A DNA stretch of 64,000 nt from Bacteroidia bacterium (GTDB taxonomy: Bacteria; Bacteroidota; Bacteroidia; SpSt-205), in the NCBI GenBank assembly GCA_026003235.1, contig BPGW01000002.1, positions 62,001-126,000 on the forward strand. Reading direction: 5' to 3'. A program made the translations under genes and the position numbers. Numbering within the stretch: position 1 is the first letter of the stretch; each line of letters opens with the position of its first letter. The notes beneath the pieces were generated by a model. It was not told the DNA's origin, did no database searches, and saw nothing but the letters and a program-made list of their open reading frames with translations. Below are positions 1 to 64,000 of the stretch, in pieces.

Positions 1-540
1 GGATGGTGGCTCTACGAGCGTCACACCGTCCCCCCCGCAGGGCGAGCCGTCTGGCCAGCGGTGGCGACCTATCCCCTCTTTGACCTGGAAGGCCAGCCGG
101 TCCGGGTAGATTCGCTAAAGGGGAAAGTCGTCCTGCTGGCTTTCGTCTACACCCGCTGCACCTCGGTGTGCCCGCGCTTACAGGCCCGCATGCGGGACCT
201 CCTCCTGCAAGTGTCCCCTCACACCCCGCTCGTGGCTCTTTCCATTTCGTTGGACCCCGAGCGGGATACCCCCCAGCAGGTCAAACCCTATTTGACCAGC
301 TACGCCGTGCCAGGTCACAGGTGGCTTTTCTGGCGGCCCCTCTCTCAGAAGTGGGCCTTTGACATGGCCGAAACCGTCTTCGGCATCGCCGCAGCTCGGC
401 TCGATAGCACCGATATCTTGCATACCGACGCCCTCTTCCTGATTGACTGTGAGGGCCGCTTGCGAGGCACTTACACTTCTTACGACGAAAACCTCCTTCC
501 ACACACGCAGAAACTTTTACGCCTATGTGGTACCGACTAA
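1..540 (+). CDS. SCO1/SenC-family copper chaperone, 5' end outside window
   Basis: Thioredoxin-fold SCO1/SenC protein that delivers copper to the CuA site of cytochrome c oxidase or acts in periplasmic thiol-redox. The frame is open to base 1, so the true start lies upstream; the GTG at 61 is only the first internal start. The Cys-x3-Cys-Pro copper motif is encoded at 157-171 and the conserved ligand His at 421-423. It overlaps the next gene, a cytochrome c, by 16 bases, which fits a respiratory-chain operon. The N-terminal signal or anchor cannot be seen. Confidence 0.88.
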   Translation, partial: GWWLYERHTVPPAGRAVWPAVATYPLFDLEGQPVRVDSLKGKVVLLAFVYTRCTSVCPRLQARMRDLLLQVSPHTPLVALSISLDPERDTPQQVKPYLTSYAVPGHRWLFWRPLSQKWAFDMAETVFGIAAARLDSTDILHTDALFLIDCEGRLRGTYTSYDENLLPHTQKLLRLCGTD

Positions 541-1079
541 CCTGCCTAACTCTCGCCCTTTTAGGGCTGGCTTGGACCCAAAACCCTGATAAGGGGAAGG
601 TCCTTTTTCAGCAGCGGTGTGCAGCGTGCCATAAGCTTGAGCAAAAGCTTATCGGACCGCCTCTGGCTGGAGTGGAAAGCCGCCGAAAAAAAGAGTGGTT
701 CCTCCAGTTTGTAGCCAACTCCCAGGCGCTTATCCAGGCTGGGGATAAGGAGGCGGTCGCTGTGTACAACGAGTACAACAAGCAAGTTATGCCGCCTTTT
801 CCGGACCTAACGCCGGCCGATCTGGAGGACCTTTGGGCTTATGTCAATTCGGTCAAGGTGGCGTCCGCCGCTCCCGAGGCCAAGGCGAGTGCGTCTCCTC
901 AGGCCGGTGAGGCCCGCTTGGTCTATCCTGGGCAGGCTCGCCCTATGCAAAGCGAAGACTGGGCTTTCCTGCGCCAGACGTTCTGGCTGTTGGTAGGTGC
1001 AGCGGTGGGGGTAGCGCTGCTTTTGGGGCTGGTGATTCACTTTGTGAGCACCCGCGCAGGCGACAGTAAGCGCACATAG
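525..1079 (+). CDS. membrane-anchored monohaem cytochrome c
   Basis: 184-residue class I cytochrome c. An N-terminal signal peptide (about residues 1-18) is followed by the haem-binding motif CAACH (residues 32-36) and the distal Met ligand (Met89, before Pro-Pro). A low-complexity Ala/Pro linker leads to one C-terminal membrane span (about 150-172) and a short basic tail, so the haem domain is tethered on the periplasmic side. It overlaps the SCO1 gene by 16 bases and probably serves as electron carrier to a terminal oxidase encoded upstream. Its 3' end overlaps the convergent glycosyltransferase by 43 bases. Confidence 0.88.
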   Translation: MWYRLTCLTLALLGLAWTQNPDKGKVLFQQRCAACHKLEQKLIGPPLAGVESRRKKEWFLQFVANSQALIQAGDKEAVAVYNEYNKQVMPPFPDLTPADLEDLWAYVNSVKVASAAPEAKASASPQAGEARLVYPGQARPMQSEDWAFLRQTFWLLVGAAVGVALLLGLVIHFVSTRAGDSKRT

Positions 1080-2281
1080 ACGCCTTTGTACCGCTCCAGC
1101 CCTACGGGCAGAGACAGAAACGGCGCACTCGCTTCGCGAAGGGAGGGTGCGCCGGGTTTTTTTTCCAGCAGGCGCTGGGCGACCTGAGCGTACTCCGCCT
1201 CGTCAAAATGCTCGCAGAGATAGAGTCCCCCAGGGATTTGAGCCGCCAAGGTAGGGTTGTCCCCTAAGTCGGTCTGCACAACGACAGGAATGTTCATTGC
1301 CAACAGCTCAGCAATCCGCGTGGGCGAGCTTCCTATTCGGCTGAATCCAGGCCGGCAAAAGATAATGGAGCTATCCAGCACGCTGAGGTAGCTGGGCAGT
1401 TCTGACCGAGGCACGAAGCGTAGGCGGAGGGCAGAGCGGGGTAGGCCAACCTCATCCCAGTAGCGGAAAATCGCTTCTGGGGGAGCAGGCGTGTAGAAGA
1501 CCATGTAGGCATCTTCTCTTAGGCCCCGCAGAACCCGAAAAAAGCGCAGCATTTCGCGCACTTCGTACAAAGGGCCGATAGACCCTACATAACCTAATAC
1601 GTAGGCCTCGGGGGGAAGGTCCAGTTCGGTGCGACGGCGCTGCCGCTCAACAGCATAGAGGTCGGCCGGCAGAAAAAAGTGACCATAATCCGCTACGCAG
1701 GGGATCACCGTAATGCGGTCCGGGGAAAGGCCTCTTTCCACGAGATAGGCTTTCGCTGCTTCGGTGAGGACGATAATGTGCGCTGCGGAGGCCAGCATGG
1801 CCTTCTCGCGCCGCTTCCAGAGGCGATACAGAACCTGGTGGAGGGGCGAGGAGGGCGGCCAAGCCTGGGTCTCCCGCCGTTCATCAGCCCAGAAGCCCCG
1901 CATGTCAAAGATCCAAGGCACGCCGTAGCGTTGATGAAGTCGGTGGGCTACCCACCCCGCTACATAGCTGCGGGCATGCAAGAGGTTTATATTCCCTTTT
2001 TGCAGGAGCTGGGCTCCCGCTGTGTGCATGCGCCACAGGTCGTAAACTTTGCTAAGGAGAGGGGGGCGCCGAGAGAAACGCAACGGATACCACGCCAGCC
2101 CTTCTGCCTCCAGCTCCGCTCGTAGCGCTTGCCCACCGCTTTGCCACCGCTCAGCTTTCTCAAAGCTTACGATAGCGAAGCGAACCCCCGCCTCTCTCTG
2201 CAAACCCCTTAGGTACGGTAAGATTTGCGACCCGCCTAAGGGATCCGAGAGCCCATCGTAGGTCAGGTACAGCACCCGCAC
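1037..2281 (-). CDS. glycosyltransferase family 4-type (GT-B) protein
   Basis: About 414 residues. The N-terminus reads MRVLYLTYDG with a glycine-rich acceptor loop (GGSQILPYL), and the C-terminal half has a GT4-like nucleotide-sugar region (P-T-R-I-A-E-L-L-A). It likely adds a sugar to a polysaccharide, lipid or glycoprotein at the inner membrane; the substrate is unknown. The frame extends to 2407, but I place the start at GTG 2281 because a TACTTTTG promoter box (2292-2285) lies immediately upstream and homology begins there. GTG 2275 is an alternative. Divergent from the lipoprotein gene at 2347. Confidence 0.8.
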   Translation of the reverse strand: MRVLYLTYDGLSDPLGGSQILPYLRGLQREAGVRFAIVSFEKAERWQSGGQALRAELEAEGLAWYPLRFSRRPPLLSKVYDLWRMHTAGAQLLQKGNINLLHARSYVAGWVAHRLHQRYGVPWIFDMRGFWADERRETQAWPPSSPLHQVLYRLWKRREKAMLASAAHIIVLTEAAKAYLVERGLSPDRITVIPCVADYGHFFLPADLYAVERQRRRTELDLPPEAYVLGYVGSIGPLYEVREMLRFFRVLRGLREDAYMVFYTPAPPEAIFRYWDEVGLPRSALRLRFVPRSELPSYLSVLDSSIIFCRPGFSRIGSSPTRIAELLAMNIPVVVQTDLGDNPTLAAQIPGGLYLCEHFDEAEYAQVAQRLLEKKPGAPSLREASAPFLSLPVGLERYKGVYVRLLSPARVLTK

Positions 2282-2284
2282 ACG

Positions 2285-2292
2285 CAAAAGTA
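2285..2292 (-). promoter_or_regulatory. -7 box TACTTTTG for the glycosyltransferase
   Basis: Matches the Bacteroidota -7 consensus TAnnTTTG and sits 3 bases before GTG 2281. Transcription would start at or just inside the start codon. Back to back with the box at 2332-2339. Confidence 0.7.
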
Positions 2293-2331
2293 CTACCCCC
2301 GCCAGGGAAGTTTTTGTTTGTTCTGAAGCTA

Positions 2332-2339
2332 TAACTTTG
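2332..2339 (+). promoter_or_regulatory. -7 box TAACTTTG for the FixH-like lipoprotein
   Basis: TAnnTTTG match, 7 bases before ATG 2347. A TTTG-containing T-rich tract at 2311-2320 could supply the -33 element, though spacing is shorter than usual. Confidence 0.7.
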
Positions 2340-2346
2340 TAGCGAT

Positions 2347-3177
2347 ATGAAGCCGGTAGCCCGGCTAACCCTGGTGGCGGCGCTCTTCCTGGCGCTGCCC
2401 ATCGCATGCAAGAAGGAAAAGAATGAGCCGCAGCCGAATTCTCCTATCCCTCCCATGCGGGTGGAAGTGGGGCACGAGCACACTCCTGCAGAAAGGCATG
2501 TATACTTGTACGCCGAGCGGAACCCCCTCTATGAGGGATACAACCGCCTCTGGCTGCAAATCAAGAATGCCAATGGCAGCCTTTATGCGGGGAGCGATGT
2601 GCGGATAGTCCCGCTAATGTTTATGATGAATCACACCCATTCGTGTCCGGTGGAGCAGGTGAGTGGGGGGCCGGATGAGCAAGGGTACTACACTGCCGCG
2701 GCCTTCTTCCAGATGCCCTCCAACGATCAAGAGCCCTGGAAAGTGCGGGTGTACATTGGAGGAACCGATTCGGTGGATATTCCTATTACGGTCAATCCCC
2801 ATCCCCAGGGCTTTGTACGCAGGAAAATGTTTGGGGGTATGCCTTTTTTGTATGAGCTTCGGCCAGCGCAGCTGGCTGTAGGGTCGCAAGATGTGACGCT
2901 GTATGTGTATCGGCGGGAGATGAGCCGGCCTATGACGGATCCGGCGGGCTTTCCTCCAGCCAATGACCGAGTGGCCAAAGTCGCTCTCAAGACCTGGATG
3001 CCCAGTATGGGGCATGGGGCGGAAGGCACCCAGGATGCCACCCCCTTGCCGGATATGCCTGGCCACTACCGCGGCAAACTGGGCTTCAACATGACAGGGG
3101 ACTGGGAGATCTACACGGCCTTCATAGGGACCGGAGGGGATACCCTGGGTATAGACACCTTTGCGGTTCGCTTTTAA
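2347..3177 (+). CDS. lipoprotein with two FixH/YtkA-like domains
   Basis: 276 residues with a lipoprotein signal (lipobox ending Cys21, then Lys-Lys-Glu-Lys). Two copies of a beta-sandwich domain resembling FixH/YtkA follow. The first has a Met/His-rich stretch (MFMMNHTHSC) and the second has MPSMGHG, then G-x-Y and the N-M-T-G-D-W strand typical of YtkA-like domains. The Met and His residues suggest copper binding, in keeping with the nearby SCO1 and cytochrome c genes. Function is inferred from fold and context only. A possible terminator follows. Confidence 0.72.
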   Translation: MKPVARLTLVAALFLALPIACKKEKNEPQPNSPIPPMRVEVGHEHTPAERHVYLYAERNPLYEGYNRLWLQIKNANGSLYAGSDVRIVPLMFMMNHTHSCPVEQVSGGPDEQGYYTAAAFFQMPSNDQEPWKVRVYIGGTDSVDIPITVNPHPQGFVRRKMFGGMPFLYELRPAQLAVGSQDVTLYVYRREMSRPMTDPAGFPPANDRVAKVALKTWMPSMGHGAEGTQDATPLPDMPGHYRGKLGFNMTGDWEIYTAFIGTGGDTLGIDTFAVRF

Positions 3178-3182
3178 GGGAA

Positions 3183-3219
3183 GGGGGGGCAGGTCTTATA
3201 GATCAGCCCCCCTCTCCTT
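3183..3219 (+). terminator. possible bidirectional terminator hairpin
   Basis: A GGGGGGC/GCCCCCC stem of about 7 bp (3184-3190 with 3206-3212) with a 15-base loop lies between two convergent genes. It is followed by a weak pyrimidine-rich tract rather than a clean T run. Confidence 0.45.
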
Positions 3220-3225
3220 GTTGTC

Positions 3226-3918
3226 TCAGAGAAGAGCAGCGAGGGCGGCCTGGCCTACGAGCAGCCCATCATAGAGGAGGAGGTAGGGCCAGCGAAGGGA
3301 GCGCTTCCAAGAGACCAGTGCGCCGGCTACGAGGGCCGTAAGGAGGGTCGGCAGGCGAAGCGCAGGTAAGAGGAACCAACTCCATCCTGCATAGCTCCCG
3401 AGGGCAACTTGATAGGTCCAGTAGGTCAGCTTTTCTCCGTATTGGCGGGGCAGGGTTGGAATGGTATCGGTGTCTTGGGTGGCTACGTCATACGGGAGAG
3501 TCAGCGCAAAAAGGAGAAGCGCTTGCGTGGCCAGGAGAGGCAAGGGCGGGTGAGGGGTGAGGGCAGCAAGGCCCAGTAGCCAGGCAAGGGTGATACTGAG
3601 GGGTTTGCGGAAGGGGCCTTTCCGCAATCTGCCTGGATACAACGCCACCACAAGCAGGGCCAGGGCGGCAGCGGTTTTATTGCAGGGGGCTCCGTGGCAG
3701 CTTAGGACTCCACAGAGGGCCGCTACGAGGAGGGCGCTGGCTTGGGCGAGAGCCTTCCTTAGCCGCAAGGCGCTGTAAAGCCCCCCTGCCAGGCCGACGT
3801 AAAGAAGGTAGCGACTCAGGGGGAGAGGCACGTGCGCGAGCTGGTGGAAAAGATGGGCTTCGGCGGCGAAGGCGGCTCCCGTAACCAGGCTACTTACAAC
3901 AGCTTTGCCCAGGCCCAC
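3226..3918 (-). CDS. multi-pass membrane protein, UbiA-prenyltransferase-like
   Basis: 230 residues, almost wholly hydrophobic, with about 8 membrane spans. The segment LPYDVATQDTD about two thirds along resembles the second Asp-rich motif of UbiA-type prenyltransferases. The first Asp-rich motif is not recognisable, so enzymatic activity is doubtful. Its start overlaps the end of the upstream glycogen gene by 25 bases, so the two are probably cotranscribed. I cannot assign a substrate. Confidence 0.5.
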   Translation of the reverse strand: MGLGKAVVSSLVTGAAFAAEAHLFHQLAHVPLPLSRYLLYVGLAGGLYSALRLRKALAQASALLVAALCGVLSCHGAPCNKTAAALALLVVALYPGRLRKGPFRKPLSITLAWLLGLAALTPHPPLPLLATQALLLFALTLPYDVATQDTDTIPTLPRQYGEKLTYWTYQVALGSYAGWSWFLLPALRLPTLLTALVAGALVSWKRSLRWPYLLLYDGLLVGQAALAALL

Positions 3919-6900
3919 AGGCGCTCTTCCAGGTAGGGGTCCCAGGCGTAGAGCCGTATAGCCCAGTGGTATACGCCCGGGTCAGGTACGTGACCTTGTC
4001 CCGTATAACGGCCCGGGGCTTCCGGCGTCAGGGCAAACGCGTACACTTGGCCGTTGGCGCTCTCCAAAACCAGCTCTGCGCGCAGGGCGGCGGGGGGTAG
4101 CTCTCCCAGGTCTACCTCTACGCCGGCGGTGAAGGGTTCGCCAGCGGGGTGCGAACGCTCCGTAAAAGGCAGTACCCACACTTCTCGGACTTGCAAGTGG
4201 GGCCAATGGTCAGCCACGGCTTGGAGGAAGGCTTGTCGCTGGGCAAACTGTTCCGGGTCTTGGGTCAACCGCCTGAGCCGTTGGACCAGGGGCTGGTACC
4301 CTTTCGTGATGTAGTCGCTCAGCGTGCGCGCCGTGGAGAAGTGCTTGGCTACGTACGCTTGGGCTTTTTCCATGCGGCGTATCCAAGGGAGGGGAAGGCC
4401 TTGAGCATCCCGGTCCAGGTAGGTGGGGAGGACGCTTTCGCGCAGGAGGAAGGTTACTTGGGCTGCTTCCCAGGCGTCGCGAAGGGGAGGTTCTTGGGTA
4501 GGGCAAGGGGGCACCGTCCAGCCCCCTGCCTCTTCAGGGTCCACTTCGGCCCACCAGCCGTCGGGCAAGCTAAGGTGCAACACGCCGTTTAGGCACGCCT
4601 TCATACCGCTGGTGCCGCTGGCCTCTTGCCTGTAGACCGGTAGGTTTAGCCAGACATCCACCCCCGTGATGAGGCGATAAGCCAGCTCCATGTCGTAGTC
4701 AGGCAGAAAGAGCACCTTACCCCGGTAGGGGGGCTGATTGAGCTTGTCCCACAGGGTTTTGAGGGCGGCTTTGCCAGCTTCGTCGTGGGGGTGCGCCTTG
4801 CCAGCAAGCATTAAGCGAACCGGCGCCTCGTCCAAAAGCTGGGCAAACTCTTCGCTTTCCAGCAGAAGGAGATGCCGTTTGTAAGTAGCCAGGCGCCGCG
4901 CAAAACCCAGCAGCAGCGTGTTTTCATCCGTAGAAGCGAAAAAGGCCTGAGCTGCCTTGAGGTAAGCCAGCGGCCAAGGGGCCTGTAGGAGGCGCCGCTG
5001 AAGGTAAGCAAGCAGCTGTTTCTTCAGGGTCTGATGGGTCTCCCATAGGGCGGCAGGCGAAGAAGGCTTGGGGGTCCACGCTGGGGCTTGCCAGGTGGCC
5101 TGGTGAACCCCGTTGGTGATGCTCTGAATGGGCACTTCTTGGGGGCGGTAAGCGGGGTACAGGGAGGCAAATAGGTGGCGGGAAACCTGCCCATGAAGCC
5201 GACTCACGGCGTTGGTGCACGCTGCTATGCGCACGCAGAAGGCTGAAAGGGAAAACCGGTCTTCCTCGGGGGGCATCTGCCCCAGCGCCCAGAAGCTGTC
5301 CCAAGAAAGGCCTATTTCTTGGGTGACGAAGGTTTCCAAGTAGGAGCGCAGCAAGTCGGGAGGGAAGGCGTCGTGGCCGGCCGGCACAGGGGTATGCGTG
5401 GTGAAGAGAGTGGCGGCTCGCACTCGCTCCAAGGCGGCTTGAACCGAGAGGCCGGCTTTTCGCCAGTGGGCCCAATGCGCCAGAGCGTGAAAAGCCGCAT
5501 GCCCCTCGTTGTAGTGGAAAAGGTCTACAGCCAGGCCAAGGGCCTCCACCAGCGCTTGGGCTCCAAAGCCTAAGACGATTTCTTGCTGGAGGCGCTCTTC
5601 GGCCTGAGCGGGATACAGGCGGTGCGTGAGCGCACGGAGGGGTTCGGGGTTTTCGGGCAGGTCCGCATCCAGCAGGTACAGCGGCACGCGTCCCACTTGG
5701 AGGCGCCAGACTTTCAGGTACAGGGTTTGCGAGCCCAGCGGCACGCGCAGACGCAGCCACCGTTCCTCGGACTGGCGGACAGGCTCCAGGGGTAGGTCAG
5801 TAAAGCGCAAGGCAGGGCTTTCAGCGATTTGCTCGCCTTCCGGGCTAAGGCGCTGCGTGAAGTAGCCTTTTCGGTACAATAGGCCTATGCCTATCAGGGG
5901 ATAGCCGGCGTCGCTGGCTTGTTTGAGGTAATCGCCGGCCAGCACGCCCAGCCCCCCAGCATAAAAAGGCAGACACCGCGCCAGACCGAATTCCATGCAC
6001 AAGTAAGCTACCGTGGGTAAGTCGGTACGCAGGGGGGCTTCCATGTAAGCTTTGAAGCGCTGATACACCTCCGCCAGGCGAGCCAAGAAGGCGCTATCCT
6101 GGCTAAGGGCCTGCCAAGTGGAGGAGGGGAGGTGATTCAACAGCCAGACGGGGTTTTGGTGGGCCTCCCAGCTGACGGGGTCTATCTGAGCAAAGAGGGC
6201 TTGGACTTCGGGATGCCAGGTCCACCAGAGGTTGTAAGCAAGCCAGCGTAAGGGCTGGAGGGGTTCTGGCAGTACAGGCGTAAAAAAAGCCCGATGCCAC
6301 ACAAAAGCCTCAGCCGAGGAAGGCTTAGAAGGGGGTTTGCGATAGGAGAGGCGGGCTCGCGCTTTGGTCCGTGCGACCTCATAGGCCTGCTCGTAGAAGG
6401 GCAAGAAATGGGTCCAGCGGGTGGACTGGGCCAGTTCTTGGGCCTGGGACCGCAGCTTCTGGCGTTCGGTGGGGCTGTCTTGTAAGCGCTGGTAGAGCCA
6501 GCTCAGCAGCTGTCCTGCGGGGTCGGGCTTCTCGTGGTCTACCAGGAAGAGGGCTTGGCCGAGGGGAAGGCCCTGGGCTTCCATCCATTGGCCGAAGCCA
6601 CTCTGGCGAGAAGAGACTGTAGGGACGCCTAACCCCAGGCTTTCCTGTGGGGTGTAGCCCCAGGGCTCGTAGCGGGAAGGGAAGGCCGAGGCTTGGACCG
6701 CCCCCAGCAGCGCATAGTAGGGCAGGTTCACTACGCCGTCGTTTCCTTCAAGGTACACGGGCAGGTAAGCCACCCGAATCGGTTCATCAGGCTGGAGGTT
6801 AAGGGCCTTGAGGCGCTGCCAGAGCGGATCGGCCTCCGGATGGCGAAGGGTGTGGCTCAGCCAGAGGGGCTGCGTAGGGAAACCGGCGGGTTTTTCGGTC

Positions 6901-7877
6901 TGGGCCGGCAAAGCCAGGATCACGCCCAGGATGTAGGTAGGGTCGGGGGCTTGTCGGTATCGTTCCAGCGCTTCCAGCAGGAGGAGCGTGCCTTTGTTTT
7001 CAAGTTCAGGCCTTCCGCCGTGCAGGAGCCAGAAGACGGGTTTCTGAAGGTTCCATTGGCGGGCCAGCTGCTGGAGCCAGCGGCGGGCTTTTTCTACAGG
7101 CAAGGACGGAGGGCAGTCCCACCCATTGGGGGTCAGCACATCGGCGGCGTGGCCCAGGTAATGCGCGGCCTCTCGGCTGGTAAGAGGGCTTACGGTGGTG
7201 GTAGCGTCGGCGTGCTGCCAGGCGGCTCGCTCAAGGGAATGTTTGCTTTGCAGGCCTTTTTCGTGTAGCCAGGCCGCCAGTCCTTCCAGGGGCAAAAGCT
7301 GACCGCTTGCGGCCCTCCCCGCTACCGTGGCATGGGTGGTAAAAAGCACCGTAATGCGGGGTGCCGCTTTGCGCAGATACAAGACCCCCGCACCCGTGAG
7401 CCACTCGTGGAAATGCGCCAAGGCCTCTACCTCTTCCCCATAATAGAAGTCGCAAAAGCTGGCTATCACTTCGCCCGCCGCATACCCGAAGAGGGCCGGT
7501 TCTATGTAGTCCCACCCTCCCCAGAGCGAGTCTACCCCGTAGTCTTCCCATAGCTGCGCAAAGAGGGTGTCTTTGCGGGCCACCAAGGGGTAAAAGTCCA
7601 CGAGCAGGGTCGTCAGCGCTTGCTCCCCTACCTGCCAGTAGCCGGCGTGGACGGTGTAGCCTTTTTCTTGCTGGAAGTACTCTCGCCATTCCTCAAAGAG
7701 CGGGGCCTGCTGCCAGCTTGTGCGCTCAGGCCCATAGGGCCCTATAAGAAGGTAAGAGCGGTCTTTTCGGGCCGCCAGGCAAGGGGCCTTCCCGACCAAG
7801 ACGGTGTGGATGCCTCCGATTTTATGGGCGACTTCCCAGCTTACCTCAAAGAGAACTCTGGGCCAGGAGGGGGACAC
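3894..7877 (-). CDS. fused glycogen synthase (GT3-type) and alpha-glucan phosphorylase (GT35)
   Basis: 1327-residue two-enzyme fusion. Residues about 1-505 resemble GT3 glycogen synthase: FEVSWEV then GGIHTVL near the N-terminus, and EPWGYTPQE followed by SGFG in the donor-binding half. Residues about 515-1215 are a short-type alpha-glucan phosphorylase with MEFGLA, GGLGVLAGD and the PLP-lysine motif SGTSGMK (Lys codon 4601-4599, residue 1093). A beta-sandwich tail of about 100 residues ends the protein. One chain could both build and degrade glycogen. The frame extends to GTG 7892, but a TACCTTTG promoter box lies inside that extension, so I use GTG 7877. Confidence 0.9.
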   Translation of the reverse strand: MSPSWPRVLFEVSWEVAHKIGGIHTVLVGKAPCLAARKDRSYLLIGPYGPERTSWQQAPLFEEWREYFQQEKGYTVHAGYWQVGEQALTTLLVDFYPLVARKDTLFAQLWEDYGVDSLWGGWDYIEPALFGYAAGEVIASFCDFYYGEEVEALAHFHEWLTGAGVLYLRKAAPRITVLFTTHATVAGRAASGQLLPLEGLAAWLHEKGLQSKHSLERAAWQHADATTTVSPLTSREAAHYLGHAADVLTPNGWDCPPSLPVEKARRWLQQLARQWNLQKPVFWLLHGGRPELENKGTLLLLEALERYRQAPDPTYILGVILALPAQTEKPAGFPTQPLWLSHTLRHPEADPLWQRLKALNLQPDEPIRVAYLPVYLEGNDGVVNLPYYALLGAVQASAFPSRYEPWGYTPQESLGLGVPTVSSRQSGFGQWMEAQGLPLGQALFLVDHEKPDPAGQLLSWLYQRLQDSPTERQKLRSQAQELAQSTRWTHFLPFYEQAYEVARTKARARLSYRKPPSKPSSAEAFVWHRAFFTPVLPEPLQPLRWLAYNLWWTWHPEVQALFAQIDPVSWEAHQNPVWLLNHLPSSTWQALSQDSAFLARLAEVYQRFKAYMEAPLRTDLPTVAYLCMEFGLARCLPFYAGGLGVLAGDYLKQASDAGYPLIGIGLLYRKGYFTQRLSPEGEQIAESPALRFTDLPLEPVRQSEERWLRLRVPLGSQTLYLKVWRLQVGRVPLYLLDADLPENPEPLRALTHRLYPAQAEERLQQEIVLGFGAQALVEALGLAVDLFHYNEGHAAFHALAHWAHWRKAGLSVQAALERVRAATLFTTHTPVPAGHDAFPPDLLRSYLETFVTQEIGLSWDSFWALGQMPPEEDRFSLSAFCVRIAACTNAVSRLHGQVSRHLFASLYPAYRPQEVPIQSITNGVHQATWQAPAWTPKPSSPAALWETHQTLKKQLLAYLQRRLLQAPWPLAYLKAAQAFFASTDENTLLLGFARRLATYKRHLLLLESEEFAQLLDEAPVRLMLAGKAHPHDEAGKAALKTLWDKLNQPPYRGKVLFLPDYDMELAYRLITGVDVWLNLPVYRQEASGTSGMKACLNGVLHLSLPDGWWAEVDPEEAGGWTVPPCPTQEPPLRDAWEAAQVTFLLRESVLPTYLDRDAQGLPLPWIRRMEKAQAYVAKHFSTARTLSDYITKGYQPLVQRLRRLTQDPEQFAQRQAFLQAVADHWPHLQVREVWVLPFTERSHPAGEPFTAGVEVDLGELPPAALRAELVLESANGQVYAFALTPEAPGRYTGQGHVPDPGVYHWAIRLYAWDPYLEERLWAWAKLL

Positions 7878-7881
7878 CCAG

Positions 7882-7889
7882 CAAAGGTA
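7882..7889 (-). promoter_or_regulatory. -7 box TACCTTTG for the glycogen fusion gene
   Basis: Perfect TAnnTTTG, exactly 4 bases before GTG 7877 and inside the longer frame that begins at 7892. It decides the start codon. Confidence 0.72.
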
Positions 7890-7895
7890 CACGGC

Positions 7896-8339
7896 TCACC
7901 ATTCCAGCACCAAGGTGACGGGTCCGTACGCCACGAGGGCGATTTCCATGTAAGCGCCGAATTGTCCGGTGGCCAGAGGCACGTTGGGCGCTTGGCGGCG
8001 CAGCTCACTCAAAAAAGCTTCGTACAGCTGGAGCGCGGGCTGGGCAGGAGCCGCCTCTATAAAAGAAGGCCGAAACCCCTTCTCAAGCTTACCGTACAGC
8101 GTGAATTGCGACACCACCAAAAGCTGGCCTCCGACCTCCTGAAGGGAACGATTCATTTTGCCGGCTTCGTCTTCAAAAAGGCGCAGGTGGAGGAGCTTGT
8201 GGGCGGCCTTGGGCAAGATTTCGGGTGTGTCCTGGCGGGAGAAGCCGACCAGCACCAAGAGCCCCTTCCCAATCTGGCCTACGATGCGGCCTTCTACTTG
8301 GACGCTGGCTTGGGCTACGCGCTGTACTACGAGTCGCAT
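7896..8339 (-). CDS. dtd: D-aminoacyl-tRNA deacylase
   Basis: 147 residues, full family length. DTD hydrolyses D-aminoacyl-tRNAs, and glycine mischarged on tRNA-Ala. The family motif SQFTLYG is present, and the C-terminus reads AYGPVTLVLEW, where the conserved GPVT loop rejects L-amino acids. Start at ATG 8339 gives the canonical MRLVVQRV opening; the start overlaps the last base of the rsgA stop codon, so translation is probably coupled. The glycogen fusion gene follows from its own promoter. Confidence 0.92.
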   Translation of the reverse strand: MRLVVQRVAQASVQVEGRIVGQIGKGLLVLVGFSRQDTPEILPKAAHKLLHLRLFEDEAGKMNRSLQEVGGQLLVVSQFTLYGKLEKGFRPSFIEAAPAQPALQLYEAFLSELRRQAPNVPLATGQFGAYMEIALVAYGPVTLVLEW

Positions 8340-9259
8340 CAGGGGCTCAAGTTGCGAATCTCCTCCAGCAAAGCCAGGTAGGTGTGGTAGCGGGAAGGGG
8401 CGATTTGGCCGGCTTCTACCGCGGCTCGTATGGCGCATCCAGGTTCGTCCACATGCAGGCAATTGTTGAATCGGCAGCCGGAAAGCCGTTCCCGCATTTC
8501 TGGGAAGTAGTGTGACAATTCGGTAGGGGTCACATCGGGGGGACGAAACTCCCCGAAGCCGGGGGAGTCAATGATCTCGCCTCCTTCGGGCAGCTCATAC
8601 AGCGCCGAGAAGGTGGTGGTATGGCGGCCCCGCTGGGTCAGCCGTACCAGCGGCTGCGTGGCCAGGTTCAGCCCCGGAATCAAAGCATTGAGGAGAGAGC
8701 TTTTGCCTGTGCCGCTCAGCCCCGTGAGGAAGGTACGCCGTCCCTTCAGCGTAGGGCGCAGCGTCTCCAGCCCTTCGTTCGTCACGACGGACACCGAAAA
8801 CACCGCATACCCCAGCTCCTTGTAGAGGGCTAGGAGAAAGGCACGCTTTTGTGCGGAACGGGGCTTGAGAGGCAGATCGGCCTTGGAAAAAATCAGCCCT
8901 GCAGGCACGCCGTCCATTTCGCACATGACCAGAAAGCCGTCTACATAGCGCAGCGGCGTAAAAGGCGATTCCACGGTCACCAGCAAGAAAGCTTGGTCTA
9001 TGTTGCAGGCCAGGATTTGCTTGCGATAAGGCAGGGTGGGGTCGGTCCGCACGAGCTTATTGCGCCGGGGTAGAATCTCTTCAATGACGGCCAGGCCTTC
9101 TTCCAGGCGTACCCTTACTTGGTCGCCTACCGCCAGGGGAGCCGTAAAAGGGCTCTCTTCCAGCCTAAACTTTCCGCGCAGCGTCGCAGGATACCGTTGG
9201 CCATCCGGGAGCCGTACCTGAACGTGTTCTCCAGCGGTGCGCACGACGAGGGCTTCCAT
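8339..9259 (-). CDS. rsgA: ribosome small subunit-dependent GTPase RsgA
   Basis: 306 residues. RsgA is a circularly permuted GTPase assisting late 30S maturation. Order is as expected: an N-terminal OB fold; G4 (FSKAD) preceding G1 (GLSGTGKSS); G3 (DSPGF); and a C-terminal zinc knuckle (C-x5-C-x-H-x5-C). The frame reaches 9385, but the OB fold begins at ATG 9259 (MEALVV), the chosen start. The divergent epimerase starts 23 bases away at 9282. A TATTTGTG sequence upstream is too imperfect to call as promoter. Confidence 0.93.
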   Translation of the reverse strand: MEALVVRTAGEHVQVRLPDGQRYPATLRGKFRLEESPFTAPLAVGDQVRVRLEEGLAVIEEILPRRNKLVRTDPTLPYRKQILACNIDQAFLLVTVESPFTPLRYVDGFLVMCEMDGVPAGLIFSKADLPLKPRSAQKRAFLLALYKELGYAVFSVSVVTNEGLETLRPTLKGRRTFLTGLSGTGKSSLLNALIPGLNLATQPLVRLTQRGRHTTTFSALYELPEGGEIIDSPGFGEFRPPDVTPTELSHYFPEMRERLSGCRFNNCLHVDEPGCAIRAAVEAGQIAPSRYHTYLALLEEIRNLSP

Positions 9260-9263
9260 CTCC

Positions 9264-9271
9264 GTACCTTT
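9264..9271 (+). promoter_or_regulatory. -7 box TACCTTTG for the epimerase
   Basis: Perfect TAnnTTTG, 10 bases before ATG 9282, placed in the 22-base gap between divergent rsgA and epimerase starts. Confidence 0.65.
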
Positions 9272-9281
9272 GAGCACAAAT

Positions 9282-10256
9282 ATGCGCATTCTGCTGACAG
9301 GGGTGGCCGGCTTCATTGGGAGCCAGGTGGCCCGTCGCCTGCTGGAAGAAGGGCACTGGGTGTACGGCCTGGACAACCTCAACACTTACTACAGCCCCGC
9401 CCTCAAGCGTCATCGTCTCTCGGCCTTGGAGTCCTTTCCGAACTTCCGTTTTTTCCCTGGCGATTTGGCGGACTGGACCACGATGGAGGCGCTTTTTGCC
9501 GCTGTGGCCCCGCTGGATGCCGTCATGAACTTGGCGGCTCGGGCCGGCGTGCGAGCCAGCCTTACCGACCCGCTCGTTTATCACCACACCAACGCCACAG
9601 GGAGCCTCCACCTTCTGGAGCTCATGCGGCGTTACGAAGTGCCCCGGTACGTGCTGGCTTCCACCTCTTCGCTTTATGCGGGTTCTGACTTGCCTTTTAC
9701 CGAAGACCGGCCCGTCAACACCCCCATCTCCCCTTACGCCGCCTCTAAAAAAGCCGCCGAAGTGATGGCTTACACCTACCACTATCACTATGGCTTACAT
9801 GTGGCGATCCTTCGGTATTTCACCGTGTATGGCCCCGCTGGCAGGCCCGACATGAGCATTTTCCGGTTCATTGAATGGATTTATCGGGGGCAGCCGGTCC
9901 AGTTGTACGGCGATGGCCAGCAGTCGCGGGACTTCACCTACGTGGAGGATGTGGCCCGGGCTACCGTCGCCGCCCTCCAGCTTTCGGGTTATCACATTCT
10001 CAACGTAGGAGGCGGGCGCTCTCCTACTTCTTTGCTTTCGGTGATCGCCTTCATGGAGGAGCGGCTGGGTAAAAAAGCCCAGATAGAGTACAAGCCCTTC
10101 CCGCGGGCCGATATCCTCCACACGCAGGCAGACATTTCCCGGACTACAGCTCTCTTGGGGTGGAAGCCCGAAGTGGACTTCTGGGAGGGGCTTCAGCGCA
10201 CCCTTGATTGGCACCTGGCCCATCGGGACCTGTTGGATACGCTTCCCCTTCCTTGA
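9282..10256 (+). CDS. NAD-dependent sugar-nucleotide epimerase, UDP-glucuronate 4-epimerase-like
   Basis: 324-residue extended short-chain dehydrogenase. The NAD-binding motif G-x-x-G-F-I-G is at the N-terminus and the catalytic Tyr-x3-Lys is in YAASKK. The segments NLNTYYSPALK and NLAARAGVRAS closely resemble UDP-glucuronate/galacturonate 4-epimerases, so it probably supplies UDP-hexuronic acids for surface polysaccharide. A longer frame begins at 9237, but homology and the promoter box support ATG 9282. The exported protein at 10259 starts 3 bases after this stop codon. Confidence 0.87.
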   Translation: MRILLTGVAGFIGSQVARRLLEEGHWVYGLDNLNTYYSPALKRHRLSALESFPNFRFFPGDLADWTTMEALFAAVAPLDAVMNLAARAGVRASLTDPLVYHHTNATGSLHLLELMRRYEVPRYVLASTSSLYAGSDLPFTEDRPVNTPISPYAASKKAAEVMAYTYHYHYGLHVAILRYFTVYGPAGRPDMSIFRFIEWIYRGQPVQLYGDGQQSRDFTYVEDVARATVAALQLSGYHILNVGGGRSPTSLLSVIAFMEERLGKKAQIEYKPFPRADILHTQADISRTTALLGWKPEVDFWEGLQRTLDWHLAHRDLLDTLPLP

Positions 10257-10258
10257 GG

Positions 10259-10804
10259 ATGCCCAGGGTATTTGTTATGCTGCTGGGGATGGCAGTCCAG
10301 GCCCAATCCTTCTATGCGGATCCCCTGTATAGGCAGGCTCAGCGCTTGTACTTTCAGGCGGTGCAGGAGGAGAAGTACATGTCCCAAGCCGAAGCCGCCT
10401 TTCAGACGCTCATAAGGCGGTATGGGCCAGAGCCCCCTCTGCAGATGTATCTCTACGGCTTGACGGCTCTCAAGGCCCGTTATGCGTGGAATCCCCTTGA
10501 CAAAGGCCGGTACTTTCGCCAGGCGGTGGCCCAGATGGATGCCCAAGTAGCTCGTACCCCCGACGAGGTGGAAGTGCGCTTCCTGCGCGGCTCTTTTTAC
10601 TACTACCTGCCGGCTTTCTTAGGCAAGCGGGACGCCGCCCGCGAGGACCTGGCTGCCGTGGCTTCCCTCCTACAGCTGCATTCAGACCTGTACCGAACCC
10701 GCTACGCGCCCGAAGTGCTCCAGGCTATCGTGAGCTTTCTCCGGCAGAGCGGTTGGATTCCGAAGGAGCAGCTTAAGGCCCTGGAGTCTCTCTACGCTTT
10801 GTAG
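10259..10804 (+). CDS. exported protein of unknown function
   Basis: 181 residues starting MPRVFVMLLGMAVQAQS, a short signal peptide cleaved after AQA or AQS. The mature part is helical with TPR-like character (paired Tyr/Ala/Leu helices, segments such as LYGLTALKARYAW). Such proteins are often exported scaffolds, but I recognise no family. It directly follows the epimerase in the same operon. The longer frame from 10208 overlaps the epimerase and lacks a signal peptide. Confidence 0.7.
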   Translation: MPRVFVMLLGMAVQAQSFYADPLYRQAQRLYFQAVQEEKYMSQAEAAFQTLIRRYGPEPPLQMYLYGLTALKARYAWNPLDKGRYFRQAVAQMDAQVARTPDEVEVRFLRGSFYYYLPAFLGKRDAAREDLAAVASLLQLHSDLYRTRYAPEVLQAIVSFLRQSGWIPKEQLKALESLYAL

Positions 10805-10810
10805 CGTTGT

Positions 10811-10818
10811 TACCTTCG
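10811..10818 (+). promoter_or_regulatory. -7 box TACCTTCG for the M20 peptidase
   Basis: One mismatch to TAnnTTTG, 5 bases before ATG 10824, directly after the previous stop codon. Confidence 0.55.
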
Positions 10819-10823
10819 CAGGC

Positions 10824-12188
10824 ATGTCGGTGGAGAGCTGGATAGCCGAGCAAAAAAATCGCCTCATAGAGGACCTGGTTACTTTTCTTCGCTTTCCCAG
10901 CATCAGCGCGCAGCCGGCTCATCGGGCAGACTTGCACCGTACGGCGCAGTGGCTGCGGGTCCAGCTGGAAGCGCTGGGGTTTACGGTGAGTTTGCTGGGC
11001 GATCCCCCGGTCGTATACGGACGCTATGACGGTCCGACAGGGGCCCCTACCGTGCTCTTTTATGGGCACTACGATGTGCAACCGCCGGATCCCTTGGAAG
11101 CCTGGACGAGTCCTCCTTTTGAGCCGCGCCTTACGGACGAGGCCATTTACGCCCGGGGTGCTACCGACGACAAAGGCCAGGTATTTGCGCATCTTGCCGC
11201 CTGGCGGTATCTGCAGCAGCAGGAAGGGCGCTTGCCCGTGTCTCTGCATGTGGTGATTGAAGGCCAGGAAGAGACCGGCAGTGAAGTGCTTTATGAAGTG
11301 CTGGCTGGGCAAGGGCAAGCCTGGCGCAGCGATGCGGTCCTGGTGTCAGATACGGCTTTCTTTTCGGAGGAGGTGCCCACGCTTACGGTAGGGCTTCGGG
11401 GGCTTTTGTACACCGAGATTCGGGTGCGGGGGCCGGCGCGGGACCTGCATTCGGGTACGCTGGGTGGCGTGGTGGAAAACCCGGCGCTGGCCCTGGCCCG
11501 CATCTTGGTAGCCCTAAAAGGACCGGATGGACGCATTCGGGTTCCTGGCTTTTATGATAGGGTGCGTCCGCCTGATGCGCAGGAAAGGGCGTTATGGCGG
11601 AGCCTACCGGCCTGCGAGTCGTACTATTTGGAGCTTACGGGGGCGCCGGAGTTAGCCGGCGAAGTGGGCTTTTCACCCCTTGAGCGGGTCAGCGTTCGCC
11701 CTACCCTTGATGTGAACGGCCTGTGGAGTGGGTACACCGGCCCCGGCTCCAAGACCATCATCCCCGCTGAGGCCGCAGCCAAGGTCTCCATGCGCTTGGT
11801 ACCGAATCAGGACCCTGAGCGCATCTGGGAGGCTTTTGCGGCCTATGTGCGGGAAGTGGCTCCGCCGGGCGTCACGGTGGAGGTGGAGAGACTGCACCCG
11901 CCGGCGCCGCCTTTTGAGACGCCCACGGACTCCCCTTTTTACAAAGCCGCCGAGGAAGCCCTCAGGGTAGCTTGGGGTAAAGCGCCTATCCCCCTACGGG
12001 AAGGCGGCTCCATACCGGTGTTATCCGCCTTGAGCAAAGCCGCAGGGGGGCCGGTGATTTTGATGGGGTTTGGCTTGCCGACGGATGCCCTCCACAGCCC
12101 TAATGAACATTTCCGCTGGCGGCAGTTGTGGGGCGCTGTCAAGGCCCTGACCTATTGGTACAAGCGCGTAGGTTCCCTGCCCAAATAA
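10824..12188 (+). CDS. M20-family metallopeptidase (dipeptidase/CPG2-like)
   Basis: 454 residues, typical of cytosolic M20 dipeptidases. Metal and catalytic motifs are intact: GHYDVQPPD (first His and Asp), the ATDDKGQ bridging Asp, the EGQEETGS catalytic Glu pair, and a C-terminal HSPNE metal-binding His. A dimerisation (lid) domain lies between about residues 190 and 345. It would hydrolyse dipeptides or related N-acyl amino acids using two metal ions. It is followed by a perfect palindrome and a convergent gene. Confidence 0.9.
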   Translation: MSVESWIAEQKNRLIEDLVTFLRFPSISAQPAHRADLHRTAQWLRVQLEALGFTVSLLGDPPVVYGRYDGPTGAPTVLFYGHYDVQPPDPLEAWTSPPFEPRLTDEAIYARGATDDKGQVFAHLAAWRYLQQQEGRLPVSLHVVIEGQEETGSEVLYEVLAGQGQAWRSDAVLVSDTAFFSEEVPTLTVGLRGLLYTEIRVRGPARDLHSGTLGGVVENPALALARILVALKGPDGRIRVPGFYDRVRPPDAQERALWRSLPACESYYLELTGAPELAGEVGFSPLERVSVRPTLDVNGLWSGYTGPGSKTIIPAEAAAKVSMRLVPNQDPERIWEAFAAYVREVAPPGVTVEVERLHPPAPPFETPTDSPFYKAAEEALRVAWGKAPIPLREGGSIPVLSALSKAAGGPVILMGFGLPTDALHSPNEHFRWRQLWGAVKALTYWYKRVGSLPK

Positions 12189-12191
12189 GCA

Positions 12192-12218
12192 TAGGGGCAG
12201 GTTTAGAACCTGCCCCTA
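12192..12218 (+). terminator. perfect 12-bp palindrome, terminator or REP-like element
   Basis: A 12-base arm (12192-12203), 3-base loop TAG and exact complementary arm (12207-12218) lie between convergent genes. There is no T tract, so it could be a bidirectional terminator or an intergenic repeat copy. Confidence 0.6.
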
Positions 12219-12263
12219 CTGACCATCGTGGGCTGAATCCTTACGGGATGCGGTCGGCCGGCC

Positions 12264-14501
12264 TTACGAACCGCCTCCGACGGCCAGGCGCCATACACGG
12301 CGAACCCCGCCCAGTTCGGTTTCCACCAGGTACAGGCCCCGGGCTAACGAACCCACGGAGAGGCTATGTCTGGCTTCGGGGCTGGTAATGGCAAAGCTGC
12401 CCTGTAAAACTTCCTGTCCAGCCAGCGTGAGAATGCGGTAGCGCAGCACCAGCCCTTCACCCTGCCGCACTACCAGAAAGACCTCTTCCTGCGCAGGATT
12501 AGGCCCTAAGGAGATGTCGGGCTTAGATAAGGCAGGCAGGGTAGAAGCGGTCACGCTGGCGTTTCGCACCTGTATGCTGTCCAGGTAGAGGTTATTCCCC
12601 ATCTCGGTGATGTTCTCAAAGCGAATGAGGATTTTCTGGCCTATGTAGCTGGCGGGGATGGGCACGACTTTATGGGACCAGGCGGTGTTAGGTCCTGTAG
12701 GGGGAACGGCCTGAGGGCCGTAGCTGCCAGTTTGAACGATAGCGGCCGTATCGGCCAGGTCTTCGCCCCCCTGGTAGAAGATGCGCTGCCAGGTGGCGCC
12801 GCAGTCCGAGGAGATGGACACAGCCAGCGTATCTGCGTAGAGGTAAGGTTGATTGTTATTTGCGGTGCTTTGCCAATCAATCGCCCGGTAGTAGACGTCA
12901 AACTCCAGGGTGGGGTTTGTAGCGTTGGAGGGGATCTGAATGAGGGGAGTGATGAGGTAGTCTCGCTGCGTACGGTTGAAGTAGGAGAAGTTTCGCAGGC
13001 GGGCCATGCCGTTGCTGGCGCCAAAGCTGCCCCGGTTGGCGGAGCTGTACCTTTCCCACTGCACAGAGCCTCCTACGGCAAAGTCCGGATTGATGCGTAC
13101 CCACCCAGCGGGAGGGAAGGCCGTTCCTTCAAACCCTTCCGAGAAAGGATAGGAGGCTACCTGGTTAGTGTCCCGCACCACCAAAAAGCCTGTGTAGGTG
13201 GTGTCGTGCGACCCTACCTGGTTTGTTACTTGCAAGCGTACGTTGTAGGTGCCTGGAGTAGAGGGCGCTGTCAGCGTAGCACACGGCCCTTGCGTAGAGG
13301 AGGTCAGGACTGTAGCACCCTGGCGGATTTCCCAGAGGAAGGCGTGCGGTTTACCCCAGCTGTAGCTGGTAAAGGAAAGGGCCTGGCCAGGGCACACGTA
13401 GCAAGGCGGCTGTTCGCAGCCATTGAGCGCAAAGTTCGCTTTGATACGGCCCCAGGGGCCTGCTCCCGTGGCCTGCAGATTGGTGGATTGCCACTGCTGG
13501 CGGTCAGAAGCGGTTTGCAGAGCGCTTTGCATGCGCACCCGCTGGCCCTCCGTAAAAACATCCAACGCTCCATCATCCAGGTAGTCCATATAGTCACGCA
13601 CCAGGTCAGGCACGTCGCCGCCGGTGGCTGAGGTCGTTTCGTAGCAGGTGTTTTGGCGCTTCGCGGTGCCATAGTTGGCCTGGCGGGTAGGAGGCGTATC
13701 GCACACGCGATCCCCTGCAGTGGCGCAGTTGCCGTTACTTGTACCATAGCAGCCGGGCATGGAAGGACTCGGGAAAGTGTGGAAAAGATTAAGATAATGC
13801 CCGGCTTCATGGGTCGTAGTCTGCCCCCCTCCGGAGTTGCCAAAAGCGCTGGAAATGACCGTTACCCCCTCGTTGTTATCGGAAGTGCCATCCGGGAAAG
13901 TAGCAAAGCCTAAAATCGGACACTGGTTGTCTGTGGGGTCTGTGCAGATTTGATTGACTACCCAGATATTGAGGTATTTGCTGCGATCCCAGCCGGTGTT
14001 GGCTTTCATAGTAGAAGCGCTATTAGGGCTGCCGCTCATATTGACGCGGGCGGCGGTAAGGCCAGCGTCGGTATAGCGGGTGTAGGTGATGCCCGGGTGG
14101 GGATTACCGCTGGGGTCTTTGGTGGCAAGGCTCAGCTCGATCCGGGTGTCCACCCCCGAGCTGTAGCCTTTGGTGTAGGGGCGCTTTCGGTAGTCGTTGA
14201 ATAGCTGCTCCATCTGCAGAAGCACCCGGCTCATGGGGAGGCTGTCCGGTTGCCCCCACCCAGAATGGATGATATGCACCACGACGGGCACCACGTAGTC
14301 GGACTCCGGACAGGAGTTCTGGGTGCGGAGCTGAGGGGCGTGTCTCTCTATCCACTGGGCTATGGCGGCTTCCAGCTGCTCCCGAACCTGGACAAGGGTA
14401 GGGTTGGTTTGTTCCTCCTTTTCGCGGTAGAGGTCTGTACCACAGGTCCAGGTCTGCGCCCACAGGGCACTTAAGGCCCCTAAAACGAGTAGGTTACGCA
14501 T
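12264..14501 (-). CDS. T9SS-exported M43 (pappalysin/cytophagalysin-like) metalloprotease
   Basis: 745 residues. A signal peptide (about 1-15) is followed by a propeptide and an M43 zinc protease domain with HEAGHYLNLFHTF (HExxHxxxxxH with a following Phe) and Cys pairs typical of the family. A PKD-like domain and a MAM/jelly-roll-like domain (FSEGFEG...GWVRIN) follow. The last 80 residues (ISLGPNPAQEEVFL... to WRLAVGG) form a type A T9SS sorting domain. It is expected to be secreted or surface-attached for protein degradation. ATG 14501 is chosen from the signal peptide and the promoter box 4 bases upstream. Confidence 0.92.
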   Translation of the reverse strand: MRNLLVLGALSALWAQTWTCGTDLYREKEEQTNPTLVQVREQLEAAIAQWIERHAPQLRTQNSCPESDYVVPVVVHIIHSGWGQPDSLPMSRVLLQMEQLFNDYRKRPYTKGYSSGVDTRIELSLATKDPSGNPHPGITYTRYTDAGLTAARVNMSGSPNSASTMKANTGWDRSKYLNIWVVNQICTDPTDNQCPILGFATFPDGTSDNNEGVTVISSAFGNSGGGQTTTHEAGHYLNLFHTFPSPSMPGCYGTSNGNCATAGDRVCDTPPTRQANYGTAKRQNTCYETTSATGGDVPDLVRDYMDYLDDGALDVFTEGQRVRMQSALQTASDRQQWQSTNLQATGAGPWGRIKANFALNGCEQPPCYVCPGQALSFTSYSWGKPHAFLWEIRQGATVLTSSTQGPCATLTAPSTPGTYNVRLQVTNQVGSHDTTYTGFLVVRDTNQVASYPFSEGFEGTAFPPAGWVRINPDFAVGGSVQWERYSSANRGSFGASNGMARLRNFSYFNRTQRDYLITPLIQIPSNATNPTLEFDVYYRAIDWQSTANNNQPYLYADTLAVSISSDCGATWQRIFYQGGEDLADTAAIVQTGSYGPQAVPPTGPNTAWSHKVVPIPASYIGQKILIRFENITEMGNNLYLDSIQVRNASVTASTLPALSKPDISLGPNPAQEEVFLVVRQGEGLVLRYRILTLAGQEVLQGSFAITSPEARHSLSVGSLARGLYLVETELGGVRRVWRLAVGGGS

Positions 14502-14505
14502 AAGA

Positions 14506-14513
14506 CAAAAATA
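14506..14513 (-). promoter_or_regulatory. -7 box TATTTTTG for the M43 protease
   Basis: Exact TAnnTTTG, 4 bases before ATG 14501. A TTG lies about 18 bases farther upstream as a possible -33 element. Confidence 0.72.
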
Positions 14514-14562
14514 CACAAAAGCCCCCTCCTGCAAGGGCCTCGCTTGGGTACTTGCAAAGAGT

Positions 14563-14570
14563 TACTTTTG
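14563..14570 (+). promoter_or_regulatory. -7 box TACTTTTG for the histidine kinase
   Basis: Exact TAnnTTTG, 4 bases before GTG 14575. It supports the GTG start, since the overlapping ATG at 14573 runs straight into a stop. Confidence 0.72.
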
Positions 14571-14574
14571 AGAT

Positions 14575-16497
14575 GTGAAGTGGCGAGTAGTCAGTGTGGC
14601 TGGCGCACCTTGTCCGAGGGAAGGCGTAGACAAAATAGACAAGCTGCCTTCCCGGCCTGAAAAGCACACGATATACCTTTTGCCGGATGTGGGAAGCCGC
14701 CCGCGGAGGCCTTTCCCCTGTCTGTGTTATGACCCAGAGCGAGCGGTGGAGCGCCCAGATCGGTATTACACACCGCGGACGCTGACCCATGCCCAGCTCA
14801 TGCTGGCCTGGCGCACCTACCGGCTGCAAAAACTGCGAAGGCTTCGGTGGCGAAGCCGCCTCTTGGAGAAAGCCCCCTCTATTTACTATTTTGCTTTTGA
14901 CGAGGCAGAACGGCTGCTTGACTTCAACACGGCGTTGGGTCAGGCCGTCAGGGCGCTGGTGGGTCGGTCGCCTCGGCGTGGCCAACCCTTCTGGGACATC
15001 GTCCTGCCTGAAAACCAACCCTCCTTGCGGGAAGAGCTCCGCCTACTTAGGGAGGGGCGGGCGCTGCAGCTCCAGCGCCAAATAGGTCCCCGTCGGGCCG
15101 AAGTGTGCCTTATGCCTCTCCACAAAGGCGTGTATGGCTACTACGCCCTGGATATTACGGTCTACCACCAGCTGGCAGAACTGGCTATGCAGCAGCAGAG
15201 CTTGCAAGAAGAGATTTTAGGGCACCTGAATGAGGGGCTGGTGGTGTTGGATGCCCAGGGCAAGGTGCTGTATGTCAATCCCCGGGCTGAGCGCTTTCTG
15301 GGCCTGTCTGCCCTGGAGGCCCTGGGCCAACCGTATCCCTTCTCCACGCAAGGGAACCTCCTCGTAAAAGGGGGGCGCATACTTGAGACCACGTCTATCC
15401 CCCTTCCTCGCGCGGGCCAAACCATCGTTGTGCTGCGCGATATCTCAGCCCTCTGGCAAGCGGAGCGCTTCAATCGCCTCTATCAGGCGGTGGTCCAGGA
15501 GGGACCCTTGGGCGTCTTTATCTGGCAAGGAGAGGTAGAGGAGGCTCAGCTCATCTACGCCAACCCCTTGGCGCAGCGATGGCTGCCCGAGCAGGGCAGA
15601 ACCCTTTCAGAAACCCTGCTCCCCTACCTCCCCCAGGAGACAAAACGCCACTTCAAACAGCTACTGCAAGCCCGCATGCCTGTTGAGCTTATGCTGCGCG
15701 CTGCACGCAAACGGCTCGGCTGGAGTCACCTGGCTTGTACCCTTTTCCCCTTGCACATAGAGGAACTCGGGGAAAAGGTACCTTACTGGATCGCTATCCT
15801 TCAAGATCGCACCGAAGTGCAACGGCTTCTACGGCGGCAGGCGCAGCTGGAGCGCCAGCAAAGTCGCCTCATCGTGGAAGCCCAAGAAAAAGAAAGGCAG
15901 CGCCTGGCTGAAGAGCTCCACGACAGCGTAGGGGTGCTGCTGAGCGTGCTCAAAATGGAACTTTCCGTATTTTTTGAGGAGCTATCCCTCTCTCCGGAGC
16001 AGAAGGAGCGAGCCCGCCAACTCATCACTCGGATAGACGAAGTCACCCAAACCGTGCGGCTGGTAAGCCATCAACTCATGCCCCCTCTCTTGGAACACTT
16101 CGGGCTTGTGCCTTCGCTGGAAGGGCTAGTCCGCCAGCTGACTCGTATTTCTTCCCTCCACATCACCCTTCGCGTAGAAGGCAAGCCCGTTGAATTACCG
16201 CTTCTGAAGGTGCTGCATGTGTATCGGATCATTCAGGAGCTGCTCAACAACACCCTACGGCATGCGAAGGCCCGGTCTGTTTCGGTGGTGTTGCGCTATC
16301 AGGCCCGCGCTTTGGTGATAGAGGTGAGCGACGATGGAGAAGGGTATGCACCGGCCGCCCTTCGGGGTGGGGGCATCGGCCTGCGCAATGTGGTGGGACG
16401 GATTCGGGTGTTGGGAGGCCGGTGGGAAAATTTCTCCGCCCCCGGCCAAGGAGCGCACTATCGGATAGAGATCCCCCTCACCGGTAAAAAGTCTTAA
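14575..16497 (+). CDS. cytosolic multi-PAS sensor histidine kinase (NarL/HisKA_3 type)
   Basis: 640 residues without membrane spans. Three PAS-like segments (about 105-185, 220-310 and 315-420) lead into a HisKA_3 dimerisation helix with the phospho-acceptor His449 in EELHDSVG. A HATPase domain follows with N-box ELLNN, DDGEGY and GGGIGLRNVVGR. It should autophosphorylate in response to an internal cue and pass phosphate to the LuxR-type regulator starting 10 bases downstream. GTG start; the -7 box lies 4 bases before it. Confidence 0.9.
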   Translation: MKWRVVSVAGAPCPREGVDKIDKLPSRPEKHTIYLLPDVGSRPRRPFPCLCYDPERAVERPDRYYTPRTLTHAQLMLAWRTYRLQKLRRLRWRSRLLEKAPSIYYFAFDEAERLLDFNTALGQAVRALVGRSPRRGQPFWDIVLPENQPSLREELRLLREGRALQLQRQIGPRRAEVCLMPLHKGVYGYYALDITVYHQLAELAMQQQSLQEEILGHLNEGLVVLDAQGKVLYVNPRAERFLGLSALEALGQPYPFSTQGNLLVKGGRILETTSIPLPRAGQTIVVLRDISALWQAERFNRLYQAVVQEGPLGVFIWQGEVEEAQLIYANPLAQRWLPEQGRTLSETLLPYLPQETKRHFKQLLQARMPVELMLRAARKRLGWSHLACTLFPLHIEELGEKVPYWIAILQDRTEVQRLLRRQAQLERQQSRLIVEAQEKERQRLAEELHDSVGVLLSVLKMELSVFFEELSLSPEQKERARQLITRIDEVTQTVRLVSHQLMPPLLEHFGLVPSLEGLVRQLTRISSLHITLRVEGKPVELPLLKVLHVYRIIQELLNNTLRHAKARSVSVVLRYQARALVIEVSDDGEGYAPAALRGGGIGLRNVVGRIRVLGGRWENFSAPGQGAHYRIEIPLTGKKS

Positions 16498-16502
16498 TTT
16501 TG
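16495..16502 (+). promoter_or_regulatory. -7 box TAATTTTG for the response regulator
   Basis: Exact TAnnTTTG spanning the kinase stop codon and lying 4 bases before ATG 16507, so the regulator may also be transcribed separately. Confidence 0.65.
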
Positions 16503-16506
16503 CCTC

Positions 16507-17202
16507 ATGGCAGAAGAGCCGGTCCGGATTCTGGTCGTGGACGATCATCCCCTCATCACCCAGGGGATTGCGGGCCTTTTTGAGGGGTCCCGCGAAGTTC
16601 AAGTAGAAGCCGTAGCGCACAGCTTGGCAGAGGCCCAGCGCATCCTGAAGGAAAAAGCGCCTCGCCTGCAAGTGGCCTTGGTAGACATTCGCCTCCAAGA
16701 TGGCATGGGCATAGACTTGGTGCGGCACATTACCCAGCACTACCCCCACATCAAAAGCATCGCCCTCACCATGTATGACACGGAGGACTACCTGAAAGCC
16801 ATGGTGCAAGCCGGGGCCATGGGCTACCTGCTAAAAAACACCGGTCGGGAGGAACTGCTCTCGGCTATTCGGGCTGTGACGGCAGGGCACTACTACTTTT
16901 CTCAGGCCACGCAGGACGTGATTGGTCACTACCTCTCCAATGCCGAAAAGGAACCGCCTAAGCGCGGTCGCCAGGCCCCTGCCTCTGCTGAAGGTGTGCA
17001 CCTTACCCCGCGAGAACGGCAAGTTCTGGAGCTTATCGCGCAAGAATTGACCAACGCGCAAATCGCTGAGCGGTTGGGGCTCTCTACGCGTACGGTGCAT
17101 ACGCATCGCCGTAGTCTCATGCAAAAGCTGGGCGTGCGCAATTCGGCGGGGTTGGTGCGCTACGCGTTGGAGATGGGCCTTGCCTCCTCTTCTAAGAAGT
17201 GA
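16507..17202 (+). CDS. NarL/FixJ-family response regulator
   Basis: 231 residues. Receiver domain: acidic pair in VVDDHP, phospho-acceptor Asp60 in LVDIRLQDG, and conserved Lys in YLLKN. After a linker, a LuxR-type helix-turn-helix (LTPRERQVLELIAQELTNAQ...STRTVHTHRRSLMQKLGV) binds DNA. It is paired with the histidine kinase immediately upstream. Target genes are unknown. The next gene starts 2 bases after the stop. Confidence 0.94.
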   Translation: MAEEPVRILVVDDHPLITQGIAGLFEGSREVQVEAVAHSLAEAQRILKEKAPRLQVALVDIRLQDGMGIDLVRHITQHYPHIKSIALTMYDTEDYLKAMVQAGAMGYLLKNTGREELLSAIRAVTAGHYYFSQATQDVIGHYLSNAEKEPPKRGRQAPASAEGVHLTPRERQVLELIAQELTNAQIAERLGLSTRTVHTHRRSLMQKLGVRNSAGLVRYALEMGLASSSKK

Positions 17203-17203
17203 C

Positions 17204-17653
17204 ATGCAGCGCCTACGCCTGCAAGCCAACCTCCTTCGGTTTGACCCTGCATCGGCGCCCCCCGTGCGGTGGGAGGACCCCTGGACAGTCTGGGTGGGAC
17301 CTGTGCGCTTTTTCGTGTTGGAAAGCCGTCCGGGTCGCCTTCAGGTGCGCCTCGCTGAAAGGCTCCTGGAAGTAGAGTGGGACACGCCCTTGCATGCGTA
17401 CCTCAAGCGGGTCACGCCGCCCCAGCGGTCTGTGGCCCAAGAGCGGGAGTTGCGGGCTCCTATGCCCGGCCTTGTACGGGAAGTGCGCGTCCAGGTCGGC
17501 CAAACCGTTACCCCTACAACCCCCGTACTCGTACTGGAAGCGATGAAAATGGAAAACCTCCTTTTTGCGCCAGCGGAGGGTCAGGTGGCTGAAATCCTCG
17601 TCGCCGCTGGCCAGCCCGTAGAAAAAGGCGCTCTGCTCCTGCGGCTCGCCTGA
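17204..17653 (+). CDS. biotin/lipoyl attachment-domain protein (BCCP-like)
   Basis: 149 residues. The C-terminal 75 residues form a biotinyl domain with the attachment motif EAMKMEN, where the central Lys carries biotin. A Pro-rich hinge precedes it. The N-terminal part resembles the small subunit region of acyl-CoA carboxylases in Bacteroidota. It would act as carboxyl carrier, but no carboxylase or transcarboxylase gene is adjacent. It starts 2 bases after the response regulator and ends 3 bases before trmD. Confidence 0.85.
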   Translation: MQRLRLQANLLRFDPASAPPVRWEDPWTVWVGPVRFFVLESRPGRLQVRLAERLLEVEWDTPLHAYLKRVTPPQRSVAQERELRAPMPGLVREVRVQVGQTVTPTTPVLVLEAMKMENLLFAPAEGQVAEILVAAGQPVEKGALLLRLA

Positions 17654-17656
17654 GCC

Positions 17657-18418
17657 ATGCACATCGACGTACTTACGGCTGTGCCGGAAATCTTCCACTC
17701 GCCCCTCCAGAGTTCTATCCTGGGGCGCGCCCAGAAAAAAGGCCTCGTTTCCATCGCTGTCCATAACCTCCACGCCTACAGCCCTGACGGCCGAATCGAC
17801 GATTACCCCTACGGTGGAGGGGCGGGTATGGTGATTCGGATAGATGTGGTGGTACGCGCGCTGCGACACCTTTCGGCTCACCGCAGCTACGACGAGATCG
17901 TGTACCTTACGCCGGATGGAGAAAGGCTTACCCAACCCCTGCTCAACCGCCTTTCCCTTTGTCAGAACCTTCTCCTTATTGCGGGTCACTACAAGGGCAT
18001 TGACGACCGGATTCGTCATTATGTGACCCGCGAAATTTCCATTGGGGACTATGTGCTTACGGGGGGCGAGCTACCCGCCTTGGTGCTGATAGATGGGATA
18101 GTGCGGCTCCTGCCTGGCGTGCTGGGGGATGAGCATTCGGCGCTTACGGACTCGTTCCAAGATGGGCTTTTGGCCCCTCCTGTCTATACCCGCCCGCGTG
18201 TGTTTGAGGGCCATGAAGTGCCGACCGTGCTGCTGAGCGGGAACCACGCTGCCATTGAAGCCTGGCGCTACGAGGCCAGCTGGCAGCGTACGCTGGAGCG
18301 CCGGCCTGATCTCATTCTTGACCGAAGCCGTTCCGTTCCTCCCCCAGCGCCCGACGCAGTAGCCGAACCTCCGCCAGATAAAAGCGGGCCAGCTTCTCCG
18401 GCGGCAGCACCTTCCTGA
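17657..18418 (+). CDS. trmD: tRNA (guanine37-N1)-methyltransferase
   Basis: 253 residues. TrmD methylates G37 beside the anticodon using S-adenosylmethionine and prevents frameshifting. The trefoil-knot SPOUT motifs are clear: DYPYGGGAGMV, LLIAGHYKGIDDR, SIGDYVLTGGELPA and a C-terminal GNHAAIEAWR. The recognisable domain ends near residue 225; the last 28 residues form a Pro/Ala-rich tail. That tail is read antisense to the Spy-like gene over 107 bases, so either the tail is dispensable or the overlap is real. Confidence 0.94.
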   Translation: MHIDVLTAVPEIFHSPLQSSILGRAQKKGLVSIAVHNLHAYSPDGRIDDYPYGGGAGMVIRIDVVVRALRHLSAHRSYDEIVYLTPDGERLTQPLLNRLSLCQNLLLIAGHYKGIDDRIRHYVTREISIGDYVLTGGELPALVLIDGIVRLLPGVLGDEHSALTDSFQDGLLAPPVYTRPRVFEGHEVPTVLLSGNHAAIEAWRYEASWQRTLERRPDLILDRSRSVPPPAPDAVAEPPPDKSGPASPAAAPS

Positions 18419-18743
18419 ACTGGCTGTCGTACTCCCGCCGAATTTGAGCTTCCTTTTCCCACAGACTCAAATACAAAGCACTCACGCTATCCGCAAAAGC
18501 CTGCGCAGAAAGGCTGCCGCGTTTTTCCCGCAGATTCCGAAACCTTTCGCGAACGGCCTGGCGGGCTTTTTGAAGGGCCGCTTCGCGGGCATTGTAGACA
18601 GGCCAGAAGGCTTGGGCCTCTTCGGGTAGAAGCTGCATGGCTTCGGCCAGGTAGGCAATCTGGAGGCTGCGCACCCGCTGATAAGGGCCTGGAGGCTGAG
18701 CCCAAAGCCACACCAGGCACGCCACTATCCCCATGCCCCTCAT
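18312..18743 (-). CDS. Spy/CpxP-like exported helical protein
   Basis: 143 residues with a signal peptide (cleavage near WAQ). The mature part is all-helical and matches the Bacteroidota Spy/CpxP-like pattern: LQIAYLAEAMQLLPEEAQAFWPVYN, then a long charged helix. Such proteins act as periplasmic chaperones or stress sensors. Its start overlaps the stop of the small membrane protein gene by 4 bases (ATGA). The 3' end overlaps the trmD tail by 107 bases. Confidence 0.75.
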   Translation of the reverse strand: MRGMGIVACLVWLWAQPPGPYQRVRSLQIAYLAEAMQLLPEEAQAFWPVYNAREAALQKARQAVRERFRNLREKRGSLSAQAFADSVSALYLSLWEKEAQIRREYDSQFRKVLPPEKLARFYLAEVRLLRRALGEERNGFGQE

Positions 18744-18946
18744 AAGTCTATAGGAAAAAACGACGCCAGGGCGACCCAGGTTTCTTCTTCGGTCATTTCC
18801 GGCAGATCGCTTAGACGCTTAGCCCAAAAGCTGCCTACCGCCAGGGTCCACAGCAAGAGCCATCCAAGCAACACCCCCCAGCTATAGCGAGCAGAACGCC
18901 GCTCCTCTCGCCTGCGGATACGACTCAGGATTTCTTCCCAGCTCAT
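18740..18946 (-). CDS. small single-span membrane protein
   Basis: 68 residues: a basic cytoplasmic N-terminus (EEILSRIRRREERR), one membrane span (about 24-43) and a short acidic periplasmic tail. In Bacteroidota a small protein like this often lies between a sigma factor and a Spy-like protein and may act as anti-sigma factor, but no sigma gene is present here. ATG 18946 is chosen because the longer frame from 19189 is antisense to the 19025 gene. TATCTTG at 18978-18972 could be its -7 box. Confidence 0.6.
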   Translation of the reverse strand: MSWEEILSRIRRREERRSARYSWGVLLGWLLLWTLAVGSFWAKRLSDLPEMTEEETWVALASFFPIDL

Positions 18947-19012
18947 ACCTAAGAGAATAGAGTCGCCAGCGCAAGATAGGTTTAAGCAGGGGCCGACCTC
19001 GCTTTTCTGCCT

Positions 19013-19020
19013 TACCTTTG
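19013..19020 (+). promoter_or_regulatory. -7 box TACCTTTG for the 19025 operon
   Basis: Exact TAnnTTTG, 4 bases before GTG 19025. Confidence 0.7.
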
Positions 19021-19024
19021 TGGG

Positions 19025-19567
19025 GTGAAAGAGCGACTGGAAGCCATAGCTGCGCAGGCAGCTGTTTCGCCCGAAGAAGCCCTGGCTCAGCTGGAAGCCC
19101 TCCACCAGGAGGTGCTGGACGACCCTGAAGCCCGAACCCTCTTTGAACAGGAAGCCCCCAAAGTAGCCGAGGGGCTCTATATCCCTCACCTTTTCTGGAC
19201 GTATTTAGCCGCCTTCCGTCAAGACCCAGCAACCTATCGCCCTTTTCTGGAATACCTGCTCCAGCTTTTTGTTCAACAGCCCCCTTCGCCTTTCGTGGAA
19301 AAGCGGCTACGCCCCCTCTTGTGTGTGTACCTGTCCGAGGAATCGCCCTTCTATGTGGAGCGGCTCTGGGATTTCTTTCAAAGACATGCCCGCCCAGAGA
19401 AGTACGAATACATGGAAGCCGTGAAAAACTTCATTACAAGGAATCCCAACACGGTGGAGGTCTTCCGCAAGAAGTTTGACTTAGTGGGGGAGTACTTTCC
19501 GGACTTTGAGCTTTTCTCGCTGCCTTTGCCGCAGCTTCGGCAGGAGCTGGAAAGTCAAGCTGGGTAA
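19025..19567 (+). CDS. conserved-looking hypothetical protein, helical
   Basis: 180 residues, predicted soluble and mostly helical, with acidic and aromatic-rich stretches (YLLQLFVQQPPSPFVEKRLRP, FYVERLWDFFQRH). No signal peptide and no motif I recognise. Start GTG 19025 is set by the adjacent promoter box. The fluoride channel gene begins at the base after its stop codon, so the two form one transcript. Function unknown. Confidence 0.65.
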   Translation: MKERLEAIAAQAAVSPEEALAQLEALHQEVLDDPEARTLFEQEAPKVAEGLYIPHLFWTYLAAFRQDPATYRPFLEYLLQLFVQQPPSPFVEKRLRPLLCVYLSEESPFYVERLWDFFQRHARPEKYEYMEAVKNFITRNPNTVEVFRKKFDLVGEYFPDFELFSLPLPQLRQELESQAG

Positions 19568-19945
19568 ATGACAAGCCCCGTGAAGTGGAGCCTGGCCATT
19601 GCTGTGGGAGCTGTAGCGGGCGCGCTCTTGCGAGCCGGCTTTTCGCGATGGCTCAACACTTCTATTCTTACACCGGTGGGCACCCTGCTTGTGAATGTGG
19701 CGGGGTCTTTTGTGATGGGCTTTCTCGTGGCGCTTTTCCACAAGCTACTGCCGCCTGTGTGGTTTTATGGCGCTACAGCTGGTTTCTGCGGGAGCTTGAC
19801 GACTTTTTCTTCTATCATGCTTGAGCTTTTTGAGATGCTTCGGGTGGGGCAGTTTGCGTACGCTGCCCTGTACCTTCTGCTTAGTGTGGTGGCGGGTTTG
19901 TTGGCCCTGGCAGGAGGGTATAGCTTGGGCATGAAATGGTCGTAA
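19568..19945 (+). CDS. crcB: fluoride efflux channel CrcB/Fluc
   Basis: 125 residues, four membrane spans. CrcB forms dual-topology dimers that export fluoride. The family signatures are present: GAVAGALLR in helix 1, GTLLVNVAGSFVMGF with the pore Asn in helix 2, and GFCGSLTTFSS in helix 3 with the Phe-lined pore. It follows the 19025 gene without a gap. No fluoride riboswitch is visible upstream. Confidence 0.92.
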   Translation: MTSPVKWSLAIAVGAVAGALLRAGFSRWLNTSILTPVGTLLVNVAGSFVMGFLVALFHKLLPPVWFYGATAGFCGSLTTFSSIMLELFEMLRVGQFAYAALYLLLSVVAGLLALAGGYSLGMKWS

Positions 19946-20016
19946 AGAGCGATGGGGAGCCAAGACAAGAAGGGGGGCAGGGCAAGAAGGGTGCACCTTT
20001 CGTCCTATTCAAGACT

Positions 20017-23000
20017 ATGGTGAGAGAAGTTGTACGCTTTGGCTGGCGTCTCATGCTGGTAAGTGGGCCCACGCTGGCCCAGCTTGTGCCCGTGCGTGGT
20101 CTGCACGAAGGTCAGCCGACCCAAGTGGCGCTTACGGGGGTTCGGGTGTGGCTGGGGCCAGGCAAAGCCCTCCCAGATGCCACGATTTGGATCGCCGATG
20201 GTAAGATTCGCCAGGTAGGGCCGACGGGGAGCTTTCTGCTGCCCCAAGGCGTGGTGCACCTCAAGTATCCTCCGGGCACTTGGGTCTATCCGGCTTTCGT
20301 AGAGCCGAGCCTTTTGGAGGAGGGGTCGGACAAAAGCGGTCCTGCCCCAGAGCGTCCGCAGTACGAGAGCGCTCGGCACCCCCTTTTTTACCCCAACGAG
20401 GCCGTACGGCTGGACTTTGCGGCTGAGACGAGCGCCGTCCTCTCCGCTGAAAAAGCCCGAGAACTACGCCAGCGGGGGGTAGCGGTCGTACATATCGCGC
20501 CTAAAAAGGGGGTAGTGCGGGGAACAGGCGCTACCTTGGCCCTCCTTCCTAACCCTGCTTCGCCTGAGAAGCCCTTCCTGAAAGGCGCCTCCATCTTGCA
20601 TGCGGGCTTTAGCAAGGGGGCTGTAGCGCAAGAATATCCCACCTCCAAGATGGGGGCCATCGCGCTGGTGCGGCAGCTTCTGTACGACTGGCTGTGGTAC
20701 CGGGAAGAAGGGCGCAAGCAACTGCGCAACGCCGCTCTGGATCGCTTGGAAGCTCTGAGCCGCGATACCTTGCGTTGGTGCTGGGTGGCCGAAACCCCCG
20801 AAGACGCTTTTCGGGTGGCGGCCCTCATGCGAGAATGGGCCCAAGCAGGTCCCCAGCGTTGGGCGCTCCTTGCTACCGGCTACGAGTACGAGTGGCTGCC
20901 TTACCTGCCCGAGCAAGGGCTGTACATTGTTCCTGTGGGCCTGCCGGTTCTCCCCCCGGCGCACTCGCCGGAGTTTTATGAACGCTTGCCCTTGGGGGCG
21001 CTGCGGCGCTGGGAACAGGCCCCCTTCCGGTTCAAGTGGCTGGTCCGTTCGGGTCGTCTGACGGTCCTTACGGGCTATGGCGTTCCTGAGGCGAAGACCT
21101 TTTGGGCTCACCTGCGCCAGCTGGCTCGGACGGGGATAGACCCTGATACGATTCTGCTGGCTCTGACGGCGTGGCCTGCGGCTTGGCTAGGCCTACCTGC
21201 CGTGGGACACCTCGCTCCGGGCATGGAGGCGCATCTCCTTGTTTTTTCCGACACCCTCTGGAAAGAAGAAGCCCGCCTGCTGGAGGTGTGGGTGCAGGGC
21301 CAGCGTGACAGGCTGGAGGCTGTGCCGCCTTTTGCCCTCGCAGGGACTTACCAGGTCCAGCCTTGGGGCTGGCAGTGGACCTTTTTACCAGGGGGCTCGT
21401 CGTTCCCTACCCGATTGGTGGCCCAGCAAGACACCTACCAAGTAGAAGTCTCCTATTCCCCTACCGAAGAGGCCTTTAGGGCTCGCCTCCCAGCCAAGCT
21501 CGGCCAGGCCGAAGTGCGCTTTAGGGCCCTTTCGGATAGCTTCCTGCAAGGCGAGTGGAAATACCCTGGCCAACCCCTCCGCCTGTGGGAGGCCCGCAAG
21601 GTCAAGCCTTTGGATTCTCTACCTGCCCCTAAGCGGCTACCTCCCCTGCTTGAAGATAGCCTCCTTAGCCGCCGCACCTACCCCAATAGCTTCTATGGCT
21701 TTTCAAGTTTGCCGCCGCAGGAACGCGTGCTCTTTCGCGAAGCGATCGTCTGGACGGGCGACACGGTGCTGGTCGGAGCCGATGTGTTTGTTGCGGAGGG
21801 TAAGATTCAGCGTATAGGGTTCAACCTTCCGGTTCCCCCGCAAGCTTCGGTTATCGACGCGAGGGGCCGAGCCCTCACAGCAGGCATGATAGATGAACAC
21901 TCCCACATCGCCATTGAGGGGGGCGTCAATGAGGCTTCGGATGCCATCACCGCCGAAGTGCGCATCCGAGATGTGATAGACCCCACCGATGTGAACCTGT
22001 ATCGCCATCTGGCTGGGGGGGTGGTGGCGGTGCAGCTCCTGCACGGTTCGGCCAACCCCATTGGAGGGCAGTCCGCTTGCATCAAGCTGCGATGGGGCTT
22101 GCCGGCTGACTCTTTTCTCATCCCGGATGCGCCCCCCTTCAACAAGTTTGCCCTGGGAGAAAACGTAAAACAGTCCAACTGGGGCCCGGCCTACACGATC
22201 CGGTATCCGCAGACGCGCATGGGGGTGGAGCTAATCTTGGCGGATGCTTTTGAGGCGGCGCGTCGGTATGCCGAGAGCTGGGCAGCCTACGCCCAAAAGA
22301 AAGGCCCGCGTCCCCGCCGAGACCTGCGCTACGAGGCGCTGGCTGAAATCCTGGCCCGTAAACGATTCATCACCTGCCACTCCTACGTGCAGTCTGAAAT
22401 CCTGATGCTGATGCGCCTGGCCGAACGATACGGCTTTCGGGTGCGCACCTTCACCCATGTGCTGGAAGGGTATAAGGTAGCCCCAGAACTGAGAGCCCAT
22501 GGTGCCTTTGCTTCCACTTTTTCGGACTGGTGGGCCTACAAGTACGAAGTGATTGACGCTATACCCTACAACGCCGCCTTGCTTTTGAAGAAGGGCGTGC
22601 CCGTCTGCATCAACTCAGACGATGCCGAGATGGGCCGCCGTCTGAACCACGAAGCGGCGAAAGTACTCCGGTATGGGGGGGCTGAACTAGGCTTGGATAG
22701 CCTCCAGGCTTGGCGCACGGTGACGGTCTATCCAGCGCAAGCCCTTGGCATAGCCCACCGAACCGGCTACGTCAAAGAGGGCTACGACGCAGATTTGGTG
22801 TTGTGGGATAGCCCTTCGCCGCTCTCTGTCTATAGCCGGCCGCTGCTGACGCTGGTAGATGGGCGCCGGCTCTACGATGCGCAGCGCGAAGAAGCCCGCT
22901 ACGCCGAAGCCCTGGCCGAAAAACAGCGCCTCCTGGAAAAAGCTTGGAAAGCAGCCCAGGAAGAGGCTAAAGGTCCCCCGCTGCTCTTGCGCCGAGCCGT

Positions 23001-23055
23001 ATTGTGGGATTGCGAAGACTTCTCCGGCCAGGCATCGGCCGACGAGCACCCCTAA
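20017..23055 (+). CDS. exported tandem amidohydrolase-superfamily protein
   Basis: 1012 residues from ATG 20017, opening with a likely signal peptide. It contains two amidohydrolase-like halves. The N-terminal half keeps the small beta domain (ATIWIADGKIRQVGP) but I see no metal-ligand motif. The C-terminal half has DEHSHI, then ITCHSYVQSE, FTHVLEGY and NSDDAEMG, as in imidazolonepropionase-like members. It would be a periplasmic hydrolase of unknown substrate, with the first half degenerate. The frame extends to 19936, overlapping crcB. Confidence 0.78.
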   Translation: MVREVVRFGWRLMLVSGPTLAQLVPVRGLHEGQPTQVALTGVRVWLGPGKALPDATIWIADGKIRQVGPTGSFLLPQGVVHLKYPPGTWVYPAFVEPSLLEEGSDKSGPAPERPQYESARHPLFYPNEAVRLDFAAETSAVLSAEKARELRQRGVAVVHIAPKKGVVRGTGATLALLPNPASPEKPFLKGASILHAGFSKGAVAQEYPTSKMGAIALVRQLLYDWLWYREEGRKQLRNAALDRLEALSRDTLRWCWVAETPEDAFRVAALMREWAQAGPQRWALLATGYEYEWLPYLPEQGLYIVPVGLPVLPPAHSPEFYERLPLGALRRWEQAPFRFKWLVRSGRLTVLTGYGVPEAKTFWAHLRQLARTGIDPDTILLALTAWPAAWLGLPAVGHLAPGMEAHLLVFSDTLWKEEARLLEVWVQGQRDRLEAVPPFALAGTYQVQPWGWQWTFLPGGSSFPTRLVAQQDTYQVEVSYSPTEEAFRARLPAKLGQAEVRFRALSDSFLQGEWKYPGQPLRLWEARKVKPLDSLPAPKRLPPLLEDSLLSRRTYPNSFYGFSSLPPQERVLFREAIVWTGDTVLVGADVFVAEGKIQRIGFNLPVPPQASVIDARGRALTAGMIDEHSHIAIEGGVNEASDAITAEVRIRDVIDPTDVNLYRHLAGGVVAVQLLHGSANPIGGQSACIKLRWGLPADSFLIPDAPPFNKFALGENVKQSNWGPAYTIRYPQTRMGVELILADAFEAARRYAESWAAYAQKKGPRPRRDLRYEALAEILARKRFITCHSYVQSEILMLMRLAERYGFRVRTFTHVLEGYKVAPELRAHGAFASTFSDWWAYKYEVIDAIPYNAALLLKKGVPVCINSDDAEMGRRLNHEAAKVLRYGGAELGLDSLQAWRTVTVYPAQALGIAHRTGYVKEGYDADLVLWDSPSPLSVYSRPLLTLVDGRRLYDAQREEARYAEALAEKQRLLEKAWKAAQEEAKGPPLLLRRAVLWDCEDFSGQASADEHP

Positions 23056-23091
23056 GCTGCAGGGCTCCAGCCCGAGCCGAGGCCCTCTCGG

Positions 23092-24633
23092 TTATGGAGA
23101 ACCCCATACTTCCCAGAGGCGGTAATCCAAGCTGGGCCAGAGGTGAGGAGGCTTAGGTCCTGCATACTTTTGGAGCCACTCCGAGAGGCGGACCCTCTCT
23201 TCGGGGTAGGCTCGCACCAGCCAAGCGATTTGCCGCTTACGCACCAGCTTCTCAATCTGGATGGCCTTGGTCTCTTCCACCGAAAGGCGCTTTTTCACCA
23301 GCACCGAATCGCCCAGTCCTCCAAAGCCTTCCACCCCAGGCAGGCCTTTGATATAGCGTCGTCGGCTGGACTTTTTAGCGGGTTCGGCTACCCAGACCTC
23401 CACTTGTTTTACGGCCCAGACCTTCCGTTTTTCCAGTCGGGGTTTTTTCAGGGGGCGTCCTTTCTGGTCGTAAAAGTGCGCAAACACATACACTCGCCAG
23501 CCCATCTTTACGCCGGCTACGGGTACACGGCCGTAGGTGCGGGTGTTGACCCACTCTCCTGTAGAGAAACCGCTGTAAGCATGGGCCACTTCGCAGTGCT
23601 TGCGGTGGTTGGTGAAAAGGTAGCGCAGGTCGTGCGCTAACCGTTCTGTAGCCGTCATGACGCCGCGCTTTTGGGCATCGCAGGGCACTTCGTACGCTTG
23701 GGGAGGCCGGTGGGATATGGTTGGCTGAGGGCAGCTGTAGCGGTCAAAGTTCTTGTGAGCCACGGCGGGCGGTTGGCAGGCAAGCTTTTCGCTTCGGGCG
23801 GGGTAATGGCGCAGGGAAGGCACCTGGCAGGCATACCGGTCAAAGTTTTTATGAGGCAAGGGAGTAGGTCGGCAAGATAGGTTTTCGCTTCGGCGGGGGG
23901 CGTGTTTGAGATGGGGGGCCTGGCAGCGGTACCGATCGAAGTTTATTCGCCGAGGGGTAGGCGCTTCACAGCCGAGCTTTTCGGTCAGGCTTTCCGAGGG
24001 GTGAGGGAGGGGAGGGGGGGCGCAGCCCTCGGCTCGGGGGGGCTTAGGACGAGGCGTGGGCAAAGCATACAGCGTGCCCTGCGGCGTCTTCTGGCGACGA
24101 AGGCGCCTTGGAGGAAAAGTAAGCTTTTCAGCCCTTTCAGGCCGGTGCCTCACCAGCGGCAGGAAGAAGGAAAACCGTTCGGCCGTTTGGGGATGGGCAA
24201 CCCGCTCGCGTGGGGGGCGCTGTTTTTCAGCCAGGTAAGGGCGTAAGCGGAGGCGCCGAAGGGGAGGTTGGTACTTCTCGGCGCGCTGGAGAACCCGCCG
24301 GGAAGCTTGCGGAGACGAGAGACGAAAGCGCTCGGCCCGATTCGGGTGGCGCGGGGCCTGCGTCGGAGGCTCAAAGGCCTCCCACCGTTCCATGGGCTTG
24401 TGTCGTGGGGTGTAGACCGGCAAGCGGAAGCGCTCCGCCCGGCGCGAAGGCTTCGGACGGCCGAAGCGATCCACCCGACGCTCCGCGCGACGAGCAGCTC
24501 GCCGGGGGGGCGTAGGGGACGTGGCTTTGACCCGCTCGGCGCACTCAGGGCCCGTGCAGCGCGCCGGAGCGCGCACTTCCTGCCCTACGCTGACCGCCAC
24601 AACAAAGAACCCTACCAGAAAGACACCGCGCAT
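23092..24633 (-). CDS. exported basic repeat protein with 32-residue Cys/His repeats
   Basis: 513 residues, signal peptide about 1-18. Residues about 45-320 are tandem units of roughly 16-18 residues of the form R-A-E-[KR]-[FLY]-x-x-x-P...H-x-P. From about residue 200 they resolve into a 32-residue double unit: FDRYxCQxPxLxHxP then RSExLxCxPPxxxHKN. Phe232, 264 and 296 are exactly 32 apart; Cys204, 222, 237, 254, 269, 286, 301 and 318 are mostly spaced 15/17. The C-terminal 190 residues form a separate basic domain. I recognise no family. High Arg/Pro content. Confidence 0.75.
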   Translation of the reverse strand: MRGVFLVGFFVVAVSVGQEVRAPARCTGPECAERVKATSPTPPRRAARRAERRVDRFGRPKPSRRAERFRLPVYTPRHKPMERWEAFEPPTQAPRHPNRAERFRLSSPQASRRVLQRAEKYQPPLRRLRLRPYLAEKQRPPRERVAHPQTAERFSFFLPLVRHRPERAEKLTFPPRRLRRQKTPQGTLYALPTPRPKPPRAEGCAPPPLPHPSESLTEKLGCEAPTPRRINFDRYRCQAPHLKHAPRRSENLSCRPTPLPHKNFDRYACQVPSLRHYPARSEKLACQPPAVAHKNFDRYSCPQPTISHRPPQAYEVPCDAQKRGVMTATERLAHDLRYLFTNHRKHCEVAHAYSGFSTGEWVNTRTYGRVPVAGVKMGWRVYVFAHFYDQKGRPLKKPRLEKRKVWAVKQVEVWVAEPAKKSSRRRYIKGLPGVEGFGGLGDSVLVKKRLSVEETKAIQIEKLVRKRQIAWLVRAYPEERVRLSEWLQKYAGPKPPHLWPSLDYRLWEVWGSP

Positions 24634-24639
24634 CGCCTC

Positions 24640-24647
24640 CAATATTA
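24640..24647 (-). promoter_or_regulatory. weak -7 box TAATATTG for the repeat protein
   Basis: One mismatch to TAnnTTTG, 6 bases before ATG 24633. It fits the layout seen elsewhere, but on its own is weak. Confidence 0.4.
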
Positions 24648-24687
24648 CGACAAACGCCGTTCCTTCACGCTGCGCTTTCCACAATCT

Positions 24688-26202
24688 TTACCGAATGCCC
24701 AGAACCTGAAACAGGATCGCCTGGACGACGGGGGTGGTGCTGCGCTGAATCTCCACCAGGAAGGGCGCCGTAATCAAGCCCGTCCCAATCAGTCCGAGTC
24801 CCAAGGCCCAGAGAGGGAGGCTTTCGGCGGGGGCCAGGTCCGTGGCCGTTTGCCGCTCCGGCCCAAAAAGCACCCTACGCAGCACCGGCAGCGTATAAGC
24901 GGCCGAAACCACCAGGCTTGCCAGCGTTCCTACAAAGACAATGCGCTGGAGCGTGAGGGAGCTGTAGCTGCCCGTCAGTACGAGGAGTTCTGCGGGGAAT
25001 TGCGCCAGGCCGGGCAGGCCTACCGCGGCCAGGGCTACGAGCACCCACAGCGCAGTAAGCTGAGGCATAGGCCGAGCTAATCCCCCTAAGGCCGCGATGT
25101 CTGCGGTGCCGGTGCGCTCCAGCAGGGCCGCCACCACCAGCAGGTGCGCCGCCGCAATAAGCGCATGGCTGACTAAGAACCAGCCGGCCCCGCTGATGCC
25201 TGGCGCAGTGGTGGCGCTGATGCCCACCGCCACAAGGCTAAGGTGAGAAATGGTACCGTAGGCCAGCCAAGCGCGCAGGTTTTTCTGGAAGTAGGCAGCC
25301 AGGCCCGCTCCAAGCAGCGAAAACACCGCCATACCCCCTAAGTACGGCGCCCAGGTAAAATGCCCATGCGGAAAAGCCCCTACGATCCGAATCCACCCCA
25401 GCCCCCCCAGCTTGGTCAGGATCGCCGACGAAAGCACCACCCCTTCAAGAGGAACGTGCTGGTATAGGCTGGTCACCCATCCATGCAAGGGGAAAAGCCC
25501 CAGCTTCACCCAGAAGGCCAGGACGAAGCTGCCATAAACCCATACTTGCGTCTCGGGCGGAAGAGGGTACTTCAGCCAGCTGTAAAGGTTAGTTGAGAAA
25601 GGCACGCCGTGGAGGCGGCTGATTTCGCTGGCCCCGTACAAGATGCCGGCCAGCATCGGCACCGAACCTACCAGGGTATACAGGAGGAATTCAAGCGCGG
25701 CCTTACGGGCTCCCTCGCCGGTGGGGCCCAGCGTCAAGATGAGGTAGTACATCGGAATCAGCACCGCCTCAAACCCTACATAAAAAGTCAGCAGGTCGTA
25801 CGAAAAGACCGTCCACAGCGTAAAACCCACGAGGCTCTGAAGGGCCACAAGCTGATAGCGAGGCTGACGCAAGGGGAAGCTCGGCCAGAGGCTTAGCACG
25901 AGGTACACAAGGCTTATAGCCAGGCCCACCCACAACGCCAGCCCATCGGTGCCAAAGAGAAGTTGGATCTGGTATCGGCTACTCCAGCCCTGCGGCGTAG
26001 GGAAGCCCCACCAGGGGGCCGAGAAAAAAAGCGTGGCCAGGTTGTAGGTAACCTCCAGCGGGGCCCGCACCTGGTAAGCGCTGACCATCCACAAGCCTAC
26101 CCCAAGCTGTAGAAGGGCCAGGATACGCCACAACATCCGGTTGGGCCACAAGGCCACCAACGGGACTCCAAGCAGAGGAATCGCTATCCACCACGCAATC
26201 AC
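24688..26202 (-). CDS. NuoM-like proton-pumping subunit (complex I chain M family), stand-alone
   Basis: 504 residues, about 14 membrane spans. It shows Proton_antipo_M hallmarks: the Glu in FEAVLIPMYYL, the Lys/His in WVKLGLFPLHGWV, the Lys in TKLGGLG, and the ISHLSL helix. These match NuoM more closely than NuoL or NuoN. No other nuo gene is adjacent. GTG 26202 is chosen because a TACCTTTG box lies 4 bases upstream; the longer frame to 26277 overlaps the previous gene. It could also serve an Mrp-type or hydrogenase complex. Confidence 0.8.
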   Translation of the reverse strand: MIAWWIAIPLLGVPLVALWPNRMLWRILALLQLGVGLWMVSAYQVRAPLEVTYNLATLFFSAPWWGFPTPQGWSSRYQIQLLFGTDGLALWVGLAISLVYLVLSLWPSFPLRQPRYQLVALQSLVGFTLWTVFSYDLLTFYVGFEAVLIPMYYLILTLGPTGEGARKAALEFLLYTLVGSVPMLAGILYGASEISRLHGVPFSTNLYSWLKYPLPPETQVWVYGSFVLAFWVKLGLFPLHGWVTSLYQHVPLEGVVLSSAILTKLGGLGWIRIVGAFPHGHFTWAPYLGGMAVFSLLGAGLAAYFQKNLRAWLAYGTISHLSLVAVGISATTAPGISGAGWFLVSHALIAAAHLLVVAALLERTGTADIAALGGLARPMPQLTALWVLVALAAVGLPGLAQFPAELLVLTGSYSSLTLQRIVFVGTLASLVVSAAYTLPVLRRVLFGPERQTATDLAPAESLPLWALGLGLIGTGLITAPFLVEIQRSTTPVVQAILFQVLGIR

Positions 26203-26206
26203 CCGG

Positions 26207-26214
26207 CAAAGGTA
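26207..26214 (-). promoter_or_regulatory. -7 box TACCTTTG for the nuoM-like gene
   Basis: Exact TAnnTTTG in the 17-base gap after the preceding gene, 4 bases before GTG 26202. Confidence 0.72.
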
Positions 26215-26219
26215 GCCTT

Positions 26220-26651
26220 TTAGTCCTGCGCCTGAGCTATTTCGCTGGGGCCGTGCCCAATCAGCAGCGCCACGCACCCATGTCCACTGGGGTAGTACAC
26301 CTCTATAATCAGAAGCTGGGTATTGCTCAGCTCCAGGTCCCAGAAAGGTTTCTCACCCTGGGTGCGGGTGTCCAGAAGGAGGACGCGATTGGCGTTGTAG
26401 ATACGCAGGTGGGGGGTAGCTTGCGTACTGGAGCGACCGCATGGGATGAGCCGGTACTTCAGGCCCCGGAAAAAGGTGTAATAAATCTCCGTGGTTTCGC
26501 TGCCAAAGAGTTCGGCTCGCCAATAGCGCCCGTCCCAGTTCAGATCCCCCATGTACGCGTCTCGACAGGCCGGTATGAGGCCTTTGCAGCGCTGCTGAGC
26601 AAATAGAGGGGGCAAGCTCGCCAGGAAAATCAGTCCCAGTAGACGACTCAT
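26220..26651 (-). CDS. exported protein of unknown function
   Basis: 143 residues with a signal peptide (cleavage near LFAQ). The mature domain looks like a small beta-sandwich with four Cys (RCKGLIPAC, RLIPC, HGCV). The pattern of a lone beta domain ending in EVYYPSGHGCVALLIG resembles short exported Bacteroidota proteins that I cannot name. The start overlaps the stop of the upstream lipoprotein gene by 4 bases, suggesting coupled translation. Confidence 0.65.
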   Translation of the reverse strand: MSRLLGLIFLASLPPLFAQQRCKGLIPACRDAYMGDLNWDGRYWRAELFGSETTEIYYTFFRGLKYRLIPCGRSSTQATPHLRIYNANRVLLLDTRTQGEKPFWDLELSNTQLLIIEVYYPSGHGCVALLIGHGPSEIAQAQD

Positions 26652-27595
26652 GTTTGTATGATGAAATTGCGCAACGGCAGAAGCTGACTGCGCACCTCTT
26701 GAATTTTATCAGGCGTGAGTTTGACTTTCTGCCCAAACTCAATTTGAATGCGGTTCTGGCTGACGGTGGTTTGGGGCCGAGCTTGACTTTCTTGGATGGG
26801 CAGCGTCTCAAGCGTAGCCTGCAGAGCGGAAAGATGCCCAAAGATGCGGCGCGAAGCTTCAGAATGGGCGGTGTCCGCCGCATAAAGCTTGAGCAGCAAG
26901 GGAACCAAACTCTTCTGTAAGAGCACTACATCAGAGAGAGAACTTTTTTGCGGTTCTCTTTCCAGGATTTGGAGGGTAAGATGCAGGCTTTCCAGCCATC
27001 CTCCCAGGATCATGTGCCGGAGCATAGCTTGTTGGCCGGTTTCGGTGAGCCGTTCTTGGATCTCGCCGTAATACTGAGCCATGAGCCGTTGTACGCTGTC
27101 CGGACGGTCCTGAAGCGCATCCAGGGCTTTGATACGCTCGGGCGAGAAGATATCTTCCAAGCTGTATCGGCTAGCCAGGCGGTTGACGGCGGTAAGGTAC
27201 TCGTACGCAGGTTGGTACTGCTTGGTGGCGTGGGCATACGCCATGTCAGTGAGGTAAATGCCCAGGTTGGCGGCGCCTTGGAGGCCGCTGTAGCGCCCCG
27301 CCAGCGTAGGATCGTGCAGGGGATCCCGGTAAAATCCCACTTTCTCTTCTCGCAGCCAGAGAGCCACCTGAACGGGCGATGGAGCGGCCTTTAGGTACAC
27401 TTCAAATTGCTCCCACGGCACCACATACGCCGAATCGGCCTGATGTAGGTCTCGGGGCGTGGCTGGCGGAGAAGGCGTGCATCCCCCCAAAAGCACGAGA
27501 AAAGGCCCTGCCCACGCAAGATTACTTAGGAGGCTGCTTTTCTTGGAAGGCTTTTTTACAGCCCTCGCTGCAAAAACCATATAGTTTTCCTTCAT
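26648..27595 (-). CDS. lipoprotein of unknown function, helical
   Basis: Up to 315 residues; the lipobox is FLVLLGGC (Cys39 from the first ATG). The mature part is helical with repeated Tyr/Leu-rich segments (NLGIYLTDMAYAHATKQYQPAYEYLTAVNRLA). The start is uncertain: ATG 27595 or 27580 both give an unusually long basic signal n-region overlapping the YHS gene. The four-base overlap with the next gene indicates an operon. Family not recognised. Confidence 0.62.
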   Translation of the reverse strand: MKENYMVFAARAVKKPSKKSSLLSNLAWAGPFLVLLGGCTPSPPATPRDLHQADSAYVVPWEQFEVYLKAAPSPVQVALWLREEKVGFYRDPLHDPTLAGRYSGLQGAANLGIYLTDMAYAHATKQYQPAYEYLTAVNRLASRYSLEDIFSPERIKALDALQDRPDSVQRLMAQYYGEIQERLTETGQQAMLRHMILGGWLESLHLTLQILEREPQKSSLSDVVLLQKSLVPLLLKLYAADTAHSEASRRIFGHLSALQATLETLPIQESQARPQTTVSQNRIQIEFGQKVKLTPDKIQEVRSQLLPLRNFIIQT

Positions 27596-27791
27596 AGGTC
27601 AGCGTATCTGCGATAGGAAAGCGCTCAAAGGACATTTCGCATTCCGGGCAGTAGGGGACTGCGAGCTTGTCCAGGGGAATGGCGAGTATTTTACCTGCAT
27701 TGGGGGAGGGGGCTTGCACGGCTTGGGGGTCGTAGGCCTGAGGTTGGCAGCTTACCCAAACCCAAAGCAATAGGGGCAGGCCATAACGCAT
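27522..27791 (-). CDS. YHS-domain lipoprotein
   Basis: 89 residues. A lipoprotein signal ends in WVWVSC (Cys15). The rest is a YHS/TRASH-like metal-binding domain: YCPECEMS, then YEGKLYGFCSEGCKKAF, giving Cys-x2-Cys and Cys-x3-Cys pairs that could bind copper or another soft metal. The frame runs up to 27875, but ATG 27791 is supported by the lipobox and by a -7 box 4 bases upstream. It overlaps the following lipoprotein gene. Confidence 0.8.
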   Translation of the reverse strand: MRYGLPLLLWVWVSCQPQAYDPQAVQAPSPNAGKILAIPLDKLAVPYCPECEMSFERFPIADTLTYEGKLYGFCSEGCKKAFQEKQPPK

Positions 27792-27795
27792 AAAG

Positions 27796-27803
27796 CAAAG
27801 GTA
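27796..27803 (-). promoter_or_regulatory. -7 box TACCTTTG for the YHS lipoprotein
   Basis: Exact TAnnTTTG, 4 bases before ATG 27791 and just past the stop codon region of the patatin-like gene upstream. Confidence 0.72.
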
Positions 27804-27808
27804 GCGCT

Positions 27809-29923
27809 TTACCGCAGTTTCTGCGCAAGAGCCCTTAGGCGCGCTACATGCGTGCTGTCGTATAGGGCTTCCCAAAGGACCTTCTGATCCGTCGGACGGA
27901 GGGTAAGGCTAAGCGGGGGAATCTGGCCTTTTTTTGGGTGAAAAGCCAGCACGTGCTTTTCCAAGGGGAGGGGGTACGAGGCCCGCAAAACTTCATAAGA
28001 GAGCGAGGTGAAGAGCCCCCGTGCGCCGGCAAAAGAGGTATACAGCCCGCTCAGCCGCCGAAGGAAGGCCTGCAGGCTGGAGGAGGGGCCTGAAGGTTCT
28101 GCAGTCTCTTCGGGGGGGAGGTCTCGGATTTCAATCAGCACGATGCGGGGGGCTTTTTCCTTGAGCGCGGCGCGCATCTGCCACAAGAAAGCCAGGGCCA
28201 CCAGCTCGCCGTGGTTGTCTACGGCGCCGGCGTCTATCACTTCGGTGGAGGGATCGGTCGGTAGTCGCACGGAGGGCAGCACAAAAGGAAACGAAGCGTT
28301 CATGCGCAAGGCCGTGGTAAAGTACAAGCGGTCGGCCTGGCTCACCAGCTGGCGCAGCTCTACAAAGAGACCGTTGCGCGTCAGAAAGCTGACCGGTTGG
28401 CTGCTCACAAGCAGGGGGCGCCCTGCCGGCAAGAGCGTCGGCGTGAGAAAGAGGAGGGGGCATTTTCCGGCTTTTTCCAGGGCTGCGTAGTCGCCCAAGC
28501 GCCGTCCCAAAAAGGCGCCCGTGTGCCGGATCAGAGCCCGTTCAAAAGCCCAACCCCGTCCTTTGGGGTAGCTTTCGCCGGTAAGGGGATCGCGGTAATA
28601 TAAGGTTGGGCTCAGAAGCCCCGCTAGCCCCGTGGAGAGAAGGGGATTTAGAGCATCTTGGGTAAGTCGGTACGGCTCGGTGGGGTTCCAGCGGCGCTGC
28701 GGGAAAAACACGCCCAGTTCTCGCCAGAGAGCCGCTCCAATCAGGCCGCCAGAGGCACCCGATAGGGCGAAGGTGCGCTTCCACAAGAGGCCGCCACTTA
28801 GGCTATCCAGCAGCTGGAGGTTGCTCAGGGTCCAGAAGGCGGACCGCCAGCCTCCTCCAGACACTTGTATCCACACCAGGGGGGCAGGTCCTTCTTGGCG
28901 CTTCTGCCAAGCGTCCAGGCAGGCCACCAGCCCCAGCGAATCGGCTTCGGGTTGGGGAGCCTCAGGCCGGCGTCGGGGCCCTTCATACGAGAGGCCATAG
29001 GCTGGGCTGCCCCCTTCCAGCCAAGAAGTGCCCAGCAGCAGCGCACTGAGCACCGCCAGCCCCACCATCGCCAGCCCCCCTTGATGCCGTAGCCAGAAGC
29101 TAAACGCCCCTCCGGCCATATAGACTATGGCGCACAACACCAGAAACGCCGCCCCCGCCGGTAAATACACTTCCCACAGGGTCTGCAAAGCGCCCCCCAC
29201 CGCAATCAGCAGAAGCAGCAGCAGTTCCAAGGCCAGGGCTTTACGGTGGAGGTCCGCCAGAATACGCGCCTGCGCACTGCGCTTGAGCCAAGGACCTTGA
29301 AAAGTGGGTTTGAACCGACCCTCTAAGCTAAAATACCACCATACAGGACCGGTGGAACCCCCTTCTACTGGTAAGCGCACCAGAAAATCCCGCTTTGTCA
29401 AAATCCCTATTCGTATGAAGCGGGCCATATCGCGCTGCCATCGCGAGAGACCCCACAATAGGCCTATCGTCGTTCCTGCAAAGCCTATAAGGTGGCCCAG
29501 CAGTTGATATGCGAAGTTCGGATCGGCGGCATGTAGGCGGGTGTAGGTATGCAGGTAAGCAAGCCAAAACGCAAGGGGCAGCAGGGCATTGTTGAGGGCG
29601 TACTGGAGGAGGGGGTGGGGTTCCCGTAGGATAAAAGGCGCGTGGTGTCCATCCAGGAGGAAGGTCGTCAGCTGGTAAGCGATGACGAAAAGGCCATAGG
29701 CCCATCCCCAGGCTGCGGTGGTCCAGAAGGTGGGATAAGGTCCGCTGCGGGGGTCGTAGAAGACGGCGGGCACCCCCAGCCCCACGCCTACTTTACCCAA
29801 GGCGATGGCCCACAAGAGGACCCAAATCAGCATCAAAAGCAGGTGTCGTCGCACTTGGAAAAGGGGCAGTTGGAGGGGGTACACCCGCAGCCAGGGGGGC
29901 ACGCCCCAGCGCAAGGGAGGCAT
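27809..29923 (-). CDS. membrane-embedded patatin-like phospholipase
   Basis: 704 residues. The N-terminal third has several membrane spans (about 25-330, with clusters near LLLMLIWVLLWAIAL and LLLLLIAVGGAL). The C-terminal part is patatin-like: oxyanion motif SGGGWR, nucleophile motif GASGG (Ser of the catalytic dyad) and DAGAVDN (Asp of the dyad). It is likely a lipid acyl hydrolase acting at the membrane. ATG 29923 starts just after the dut stop; the frame to 29944 overlaps dut. Confidence 0.82.
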   Translation of the reverse strand: MPPLRWGVPPWLRVYPLQLPLFQVRRHLLLMLIWVLLWAIALGKVGVGLGVPAVFYDPRSGPYPTFWTTAAWGWAYGLFVIAYQLTTFLLDGHHAPFILREPHPLLQYALNNALLPLAFWLAYLHTYTRLHAADPNFAYQLLGHLIGFAGTTIGLLWGLSRWQRDMARFIRIGILTKRDFLVRLPVEGGSTGPVWWYFSLEGRFKPTFQGPWLKRSAQARILADLHRKALALELLLLLLIAVGGALQTLWEVYLPAGAAFLVLCAIVYMAGGAFSFWLRHQGGLAMVGLAVLSALLLGTSWLEGGSPAYGLSYEGPRRRPEAPQPEADSLGLVACLDAWQKRQEGPAPLVWIQVSGGGWRSAFWTLSNLQLLDSLSGGLLWKRTFALSGASGGLIGAALWRELGVFFPQRRWNPTEPYRLTQDALNPLLSTGLAGLLSPTLYYRDPLTGESYPKGRGWAFERALIRHTGAFLGRRLGDYAALEKAGKCPLLFLTPTLLPAGRPLLVSSQPVSFLTRNGLFVELRQLVSQADRLYFTTALRMNASFPFVLPSVRLPTDPSTEVIDAGAVDNHGELVALAFLWQMRAALKEKAPRIVLIEIRDLPPEETAEPSGPSSSLQAFLRRLSGLYTSFAGARGLFTSLSYEVLRASYPLPLEKHVLAFHPKKGQIPPLSLTLRPTDQKVLWEALYDSTHVARLRALAQKLR

Positions 29924-29924
29924 C

Positions 29925-30365
<441 letters not shown>

Positions 30366-30643
30366 ACACCCGATCCACTTCTTCAATAAGCGTGAAGTCT
30401 TTCTCCGTCACGCCGCCGGCTTCGTGGGTGCTCCAGCGCAGGCGCACCCGGTGGTACACATTCCAGATTTCGGGGTGGTGGTTGTGCCGCTCCGCCAGAA
30501 GCGCCACCTGCGTGAGAAACCCCCACGCCTCTACAAAGTCCGCGAACTCGTACTCACGCACGAGGGCTTCCTCCTGGTGGCGCCATCCTGGGTGGCGTGC
30601 CAGCCGCTGTTGAATCTCTTCAAGTTGGTAACGCTGCATAGGG

Positions 30644-30651
30644 CAAAGGTA
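30644..30651 (-). promoter_or_regulatory. -7 box TACCTTTG for carbinolamine dehydratase and dut
   Basis: Exact TAnnTTTG, 4 bases before ATG 30639, between the smpB stop and this start. Confidence 0.72.
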
Positions 30652-30652
30652 C

Positions 30653-31112
30653 TTAGGCCCGGTAGCGCTTTTGCAGGCGCTCTAGGTTCCGCCGCTCCTC
30701 CCGCTCTCGCACAGCTTGCCTTTTGTCGTATTGGCGCCGCCCCTGCGCCAGTCCCAGCTCTACTTTGGCCCAACCCCGCTCAGAAAAAAATAGCTTTAGC
30801 GGTATCAGCGTCAGGCCCTTTTGGGTCAGCCGGCCCCGCAGCCGTTCCAGCTCCGCGCGCTTCAGTAGCACCTTCCTCGGGCGGCGCGCCTCCTGCCCTA
30901 CATACCCCGCCCGCCCATAAGGCGCAATGTACATATTGAGTAAGTAGAGCTCACCGTCCTTAAAAGCAGCAAAGGCATCCTGGAGCTGAGCTGCCCCCGC
31001 CCGCAGCGACTTAACCTCCGGCCCCGTAAGCACCAGGCCCCCCCACATACCGCTCCAGAATGGTATAGTCATGCAGGGCTTTGCGGTTTAGGATTACAGG
31101 CCAGGCCACCAT
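30653..31112 (-). pseudogene. smpB: SsrA-binding protein SmpB, interrupted by a C7/G7 frameshift
   Basis: SmpB binds tmRNA in trans-translation. The body (LTGPEVKSLRAG, then NMYIAPY, then LKLFFSERGWAKVELGLAQGRRQYDKR) is intact, but the N-terminus (VILNRKALHDYTILERYVGG) lies in another frame. Reading six instead of seven Gs at 31044-31038 joins the two cleanly. SmpB is conserved and the rest of the gene is undamaged, so a homopolymer-length error is more likely than decay. Start ATG 31112 follows a -7 box by 2 bases. Confidence 0.85.
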
Positions 31113-31114
31113 CC

Positions 31115-31122
31115 CAAAGGTA
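31115..31122 (-). promoter_or_regulatory. -7 box TACCTTTG for smpB
   Basis: Exact TAnnTTTG, 2 bases before ATG 31112 and 5 before GTG 31109. Confidence 0.65.
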
Positions 31123-31236
31123 AAAAAAACTTGCCCGAGGTTGCTTATGGCTTCTAAGCTGCTGGCCGCCAGAGATTTATGCTCTCTACTTGGGAGCCTG
31201 GCTGGGCTGAAGGGCTTGTAGGTATCCAGATTTATG

Positions 31237-31244
31237 TAACTTTG
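31237..31244 (+). promoter_or_regulatory. -7 box TAACTTTG for the T9SS protein
   Basis: Exact TAnnTTTG, 7 bases before ATG 31252. The 107 bases between it and the smpB box show no further gene. Confidence 0.68.
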
Positions 31245-31251
31245 TCCTGAT

Positions 31252-32733
31252 ATGCGGTACACAGCATTTTCAGCGGTAGTTGCGGCCCTTCTCTCGGTGG
31301 GATGGGCCCAGTCTGTGCGCCAGACGCGCACCTTGAAGCGAAACCCGGTGATTGAAGCGCACGGTCGGAATGCCCAATGGATGGCCTTTCCTTTAGATGG
31401 GCCGGTTGGGCGGCCGAGTGGCCTCCAAGCGCGCACCGCCGCGCTCCCGCCTCTCACCTGGCTCAAGCCTAGTCAAGACGCGGACACCGTGCCCACCAAC
31501 GCCAACACCGATCCCTACACGGTGGGCTCCACCGTCTCCCTCCCCGTGGCCGGTGATACCCTCCTCGCCAATAACGCCGGACAGGATATTGACCCTGCTA
31601 TCTCCAGCGATTGCCACCATAGCTTCTTTGATAGCCTGTATACAAACGGGGCGTGGCTTATTTGGGATGGCACAACCCCCTTCCTTAGCAACTATCTTCG
31701 CGCCCCTCAAAATACGGCACCCGATACGCTTTTCTACTTTGACGGGGGTATCGCGGAGCGTTACGATATTGACCCAACTCCTATCCAGCCCGGCAACTCT
31801 ATCTACATAAAAGGCCTCGCCGCCCAAATCCTCAATAACCTGGCGGCCTCACCCCTTGACTGCGACGGCTCGACCACGAGCGCTCCCAGCATTGACGATG
31901 GAGATGGGAAATACACCATCTACTTCCAGCTGCTTGATACCATGCACGTCAACTATGACGTAAGTGTGGATCCGAATACCCCTGACATTCGCGTAGGTTC
32001 CTACCCGAAAGACACCGTGGTCAGTGTGGGTGTGCCTATAGATGAGATCCGGATAGGATGGCCTGGGGCTGCAGACCAGTGCATTGGCCAGATCAACAAC
32101 CGGCTTGAGCGGCTTACGTACGTCTACTTCCCCACCCCTGTGGAGATAACGGCGCCTACCTCATACTACGCCGTAGTGCGCTATGAGCTGTACATACCGG
32201 GGGTAGATAACATCAATGACACGCTGTTCAATTTGATAGGCCCCGCCTATAATGAGACGGATCCCTGCTGGACGGCCGACACGAACTTCCCTGGGCGCAA
32301 CTTGATCCTGACCCCTGTGTATCGGCAGAGCACAGCGGAGTGGATCGGGAGGGATGAGTGGTATCCGCAGTATTTTGCCTTCACCGGTCGGGGGTATGCG
32401 CTGGACTTCCTGCTCTTCCCTATCGTGTACGAGGCGCCGACGGGCGGTACTACAGGGCAGGTCATCCGCAGCGGGAACCAAAGCTTTGGGCTGCCGTATC
32501 CTAACCCGGTGGTGTCGGACCTGAACCTCAAGCTCACCAGCCCGGCGGCGACGACGGTGCGCCTCTTGCTGACGACGACCGACGGCCGTCAGGTAGGGGC
32601 GTGGGAGCGGCCTGTGCCAGCCGGTGAAGGGCAGGTCTCGGTGGATGTGGGCGACATACCGGCCGGGGCGTACATCCTGCAGGCTCGCACGCCGTACGGG
32701 GCGGCGACCTTCTGGGTGACGGTGGTGAAGTAA
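31252..32733 (+). CDS. T9SS-exported protein of unknown function
   Basis: 493 residues: signal peptide (1-20), a long beta-rich middle region, and a type A T9SS sorting domain over the last 80 residues (FGLPYPNPVVSDLNLKL... to WVTVVK). It should cross the outer membrane by type IX secretion and be released or anchored at the surface. The middle resembles jelly-roll or adhesin-like sequence but I cannot assign it. A strong terminator follows. Confidence 0.8.
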   Translation: MRYTAFSAVVAALLSVGWAQSVRQTRTLKRNPVIEAHGRNAQWMAFPLDGPVGRPSGLQARTAALPPLTWLKPSQDADTVPTNANTDPYTVGSTVSLPVAGDTLLANNAGQDIDPAISSDCHHSFFDSLYTNGAWLIWDGTTPFLSNYLRAPQNTAPDTLFYFDGGIAERYDIDPTPIQPGNSIYIKGLAAQILNNLAASPLDCDGSTTSAPSIDDGDGKYTIYFQLLDTMHVNYDVSVDPNTPDIRVGSYPKDTVVSVGVPIDEIRIGWPGAADQCIGQINNRLERLTYVYFPTPVEITAPTSYYAVVRYELYIPGVDNINDTLFNLIGPAYNETDPCWTADTNFPGRNLILTPVYRQSTAEWIGRDEWYPQYFAFTGRGYALDFLLFPIVYEAPTGGTTGQVIRSGNQSFGLPYPNPVVSDLNLKLTSPAATTVRLLLTTTDGRQVGAWERPVPAGEGQVSVDVGDIPAGAYILQARTPYGAATFWVTVVK

Positions 32734-32755
32734 GGGGGGGGTAGAGTAGGGGTGA

Positions 32756-32796
32756 GGGGCGGCGGCGCCTGCGGCGCCGCCGCCCCTGCTCTTTTA
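32756..32796 (+). terminator. intrinsic terminator
   Basis: A perfect 14-bp GC-only stem (32756-32769 with 32773-32786), a TGC loop and a downstream TGCTCTTTT tract, ending transcription of the T9SS gene before dnaG. Confidence 0.88.
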
Positions 32797-32845
32797 GCAA
32801 AGCCGGACATCCCCCTTTAGCCCGCCTCCAACCCCTCCCTTTTGC

Positions 32846-32853
32846 GTACTTTG
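32846..32853 (+). promoter_or_regulatory. -7-like box GTACTTTG for dnaG
   Basis: Near match to TAnnTTTG (or TAnnTTG), 5 bases before ATG 32859. The surrounding region has suspected indels. Confidence 0.45.
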
Positions 32854-32858
32854 CTCTC

Positions 32859-34682
32859 ATGGGCTGGCTGCGAGACCAGGTGCTGCGCCACGCCGACATC
32901 GTGGAGGTGGTGAGCCAGTACCCTCCCCCTCAAAAAGCGGGGCTCCAACTACTGGGCCCCTCTCCCCCTTCAAGCCCGAACGAACCCCCTCCTTCGCCGT
33001 GAGCCCCACCAAACAAATCTTCAAGTGCTTTGCCAGCGGTAAGGGCGGCGACGTAATCCGCTTCGTGATGGAGATGGAAGGGCTCTCCTACGGCGAAGCC
33101 CTCCGTAAGCTGGCCCAGAAGTACGGAATACCTCTCTCAGAGCCCGCTTCCCTTCGTGAGCGCCATGCGGAGCGGGAGCGTTACCTGGCCCTTTACCGCG
33201 CCGCCACGCAGTTTTATCAGCGTCAGCTGGCCGGTTCGCCGGCGGAAGCGTACTTACAGGCCCGCGGGCTGGACCCGGCCACCCCTCTCGGCCTACCAGC
33301 TGGGCTATGCCCCACCCGACGGCACCGCCCTAACCCGTTACCCTCCTCCAGCTGGGGTATGCCGAAGACCTGCTGGTTTCGTGGGGCCTCAGCCTGCGCA
33401 GCGAACGGGACGGCCGCCTTTATGACCGCTTCCGGGGCCGGGGTGATCTTCCCGCTTTTGGACGAGCAAGGCGAAGTGGTGGCTTTCGCAGGCCGGCTCC
33501 TGGCCGATCAGGCCGACCAGCCAAAGTACCTCAACTCGCCCGAAACGCCTTTTTACAACAAGTCCGAGCTGCTGTATGGCCTGCATGCTGCGCGCACAAC
33601 CCTGCGCAAAGGCCGCCCTGCCCTCGTAGTAGAGGGGTACATGGACGTGCTGGCCCTTCACCAGGCGGGGTTTCTGGAGGGGGTGGCCACCCTGTGGCAC
33701 AGCCCTTACGGAAGCGCACTTGGCGCGCCTGCGCCGCTACACCCGGGAGCTGGTGCTTCTTTACGATGCCGACGAAGCAGGGCAAGCGGCGGTTCAACGT
33801 GCCCTTTTGCCCGCCCTCCAAGCCGGGTTTTTCGTCCGGGTTTTGTCTCTGCCCGACGGCAAAGACCCTGATGAGTTCCTGCGCAGGCACAGCCCCGCTG
33901 ACTTGGAGGCGCTTCTGAAGGAGGCGGTGAGCTGGCCCCTGTACCTGGCCAGCCGGAGCGGCTCCAGCGCCGAAGCGCGCTACCACCTGCTTCGGCAGCT
34001 GGGCCAGCACCTCCAGGCTTTGCCTGACCCCTTCATGCGGCGGGCTTACGCCGAGGAAATCGCCGAGAAACTCCACATTCCTGTAGACTTCTGGGAGACC
34101 TACCAGAGTGTGAGCGCGGCCCCTTTGGTGCCCTTACCCCGACAAAGCCCTCGCATCACCGCCGAAAGGGAGCTGCTGCGCGTGGCCCTATCGTACCCCC
34201 AGCTGGTCTATGAGGGCATGCCCCTGTGGCAGTTTCTGGCCCAAGAGCTCCGCCTTTTCTCTTTTTCGGAAGCCCCAGCTGAAGAGGTACGGCAGGCTTT
34301 CTGCGGTTGGGAAGGCCCGGAACCCCCTGAAGCGGCCCAGCTGATGGAGACGCTTTCGCCCGAGGCCCAGGACTGGCTGGCCGAACTCCTCCTGGAGCGG
34401 TATAGGCTTAGCCCACACTGGCGCACCTGGGACGATAGCCCCCTCCAGGAAGACCCTCTCCAAGTCCTTGAGACCAACCTCACCTTGCTCCACCTCCATC
34501 ACCTTCAGTCCCTCCTGGAAGAAAACCTCCGCTATCTGGAGGGCATGGCCCCAGACGAAGCCGCCTACCAAGAACACTTAGCCGTTCACCAGGTGCTGGT
34601 GGAGCAGCGCACAGAACTGGCTCATCGCCAAGGGCTTATTTTGCCTTATCGCAAGGCTTCGCCGGGGGAGGGCTCTACGTAA
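32859..34682 (+). pseudogene. dnaG: DNA primase, broken by six apparent single-base insertions
   Basis: Replicative primase. The N-terminus (LRDQVLRHADIVEVVSQY), fold after the zinc region (IFKCFASGKGGDVIRFVMEMEGLSYGEALRKLA), Toprim core (ALVVEGYMDVLALHQAG, LLYDADEAGQAAVQRALLPAL, DGKDPDEFLRR) and C-terminal helicase-binding region are all recognisable but in different frames. Removing one base at each of about 32939, 32954-32960, 33282, 33341, 33440 and 33695 restores one chain. Three of the four usual zinc ligands are absent (SPFK for CPFH, CFASG for CFGCG). An essential gene, so sequence error is likely. Confidence 0.82.
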
Positions 34683-35472
34683 GCTGGGCTTGCTGGATCA
34701 CTTCCAGCAGGGCGCGATGGGCCCACTCGCCGCCGGCTACGATGCTACGGCCCCAGAGGTAATCGGTTCCCCCCCGGAAGTCCGTGACTTGTCCTCCTGC
34801 TTCTCGGACCAGCAGGCTCCCCTGCGGCCACATCCCAGGGGTTGAGGTCCATCTCAAAAAACACATCAAGGCGGCCGGCGGCCACATACGCCAGGTCCAG
34901 CGCCGCCGATCCGAGCCGACGAAGCCCCCCAAACCGTCGCATCACTTCGTTTAGGGCGGTGAAGTACCGTTCGGCCCGCTCCGGATCCCGGTACATGAAG
35001 CCCGTCACCACCAGAAGCTTGTCCGGGTCGGTGGTGGAGCTGACTTGCAAGCGCTCCTCACCGAGGAAGGCACCTTGGCCATGCACCGCCCAGAAAGTCT
35101 CGTGCTGGGGCACGGCATACACCACCCCCCACTATGGGGTTTCCCCCGATGCAGAAGCGCTACGCTAATGCCGAAAAGGGGTAGACCGTGCACAAAGTTC
35201 TTGGTGCCGTCAAGCGGGTCGATCACCCATACCAGTTCTCGCTCGCGATCGTTTTGGCCGCTCTCTTCCAAAACGAAGCCTGCTTCGGGTAGGAGGCGGG
35301 CGCAGGCTTCTTGGAGGCGAGCTTCGGCGGTGCGGTCTACGTAAGAGACGGGGTCTCGGGCGGTTTTGTATTCGGCGGCGCTGCGCGAAAAGTGGTGAAA
35401 CTCCTCCCGCAAGTAAGCGCCTACCTTGTGGATAGCCTGGAAGAGCGCCGGTAGCGCAATGACCGTGTCCAT
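34675..35472 (-). pseudogene. suhB: inositol monophosphatase family protein, three apparent insertions
   Basis: Magnesium-dependent phosphatase of the SuhB/IMPase family. Motifs are present across three frames: WVIDPLDGTKNFVHG near the middle, then YAVPQHETFWAVHGQGAFLGEERL, and LNPWDVAAG with the metal-binding Asp. One extra base in each of C4 (35136-35139 on the + strand as G4), C6 (35125-35130) and C4 (34819-34822) explains the breaks. Start ATG 35472; it overlaps lnt by 52 bases and dnaG by 8. Confidence 0.8.
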
Positions 35473-37049
35473 AGTCCCAGGGCAAAGATACCGAGCAGCA
35501 GGAGGCCGCTTTCGCCCCAGCGGTGGTAGGGGGTGGCGGGGGCTTGCGGCACCAAGACTGCGGAAAGGCTTCCTCGGGTGTCGTAGGGCAAGGCGGAGAG
35601 AGGCTGACCTTCGGCGGTGAGGCAGGCCGAAACGCCCGTGTTAGCGCTGCGTACCGCGGGCACACCCAGCCCCTGCGCCACAAGCTGCCCATACCTGTAG
35701 TGCTGCCAGTAGCCAGAGCTTTCTTTCCACCAGCCGTCGTTCGTGAGGATCGCCAGGAGGGCCGGCTTGGGAGGCAGCCGCCGGCGCAGATCATGGGCAA
35801 AGATGCTCTCATAGCACACCGCCACCGCCACAGGTAGATCGTCGGGGTAGAGAGATAGAGCCTGTTGGGTGTCAGGCTTGCCTAAGTGGCCAAAAGCGCC
35901 TCCCAGATCTATCTGCCAGCTGCGCAGGAAGGTGAAAACTTCCAGGTAAGGCGCTCTTTCCACGAAGGGCACCAGGCGCGCCTTGATGTGCACGAAGAAG
36001 GTGTCTGGCCGCAGCAAAAGGGCTGCGTTGTAGAGTTCGTAGCCGCCTCCTTCCGGCATAGGCCTGGCCGAAGCGGGAAGCCGGCTCCCAGGAGGGAAGT
36101 ACCGGTACCCCGTCACACCCAGCAGCAGGTTGACCTTATGGCGCTCTACATAGCGCCAGAACGGCCTGAGCCAGGGCTCTTGCCGGGGATGGTCCAAGCT
36201 TACCGGCAGGGGAATAGCCGTTTCTGGGCCGACGATCAAACTGCCTTGGGGGGGAGCCCACGGCAGCAGCCGCTCTACTATTTTGACCTGCGAATCAGGC
36301 GGCAGCTCGGAAAATTTGGCGTAGGGGTCTATGTTGGGCTGGAGGGCCCAGACGGTCCGAGGGGCGTCCACCGATCTCTGCAGCCAGTCTATATGCGCCA
36401 GCGCAGGAAGCCCCCCTATCCATACCAGCCCCGCTATGAAGCGGCTCCAGCGCCCTCCAACAGGCAAGCCTGGGCTGACCATAGCCACCCCTATGAGCGT
36501 CCACGCAGAGAGGCCTACCGGTCCGACGAGGCGAACCATAGCCCCCCAGAAAGGCCATTCGCTCCAAGCAAACCCTAAGGTGAGCCAGCTCCAGGTAAGC
36601 TCCCACCGGAAGTGCAGGTATTCAAAAAGCGCCCAGAGGGGGATGAAAAGCCAAGGGGAAGGCTCCTGGCCTAATCGTCGGCTGAGGGTCCGCCAAGCCC
36701 AGAAAGGCAGGAGCATGAGAAGCGGGTTGGTCAAGATAGCGGCGGCGCCGGCCACCAGACTCAGCAGGCCTTCTTGGAGGTCGGGGGCGCTGAGGGTCGT
36801 CAGCAGGAGCCAATAGCACCCCACGAGATTCCATAAAAGAAGGGCTCCATACAGATGGCGGTAACGGAGGCGGCTATTCCACAACAGGGGCCACGCTGCC
36901 CACAGCAGCCAAGGAAGGGAAACTGGGGGGAAAGCAAGCCCCAGCAGCGTGCCGCTTAGGAGGGCCGCTTTACGGGGGGAGGCGGTAGGTAGGTCCTGCC
37001 ACCAAGAGAACCACCTCGCCACGGGGAGGGTGAGCCGCATAGTGCGCAT
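35421..37049 (-). CDS. lnt: apolipoprotein N-acyltransferase
   Basis: 542 residues. Lnt adds the third acyl chain to lipoproteins. The N-terminal half has about six membrane spans; the periplasmic nitrilase-like domain carries the catalytic Glu (GPETAIP), Lys (KARLVPF) and Cys (AVCYESIF), with NDGWW following. It is uninterrupted although its neighbours on both sides are broken. The start (ATG 37049 or 37040) overlaps the end of rsmI, consistent with an asnC-rsmI-lnt-suhB operon. Confidence 0.9.
   Translation of the reverse strand: MRTMRLTLPVARWFSWWQDLPTASPRKAALLSGTLLGLAFPPVSLPWLLWAAWPLLWNSRLRYRHLYGALLLWNLVGCYWLLLTTLSAPDLQEGLLSLVAGAAAILTNPLLMLLPFWAWRTLSRRLGQEPSPWLFIPLWALFEYLHFRWELTWSWLTLGFAWSEWPFWGAMVRLVGPVGLSAWTLIGVAMVSPGLPVGGRWSRFIAGLVWIGGLPALAHIDWLQRSVDAPRTVWALQPNIDPYAKFSELPPDSQVKIVERLLPWAPPQGSLIVGPETAIPLPVSLDHPRQEPWLRPFWRYVERHKVNLLLGVTGYRYFPPGSRLPASARPMPEGGGYELYNAALLLRPDTFFVHIKARLVPFVERAPYLEVFTFLRSWQIDLGGAFGHLGKPDTQQALSLYPDDLPVAVAVCYESIFAHDLRRRLPPKPALLAILTNDGWWKESSGYWQHYRYGQLVAQGLGVPAVRSANTGVSACLTAEGQPLSALPYDTRGSLSAVLVPQAPATPYHRWGESGLLLLGIFALGLWTRSLRYRRSSRLSTR
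35483..35490 (-). promoter_or_regulatory. -7 box TATCTTTG for suhB
   Basis: Exact TAnnTTTG inside the 3' end of lnt, 10 bases before ATG 35472. Confidence 0.5.
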
Positions 37050-37664
37050 AGAGCTCGGCTAAGGTACCGCGTCGCACCTCTTCGTGCCGTTTGGTCAGCT
37101 CGCGCGCTACGCAGCCTACTCGATCGGGGCCCCAGGCCTCTTGCAGCAGCGCTAAGGTCCGCACCAAGCGGGGTAGGGGCTTCGTACCAGATTAGCGTGC
37201 GGTCTTCTGCCTCCAGGCGCCTGAAGGTAGATTCGCTGGCCTTTGCGAGGGAAAAACCCCTCAAAGGCAAAGCGATGGGCTGGCAGGCCGCTTGCAATAA
37301 GCGCCGTCACGAAGGCGGTAGGACCCGGCAGTACGTAGACGGGCACACCTCGGCGGTAGGCCTCCTGGATAGGCAAGTAGCCGGGGTCGCTGATGCCGGG
37401 CATCCCGCTATCGGTGAGGAGGCCTACCTGCCAGCGAGCTGCGGCCGCTTCAGCAAAGAGCTTCTCCAATACACGGTGCTCATTATGGGCATGAAGGGCA
37501 CGCAGAGGGCCCGAGCCGGCAGCCGGTAATGGTGCAAAAGCTTCCGGGCTTGGCCGCGTGTCCTCACACCACAGCACATCCACCTTTTCCAAAACCTCCA
37601 GGGCCCGCAGCGTGAGGTCTGCAAGGTTACCGATGGGGGTGGGGATCACCCACAAACCCAGCAC
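36970..37664 (-). pseudogene. rsmI: 16S rRNA (cytidine1402-2'-O)-methyltransferase, two apparent insertions
   Basis: Tetrapyrrole-methylase-fold enzyme modifying C1402 of 16S rRNA. The N-terminal VIPTPIGNLADLTLRAL, CEDTR, LTDSGMPGISDPGYL and LPGPTAFVTALIASGLP motifs are in the first frame. LEAEDRTLIWYEAPT and CVARELTKRHEEVRRGTL continue in two others. One extra base near 37218-37221 and one in G4 at 37170-37173 account for both breaks. Start GTG 37664, 6 bases after the asnC stop. Confidence 0.82.
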
Positions 37665-37670
37665 CGGCGC

Positions 37671-38183
37671 TTACTTTTTACTGGAGGCGCCGCGCCGCTT
37701 TTTGGAGGCTGAAGGGGTTTCTACCTTCGGGATAGGAACCCCCCGATCAATGGGCTTGTCCAGCACGATCTGCACTTCGCTGCGGTCGGCCTTGAGCGTC
37801 TGGCTGAAAAACTGCAGCAGCTCATGTAGGTCTTGCACCTGTCGAAGGTAGGCGTATACGATGAGGTTAAATTCCCCACTTAGCACGTGGACGGTGCTGA
37901 TCTCGGGGCGGCTTTCCAGGAGTTTGAGGGCTGCCGGCACATCAGAAACATGCAGCCTTACCGCCACCTCCAGTGAATACCCTAATTTTTTTGGGTCCAG
38001 CACCAACCGGGCCCCCTTGATCACACCCCACTCTTTCAGCCTTTGAGAGCGTAGGGTAAATCGTCCCTACGGAGATGCCCAGGCTTTCCTTGAGCTTTGA
38101 GTATGACTCTTGCGGGGTTTTCTGCCAGTCAAAGCCAGGATCTGGTGATCCAGTGCGTCCATCTGTTCTCGTCGCCGTTTCAT
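37671..38183 (-). pseudogene. Lrp/AsnC-family regulator with frameshifted HTH region
   Basis: The intact C-terminal frame (37671-38024) is a RAM/AsnC ligand-binding domain. Upstream, an AsnC-type helix-turn-helix (MDALDHQILALL, then SYSKLKESLGISVGTIY, then QRLKEWGVIKGARLVLDP) is recoverable when one base is removed near 38129, 38112-38117 and 38054-38056. It probably regulates amino-acid or respiratory genes. Start ATG 38183 or 38162. A low-complexity basic tail ends the protein. Confidence 0.75.
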
Positions 38184-38227
38184 ACGGTTTTTGGGTTGGG
38201 TTTAGGCAGAAAACAAAAATGCCGGTG

Positions 38228-38235
38228 CAAAGTTA
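38228..38235 (-). promoter_or_regulatory. -7 box TAACTTTG for the asnC-rsmI-lnt-suhB operon
   Basis: Exact TAnnTTTG, 44 bases before ATG 38183, giving this operon a short leader unlike most genes in the window. Confidence 0.6.
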
Positions 38236-38333
38236 CGATTTTCCTTTCATGCGCAAGTCGGCAGTTTTTTGAGGGTGGGCTCTGCTGGAACCTTCAGCGG
38301 GGTAGGCAAGGGCAGTGAGTGCACCCTTTTCTG

Positions 38334-38341
38334 TAGCTTTG
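38334..38341 (+). promoter_or_regulatory. -7 box TAGCTTTG for pckA
   Basis: Exact TAnnTTTG, 4 bases before ATG 38346. Confidence 0.72.
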
Positions 38342-38345
38342 GGGC

Positions 38346-39938
38346 ATGTTTCCTCTGGTAAGCGAGCCACGCCGCAGTAACCTTACAGACAAGGTGTACG
38401 CCAATCTCTCGCCGGCCGAGCTGATTGAGCACACCCTTCGGGCAGGACTGGGCGCCTTAGCCGATAGTGGGGCGCTTGTCGTACACACCGGCGAGTTCAC
38501 AGGCCGGGCCCCCAAAGATAAGTTCGTCGTGTGGGACGCCTTCACCGAGAACCTCATCTGGTGGGGTGAAGTCAATAATCCCCTCCCAGCCGAGAAGTTT
38601 GATTGGCTCTATCAGCGTGTGCGAGCCTACCTCCAAAACAAAACCCTCTACCTGCGGGATGTGTACGCCGGCGCCCGCGAGGCGTATCGCCTGCGCATCC
38701 GTGTTATCAACGAACTGCCCTGGCATAACCTCTTTGCTCATCATCTTTTTATTGAACCCACCGAAGAAGAGCGCGAGCGCTTTGAACCGGACTACACCCT
38801 GATTGTGGTACCAGGTTTCCGGGCAGAGCCTGCCATAGACGGCACCCGCCAGCACAATTTTACCGTGCTCAACTTTTCCCGGCGGCTAATTCTGATTGGA
38901 GGCTCAGCCTACGCAGGCGAAATGAAAAAGAGCGTCTTCACGCTGCTCAATTACCTGCTTCTTCAGCGGGGGGTGATGCCTATGCATTGCTCAGCCACAA
39001 TGGGTAAAGCCGGCGATGTGGCGCTCTTTTTTGGCCTTTCCGGTACGGGCAAAACAACCCTCTCCGCCGACCCTGAGCGGCACCTCATCGGCGACGATGA
39101 GCATGGGTGGGATGACGAAGGCATCTTCAACTTTGAGGGGGGCTGCTACGCCAAATGCATCAACCTTTCCCCTGAAAAAGAGCCGCAAATTTGGAAGGCC
39201 CTTCGCTGGGGGGCCTTGGTGGAAAATGTGACTTTCTACCCCGGCACTCGCCGCATCAACTTTGATGACGCCAGCATCACCGAAAACACCCGGGCCGCTT
39301 ATCCGCTCTCTTATATAGAGGGGGCTATCCTTCCCTCCGTAGCGCCGCATCCCAGTCATATCTTCCTGCTGACGGCGGATGCTTTTGGGGTCTTGCCGCC
39401 TATCGCTCGCCTCACCAAAGCCCAGGCTATGTACCACTTCCTTTCGGGCTACACGGCCAAAGTCGCCGGTACCGAGGCGGGCATCAAAGAACCCCAAGCC
39501 ACCTTCTCAGCGTGTTTTGGGCAAGCGTTTCTGCCCCTGCATCCCACCCGTTATGCGGAGCTTTTCGGCCAAAAGCTTGAACGCCACGCCGTCCAAATCT
39601 GGCTGGTCAACACCGGCTGGACAGGGGGTCCGTATGGGGTAGGCCGGCGAATGCCCCTTCCCTACACCCGTAAAATGATCCACGCCGCCCTCCAAGGCCA
39701 CCTGGATAAGGTCTCTTATGTGACGGAGCCTTTCTTTGGGCTGCAGGTGCCCACCGAGGTGCCCGGCGTGCCTTCCGAAATCCTGTGGCCGCGCAATACC
39801 TGGCCTGATCCCACCCAGTACGACAAACAAGCTGCCCACCTGGCGCATCTCTTCCGCCAAAACTTTGAGAAATACCGCGACTTTGCTTCCGAAGAGATCC
39901 GCAGCGCCGAACCGAACCCTGCGGCTGTGATGGGCTAA
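38346..39938 (+). CDS. pckA: ATP-dependent phosphoenolpyruvate carboxykinase
   Basis: 530 residues, full length. It interconverts oxaloacetate and PEP using ATP/ADP in gluconeogenesis. The kinase-1a P-loop GLSGTGKTTLS, kinase-2 segment LIGDDEHGWDDEGIFNFEGGCYAK and TGEFTGRAPKDKFVV are intact. The stop TAA shares its last A with the uvrA start, so pckA, uvrA and the next gene form an operon. Leaderless-type promoter directly upstream. Confidence 0.97.
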   Translation: MFPLVSEPRRSNLTDKVYANLSPAELIEHTLRAGLGALADSGALVVHTGEFTGRAPKDKFVVWDAFTENLIWWGEVNNPLPAEKFDWLYQRVRAYLQNKTLYLRDVYAGAREAYRLRIRVINELPWHNLFAHHLFIEPTEEERERFEPDYTLIVVPGFRAEPAIDGTRQHNFTVLNFSRRLILIGGSAYAGEMKKSVFTLLNYLLLQRGVMPMHCSATMGKAGDVALFFGLSGTGKTTLSADPERHLIGDDEHGWDDEGIFNFEGGCYAKCINLSPEKEPQIWKALRWGALVENVTFYPGTRRINFDDASITENTRAAYPLSYIEGAILPSVAPHPSHIFLLTADAFGVLPPIARLTKAQAMYHFLSGYTAKVAGTEAGIKEPQATFSACFGQAFLPLHPTRYAELFGQKLERHAVQIWLVNTGWTGGPYGVGRRMPLPYTRKMIHAALQGHLDKVSYVTEPFFGLQVPTEVPGVPSEILWPRNTWPDPTQYDKQAAHLAHLFRQNFEKYRDFASEEIRSAEPNPAAVMG

Positions 39939-42754
39939 TGCGCACCCCCTCGGAAACCATCCGCATCGTCGGGGCGCGTCAGCACACGCTCAAAAACATC
40001 ACCGTAGAACTGCCCCGCCATAAGCTCACCGTGTTGTGCGGGTGGAGCGGCTCGGGTAAGACCACCTTGGCTTTTGATACCTTATATGCCGAGGGGTTCA
40101 GCGCCTACGTTGAGAGTTTGAGTACCTACATCCGGCAGTTTTTGCCCCGCATGCCCCGGCCTGAGGTGGACCGCATAGAAGGCCTGGCGCCCGCTATCGC
40201 CCTCCAGCAAAACCGCTTCGTGGGGGGCTTTCGTTCTACCGTGGCCACACTCAGCGAACTTTACCCTTACCTGCGGCTTCTCTTTGCCCGGGCAGGTACG
40301 CTCTTCTCTCCCGTAAGCGGACGAGTCGTAGAACGCTCCACCTTAGAAGATGTGCTGGCGTTCCTCTTGCAGCAGCCAGAGGGTACCGAGGCCTGGATTT
40401 TGCGCCCTTTCCCCCTCCAGGCAGGCGAAAACCCCCTCCAGAAAGCCGAAAAGCTCACCGCAGAGGGGTATGACCGCTTCTACTGGAAGGGGGACCTCTA
40501 CGAATGGCCCGACTTTCCTGCCGACCCTGACCCCCAAGATCTATTCATCGTCGTGGACCGGGTCTTCCTTGACCCCGCCGAAGGGGAACTGCGAGCCCGC
40601 CTACGCGAAAGCCTGGAAGAAGTCTGGTATGCCCACGAAAGGCAAGTCTGGCTCTACCTGGAAGGAAAAGGGGAATTTTACTTCTCAGGGCAGCTTTATG
40701 CCGACGGCTACACTTTTCGTGAGCTGACGCCAGAGCTCTTCAACTACCTGAGCTCGTATGGGGCCTGCCCCACTTGCCAAGGAAGGGGGCGCAGCCTGAG
40801 CCTTTACGAAAAAGCCGTCATCCCTGACCCTCGCCGAACCCTGCGTACCGGCCTCGTAGAGCTGTGGGAACTGCCTGTCATGGCCGAGTACAAAGCCCGT
40901 TTCCTGGAGGCAACCGCAGGTTTGATAGATCCGGACCAGCCTTATTACGCTTATACGGCGCAGGAGCGCAGACTCTTGTGGTGGGGCGATGCCTTCAAAG
41001 GCATTGAGGGGATCTTTCCTTCTTTTCTGGCGGTGCTTCAGAGTCGCCGCGTCCCCCGTGACTTGTATCGCTTCCAGGGGGAGGGGCCCTGCCCTGCGTG
41101 TGAAGGGTCCCGCCTACATGGGGACACCCGCTGGGTGCGCATCGCCGGACGCAGCCTGCCCGAACTCTTTTCCTTCACCCTGGAGGAATTCGCCGCTTGG
41201 CTTGACCGCATAGATTTACCTGAGCCTCGCCGTACGATTGCGGCGCCGCTGCTGAAAGAGCTGCGATACCGCACAGCTTTGCTGCTGGAGGTGGGGCTGG
41301 GCTACCTTTCATTGGGGCGGCCAGGCGAAACCCTCTCAGGTGGGGAAAGCCAGCGCCTTCAGCTGGCTACGGTCCTGGGCAGTGCCCTCACCGGCGCTAT
41401 CTATGTGCTGGATGAGCCCACCATCGGCCTTCATCCACGCGACACCCATCGCCTCCTGCAAGTGGTCAAAAAACTCCGTTCCGCCCCCAACACCGTCGTC
41501 GTCGTAGAGCATGACGAAACTTTCCTCCGCGAGGCCGATTACCTTATTGAGCTGGGACCCAAAGCCGGCGAAGAAGGCGGCCAGGTGGTATTTGCCGGCA
41601 CCTTTGAAGAGCTGATGCAAGCCGATACCCACACCGCACAGGCCCTCCGGCGTCCGCCACCCCCTTTACCCAAACCCCGCTCCTTCCCCAAAAAAGCTTT
41701 CTTGCGCCTGGAGGGCGCCTGCCTCCACAACTTGAAAAACATCACCGTTTCTTTTCCCGTTCAGGCGCTTTCTGTGGTGACGGGCGTAAGCGGCTCCGGC
41801 AAAACGACGCTGGTGTCGCACCTGCTGGCGCCTCTCTTGATGGAGGGGGACTTTCCCCGCGGCCAACCAGGCGTCCATGAAGTGCATCACCCCGACCAAG
41901 GCTATACCTACCTGCGCCTGGCCCTGCCAGGCCAGCACGTGGAGGGGGTAGAACTGCTGTCGCAGCAGCACCTTACCCGTAACCGCCGTTCGCTCATCGC
42001 TACCCTCAGCGGCGCCTACGATTACATCCGAGAGCTGTTTGCCCGCGCCAGCGAAGCCGAAGGCCAAGCTATCCCAGCCAGCTACTTCTCCTTCAATGTG
42101 GAGGGAGGGCGCTGTGAAACCTGCCAAGGAGAAGGGGTTATCGTGAAAAGCATGCAATTTCTGGCAGATATTCGCCTGCCCTGCCCGACTTGCGGAGGAA
42201 AAAGATTTCAGCCTTTCGTTTTGCAGGTCAAGGTTCAGGGCAAAAATATTAGCGATGTCTTAGCCCTCACGGTGGATGAAGCGTATGCGTTCTTTGCGGC
42301 TTTACCTGGGCTGGAGAGGCGGCTTCAAACGGGCATGCTGGAGGCGCTGCAGCCCCTGAGAGAAGTGGGGTTAGGCTACCTCAAGCTGGGGCAAAGTACG
42401 GTGGAGCTGTCGGGCGGCGAAGCGACCCGCCTCAAGCTCATCCGGTACTTGCGCTCGGAGAGCCGGCCTACGGTCTTTCTGATAGACGAGCCCACGACCG
42501 GCCTTCACTTTGACGATGTAGAAAAGCTCCTGAAAGCCTTCCGGCGGTTAGTCCAGCAAGGTCACACCCTCATCGTGATAGAACACAACCTGGACTTCAT
42601 AGCGCAGGCAGATTGGGTGGTAGACCTGGGACCTGAAGGGGGCAGCCAGGGCGGCCAGCTCCTCTACGAAGGCCCTGTCCAAGGCCTTCTTTCTCATCCG
42701 ACAAGTTACACGGCAGCGGCCTTGCGAGAAAAGTATGCGCATAGCCCTTTTTGA
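39938..42754 (+). CDS. uvrA: excinuclease ABC subunit A
   Basis: 938 residues. UvrA recognises DNA lesions in nucleotide excision repair. Two ABC ATPase modules are present: Walker A sequences GWSGSGKTTL and GVSGSGKTTL, signatures LSGGESQRLQLA and LSGGEATRLKL, and DEPT Walker B motifs. Zinc-type Cys pairs are present at CPTCQGRG/CPACEGSR and CETCQGEG/CPTCGGKR. The usual Cys-Pro-x-Cys-Gly after the first insertion is SPVSG here. It starts on the last base of pckA and overlaps the next gene by 20 bases. Confidence 0.96.
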   Translation: MRTPSETIRIVGARQHTLKNITVELPRHKLTVLCGWSGSGKTTLAFDTLYAEGFSAYVESLSTYIRQFLPRMPRPEVDRIEGLAPAIALQQNRFVGGFRSTVATLSELYPYLRLLFARAGTLFSPVSGRVVERSTLEDVLAFLLQQPEGTEAWILRPFPLQAGENPLQKAEKLTAEGYDRFYWKGDLYEWPDFPADPDPQDLFIVVDRVFLDPAEGELRARLRESLEEVWYAHERQVWLYLEGKGEFYFSGQLYADGYTFRELTPELFNYLSSYGACPTCQGRGRSLSLYEKAVIPDPRRTLRTGLVELWELPVMAEYKARFLEATAGLIDPDQPYYAYTAQERRLLWWGDAFKGIEGIFPSFLAVLQSRRVPRDLYRFQGEGPCPACEGSRLHGDTRWVRIAGRSLPELFSFTLEEFAAWLDRIDLPEPRRTIAAPLLKELRYRTALLLEVGLGYLSLGRPGETLSGGESQRLQLATVLGSALTGAIYVLDEPTIGLHPRDTHRLLQVVKKLRSAPNTVVVVEHDETFLREADYLIELGPKAGEEGGQVVFAGTFEELMQADTHTAQALRRPPPPLPKPRSFPKKAFLRLEGACLHNLKNITVSFPVQALSVVTGVSGSGKTTLVSHLLAPLLMEGDFPRGQPGVHEVHHPDQGYTYLRLALPGQHVEGVELLSQQHLTRNRRSLIATLSGAYDYIRELFARASEAEGQAIPASYFSFNVEGGRCETCQGEGVIVKSMQFLADIRLPCPTCGGKRFQPFVLQVKVQGKNISDVLALTVDEAYAFFAALPGLERRLQTGMLEALQPLREVGLGYLKLGQSTVELSGGEATRLKLIRYLRSESRPTVFLIDEPTTGLHFDDVEKLLKAFRRLVQQGHTLIVIEHNLDFIAQADWVVDLGPEGGSQGGQLLYEGPVQGLLSHPTSYTAAALREKYAHSPF

Positions 42755-43919
42755 GGACAGCGGTTGGCGGGACTTGTGGCCGTTTACTCGTCTGCGTCTC
42801 ATAGGTGAGCTATGGTGGGGCATGGATTCGCTGGCTCACAAGTGGCAGCGGTACTACGGCTGGGAGGTGGTAGGCTATTGGCCTGCGCCGGATCGTCCCT
42901 TTTGGCGGCCGGTGGTGCCTCCGGGTCCCCTCTGCTGGATCAACGCCCGCCTGCTGCCCGGCTCCGAAGAGTTGGCTCGCTGGCTTCGTGAGCTGCGTCC
43001 CGAGACCCTCTACGTGACGGCTCAAGGGCAGCCTGTGGCCTTCTGCACCCCCCACACCACCCTGCACGAAGAAGGATATCCCTTCCCCTCCCGCGCCCCT
43101 ACAGCCCCCGTACCCCCCGAAGTGCCCCTCCTCTGGATTAGTCAGGTTACCGACTTTTTCCAGCTTACCGGTTTTGTGATTCAGACCGACTGGAAGCATT
43201 GGCGTCACCGTTCTGCGCCGTTGCCCTCCTGGGTGAGTGTGCGCGGCCAGGATAATGTCTTTCTCCATCCTACAGCCCGGGTGGGCTTTGCCTGCATAGA
43301 CGCCGAAGCCGGTCCCGTATGGATAGGACCCGCCGCCGAAATCCAAGACGGCGTCCTCCTTCAACACACGAACGCTATCGGCCCCTATGTTACGCTGCTG
43401 CTGGGGGCTAAAGTGCGTACCCACAACAGCTTGGGCCCCTTCTGCAAGATTGGCGGCGAAGTAGGCCAAAGCACCTTTTTCGGCTATTCCAACAAAGCAC
43501 ACGATGGCTTTGTGGGCCATTCCGTGATAGGCACCTGGTGCAATATAGGCGCCGGCTCCAACACTTCCAACCTCAAAAACACCTACGGCCCTGTGCAGCT
43601 TTACCATATAGCATCCGGTGAACTTCGGCCCACAGGCCTGCAGTTTTGTGGGCTCATCATGGGCGACTACGCCCGCTGTGGCATACAAACCCCCTTTACG
43701 ACCGGGTGCGTGGTAGACCTTTTTGCTAATGTGGTGAGCACGGGTTTCACCCCCAAGTATGTGCCAGCCTTTTACTGGGGGCCAGGAGAGTTTTGGCAGC
43801 TTGACAAAGCCATAGAAACCGCGGCCCGCATGCAGAAGCGTCGGAACCTGAACCTAACCGAAGAAGAAAAGGCCCTCCTACGCTACTGGTGGCAGCGGTT
43901 GGTCCCTACCCCTTCATGA
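42735..43919 (+). CDS. GlmU-like putative sugar nucleotidyltransferase with left-handed beta-helix
   Basis: 394 residues. The N-terminal part resembles a degraded nucleotidyltransferase domain, and the C-terminal half (about 175-340) is a left-handed beta-helix of hexapeptide repeats (AEIQDGVLLQHTNAIGPYV and similar). This is the Bacteroidota family often annotated as putative sugar nucleotidyltransferase or GlmU family; its substrate is not established. It overlaps uvrA by 20 bases and ends 3 bases from convergent folE. Confidence 0.82.
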   Translation: MRIALFEDSGWRDLWPFTRLRLIGELWWGMDSLAHKWQRYYGWEVVGYWPAPDRPFWRPVVPPGPLCWINARLLPGSEELARWLRELRPETLYVTAQGQPVAFCTPHTTLHEEGYPFPSRAPTAPVPPEVPLLWISQVTDFFQLTGFVIQTDWKHWRHRSAPLPSWVSVRGQDNVFLHPTARVGFACIDAEAGPVWIGPAAEIQDGVLLQHTNAIGPYVTLLLGAKVRTHNSLGPFCKIGGEVGQSTFFGYSNKAHDGFVGHSVIGTWCNIGAGSNTSNLKNTYGPVQLYHIASGELRPTGLQFCGLIMGDYARCGIQTPFTTGCVVDLFANVVSTGFTPKYVPAFYWGPGEFWQLDKAIETAARMQKRRNLNLTEEEKALLRYWWQRLVPTPS

Positions 43920-43922
43920 GGG

Positions 43923-44564
43923 CTACAGGCCTACCATGCGTAAAAAGACATCTCGCGTTTCAGCCTCCTGAAAACGCCCCCGGAATTCATACGTAAGGGT
44001 GCGACTGGCCTCATCCTGAATGCCCCGCATCGCTACGCAGTAGTGTTTGGCATCCACGATCACGGCTACGTGGGGGGTGCCGAGTTTTTCCTCCAAAAAG
44101 GCGGCTATCTGGGTGGTGAGCCGCTCCTGAACCTGAGGCCGTCGGGCAAAGTAATCTACCACGCGGTTCAGCTTGGACAAGCCCACCACCTTGTCCGTGG
44201 GGATGTACGCTACATGAGCTACCCCAATGATAGGCACAAAGTGGTGCTCGCACACCGAGCGTACCCGAATGTCTTTTTCCACCACCATCTGCTTGTACTG
44301 GTAGGTGTTAGGAAAGGTGCGTACTTCGGGTTCGTTGGCGGGGTCCAGCCCCAGGAAGAGTTCCCTAAGGTACATCTTAGCCACGCGGTAAGGGGTATCT
44401 CGTAGGCTGGGGTCCTCCAGGTCCAAGCCCAGGAGGTTCATGATCTCTCTGAAGTGGTGGGCGATAGCGGCTTCGCGCTCAGAAAGGGGCATCTCCTCCG
44501 GGGTAGGTTCACAGGCGCAGAGAGGGGCCTTGTGTCCGTTAGAAGGGCTCAACGGTTTCTCCAT
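43923..44564 (-). CDS. folE: GTP cyclohydrolase I
   Basis: 213 residues. FolE converts GTP to dihydroneopterin triphosphate, the first step toward folate, biopterin and queuosine. Zinc ligands are present in SVCEHHFVPIIG and CVAMRGIQ, and the substrate loops LSKLNRVV and QERLT are conserved. It overlaps ptpS by 26 bases as the last gene of the nuoI-nuoJ-ptpS-folE operon. Confidence 0.96.
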   Translation of the reverse strand: MEKPLSPSNGHKAPLCACEPTPEEMPLSEREAAIAHHFREIMNLLGLDLEDPSLRDTPYRVAKMYLRELFLGLDPANEPEVRTFPNTYQYKQMVVEKDIRVRSVCEHHFVPIIGVAHVAYIPTDKVVGLSKLNRVVDYFARRPQVQERLTTQIAAFLEEKLGTPHVAVIVDAKHYCVAMRGIQDEASRTLTYEFRGRFQEAETRDVFLRMVGL

Positions 44565-44973
44565 AGTAGGTAAAACAATTTCTTGGTGTTTCCCACAAGC
44601 GCAGGCTGACCAGTTCTACCCCGGCGGGGAGCAGCCGGGCAATCTCCTCCCACAAGGCTACAATGAGGTTTTCGGAGGACGGTATGCGTCCTTGGAGAAA
44701 AGGCACGTCAAGGTTGAGGTTTTTGTGGTCAAGCTGGGCAATCACTTGGTCTTCTATGAGGTTTTTGAGCAGCCTTATATCTACTACATAGCCTGTCTCG
44801 GGGTTAGGTGGTCCGGCTACGGTCACTTCCAGTTCGTAGTTGTGGCCGTGGAAGTGGGGCCCACTACAGGGGCCGAAGACGGATTGGTTTTTTTCCTCGC
44901 TCCAGGCAGGGTTGTACACGCGGTGGGCGGCAGAAAAGTGAAATCGCCGTGTGACGTATACCCGTGGGGGCAT
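44539..44973 (-). CDS. 6-pyruvoyl-tetrahydropterin synthase/QueD family, PTPS-like
   Basis: 144 residues. Zinc His residues are in FHFSAAHR and HFHGHNYELE; the catalytic Cys is in FGPCSGP and the substrate Glu in VKLWETP-like RLWETPRN. The segment LDHKNLNLDVPFL is closer to PTPS than to E. coli QueD, so it probably makes 6-pyruvoyl-tetrahydropterin from FolE product; QueD activity is possible. The longer frame to 45078 overlaps nuoJ; ATG 44973 starts 5 bases after the nuoJ stop. Confidence 0.88.
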   Translation of the reverse strand: MPPRVYVTRRFHFSAAHRVYNPAWSEEKNQSVFGPCSGPHFHGHNYELEVTVAGPPNPETGYVVDIRLLKNLIEDQVIAQLDHKNLNLDVPFLQGRIPSSENLIVALWEEIARLLPAGVELVSLRLWETPRNCFTYYGETVEPF

Positions 44974-44978
44974 TGCGG

Positions 44979-45470
44979 TTAAAACGGTTTTCCGGGGCCG
45001 GTTCGTTCCCAGAGCCGCAGTATCAGCCACCAGGCTAAGGTAAGCACGATCGTCAGCCAAGCGAAGAGGGGTGCCCAAGCGTGCGTCCAGAGAAAGCCCA
45101 CTTCGGCAAGGTCAGGTACAGCTTGGGGGAGCGGCGTCAGGAGGGCAGGAAGGTGGAGCCCTTCAGAGAGGAGCCAGGCCAGAAGCGCCAGAGCTGTGAG
45201 AGCCCCTTCGGGGTGGAAGCGCCGAACCGGCGTCGGGCTTGGATCCAGCGCCAGCCACGCCCACAAAAGGAGAATGCCTCCTCCATAGACCGCCCATTGA
45301 AGGGCCCAGAGGTAAGAGGCTCCTCGCCATCCATACCACAACCCCAGCCCTAAGAGCACCAAGAAGGCCCCACTAAGCCCGCCCGCCAGGGTGCGTCGGC
45401 TCAGCAGAAACCCGCTCGCGCTCACCAAAGCGATGAACCAGCTCGTTTCTATCGTCAGTAACGTATCCAT
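44979..45470 (-). CDS. nuoJ: NADH-quinone oxidoreductase subunit J
   Basis: 163 residues, five membrane spans, matching NuoJ in size and layout. The third helix ALQWAVYGGGILLLWAWLAL corresponds to the NuoJ helix carrying the pi-bulge and conserved Tyr. ATG 45470 overlaps the end of nuoI by 98 bases, an unusually long overlap; a later start would lose the first helix. Followed by ptpS. Confidence 0.8.
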   Translation of the reverse strand: MDTLLTIETSWFIALVSASGFLLSRRTLAGGLSGAFLVLLGLGLWYGWRGASYLWALQWAVYGGGILLLWAWLALDPSPTPVRRFHPEGALTALALLAWLLSEGLHLPALLTPLPQAVPDLAEVGFLWTHAWAPLFAWLTIVLTLAWWLILRLWERTGPGKPF

Positions 45471-45876
45471 AGTCGGGTTGCATCGTAATGCATTCTGTGG
45501 GGCAGACGACGGTACACAGGCCGCAAAAGCAACACAGGGCATGATCGATATCAAAGCGTGGCAAGTGGAAGCGCCGGGGGTGGCCTGAAGTCGTGCGGCC
45601 TAAGACGACCTCGGCTTTTTCTTTCTCTATGGTGATGCAGTTGACCGGGCATATACGGGCGCACAGGTCGCAGCCAATACAATCTTCTATGGCCACGTGG
45701 AGGCGGTAATGTCCGTTTTCGGGCACGGGAAGCTTTTGGTGGGGGTAAGCGATCGTGACGGCTCCTCCTTCTTTTTGACGGAAGGCCCCAGGCTGAGAGA
45801 CAAGGCGGGGGCGGCGCCGCAGGCCCTTCCACGCATGCCGGATCGCCAGCCAGAGCCCCTCAAGTAGCGTGCGCAT
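45373..45876 (-). CDS. nuoI: NADH-quinone oxidoreductase subunit I (2 x 4Fe-4S)
   Basis: 167 residues. Two ferredoxin-type clusters, [16 protein letters not shown] and [16 protein letters not shown], form N6a/N6b of complex I, passing electrons to NuoB. An N-terminal amphipathic helix precedes them. The frame extends to ATG 45894, but a TATTTTTG box lies inside the extension and 5 bases before ATG 45876, which I prefer. First gene of an operon with nuoJ, ptpS and folE; divergent from guaB. Confidence 0.88.
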
Positions 45877-45881
45877 CCAAG

Positions 45882-45889
45882 CAAAAATA
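45882..45889 (-). promoter_or_regulatory. -7 box TATTTTTG for nuoI
   Basis: Exact TAnnTTTG, 5 bases before ATG 45876, overlapping the alternative N-terminus that starts at 45894. Confidence 0.65.
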
Positions 45890-45949
45890 CGCATCGGCTA
45901 CTTTGTTTTTTCGGGGGGCCTCCTTTACCTGGGGCTGCGAAAGGTTTCG

Positions 45950-45957
45950 TACTTTTG
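45950..45957 (+). promoter_or_regulatory. -7 box TACTTTTG for guaB
   Basis: Exact TAnnTTTG, 3 bases before ATG 45961. Confidence 0.7.
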
Positions 45958-45960
45958 CCT

Positions 45961-47427
45961 ATGGTGCCGGAAAGTCGGGACATCCCGCTGGCGCTCACCT
46001 ACGACGATGTGCTGCTGGTGCCGGCCTATTCAGAGGTGCTGCCCGAAGAGGTGGACGTAACCACGCAAATAGCCCCAGGCTTTGTCCTGCATATCCCCAT
46101 TCTGAGCGCAGCGATGGATACGGTAACGGAATACCAGATGGCTATCGCCATGGCCAGCGAAGGAGGCCTGGGGATCCTTCATAAAAATCTCTCTATTACG
46201 GAGCAGGCCGAACAGGTGCGCCGAGTCAAACGATACGAAAGCGGACTTATCGTAGACCCTGTGACGCTGCCTCCGGAGGCGCCCGTCAAGCTGGCCTTCC
46301 AGCTCATGGCTGAACATCGCATCGGCGGTATCCCCATCGTGGAGAAGGACCGTAAGCTCGTGGGCATCCTCACCAACCGGGATATTCGGTTCGTTGCGGC
46401 GGACGACACGCCGGTTTCGGCTTACATGACGAAGGCCCCTCTTATAACGGCCCCGGAGCACACCTCGTGGGAAGAGGCGGAAGCCCTCTTGCGTCTGCAC
46501 CGAATAGAGAAGCTCCCCCTCGTAGATAAAGAAGGACGGCTGGTCGGGCTCATCACTTACAAAGACATTTTACGCAAGCGCACGTACCCCCATGCCTGCA
46601 AAGATGCGCTGGGACGGCTGCGGGTAGGGGCGGCCGTAGGCGTGGGAGAGGAAGCGCTGCGCCGAGCTGAAGCCTTGGTTCAAGCGGGCGTGGATCTCTT
46701 GGTTGTAGATACCGCCCATGGCCACAGTGCGCGCGTCTTGGAGACAGTAAGAGCGCTGCGTGAACGGTATCCCCACCTCCCCATCATGGCAGGCAACATC
46801 GCCACAGCGGAAGCGGCGCGTGATCTCATAGCGGCCGGCGCAGACGCCGTCAAAGTAGGTATCGGTCCAGGTAGCATTTGTACGACCCGGGTGGTGACAG
46901 GCGTAGGCGTGCCTCAACTCTCGGCCATCATGGCCGTGGCGCAGGTGACCCGGCCAGCCGGGGTGGCCCTCATAGCGGATGGGGGCATCCGTTACAGCGG
47001 CGACATCACGAAAGCGCTGGCCGCCGGCGCCGATGCCGTCATGCTGGGAAACCTCCTGGCCGGCACCGAGGAAAGCCCAGGAGAGACCCTCCTGTACGAA
47101 GGGCGCCGCTTCAAGGTGTATAGAGGGATGGGTTCGCTGGAGGCCATGCAAGCCGGTAGCGCCGACCGCTATGCGCAAGATCGCCGCAGCGCTGGCAAGC
47201 TCGTACCTGAAGGGGTGGTGGGCCGAGTGCCCTACCGCGGTCCTGTATCCGAAGTGCTCTACCAGCTGGTAGGAGGGGTGAAAGCCGGCATGGGCTATTG
47301 TGGGGCCGCCACGCTGGCTGAATTGCGTCAAGCTCGCTTTGTGCGGATTAGCGCCGCCAGCGTGGCCGAGAGCCACCCCCATAGCCTGGAAGTGATTCGC
47401 GAAGCGCCCAACTACTCCCTGCGTTGA
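45961..47427 (+). CDS. guaB: inosine-5'-monophosphate dehydrogenase
   Basis: 488 residues. It oxidises IMP to XMP, committing to guanine nucleotides. The TIM barrel carries the catalytic loop [15 protein letters not shown] with the active Cys, and two CBS domains sit between about residues 90 and 205. The C-terminal flap (around DRYAQ and EGVVGRVPY) and [10 protein letters not shown] are present. ATG 45961 is favoured over the TTG at 45955 because the latter lies in the promoter box. The stop overlaps the next start (TTGA). Confidence 0.96.
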
Positions 47428-49418
47428 AGCTGCTTCGCCCCGCAGCGGCTTTTCTGAACGTACTTGGCGCCGTACTTCTCCTGCTTTATCTGTGGGTGCG
47501 GTATTTTTCTCCCGCTTTTCCTGCCGAGGTGTTTGGCCTGTTAGGTACGGTAGCGGGAGGGGTAGGCGCGTACTTGGGCTTGGCAGAGTACATCCCGAGG
47601 CGATTTCGTACGCCGGCTCGCCTCCTGCGATGGAACGGTTTCTTGGCGGCGATGGGCCTGGCCCACGTGCTGGTGTGGGGCTTTTTGAGCACCCTCGTAC
47701 CCTCCGACAACACGCGCCTCTCTGCGCTCCTCAAAGGTGTCGCAGAAGTAGGCCTCGCCGCCCAACTCATCTTCCATGCGGCTTTCGTTGCGCACCTTAC
47801 GCTGGCCCGCTTTCACCCCTACAAACGCTGGGCCGTGATAGCTTTTTTCGGATTGGCTGGTCTCGGCCTTGTCTTGCGGTGGGTAGCCCCTGCCTGGGCC
47901 TCGTACCTAACACCCTTCCTGTGGGTGGCTGTGGTGCCCCTCCTCTACTTCAGTCAGGGGCTTCTGGAAGCGGTAGAACAGCAGCCGCGCGAGGCCTTCT
48001 TGCTGATTATCCTCAGCCTCGTAAGTCTATTCTTTGGCTGGCAAGTTTTGCCAGAGCTCTTTCTGGGGCAAGCAGCGCCTCTTTATGAGGGGCTTTTTCC
48101 AATGCTTTGGGCCGTCCTTCTGCTGCATGGGGGATGGCTGCTGATGCCTATCCTGCTCAAGCTGGCCCAGGTAGGGCAAAGCGAAGCCGGTTCCTTAGAG
48201 TTACTCACGGCCTTCTTAGCTCGTCAGCAGCGCTCCACCTCAGCCGAAGAGATACTGAATACCACCGCTGACTTTCTGAAGCGCCTACCCTCTGTGGCGG
48301 GCGTGTTATTGGAACTCCGTTCACCTCTGGAGCAAACCCAGCGCGTAAGCTCCTCTCTCGGTGAGCCCCTTGCTGAAGCCCTCAGGCAGCTTTTGCATCG
48401 TTCCCCCGCTCCTGAGGGTAAAATAGAAGCGCTTCCCACCCTCCAGCGGTACCACAGCCGATTGCCCGACCAGGCGGCTATCCTGGTATGGCAACCTGTC
48501 GCCCTGCTGCATGGGGCTACGCTGTACCAGGTCCTTCAGGTGGCCGTATTGGGTAAGGGACGCGACAGCTTTGAGGAACAGGACCTTCAGCTCATCACAA
48601 CGGTGGTGGAGCAAACGGCGCTTTTTCTGGAAAACCTGGAGCAGCGCGCCTACCACGAGCAGCTCCTGACCGCTCGCAAGGAAGCTGATTTCTTGCGTGA
48701 GACCCGAGAAGCGCTTCTACCTCCCCCTTCACCTATCTTGCCTGCGGTGGATTATCATGTGCTTTTTGAGCAGTACGATAGAACGATCGGAGGGGACTAC
48801 TACCAAATCTACGAACACCCGGGCGGAAAGTGGGTAGATTTTTGGCTTTCTGACAGTGCGGGAAGTGGCATTGCGGCGGCCTACCAGATGGCGCAAGCCC
48901 GAGCCGCCCTCAATACCCTTTGGCTCCAGCCCTCTTCTCCAGAAGCGCTCCTCCTCCACCTTAACGACGCTCTGAAACGCGTATTCCATAAAAACAACTT
49001 TCTGGCAGCTACCCTGCTTCGCTTTGACCTGGAGCAAAAAGAGTATGTCCTTTACCGCGCAGGCACGCCTGAGGTCTTTTATTGGAACCCTCTGACCGAG
49101 ACGCCGGAAATCCTGCGCCCGTCAGGGATCGTCCTGGGTAACGCTTCTTCTCAGATCATCCGCCGTATCCTGGTGCCCGAAAAAGGTCGGCTTCTGCCAG
49201 GTAGCTTGTTTATGCTTTTCAGCGATGGCTTTACCGAGGCGACCAACCCCCAAGGAGAGATGTTTGGTACGGAGCGGCTTTTTGCGCTTTTTTCGGCTTA
49301 CCATCGGCTGCCTGTGGAGGACCTGGCCTACCGAATTCTGGAAACCGTGCGGGCCTTTACCGGCGGCTCTTCCCTCGGCGATGATGGGACCTTGCTGGTG
49401 ATTCGCTATACGGGCTGA
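47424..49418 (+). CDS. membrane SpoIIE/PP2C-family phosphatase with GAF-like domain
   Basis: 664 residues from TTG 47424. About seven N-terminal membrane spans (10-250) form a sensory module, a GAF-like region (265-420) follows, and the C-terminal 230 residues are a PP2C SIGMA phosphatase. Metal-binding positions are [21 protein letters not shown] and GDDGT. It likely dephosphorylates the STAS protein encoded next, switching a sigma-factor or output partner. Starts within the guaB stop codon. Confidence 0.88.
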
Positions 49419-49423
49419 GTGTG

Positions 49424-49431
49424 TATCTTTG
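49424..49431 (+). promoter_or_regulatory. -7 box TATCTTTG for the STAS gene
   Basis: Exact TAnnTTTG, 4 bases before ATG 49436, between the phosphatase stop and the STAS start. Confidence 0.72.
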
Positions 49432-49435
49432 CTAT

Positions 49436-49756
49436 ATGCAGATAGAGCTGCTGCCTAACGGCGGAAAAGAGCACTTGCACCTGGCTCTGCGCGGCGAACT
49501 GGATGCGCTCACAGCCCCCAAGCTCTATGAAGAAGTCTCCCGCCTCGTGCAGGAGCGTCCAGGCCTGCAGAAAATCACCCTCCATTGCCGTGACCTGGTG
49601 TACCTCTCCAGCGCAGGCGCAGGGATCCTCCTGATGTGTATGGATAACTTCGCTCCTAAAGGCATTACCCTTGAGCTGGCCGAAGTGCAGCCCGAAGTCT
49701 ATAATATCCTGGACCTCCTTGGCCTGACCAAACTCATGCCGGTCAGCCATGCCTAA
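49436..49756 (+). CDS. STAS-domain anti-sigma factor antagonist (SpoIIAA/RsbV-like)
   Basis: 106 residues, a single STAS domain. The phosphorylation loop is VYLSSAGAGILL, with the Ser at the usual position. In partner switching it is phosphorylated by the RsbW-like kinase and dephosphorylated by the SpoIIE-type phosphatase encoded on either side. ATG 49436 is set by the promoter box; it overlaps the kinase gene by 8 bases. Confidence 0.9.
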   Translation: MQIELLPNGGKEHLHLALRGELDALTAPKLYEEVSRLVQERPGLQKITLHCRDLVYLSSAGAGILLMCMDNFAPKGITLELAEVQPEVYNILDLLGLTKLMPVSHA

Positions 49757-50171
49757 TAAAATGAGCCTCCAGTTTGGCGCCTCAGCTGAAAACTTGCCTA
49801 TCATCCGGCATTTTGTACAGACCCACTTACGCCCTATCCTCTCAGACCCTGTCCAGATCAATCAAATTACTGTAGCCGTAGAAGAGCTCTGTGCGAATTC
49901 CATCCTCCACGCCAACAAAGAAGACCCCGAAAAAGAACTGCGTCTGGAGCTTCAGCTGAAAGGGCATACTTTGCATATTTACTTGTACGACCCGGCTCCC
50001 CCCTACGATTTACACGCTTATCCTTCGGAGCCTCGCCTTTTGCGGGCAGATACCCTTCGTCCCGGCGGGTTTGGTATTTACCTCATTCGCCGGCTTATTG
50101 ATCGCATAGATATCCGTCGGCGGAAGGGGGGCAGCTCGGTATACCACCTGGTGAAGCAGCTTTCTCCATGA
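49749..50171 (+). CDS. RsbW/SpoIIAB-like anti-sigma serine kinase
   Basis: 140 residues, a stand-alone GHKL HATPase domain: N-box EELCANSILHA, then PGGFGIYLIRRLID. Such proteins bind a sigma factor or other partner and phosphorylate their STAS antagonist. It overlaps the STAS gene by 8 bases and ruvB by 4, so the module is cotranscribed with repair genes. No sigma factor gene is in the window. Confidence 0.9.
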   Translation: MPNKMSLQFGASAENLPIIRHFVQTHLRPILSDPVQINQITVAVEELCANSILHANKEDPEKELRLELQLKGHTLHIYLYDPAPPYDLHAYPSEPRLLRADTLRPGGFGIYLIRRLIDRIDIRRRKGGSSVYHLVKQLSP

Positions 50172-51163
50172 GAGGTTCCCTCGTAGACCCGGAGGAAAAA
50201 GCCCTCCGACCTCATACGCTATCGGAGTTTATTGGGGAGCGGCCTTTTTTGGATAACCTTCGCATTTTCCTGCAGGCGGCGCGTGAGCGAGGGGAGCCGC
50301 TGGACCATACCCTCTTTTATGGGCCGCCGGGTCTGGGTAAAACCACCTTGGCTCACATTATCGCCCACGAAATGGGCACTCGCCTGCATGCCACCAGCGG
50401 CCCTGCTTTGCAGCGTCCGGCCGATTTGGCGGGCCTGCTGACCCAATTGGAAGCCGGTGATGTGCTCTTCATTGATGAGATCCACCGGCTGCATCCCTCT
50501 ATTGAGGAGTACCTCTACAGCGCCATGGAGGATTACCGGCTGGACATCGTAATTGACTCTGGGCCTCATGCGCGTACGCTGCAGCTTCGCTTGAAGCCCT
50601 TTACGCTGGTGGGGGCCACCACCCGGCTGGGCCTGCTTACTGCGCCTCTTGTGGCCCGCTTCGGCATCACCATCCATGTGGAGTACTATTCCCAGTCGGA
50701 GCTGGCGCAGATTGTGCTGCGCTCGGCTAAGCTTTTGGGCCTTTCCATAGAAGCTGGCGCGGCCTGGGCTATCGCCCGCCGCAGCCGAGGTACTCCCCGC
50801 ACCGCCAATCGCCTACTGCGCCGTGTACGAGACTTTGCGCAAGTCCAAGGAGAGCCTTGCATCACCGCCGCGTTTGCAGAAAAAGCCCTCTCCGCTTTGC
50901 AGATAGACCCCGCTGGGCTGGAGGAGCTGGATAAAAAACTGCTCTTGACCCTGATTGAGCGTTTTGGAGGCGGGCCGACAGGCCTCCAGACCCTCGCTGT
51001 GGCCATCGGTGAAGAGGCCGAGACCTTAGAGGAGGTTTACGAACCCTACCTTATCATGGAGGGGTTTTTGGAGCGCACCCCGCGGGGCCGGCGCGCCCTT
51101 CCTCGCGCCTATGAGCACTTTCAGCGGCCGGTTCCCATGCGGGGACCTTCGCTTTTCGGATGA
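50168..51163 (+). CDS. ruvB: Holliday junction branch migration helicase RuvB
   Basis: 331 residues. AAA+ motor of RuvABC. Walker A GPPGLGKTTLAHIIAHE, Walker B DVLFIDEIHRL, sensor 1 LVGATTRLG and arginine finger region SRGTPRTANRLLRRVRDFA are conserved, followed by the winged-helix domain (ERTPRGR). ATGA overlaps with both neighbours imply coupled translation. Confidence 0.96.
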   Translation: MRGSLVDPEEKALRPHTLSEFIGERPFLDNLRIFLQAARERGEPLDHTLFYGPPGLGKTTLAHIIAHEMGTRLHATSGPALQRPADLAGLLTQLEAGDVLFIDEIHRLHPSIEEYLYSAMEDYRLDIVIDSGPHARTLQLRLKPFTLVGATTRLGLLTAPLVARFGITIHVEYYSQSELAQIVLRSAKLLGLSIEAGAAWAIARRSRGTPRTANRLLRRVRDFAQVQGEPCITAAFAEKALSALQIDPAGLEELDKKLLLTLIERFGGGPTGLQTLAVAIGEEAETLEEVYEPYLIMEGFLERTPRGRRALPRAYEHFQRPVPMRGPSLFG

Positions 51164-52101
51164 ACCTGGCCCTCACCCAAGCTGTCAAAGCGCTGGTCCG
51201 TGGCTTAGGCTTTGATGCATGGGGGATAGCAGCGGCCCATCCCCTTACCGAGGCCTACGCACATACCCCTACCTACGCCGCTTACCAGCGGTATCGGGCC
51301 TGGATTGAAGGGGGTCACCACGCTGGGATGCGCTACTTGGCCGAGACCCTGGCGCTGCGCCAAGACCCCACCCGCCTCCTGGAGGGCGCTCAAGCGATTC
51401 TCCTGGTGCTGCAAAGCTACTTTCAGACTCGGCAAGCGCGGCCGCCCTTGGCCCAGTATGCCTGGGGGGCTGACTATCACGCTCGCTTGCGGCTGCGGCT
51501 CCAGATCGTGGCCGACTACCTTGAGCGCCAAGGCTTTGCTGCCAGACCCTTTGTAGATACGGCCCCCCTCCTTGAAAAAGCTTGGGCCGTAGAGGCTGGT
51601 TTGGGCTGGATCGGCAAAAATACCCTCCTGCTGCATCGCCGGCTGGGCAGTTATACCTTCATCGGGGGGGTGCTCACCACAGCGCCGCTCTTACCTGACC
51701 CCCCCTTCTACCAAGACTTGTGCGGAACCTGCAACCGCTGCATAGAAGCCTGTCCTACGAAAGCCCTTAGCCCCTACTCGTTGGATGCTCGTCGGTGTAT
51801 CGCCTACTGGACGATAGAAGCGCGCGAAGTGCAAGCGGAGGCCCCTCCCCTGGGAGAATGGCTCTTCGGGTGCGATATCTGTCAGGTGGTCTGCCCCTGG
51901 AATCGCTTTGCCCGGCCTCAAGGGGAATTCGTTCCGGCTGCCCACGCCTTCTGGCCTCGGGAGAAGTGGGCTACCGCTTCCCGGGGGGAGATAAAACGCC
52001 TTCAAAGGGGGTCAGCCCTGCGACGAGCCCGACCTGAAAAGCTCTTAGCCTTAGCTCGCCAGAACCCTTCTCCTCACCGGTCCGGCGCCATAAAAGGATA
52101 G
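51160..52101 (+). CDS. queG: epoxyqueuosine reductase QueG
   Basis: 313 residues. QueG reduces epoxyqueuosine to queuosine in tRNA using cobalamin and two 4Fe-4S clusters. The cluster motifs CGTCNRCIEACPT and CDICQVVCPWN are intact, and the N-terminal cobalamin-binding region (GIAAAHPL, GHHAGMRYL) is present. It overlaps ruvB by 4 bases and convergent pruA by 28. Confidence 0.94.
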   Translation: MNLALTQAVKALVRGLGFDAWGIAAAHPLTEAYAHTPTYAAYQRYRAWIEGGHHAGMRYLAETLALRQDPTRLLEGAQAILLVLQSYFQTRQARPPLAQYAWGADYHARLRLRLQIVADYLERQGFAARPFVDTAPLLEKAWAVEAGLGWIGKNTLLLHRRLGSYTFIGGVLTTAPLLPDPPFYQDLCGTCNRCIEACPTKALSPYSLDARRCIAYWTIEAREVQAEAPPLGEWLFGCDICQVVCPWNRFARPQGEFVPAAHAFWPREKWATASRGEIKRLQRGSALRRARPEKLLALARQNPSPHRSGAIKG

Positions 52102-53690
52102 CGGTAATCCTGCGGCGGTAGGAAGTTTTCTTTTATCGCCCGAGGGCTTACCCAGCGGATGAGGTTCCAAGGGGAGCCGGCTTTGTCGTTGGTGCCAGAG
52201 GCGCGGGCACCCCCAAAGGGCTGCTGGTCTACCACCGCCCCAGTCGGCTTGTCATTGATGTAGAGGTTGCCGGCGGCGTAGCGCAGCGCCGAAAGCGCCT
52301 GAGCAATCACCGCGCGATCTTGGGCCCAGATGGCCCCCGTCAAACCGTAAGGTGAGGTTTGATCCACCAGGCGCAAGCTCTCTTCCCACTTCTCATCAGG
52401 GTAGATGTACACCGTCAGGACGGGGCCAAAAATCTCCTCTTGCATCAAGCGGTGGTGAGGGTCCTTCGTCAAAAAGAGCGTAGGCTCAATGAAGTACCCT
52501 TCCGAATCGTCATACCCGCCGCCCGCCAGTAGGGTAATAGCCGGGTCGTTTTTCCCCAGCTCTATGTAGGAGACGATTTTGTCAAAGGATTTCTTGTCTA
52601 TGACGGCCGTGATGAAGTTTTGGAAGTCCTCTGGGGGTCCCATCCGAAAGTCCTTCATCATCCCTATGAGCCGGCTTAGGATGTCATCAGCCAGCGAAGC
52701 GGGTAGGTAAGCTCGGGAGGCGGCCGAGCATTTTTGCCCCTGGTATTCGTAGGCGCCGCGGGCTAAGGCTACCGCTACCCCTTGCGGGTCGGCGCTGGCG
52801 TGAACCCATACAAAGTCTTTGCCGCCGGTTTCGGCTACGATGCGAGGGTAGTTGCGATAGCGGCTTAGATGGGCCCCGATTTGTTCCCAGAGGCGATTCA
52901 GGGTGGCGGTGGAACCCGTAAAGTGCAACCCGGCCAAGGCTGGATGACGCAAGGCCACTTCGCCCACCAGAGGGCCAGGAGCGATCACCATATTCAGGAC
53001 GCCGGGGGGAAGGCCGGCTTCCAAAAGCACTTCCAGGATCACCTGAGCGGAATAGACCTGCGTTTCAGCCGGCTTCCAGACTACGGTGTTGCCCATGAGG
53101 GCGGGGGCCGTGGGTAGATTGCCCGCTATGGAAGCGAAGTTGAAGGGTGTAATGGCCAGCACAAACCCCTCCAGCGGGCGGTAATCCAGGACGTTCCGAG
53201 TAAGGGGAGGGCTGGTGGGCTGCCAGCTTTGTAACCACTCCGCATAATGCACATTGAAGCGCCAGAAGTCAGCCAGTTCCGCAATGATGTCAATTTCGGC
53301 CTGGAAGATGGTTTTGGACTGGCCGATCATGCAGGCGGCGTTGGCGCGAGCCCGGTACTTGTGGGTAAGCAAGTCAGCGGCTTTGAGAAAGATTTCGGCC
53401 CGGCGCTCAAAAGGCCAGGCGCTCCACTCCTTGTGCGCTTGGAGGGCGGCATCTATGGCGGCTTGGACCTGATCGGCCCCCACTTTGTAGGCCGTGCCTA
53501 TCTTTTGATTCTTGCGGTGAGGTGGCGAAAGCCAAAACGGCTCACCCTCCACGAAGCGCCCTCCAATGTAGCTGCGCACCTCAATAGGGTTCTGGTAGGC
53601 TGCCTCCAAGGCTTTCTTCAGGGCTATCCGTTCGGGGGAGCCTGGCGCGTACGACAAAACCGGTTCGTTTGCAGGGCGAGGGAAGCGCAT
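52074..53690 (-). CDS. pruA: L-glutamate gamma-semialdehyde (P5C) dehydrogenase
   Basis: 538 residues, the single-domain P5C dehydrogenase of proline catabolism, giving glutamate. Catalytic Cys is in GQKCSAASRAYLP, catalytic Glu in VAETGGKDF, and the Asn region in ITPFNFASIAGNLP. No proline dehydrogenase gene is adjacent. Start ATG 53690, 4 bases after a near-consensus box. Confidence 0.94.
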   Translation of the reverse strand: MRFPRPANEPVLSYAPGSPERIALKKALEAAYQNPIEVRSYIGGRFVEGEPFWLSPPHRKNQKIGTAYKVGADQVQAAIDAALQAHKEWSAWPFERRAEIFLKAADLLTHKYRARANAACMIGQSKTIFQAEIDIIAELADFWRFNVHYAEWLQSWQPTSPPLTRNVLDYRPLEGFVLAITPFNFASIAGNLPTAPALMGNTVVWKPAETQVYSAQVILEVLLEAGLPPGVLNMVIAPGPLVGEVALRHPALAGLHFTGSTATLNRLWEQIGAHLSRYRNYPRIVAETGGKDFVWVHASADPQGVAVALARGAYEYQGQKCSAASRAYLPASLADDILSRLIGMMKDFRMGPPEDFQNFITAVIDKKSFDKIVSYIELGKNDPAITLLAGGGYDDSEGYFIEPTLFLTKDPHHRLMQEEIFGPVLTVYIYPDEKWEESLRLVDQTSPYGLTGAIWAQDRAVIAQALSALRYAAGNLYINDKPTGAVVDQQPFGGARASGTNDKAGSPWNLIRWVSPRAIKENFLPPQDYRYPFMAPDR

Positions 53691-53694
53691 GCCT

Positions 53695-53702
53695 CAAAGT
53701 TG
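53695..53702 (-). promoter_or_regulatory. -7 box CAACTTTG for pruA
   Basis: One mismatch (C for T at position 1) to TAnnTTTG, 4 bases before ATG 53690. Confidence 0.55.
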
Positions 53703-53709
53703 CGAGTTT

Positions 53710-56118
53710 TCAGGGATCGACATGAAAAACGATCCTTGCGCTGGCTGAGCCCCAGCGCTCATAGTGGGCTTGGGCGGCTTTCTGGAGAGCTTCCCGGACG
53801 GCGAGGTAGGGATACTGGACGGGCAGCTTGAGAAGGAGCTGCATGTGGTATTGATTGCGAAGGCGGGGGATTTCGGCGTAGACGGGTCCCAGGACCTGGC
53901 CTACCTGGAGTTTTTTCAAGGTTTGGGCCCAGGCTTCGGCCTGCGTCTCCAGCAAGCGAGGCTCACGGTGGAAAAGCCCCATCTCAATCAGGCGGCGAAA
54001 AGGAGGGTATCCGTACTGCCGACGAAGGGGCAGAGCTTTCTCGGCAAAGGTTTCATAGGGGGCCTCAAGCAGCGAAAAAAGCGGCGTTTCCGGCTTGAAA
54101 GTTTGGATGACCACATGGCTTTGGAGGCCTTGGCGCCCAGCCCGCCCCATGAGCTGTACCAACAGTTGGTAGGCGCGTTCTTCAGCTCGGAAGTCCGCCC
54201 GGCCCAAAAGGCTATCCGCATACAACACACCCACCAGCGTAACCCTCGGAAAGTCCAGTCCTTTGGTCACCATCTGGGTACCCAGAAGCACATCCGCTTC
54301 ACCCTGCTCAAAGGCCGCAATGAGCCGTTCGTGCGAGTGGCCGCTTACCGTGTCCCGATCCAGCCGCAGCACCCGAATATGCGGGAAAAAAGTCCGGAGC
54401 TGCTCTTCCACCCTCTCGGTGCCAATGCCCGAAAACTGAAGTTTATCACCCCCACAAACGGGGCAGCGGGCTGGTACGACTTCGCTATGCCCGCAGTAGT
54501 GGCACAAAAGGCGGTGCGTGCGCTTATGGTAAGTCAGCGTGATGGCGCACGAAGGGCATTCCCAGCGATGGCCGCATGTCTGACACAACAGCATGGGGGC
54601 GTAACCCCGCCGATTGCGGAAAAGAATGGCTTGGTGGCCTTGCTGGACACATGCTTCAAGGAGTTCCCGCAGCACCGACGAAAACACCCCTGTACTTAGC
54701 TTCTCCTGCAGCTCTATGCGCATGTCCACGATGTGCAGGGTAGGGGGCTGGCTGGGAAGCGCTTTCTCAGGTAGGGGGACGTAGTGGTACTTGCCTGAAC
54801 GGGCGTGGGTGTAGGTCTCCAGCGAGGGCGTGGCCGAACCCAGCACAACGGGAATTTGGCGTAGGTAGGCGTAGTAGATGGCGGCTTCACGGGCTTGGTA
54901 AAAGGGAGGACGGCCGCGTTCTCCGTACGAAGGATCGTGCTCTTCGTCTATGATCACCAACCCCAGCCGGGAGAAAGGCAAAAACAGCGCGGACCGGGTG
55001 CCGACCACCACATCTACGGCGTCTTCTCGCACGGCTTTCCAGGTGCGAAACCGTTCACTTTCGGTCAGGCCGCTGTGGTAAAGGGCCATCGCTTCGCCGA
55101 AGGTGCTGCGCAGCCGGTCCAGCGTTTGTTTGGTGAGGGCGATTTCCGGCAGGAGATACAGCACTTGGCGCCCCTGCCGCAAGTAGTGGCGCATCAGCTC
55201 CAGGTAAACGAACGTCTTACCGCTGGCGGTGACCCCATGCAGCAGCGCAGGCTTCCAAGGGCTCCCTTGTAGCGCCTCTTGAAGGGCTTTGAAAGCGCGC
55301 TCCTGGCTCGGCGTAAGCACATAGGGCCTCAAAGGACGCGCATACAACTGTTGATAGTAAGTGCGAGCTGGAAGGCGGCGCACCAGCTTCTTCTTCAGCA
55401 GGCGCTTGAGACGAATCCCCTCCGTGCGCAGCAGGTGGGAATACACCAGGGGTTCCCCCCGTAAATTGCGCTGAAGGATATGCAGGAGGAGGTTCGCTTC
55501 TTCTGGGGGTAGCTCACGCCACACGGCTTGGAAAGCTTCTTTGTCCTGGTAGGGGGGGGCTACTTCCACCAGCGAAGGCGGTTGCCGTACATTTTGCCGA
55601 ACTATCGCTTCCAGGAGCAGGTGCCCCTGCCGAGCCCAGGCTCGCACGGCCTTGAGCAGCTTTTGGGGCGGTAGGTTGAGCTGGTGGGCAGCGCGTTTTA
55701 CAAGGAATTCCGGCTTTTCCCGGAGGATTCGGTAGATCTTCTTGGGCGAAAGGACCTGGGAGGTTATGCCTTCTCGCCATCGGGCCTTCCAGTCTGCAAT
55801 CCCCCCTACTCGGCCTGGCAGGGCTATGTGGGCCACATCCCCAGGCGTGGCCATGTAGTACTTCACCATCCACTCAAAAAAGGCCAGCGCTATGGCATCG
55901 TACAGGGGCTGGGCATCCAGTCGCTGCAAGATGGGCTTCGTGTGGGGCACGTCGGGCGGCGTATCCGTAAGGCTTACCAGCAACCCCACGATAGGCTGGT
56001 CATAGCGGCCCAGGGGCACCAACACCCGCATACCTGGATCGTAAGGTCCTTCTTCAGGGGGGAGCGCATACATCAAAGCCCGAAGCCCTCTCCTTCTGAC
56101 CCACACGGTGCCCCACAT
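53710..56118 (-). CDS. priA: primosomal replication restart helicase PriA
   Basis: 802 residues. PriA reloads the replisome at stalled forks. N-terminal 3'-DNA-binding domain, then helicase motifs GVTASGKTFVYLEL (Walker A), DEEHD (Walker B) and GSATPSLET. A Cys-rich zinc region follows (CQTCGHRWECPSC, CHYCGHSEVVPARCPVCGG), then the second helicase half with QMVTKGLDFP and GRAGRQG. ATG 56118 is 15 bases from the divergent gene start. Confidence 0.95.
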   Translation of the reverse strand: MWGTVWVRRRGLRALMYALPPEEGPYDPGMRVLVPLGRYDQPIVGLLVSLTDTPPDVPHTKPILQRLDAQPLYDAIALAFFEWMVKYYMATPGDVAHIALPGRVGGIADWKARWREGITSQVLSPKKIYRILREKPEFLVKRAAHQLNLPPQKLLKAVRAWARQGHLLLEAIVRQNVRQPPSLVEVAPPYQDKEAFQAVWRELPPEEANLLLHILQRNLRGEPLVYSHLLRTEGIRLKRLLKKKLVRRLPARTYYQQLYARPLRPYVLTPSQERAFKALQEALQGSPWKPALLHGVTASGKTFVYLELMRHYLRQGRQVLYLLPEIALTKQTLDRLRSTFGEAMALYHSGLTESERFRTWKAVREDAVDVVVGTRSALFLPFSRLGLVIIDEEHDPSYGERGRPPFYQAREAAIYYAYLRQIPVVLGSATPSLETYTHARSGKYHYVPLPEKALPSQPPTLHIVDMRIELQEKLSTGVFSSVLRELLEACVQQGHQAILFRNRRGYAPMLLCQTCGHRWECPSCAITLTYHKRTHRLLCHYCGHSEVVPARCPVCGGDKLQFSGIGTERVEEQLRTFFPHIRVLRLDRDTVSGHSHERLIAAFEQGEADVLLGTQMVTKGLDFPRVTLVGVLYADSLLGRADFRAEERAYQLLVQLMGRAGRQGLQSHVVIQTFKPETPLFSLLEAPYETFAEKALPLRRQYGYPPFRRLIEMGLFHREPRLLETQAEAWAQTLKKLQVGQVLGPVYAEIPRLRNQYHMQLLLKLPVQYPYLAVREALQKAAQAHYERWGSASARIVFHVDP

Positions 56119-56126
56119 TACTTTTG
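56119..56126 (+). promoter_or_regulatory. -7 box TACTTTTG for the 56134 gene
   Basis: Exact TAnnTTTG lying entirely between the divergent priA and 56134 starts, 7 bases before ATG 56134. Confidence 0.7.
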
Positions 56127-56133
56127 CGCTTGT

Positions 56134-57447
56134 ATGACAAAGCTATGGCTTTTGCTGGGGAGCTTGTGGGCGCAATCGGCTTTGCCTTTGACTCGCCTGG
56201 TTTGGTACAGCGACGGGCGGGTCTACTGGGTGCGTGAGGCTTTGGTTCCGGCTCTGCGAGGCGAGGTCACGGTCAAAGTGCCCGGACCCAAGCCCTCTAC
56301 TTTCCTCTTGCCCCAGCCTGAATACCGCCTAAAAGCTTGGACCCTCCAGCCCGACACTTTACAGATGCCCAGCGCGTCGCTCCCAGAAAGCTTAGATGAG
56401 CTTTTAGAGCAGAGTGTGGGTTCGTCGGTGGAGGTGAGCTATCTGGCGGGTTCGGAGTGGGAGGGGCTGAGCGGGCTTCTGGAGAGGGTCACGGCTACGG
56501 ACCTTTTCCTGCGTAAAGCCACAGGGGAAGAGGTGGTGCTGCCGAGGGCGGCGGTGCGATCGGTGCGCCGTTCGCCTGGGCCATACCAAAGGGTTTTTCC
56601 TGCGTGGCGGCTTTCAGCCCGATTGGACACCGCTTTGCCGCTGGTGCGCGTGGCGGTGGCCGGCTGGGATACCCTGGCTCCTTGGCGCGCTGCCCACCTC
56701 CTCCAACTCATCACCCCTACCCGTGCCTTGCTCCATACCACCTTGGAACTGCCCCCTTCTCCGTTGGCAGGCGCTGCCGTGGAACTGTTTCTCGTATACC
56801 AGCCTGCAGAAGGGGGGGGAGCTCACACCTGGCACCTGCCTTTGCAAAAGATTAGCCCTTCGTCTACTCGTCTGGCCTTTCTTCAAGCCGAGCTGTCGTA
56901 TTCGGAGCTGTACCGAGCCTCGTTGCCCGACTTGGTTGAGAGCCTGGAGCCTTTTCAGCTTAGCTCGGCCAGAGCCCAGGCGGAGCGTTCCCTCCAGCTT
57001 TTGAATACGCAGAAGGTGACCTTGCCCCCCGGATCGGTGCAAATTCTGGATGCGGAGGGGCTTCCTGTGGCTCGGAGTGTGCTGCCTCTCACGCCGCCGG
57101 GGGCTACGGGCTACCTTCCCTTGGCTCCAGACCCGGCTATCCAGCTTCGCTTGCAGGAAGCGGAGGTGCGCCGGGAAAAGGACCGTTCCAGCTCGGCTGC
57201 TTTTCGTGTGACCGTGCAGGGTACGCTGTCGGTGCAAAATGGCACTACACGAGAGGTGCGCTTGCGGATAGAAAAGCCTCTCACTGGCCAGCCTATTAAG
57301 GACAAGATAGGCTTCGTTCAGGTGGTGCCGCTACCCGAACGGCGCGCCACCAACCCTCGCCAGCTCCTACAGTGGGAGCTGCTGCTGCGGCCGGGCGCTA
57401 CCGAAAACTTGGAATATGCGTACGAGCTTACCTTGCCGCCGAAGTAG
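56134..57447 (+). CDS. exported DUF4139-like protein
   Basis: 437 residues with a short signal peptide (cleavage near WAQS). A beta-rich protein whose last 150 residues resemble the DUF4139 beta domain (YRVTVQGTLSVQNGTTREVRLRIEKPLTG..., ending WELLLRPGATENLEYAYELTLPP). The middle region carries a small barrel-like stretch (LLERVTATDLFLRKATGEEVVLPRAAVRSV). Function unknown; possibly envelope-associated. The frame extends upstream through priA but the promoter and signal peptide fix ATG 56134. Overlaps the next gene's 3' end by 20 bases. Confidence 0.7.
   Translation: MTKLWLLLGSLWAQSALPLTRLVWYSDGRVYWVREALVPALRGEVTVKVPGPKPSTFLLPQPEYRLKAWTLQPDTLQMPSASLPESLDELLEQSVGSSVEVSYLAGSEWEGLSGLLERVTATDLFLRKATGEEVVLPRAAVRSVRRSPGPYQRVFPAWRLSARLDTALPLVRVAVAGWDTLAPWRAAHLLQLITPTRALLHTTLELPPSPLAGAAVELFLVYQPAEGGGAHTWHLPLQKISPSSTRLAFLQAELSYSELYRASLPDLVESLEPFQLSSARAQAERSLQLLNTQKVTLPPGSVQILDAEGLPVARSVLPLTPPGATGYLPLAPDPAIQLRLQEAEVRREKDRSSSAAFRVTVQGTLSVQNGTTREVRLRIEKPLTGQPIKDKIGFVQVVPLPERRATNPRQLLQWELLLRPGATENLEYAYELTLPPK
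56138..56145 (-). promoter_or_regulatory. -7 box TAGCTTTG for priA
   Basis: Exact TAnnTTTG inside the first codons of the divergent gene, 19 bases before ATG 56118, so the two transcripts would overlap. Confidence 0.5.
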
Positions 57448-58075
57448 GTCCTGGCCGGCGTTTCTCTTCTGGTAGCGTCCCAAATACCCAGTCCCACAGC
57501 GGCGAAGAGACCCCAAAGGCCCGATCAGGCGACTTGAAGTGGTGCAGGTGATGGTGGCGCCACAGCTTTTTCAGCCAAGGGGTAGGAGGATTCTTGACCC
57601 GGTGCATCAAATAGTGCGTCGTGGAGTAGAGCAAGTACCCTACAATGAAGCCTGCCAGAAAGGGAATCCCATACCGCCCCAAGGCCAGATAAAAGAGCCC
57701 TCCAAACAGACTGGCTAAAATCAAGCTGGGCACCGGCGGCATGAAGAGGTGGTGCGGATCGCTGGGGTACTCATGGTGCACCCCATGTACCAGATAGTGA
57801 AACCGCTGAACCCACGGCCGCTCGTCCACCCAGTGAAACACAAACCGATGCAGGAGGTATTCAGCCAGGGTCCAGACAAAAAGCGCTACGGCGAAGGTGG
57901 CGAGGGTCGCTCCGACGGTTAGCCCCAGCCGCGCCACGCTGTAGTACAAAAGCCCGCTCACGATGGGGATGTACATGCCCCAGATGACATAGGGGGAGGA
58001 GAGGGTCAGCAGCTCCAGCAGAGGGTTTTGGAATAGGCGAGCTCGTCCGTGTACCTTCGGTCGGATGGGCTGCAT
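57428..58075 (-). CDS. fatty acid hydroxylase/sterol desaturase-family membrane protein
   Basis: 215 residues with about four spans. The di-iron His motifs of the superfamily are present: HRFVFH, HGVHHEYP, HYLMH and HHHLHH. It resembles fatty acid 2-hydroxylases, which modify sphingolipid or glycerolipid acyl chains; the real substrate is unknown. ATG 58075 is preceded by a -7 box 4 bases upstream. Confidence 0.88.
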   Translation of the reverse strand: MQPIRPKVHGRARLFQNPLLELLTLSSPYVIWGMYIPIVSGLLYYSVARLGLTVGATLATFAVALFVWTLAEYLLHRFVFHWVDERPWVQRFHYLVHGVHHEYPSDPHHLFMPPVPSLILASLFGGLFYLALGRYGIPFLAGFIVGYLLYSTTHYLMHRVKNPPTPWLKKLWRHHHLHHFKSPDRAFGVSSPLWDWVFGTLPEEKRRPGPTSAAR

Positions 58076-58079
58076 GCCG

Positions 58080-58087
58080 CAAAAATA
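58080..58087 (-). promoter_or_regulatory. -7 box TATTTTTG for the fatty acid hydroxylase
   Basis: Exact TAnnTTTG, 4 bases before ATG 58075, between the gene and the initiator tRNA. Confidence 0.72.
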
Positions 58088-58132
58088 CAGATTAGCCTGC
58101 CTTTTGCTGGGACAATGCGCAAGACCGCAGTG

Positions 58133-58204
<72 letters not shown>

Positions 58205-58249
58205 ATGGCGCCTACAAAGGTACGACTTTCTGGAAAAAGTCAAGGGCTG

Positions 58250-58723
58250 CTATCGCCGCTTGAGCTGCCAACGGCAAGGCAGCGTGGAGCCGGTTCCTCC
58301 TTGTACGGAGAGGGTGAGGAAAAGGCTATCCCAGTGTTGTACGGCTTGGCCTTCCACCGAGAGAGCGGTGTCGCGCAGAATCTGCAAGGGCACCGCCAAC
58401 CGCGTGGACTCTATAAGGCGGGTTTCAAGGGTTTCTACCGAGGTTCTCCAGAAGGGGCCGGCTATCCACACCCGTAAGGCCAGCGAGTCTTTCCAAACGA
58501 GGTAGCGCAAACCGGACTGGGTGCCGTCGCAGTCGCGACGGCCTTCCCAGGTGCCTACAAACTTGTCTCGGGCGTCGGTTTCGCAGGCCGTTCCTTCGTA
58601 GGGCAAAGGGCACTGACACGCGCCCGCCACACAAGGAGCCCCCCATTGGCAGGGAGGATTACAGGCGGGGGAGGGCTTGCGACAGCCCAGGAAAAAACCC
58701 AGCGCTATCCACACCCATCGCAT
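58250..58723 (-). CDS. lipoprotein with EGF-like module
   Basis: 157 residues. The lipobox is ALGFFLGC (Cys14). A Cys-rich EGF-like module follows (ACNPPCQWGAPCVAGACQCPLPYEGTAC), then a beta domain beginning KFVGTWEGRRDC. This layout is frequent among Bacteroidota lipoproteins of unknown role. ATG 58723 is chosen by the lipobox and a -7 box 3 bases upstream; the longer frame runs into the divergent glycosyltransferase. Confidence 0.8.
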   Translation of the reverse strand: MRWVWIALGFFLGCRKPSPACNPPCQWGAPCVAGACQCPLPYEGTACETDARDKFVGTWEGRRDCDGTQSGLRYLVWKDSLALRVWIAGPFWRTSVETLETRLIESTRLAVPLQILRDTALSVEGQAVQHWDSLFLTLSVQGGTGSTLPCRWQLKRR

Positions 58724-58726
58724 GCC

Positions 58727-58734
58727 CAAAGATA
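58727..58734 (-). promoter_or_regulatory. -7 box TATCTTTG for the EGF-like lipoprotein
   Basis: Exact TAnnTTTG, 3 bases before ATG 58723. Confidence 0.7.
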
Positions 58735-58750
58735 GGCTTTCCTTTTGTCT

Positions 58751-58758
58751 CAACTTTG
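58751..58758 (+). promoter_or_regulatory. -7 box CAACTTTG for the glycosyltransferase
   Basis: One mismatch at position 1, 4 bases before ATG 58763. With the opposing box at 58727-58734 it shares a 39-base intergenic gap. Confidence 0.55.
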
Positions 58759-58762
58759 CTCC

Positions 58763-59875
58763 ATGGGGCCAATTTGGGTTCTCTCCGTACATCCTTACCC
58801 CTACGCTCCTAACCTCCGCTTCCGTCTGATGCAGTATGAGCGGTTTCTTGCCGGGCAGGGGTACCTTCTCCAGTGGCGGGCCTTCCTTTCTCGGCGGTCT
58901 TACAAGAGGCTCTACTGGGAAGCCCACGCTTCTCCCTGGTATCGGGTTGGCCCTTCGGCGGTGGGACTGCTGCGCCAGACGCTGCTGGCGCTCCAAGCCC
59001 GAACCCACCTCCTCCCCGCCCAAGGCTTGGTTGTCCTGAGAGAAGCGACGCCCCTGGGCTGTACTGCGGTAGAAAGACTCTGGGCCGCCCGCGTGCCCCT
59101 CCTCTTGGACTTTGATGATGCCATTTGGCTGCCTGCCACCTCCGAGGCTAACCGAGCCTTCGCCTGGCTCAAAAACCCTAAAAAACTCCACACTTTGCTC
59201 CGCCTAGCTAAGGTTGTCACCGTCTGTAATGACTTTTTGGCAGACTACGCCCGCCAGTACGCTACCGATGTGCGCATCCTCCCCACCACCATAGACACCG
59301 AGCTGTATCGCCCTCGCCCTAAGCCCCCTTCGGATACCGTGGTGATTGGCTGGAGCGGCAGCCTCACCACCCTCGCCCACTTCCGCATAGTGGAGCCCGC
59401 CTTGGCGATCCTGCGCAAGCGGTACGGCGCCCGCCTGCGCTTTCGGGTTATTGGCGCACCGCACTACCAAAACCCCGACCTGGGCATAGAGAGCCTGCCT
59501 TGGCGCCCAGAGACCGAAGTAGCCGACCTCTCCATTATAGATATTGGCCTTATGCCGCTCCCCGATGACGAGTGGAGCCGAGGCAAATGCGCCCTCAAAG
59601 CCCTCCAGTACATGGCCCTGGGGATCCCCCCCGTCGTGTCTCCTGTGGGGATGAACAGCCAAGTGGTCCAAGAGGGAGTCAACGGCCTTTTGGCCCGTAC
59701 CCTGGAGGAATGGGTGGACAAGCTGTCCTACCTCATAGAACACCCCGAGGAGCGGGAACGGCTCGGCCGGCAAGCCCGCTACACCGTAGAAACCCACTAC
59801 GCCGTCCAGGCTAACGCTCCCAAATACCTCGCCGCCTTCCAAGCCGCCTTCGGAATCCCAACCTTTGGCAGCTAA
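58763..59875 (+). CDS. glycosyltransferase (GT4-like)
   Basis: 370 residues, GT-B fold. The N-terminal half has LSVHPYPYAPNLRFR and a DFDDAIW segment; the C-terminal half has VIGWSGS, then MPLPDDEWSRGKCALKALQYMALGIPPVVSPVG, the donor-binding region of GT4-type enzymes. Probably acts in surface polysaccharide or lipid glycosylation. ATG 58763 follows the promoter box; the longer frame from 58745 crosses it. Unrelated in sequence to the enzyme at 1037. Confidence 0.85.
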   Translation: MGPIWVLSVHPYPYAPNLRFRLMQYERFLAGQGYLLQWRAFLSRRSYKRLYWEAHASPWYRVGPSAVGLLRQTLLALQARTHLLPAQGLVVLREATPLGCTAVERLWAARVPLLLDFDDAIWLPATSEANRAFAWLKNPKKLHTLLRLAKVVTVCNDFLADYARQYATDVRILPTTIDTELYRPRPKPPSDTVVIGWSGSLTTLAHFRIVEPALAILRKRYGARLRFRVIGAPHYQNPDLGIESLPWRPETEVADLSIIDIGLMPLPDDEWSRGKCALKALQYMALGIPPVVSPVGMNSQVVQEGVNGLLARTLEEWVDKLSYLIEHPEERERLGRQARYTVETHYAVQANAPKYLAAFQAAFGIPTFGS

Positions 59876-59900
59876 CCTCCCTCTGGCACACTTTTTGCCG

Positions 59901-59908
59901 TACCTTTG
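59901..59908 (+). promoter_or_regulatory. -7 box TACCTTTG for the broken lipoprotein
   Basis: Exact TAnnTTTG, 8 bases before ATG 59917. Confidence 0.65.
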
Positions 59909-59916
59909 CCCTCAGT

Positions 59917-60870
59917 ATGCGATACGCAAGCATCGTCAGCCGAACGGGGCTCCTTGCAGCCCTGACTGTGGCCGCTTTCGTGGCCTGCAAGAAAGAAAAG
60001 GAACAAAACGGGCCCAGCATCATCGTTCCCAATGAACCAGGGATAGTGGCCGGGGATCAGACCTTGGATGCGGGTGCTCACTCCCTGCGCTTCAAAGTCA
60101 TCTTCCAGAAAGGCAGTGGGAAGGATGATGCAGACCTGAAGGACTTTTCCTTCTCTGTCAACACTGTCGGCGCAGTACTACTGTGCCAATCTCGTTATCG
60201 CTAACCGTCCTCTCAGCGCGCAAACGTTCACCTTTGACCAAGCCACTTTGAAAGAGTCGACGGCGTCAGCGGGGCACCTGTCTACACCTTCACCTTCACG
60301 GTGCGGGATAAAAACGACAGGACCGCCTCGCGCAGCTTCAAGATCTCCTTCCAGTCCCTCTCCGGTATATTGACAGCCTCATAAATGAATCGTATACCAA
60401 CCAGACGGACGGTAAAGGCACTCACTTGCGCTATCAGGTGGGATCCGGGACGCTTACGCTGCAAAACCGCACAACCGCAAACTCTAACCCCAGTGAGATC
60501 CTCTTTGTTTATTACTACTCCAACCGTTCCAACACACACAGCATCATTTCGCCTGCTATTCTGAGGGATACTATCTATAATAGGCACGCCTGTGGAATGG
60601 GACAATCCTTCCACGCAGGCCACCAACTTCCGGTCGGTGCCCAGCGGGGTGAATTTTGAGGGTATCACCTATCAGGGCATTATAGATGCCTACAACAACG
60701 GCACGGATGTCAACGACGAGTTTTCGGGCAATGGCAACCAACGAGCCGCATGCACAGCAGGGCGGCTGATCGCCTTCAAGCAAGGCACCATCTACGGGCT
60801 TGTGCGGGTGGAATCGGTAACATCCAACGCCGCCGGGGCTATCCTTTCTGTGAAGGTCGCTCGTCCGTAA
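59917..60870 (+). pseudogene. lipoprotein gene with several frame breaks
   Basis: Lipoprotein signal ending VAFVAC then Lys-Lys-Glu-Lys, as in the 2347 gene. A beta-sandwich follows (DADLKDFSFSVN, then YYCANLVIANRPLSAQTFTFDQATLK, VYTFTFTVRDKND, IDSLINESYTNQ, VEWDNPSTQATNF, ending VESVTSNAAGAILSVKVARP), but these parts lie in different frames. Breaks are near 60168, 60257, 60370 and 60583. Unlike the 31-38 kb cluster they are not all simple +1 insertions. Either decay or poor sequence; family unknown. Confidence 0.65.
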
Positions 60871-60893
60871 AAGCCGCTCAAGGGATTGAGGGC

Positions 60894-60930
60894 AGCTGGG
60901 GTGGCCTTGGTCACCCCAGCTTTATTTTTT
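60894..60930 (+). terminator. intrinsic terminator between convergent genes
   Basis: A 10-bp stem AGCTGGGGTG/CACCCCAGCT (60894-60903 with 60912-60921), 8-base loop and a T-rich tract to 60930, ending the lipoprotein transcript. It overlaps the end of the convergent kinase gene. Confidence 0.85.
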
Positions 60931-63714
60931 AGGGCTTTTGGGCAGGCGGACCCGGAAGGCGGTGTAGCCTGGTTCGCTATGCAGGAGCTCCAGGCGGCCG
61001 CCGTAGCTTTCCACGATTTGGCGGCAGAGAGGCAGGCCCAGGCCTGTGCCTTCCCCGGGCGCCTTCGTCGTGAAGAGCGGCTCAAAAATCGCTTGGCGCA
61101 GCGGCGCAGGAATACCCTTGCCGGTGTCTTCCATGCGCACGTGGACTTCGGTGGGGGTATCCTCGATCCAGACCCGCAGCTGGCCGCCGTCGGGCATCGC
61201 CTGAAGGGCATTTTGAATCAAGTTGGCCCAGACCTGCTCAAGACGAGCTGGGCTGGCTTCTACGTAGACCGGATGGGGCGGCGCCGAGAGATGCACCTGC
61301 ACCCCCCGCATCAGGGGCTGGTAAAAGGCCAGCGTGGCGCGCACACTCTCTGACAGGTTCACAAGCTGGGTGGGCTCCTCTTGCATGCCTCGCACGTACG
61401 TGCGGATGGCCTGCACCCGCTCATGGAGCTTTTGAGCCGCTTCATGGGCACGGTATAGGGCCTGGTGCAGGGCCACGGTGCGACGGAGATTTTCCCAGGT
61501 GAGGGGATCGGCCAGCCAAGGCGCCAGCTTTGCATGCTGGTCTGGGGTGTAGCCCAGGGAGGCAAGCTGCTGAAGAAGGAGAGGGGGCAGCTCCGGATGG
61601 GCCGCTTGCCAGGCATGGCGCAGCTCACGCAGCCGGGCAGGGGCAGGTCGCGGCTCGCTCGGCAAGGGAAGGTCCTTCGCCTGCTGCGCAAGTTCGTTCT
61701 GCGCCTCTTGCAGGCTGCTCTGGATCACGCCGAGAGGGGTGTTGATCTCATGGGCGATGTGGGCGGCCATCAGGCCGAGGTTGGCCATGCGTTCGGCGCG
61801 CAGGAGCTGGGTTTGCTGGGCTTGCGTTTGCTTCAGGAGGGCTTCTCTTTCTGCGGTTAGCTTGCGCTGGAGCCGTCGCAGGTTCCACTCCCGCAGGAAG
61901 GCAATACCCGCCACGATGCCCACCAGCCCTACAATCAGGAGGGCTCGTGCGAACCAGGTCTGGTACCAGGGGGGTATGACTTCTACGGTCCACTCCAGGG
62001 GGGTAGCCTTGGGGTAAGCGGGGTGCTCCACCCATAGGCGGAGGGTTACGGTGCCGGGCTGGCTGAGCGCCAGGAGCAGCTTGGGCTGGTCCAGCGGCTG
62101 AGGGGGATCGGCGCCGATCTGGTACCTGACCCGGAGGAGGCCAGGCAGGAAAAGCGCGTCGGCTTCCCAAGCCAGTTCTATATAGGGCCGTTCGGCAGGC
62201 AGCTCAAAGCGTCGTGGGGCCACAGGCTTGAGGGCGGGCCCTTGGAGCGTAGCCCGCAGGGTGAGCGGAGGTAAGCGCCCAGCCTTGAGGTAAGCCAAGT
62301 GTCCCAGCGAGGTCAGAAGGTGGAGGGTATCGCCCTGGGAGAAAGCTACGAGGGGACGCCCCCACCCGAAAGGCAGCGGGAGCGGAGGACCCATCCAAGG
62401 CGCCCAAGTAAGGGTATCCTGCACCTGGCCGTTTTTCCATACCAGCCAGCGGCTTCCAAGCCGTAGGTACCACGCTTCCCGCCAGAATTGGGCCTCTTCG
62501 GGCCGGAAAGCAAGCCGGATAGGTTGCCAGCGCTCTTTTTCGTAAAGATAGAGATAATCGCCGCTCCAGGCCCAGAGCCGTGATCCTTGCCAGGCCAGGC
62601 GTCGGATAGGGGTTCGGAAGTGGAATCGAGCTTCCCGGCCGCTGTGGCGGAGGGTGAGCTGGGTTCCGCTGCTCCAGGCCAGGTGCGTGCCGGTAGCGGC
62701 TACGGCGTGGATGTACCTGCCAGGTTCGGCCAAGGGGGTGCCGTCGCTGCGCAGCAGACCTGCGGGAGTAGCCCAGACCCACTGGCCCTGGTAGAGGGCC
62801 GCTTCAAGCAGTGTAGCGGGGTATCGGCGCAGCCCCTGGGGGGTTAGGGCCGTCTCGCCCTGCCAGAGAACCCATTGGCCTTCTTGGAAGGTGCCCTGGG
62901 TCATGGGCAGGGGCCAGCGGCGCACCCACCGGTAAGGGGCTTCAAGGTAAAGGAGGTGGCATGCTGCTGCGGTAATTACCGCCAGAAGGGCATGCTGGGC
63001 TGAGAAGGCGGCGCTGTAGATAGGCGTAGCGCTTGTCCAGAGGGGCGAGGCTTCTGGCCAGCGCAAAATCGCCTTTTCGCTTAGGAGGTAAGGTCCGCAG
63101 ACCCAGCGAGCCCCCACCGCAAGCGGGGACCCTCCGGGCAGGGGGAGGGCTTGTCCGGCTTCGGTGAGGCCCCAGAGCTGGTCTCTGACTGGGAAGGCCT
63201 CCAGCCATCGGCGTGCGGGCAAGCGCAGGAGGGGCTTTTCGCCTGGCCAGGCATAGAGGGTATCCCCCTTCCGTAGGAGAAGCTTTGGGGGGAAGGTGCC
63301 CATCCATTCTCCGGCGATGCGGGTTAGCTGTAAGGAGTCACCTTGCCAGCGCAGCCAATAAGAGCCCTGCACGGTGCGGATAGCTATGCCGTCGGGGCCT
63401 TGCCAGAGGCGGTCAACCCAGCCGGCCCCCGCTAAGGGGATTCGTCGGGTGCCCTGTGGAGTGTGCCAATAGAGAACGTTCAGACCTCCCAGGAGGAGGG
63501 TGTCCGCTCCAGCGGCGAGGCCGGCTCTGACTTCTTCTGGAAAGGCGGCTTTTTCTTGCCAGGTGCCTTTTTCCAGCCGCCAGAGCCGCCGCCCCTCCAC
63601 CACATAGAGGGCCGGCTTCGGGTCCAGAATCGGGAAAGCCTGGCTGCTCCACCGGCCCGCAGGCGCAGCCCAGCTATCCCAGACAGGCCACAAAACCGCC
63701 AGCCAACCCAGCAT
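60922..63714 (-). CDS. sensor histidine kinase with beta-propeller-like sensor
   Basis: 930 residues. An N-terminal signal or anchor, then about 500 residues of Trp-rich beta-propeller-like repeats, then a Y_Y_Y-like beta domain (near residue 530-595). One membrane span (about 600-620) and a coiled coil follow, then a HisKA domain with [14 protein letters not shown] roughly 100-residue Pro/Leu-rich insertion separates the two HisKA helices. HATPase domain: [15 protein letters not shown] and [18 protein letters not shown]. It should sense a periplasmic ligand; no response regulator is adjacent. ATG 63714 lies 4 bases after a -7 box. Confidence 0.88.
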
Positions 63715-63718
63715 AGAC

Positions 63719-63726
63719 CAAAGGTA
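63719..63726 (-). promoter_or_regulatory. -7 box TACCTTTG for the beta-propeller kinase
   Basis: Exact TAnnTTTG, 4 bases before ATG 63714. Confidence 0.72.
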
Positions 63727-63761
63727 GAAGGACTGCGTGGGCTTATTAGCAGAAAAAGCCC

Positions 63762-63769
63762 TATCTTTG
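63762..63769 (+). promoter_or_regulatory. -7 box TATCTTTG for the HMA-like gene
   Basis: Exact TAnnTTTG, 4 bases before ATG 63774; divergent from the kinase box 36 bases away. Confidence 0.72.
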
Positions 63770-63773
63770 CGCT

Positions 63774-64000
63774 ATGCGTACCTTAGCGCACGTAGCCGTC
63801 CTGGCCCTGGTATGGGCCGGTGTGGGGCAAGCCCACGATGAGAAGAAAGCTTCCAAAATGGTGCTCAAAGTAGAGAAAGCCCAGGTGGAAGGAGCCCAGA
63901 AGTCCCTAAAAAGTCTGGCCGGCGTGAAGTCGGTGAAGTACGACGAGCAGCAAGGGCAGCTTGTGGTTCTCTACGACAAGAAGAAGCTGGGCTGTTGTAG
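63774..64000 (+). CDS. exported HMA-like protein, 3' end outside window
   Basis: At least 75 residues, cut by the window edge. Signal peptide MRTLAHVAVLALVWAGVGQA, then a ferredoxin-like pattern (MVLKVEKAQVEGAQKSLKSLAGVKSV, then GQLVVLYDKKKLG) resembling heavy-metal-associated domains but lacking the N-terminal Cys-x2-Cys. Two Cys follow at the edge. It could be a periplasmic metal-binding or sensing protein; the divergent kinase may respond to the same signal. Confidence 0.7.
   Translation, partial: MRTLAHVAVLALVWAGVGQAHDEKKASKMVLKVEKAQVEGAQKSLKSLAGVKSVKYDEQQGQLVVLYDKKKLGCC

What the first reader, a model, noticed from the sequence alone, without database searches (positions are those of the whole stretch)
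2285..63769. Genome-wide leaderless layout: TAnnTTTG, four bases, then ATG or GTG
About 25 genes on both strands have a TAnnTTTG (or one-mismatch) box just before the start codon. In 15 cases the gap is exactly 4 bases (starts 7877, 14501, 14575, 16507, 19025, 26202, 27791, 30639, 38346, 49436, 53690, 58075, 58763, 63714, 63774); most others are 2-10. In Bacteroidota this box is centred near -7, so transcription should start at or within a base or two of the start codon. Such consistent spacing in one phylum member suggests leaderless mRNA is the default, and it appears before kinases, enzymes and lipoproteins alike.
Basis: partly seen in the sequence, partly recalled or inferred. Interest (0 to 1): 0.75.

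Follow-up and report, generated by a model that had tools for sequence, protein, structure and literature searches.

The report
Bacterial family with mostly leaderless genes
In this Bacteroidota lineage the standard promoter box sits four bases before the start codon of a large share of genes, so their messages probably begin at the start codon without a leader, unlike the members of the phylum whose messages have been mapped.

Summary
All 15 named starts have the box exactly 4 bases upstream (13 exact, 2 with one mismatch). Genome-wide, TANNTTTG-N4-ATG occurs 190 times against 2 for the pattern read backwards. In a 464-kb sample, gaps 0-8 have counts 0,0,0,6,63,17,9,10,4; shuffles give at most 2 at gap 4. 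All 12 family genomes searched show it; PEPCK keeps the box in 12 of 12. The box acts as a promoter, not a ribosome signal: it precedes 47 of 108 divergent genes but 5 of 116 overlapping downstream genes, and tRNA genes too. In Flavobacterium johnsoniae transcription starts 4-5 nt after this box (PMC6847099, passages), so gap 4 means an mRNA starting at the start codon. Mapped Bacteroidota have about 3.7% (5'UTR under 10 nt) or 5.5% (leaderless) such mRNAs, so leaderless as the main mode is a new variant of a known mechanism. Limits: no RNA data; 42 of 108 divergent genes have no exact box within 200 nt. Other Bacteroidia families show weaker or mixed versions.

The parts
7877..7889 (-). box TACCTTTG (7882-7889), 4 bases, GTG start at 7877; glycogen synthase/phosphorylase-like protein
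14501..14513 (-). box TATTTTTG, 4 bases, ATG at 14501; M43-type metallopeptidase with PKD domain
14563..14577 (+). box TACTTTTG, 4 bases, GTG at 14575; PAS histidine kinase
16495..16509 (+). box TAATTTTG, 4 bases, ATG at 16507; response regulator. The TAA of the box is the stop codon of the kinase ORF 14575-16497
19013..19027 (+). box TACCTTTG, 4 bases, GTG at 19025; no Pfam match
26202..26214 (-). box TACCTTTG, 4 bases, GTG at 26202; proton-antiporter/NADH-quinone oxidoreductase-like membrane protein
27791..27803 (-). box TACCTTTG, 4 bases, ATG at 27791; short ORF 27522-27791 with a YHS match just under Pfam's cut-off, not called by my gene finder
30639..30651 (-). box TACCTTTG, 4 bases, ATG at 30639; pterin-4a-carbinolamine dehydratase, whose profile match begins at residue 4
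38334..38348 (+). box TAGCTTTG, 4 bases, ATG at 38346; PEP carboxykinase; box kept in 12 of 12 family genomes searched
49424..49438 (+). box TATCTTTG, 4 bases, ATG at 49436; STAS-domain protein
53690..53702 (-). one-mismatch box CAACTTTG, 4 bases, ATG at 53690; aldehyde dehydrogenase
58075..58087 (-). box TATTTTTG, 4 bases, ATG at 58075; fatty acid hydroxylase
58751..58765 (+). one-mismatch box CAACTTTG, 4 bases, ATG at 58763; glycosyltransferase-like (matches below NCBIfam cut-offs)
63714..63726 (-). box TACCTTTG, 4 bases, ATG at 63714; histidine kinase
63762..63776 (+). box TATCTTTG, 4 bases, ATG at 63774; ORF runs off the window, no Pfam match in the part seen
2332..2349 (+). box TAACTTTG, 7 bases, ATG at 2347
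31237..31254 (+). box TAACTTTG, 7 bases, ATG at 31252; match to a T9SS sorting domain below its cut-off
56119..56136 (+). box TACTTTTG, 7 bases, ATG at 56134
58132..58222 (-). tRNA-Met (58132-58204) with box TACCTTTG at 58215-58222, 10 bases upstream: the same box before a gene that is not translated

Best explanation
TAnnTTTG is the -7 element of the Bacteroidota housekeeping sigma factor. In this family (class Bacteroidia, unnamed here) the promoter has been moved up against the coding region, so that RNA polymerase, which starts 4-5 nt after the box, starts on the A or G of ATG/GTG (gap 4) or within a few bases of it (gaps 3-8). These mRNAs are leaderless or carry a leader of at most about 4 nt. 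Ribosomes, probably as 70S or as 30S already loaded with initiator tRNA, would bind the 5'-terminal start codon directly. Operon-internal genes have no Shine-Dalgarno signal and mostly no box, and are probably reached by translational coupling. Shown: box, spacing, its conservation, its preference for transcription-start contexts, absence of Shine-Dalgarno excess. Inferred: the transcript 5' end, the ribosome route, the coupling.
For: Sharp one-sided peak: gaps 0-2 have 0, gap 3 has 6, gap 4 has 63, then 17, 9, 10, 4; shuffled maximum at gap 4 is 2. A start codon nearer than the transcription start would be lost, which fits the hard lower edge. 190 against 2 genome-wide; 12 of 12 family genomes have 133-223 against 2-23. 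PEPCK: box in 12 of 12, gap 4 in 10, gap 5 in 2. 127 orthologue pairs: box at gaps 3-8 in both 26, in one only 17, in neither 84; box-derived starts coincide in 22 of 26. Promoter, not ribosome signal: divergent genes 47/108 and 151/266 against overlapping same-strand genes 5/116 and 11/247; tRNA genes 5/6 and 21/29 have it within 80 nt. Second exact boxes in the 200 nt above the first are no more common than the genome average: 1 of 47 and 6 of 151 divergent box genes, about 2 and 12 expected. 401 aligned boxes show AT at -20 to -18 and G at -13. No Shine-Dalgarno excess in own internal genes (14 of 170, 8%, same after shuffling). Comparator G238 of the same class has its boxes mostly at gaps 17-30 and 3 of 76 divergent genes at 3-8. 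F. johnsoniae promoters have 4 or 5 nt between box and transcription start (PMC6847099, passages). Four-base overlaps are possible in 60 of 301 tandem pairs here against 7 of 203 in G238, in keeping with coupling.
Against: No RNA 5' ends. 42 of 108 own and 86 of 266 G303 divergent genes have no exact box within 200 nt, and 19 and 29 have their nearest one at other distances. Same-strand genes 0-25 nt from an upstream gene also carry it often (26 of 86 own, 43 of 208 G303), so operon limits are unclear. Gene starts come from my own simple caller with several candidate starts per gene. In 17 of 43 orthologue pairs with any box only one partner has it. S1 has no box in 1 of the 4 loci looked at. 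The box-to-start distance was measured in another organism of the phylum.
Confidence: 0.87

Rival explanations
1. The box is an RNA-level translation signal in a longer leader (a Kozak-like or S1-binding element just before the start codon).
For: It sits at a fixed distance from the start codon; Bacteroidota lack Shine-Dalgarno sequences and initiation there is tuned by mRNA structure and by bases near the start codon (PMC6847099 abstract and passages; PMC3155529 passages).
Against: Rare before overlapping downstream genes (5/116, 11/247), which also need translation; present before tRNA genes (5/6, 21/29); same sequence and flanks as the reported -7 box; in comparator G238 the same box lies mostly 17-30 nt upstream.
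Confidence: 0.04
2. Mixed mode: the gap-4 promoter is real, but another promoter further up makes leadered mRNA for most of these genes, so leaderless mRNA is a minor product.
For: 61 of 108 own divergent genes lack an exact box at 3-8; promoters of other sigma factors are not covered by this motif.
Against: Box genes rarely have a second exact box in the next 200 nt: 5 of 105 own, 15 of 295 G303, about the genome average. PEPCK upstream sequence beyond the box looks diverged by eye in 12 genomes.
Confidence: 0.08
3. Chance or base-composition artefact, or start codons picked to fit the box.
For: Start codons were taken from several candidates of a simple caller.
Against: 190 against 2 needs no gene calls; shuffles give at most 2 at gap 4 against 63; reversed motif 0 at gap 4 in own; box-derived starts coincide between orthologues in 22 of 26.
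Confidence: 0.01

Closest known systems
Leaderless (TA-led) genes of Deinococcus-Thermus and Actinobacteria, Zheng et al. 2011, PMC3160421 (passages)
   Same: Promoter element about 10-12 nt before the start codon; share of genes of the same order (exact box at gaps 3-8: 105 of 409 own, 295 of 984 G303; the paper gives 39.4% and 19.2%, by another method)
   Different: There the element is a Pribnow-type TANNNT; here TAnnTTTG. That survey found leaderless genes in 1 of 37 Bacteroidetes/Chlorobi genomes (2.4%), and says it sees only Pribnow-like promoters
Housekeeping sigma (sigma-ABfr type) promoters of Bacteroides and Flavobacterium (PMC6847099, PMC7366714, PMC9723704; passages)
   Same: -7 box TAnnTTTG, G rare at the two free positions, AT-rich stretch near -18, no visible -33 element (as in F. 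johnsoniae)
   Different: There most promoters make a leader (modal 23 nt in B. thetaiotaomicron; 87% over 10 nt in F. johnsoniae); about 3.7% of 5'UTRs under 10 nt in B. thetaiotaomicron, 5.5% leaderless in F. psychrophilum
Shine-Dalgarno-less leadered initiation of Bacteroidota (PMC3155529, PMC6847099, PMC10783764; passages)
   Same: No Shine-Dalgarno excess, anti-SD CCUCC kept in G303, bS21 and an S1-like protein present
   Different: Own genes without a box show no A enrichment before the start: A 0.05-0.30 at -14 to -1, sample mean 0.205, against 0.19-0.72 in comparator G238; G238 is also far richer in A+T, so part of this is composition

Membership tests
Bacteroidota housekeeping promoter | -7 element TAnnTTTG | tested here: met
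Bacteroidota housekeeping promoter | -33 element TTTG | tested here: not met
   no information at -36 to -30 in 401 aligned boxes; described as much less evident in F. johnsoniae too, so it is not treated as defining
Bacteroidota housekeeping promoter | AT-rich stretch near -18, G rare in the two free positions | tested here: met
   A+T 0.69 at -18; G 0.09 and 0.05
Bacteroidota housekeeping promoter | recognised by a sigma-ABfr-type sigma factor | not tested
   sigma gene not examined
Leaderless genes | promoter element placed so that transcription starts on the start codon | tested here: met
   gap-4 peak with the 4-5 nt distance of PMC6847099
Leaderless genes | mRNA 5' end at the start codon | not testable with these tools
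   needs 5'-end sequencing
Leaderless genes | no Shine-Dalgarno sequence before the gene | tested here: met
   0 of 105 box genes, 2% after shuffling; weak test, since the box itself fills much of the stretch examined
Leaderless genes | found at first genes of transcripts | tested here: inconclusive
   47/108 divergent, 5/116 overlapping, but 26/86 at 0-25 nt from an upstream gene; the last may be internal promoters
A-rich SD-less leadered initiation (Bacteroidota type) | A-rich, low-GC leader before the start codon | tested here: not met
   own genes without box: no A enrichment (0.05-0.30, sample mean 0.205); GC at -14 to -1 averages about 0.52 (divergent) and 0.56 (tandem) against 0.59 in the sample, a small drop; G303 tandem genes A 0.15-0.34, sample mean 0.229, a slight excess

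The most novel reading that the evidence does not exclude
A whole Bacteroidota family has made 5'-terminal start-codon recognition its main way into translation: leaders were lost, promoters abut the start codon, and sometimes the upstream gene's stop codon supplies the TA of the box (stop, promoter and start packed into about 15 bases). Weaker forms of the same shift in several other Bacteroidia families suggest that the change from leadered to leaderless happened more than once in a phylum without Shine-Dalgarno signals.
Probability: 0.6. Interest if true: 0.72.

Novelty: new variant of a known kind. Interest (0 to 1): 0.62.

Why it matters
Bacteroidota are a standard case of translation without Shine-Dalgarno sequences. 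The mapped members whose papers I saw are described as leadered with few leaderless mRNAs. A family in which leaderless mRNA is the main mode, with the anti-SD (seen in one genome), bS21 and an S1-like protein kept, is a natural experiment: which ribosome features, if any, change when leaders go? It also gives a direct rule for correcting gene starts in these genomes (box plus 4 bases).

Tried and rejected
Chance: rejected by the reversed pattern, permuted motifs and shuffles. In one search twelve permuted motifs gave at most 2 at gap 4; one of them, AT..TTGT, gave 5 at gap 3, but it can overlap the box shifted by one base. RNA-level translation signal: rejected by overlapping genes and tRNA genes. 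High G+C as sole cause: own sample 59%, G303 54%, but family f85 (G340, 356 against 75) has 34% GC in an 83-kb sample, where 4 of 20 divergent genes have the box at 3-8 and 12 farther off; so G+C alone does not explain the excess. Loss of the anti-SD: the 16S 3' end of G303, the one genome where it was found, keeps CCUCC. Loss of bS21 or S1: bS21 in 11 of 12; a near full-length S1-like match in 11 of 12, all below the curated cut-off. A -33 element: not seen. A first orthologue attempt with another part of G303 gave 34 pairs of median identity 35%, 2 of them with a box in both, and was replaced (then 42). Thermophily: IVYWREL index 0.44 (own) and 0.42 (G303) suggests a heat-loving lineage (the index is recalled), but base composition may bias it.
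Full report
OBSERVATION. The window is G000:C2:62001-126000 of a 2.06-Mb, 11-contig, 82% complete genome, 59-61% GC. The window has 33 exact boxes, 16.9 expected. 17 of 33 are 3-8 bases before a candidate start of a called gene, 11 of them at gap 4.

GENOME-WIDE TEST. TANNTTTGNNNNATG occurs 190 times in the genome, the pattern read backwards twice; at gap 23 there are 19, against 3 for its backwards control. I took 400 kb of contig 1 and the window (464 kb), called 412 genes with a dicodon script, and counted box-to-start gaps over ATG/GTG candidate starts within 150 nt of the scored start. Counts for gaps 0-8 are 0,0,0,6,63,17,9,10,4; 200 dinucleotide shuffles of the 1498 upstream regions gave a mean of 0.34 and a maximum of 2 at gap 4. 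At gap 4 there are 48 ATG, 15 GTG, no TTG. Twelve permuted motifs gave at most 2 at gap 4. The missing gaps 0-2 and the tail on the far side are what a start site fixed 4-5 nt after the box would give, since a nearer start codon would not be in the transcript.

FAMILY AND ORTHOLOGUES. In the 12 family genomes the counts are 133-223 against 2-23 for the reversed pattern. PEP carboxykinase is found in all 12, one of them (G304) in two pieces; each of the 12 starts has TAnnTTTG before its ATG, 10 at gap 4 and 2 at gap 5, while the roughly 50 bases further upstream show no evident conservation by eye. Between the own sample and 1.2 Mb of G303, 127 orthologue pairs of at least 50% identity were found (159 best pairs before that cut); 26 have a box at gaps 3-8 in both, 9 in own only, 8 in G303 only, 84 in neither; about 9 in both would be expected if independent. 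The box-derived start falls on the aligned residue in 22 of 26. bS21 has the box at gaps 5-7 in 4 of 4 loci looked at (of 11 found), S1 at gap 7 in 3 of 4 (of 11 found).

PROMOTER, NOT RIBOSOME SIGNAL. Divergent genes, which need their own promoter, have an exact box at gaps 3-8 in 47 of 108 (own) and 151 of 266 (G303). Same-strand genes that overlap the upstream gene have it in 5 of 116 and 11 of 247. With one mismatch allowed, divergent genes reach 69 of 108 and 205 of 266, against 8-21 and 33-57 in five control gap windows. Same-strand genes 0-25 nt behind another gene have it in 26 of 86 and 43 of 208, which I read as internal promoters. tRNA genes have an exact box within 80 nt in 5 of 6 and 21 of 29 cases, at gaps 4-23; in the window this is tRNA-Met at 58132-58204 with a box 10 bases upstream. 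In 401 aligned boxes there is an AT-rich stretch at -20 to -18, G at -13, and nothing at -33, close to the report for F. johnsoniae (PMC6847099, passages). In that paper probable promoters have 4 or 5 nt between box and transcription start. Second exact boxes in the 200 nt above the first are at about the genome average: 5 of 105 own and 15 of 295 G303 box genes.

HOW MUCH OF THE GENOME. By exact box at gaps 3-8, 105 of 409 own genes and 295 of 984 G303 genes have the layout (sums over the classes; genes without a neighbour on the stretch were left out). Of divergent genes with any exact box within 200 nt, 47 of 66 and 151 of 180 are in this range. 42 of 108 and 86 of 266 divergent genes show no exact box within 200 nt: degenerate boxes, other sigma factors, wrong starts or missed genes. 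So leaderless looks like the default for recognisable housekeeping promoters, not for every gene.

REST OF THE TRANSLATION SYSTEM. No Shine-Dalgarno excess: own internal genes without box 14 of 170 (8%), 8% after shuffling; G303 35 of 390 (9%), 7% after shuffling. No A enrichment before own genes without box (A 0.05-0.30, sample mean 0.205), unlike comparator G238 (0.19-0.72, but a 39.5% GC genome). The 3' end of 16S in G303 keeps CCUCC (the gene is masked further in). bS21 is found in 11 of 12 genomes; an S1-like protein in 11 of 12, best matches 481-510 bits, below the curated cut-off of 577. Tandem gene pairs with a possible 4-base overlap are 60 of 301 (own), 134 of 718 (G303), 16 of 219 (G115), 7 of 203 (G238), in keeping with coupling of downstream genes. 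In 6 of 46 (own) and 9 of 89 (G303) boxes near an upstream stop codon, the stop codon is itself the TAA/TAG of the box; this offset is the commonest in both. A stop codon supplies the TA for free, so this was not shown to exceed chance. The window has one: the kinase stop at 16495-16497 begins the response-regulator box.

COMPARISON WITHIN THE PHYLUM. In a 296-genome phylum draw the own genome has the largest gap-4 to gap-23 ratio by my reading of the two tables (190/19; next G115 80/11) (not computed by script). Gap histograms: G238 has its boxes mostly at 17-30 and 3 of 76 divergent genes at 3-8; G115 14 of 102; G041 4 of 34. In a 395-genome class draw, family f85 also has high counts (G340 356 against 75; G373 269 against 77; G402 288 against 89); per megabase G340 is about as high as the own genome. 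83 kb of G340, 34% GC, shows a gap-4 peak of 6, with 4 of 20 divergent genes at 3-8 and 12 of 20 farther off: a mixed layout. The other family of the order, one genome of 77% completeness (G307), shows little (50 against 39). So the own family is the clearest case among those examined at gene level, and weaker or mixed versions exist.

LITERATURE. Passages read: B. thetaiotaomicron about 3.7% of 5'UTRs under 10 nt, modal 23 nt (PMC7366714); F. psychrophilum 5.5% leaderless (PMC9723704); F. johnsoniae 87% of predicted leaders over 10 nt (PMC6847099); Zheng et al., 1 of 37 Bacteroidetes/Chlorobi genomes with leaderless genes, 2.4%, with a note that only Pribnow-like promoters are seen (PMC3160421); FCB group described as having AT-rich non-canonical RBSs (PMC9581028); GC drop of 12.6% before starts in Bacteroidetes (PMC3155529); SD-scarce Bacteroidota with conserved CCUCC (PMC10783764). 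Against full novelty, the last paper's conclusion mentions previously reported leaderless mRNA in some Flavobacteriia that lack CCUCC; I did not see the source. Paper searches listed no paper whose title or abstract start reports a Bacteroidota with leaderless mRNA as the main mode; two searches listed only 15 of 413 and 12 of 60 papers, and most subscription papers are not in the library. The GeneMarkS-2 paper was not held.

VERDICT. Observation confirmed; interpretation well supported by sequence, not yet by RNA. A new variant of a known kind: leaderless-dominated expression, built on the Bacteroidota -7 box, in a phylum whose mapped members are leadered.

Noticed in passing
window 16495-16497; 15 of 135 near-stop boxes in own and G303 samples: The stop codon TAA/TAG of the upstream gene doubles as the first bases of the -7 box of the next gene; the commonest box-to-stop offset in both genomes. 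Not tested against the free TA that a stop codon supplies.
   Followed up: partly
family f85 (G340, G373, G402) and, more weakly, members of f67, f77, f92, f104, f110: Other Bacteroidia families also have a clear excess of TAnnTTTG-N4-ATG over the reversed pattern, suggesting repeated moves towards leaderless promoters; only G340 was looked at in detail.
   Followed up: partly
own and G303 samples: Amino acid composition (IVYWREL 0.44 and 0.42, few Lys, Asn, Cys) suggests a thermophilic lineage (index recalled).
   Followed up: no
operon-internal genes, own and G303: A at the base after the start codon (+4) is 0.39-0.40 in tandem genes without a box but 0.18-0.21 in box genes; the two classes may use different initiation contexts.
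   Followed up: no
window 3894-7877 (-): One 1327-aa protein matches glycogen synthase in its N-terminal part and DUF3417 and glycogen phosphorylase further on: a possible synthase-phosphorylase fusion.
   Followed up: no
L140 8032-8142 and 9224-9335 (G303): Two 5S rRNA matches about 1.1 kb apart downstream of one 23S gene.
   Followed up: no
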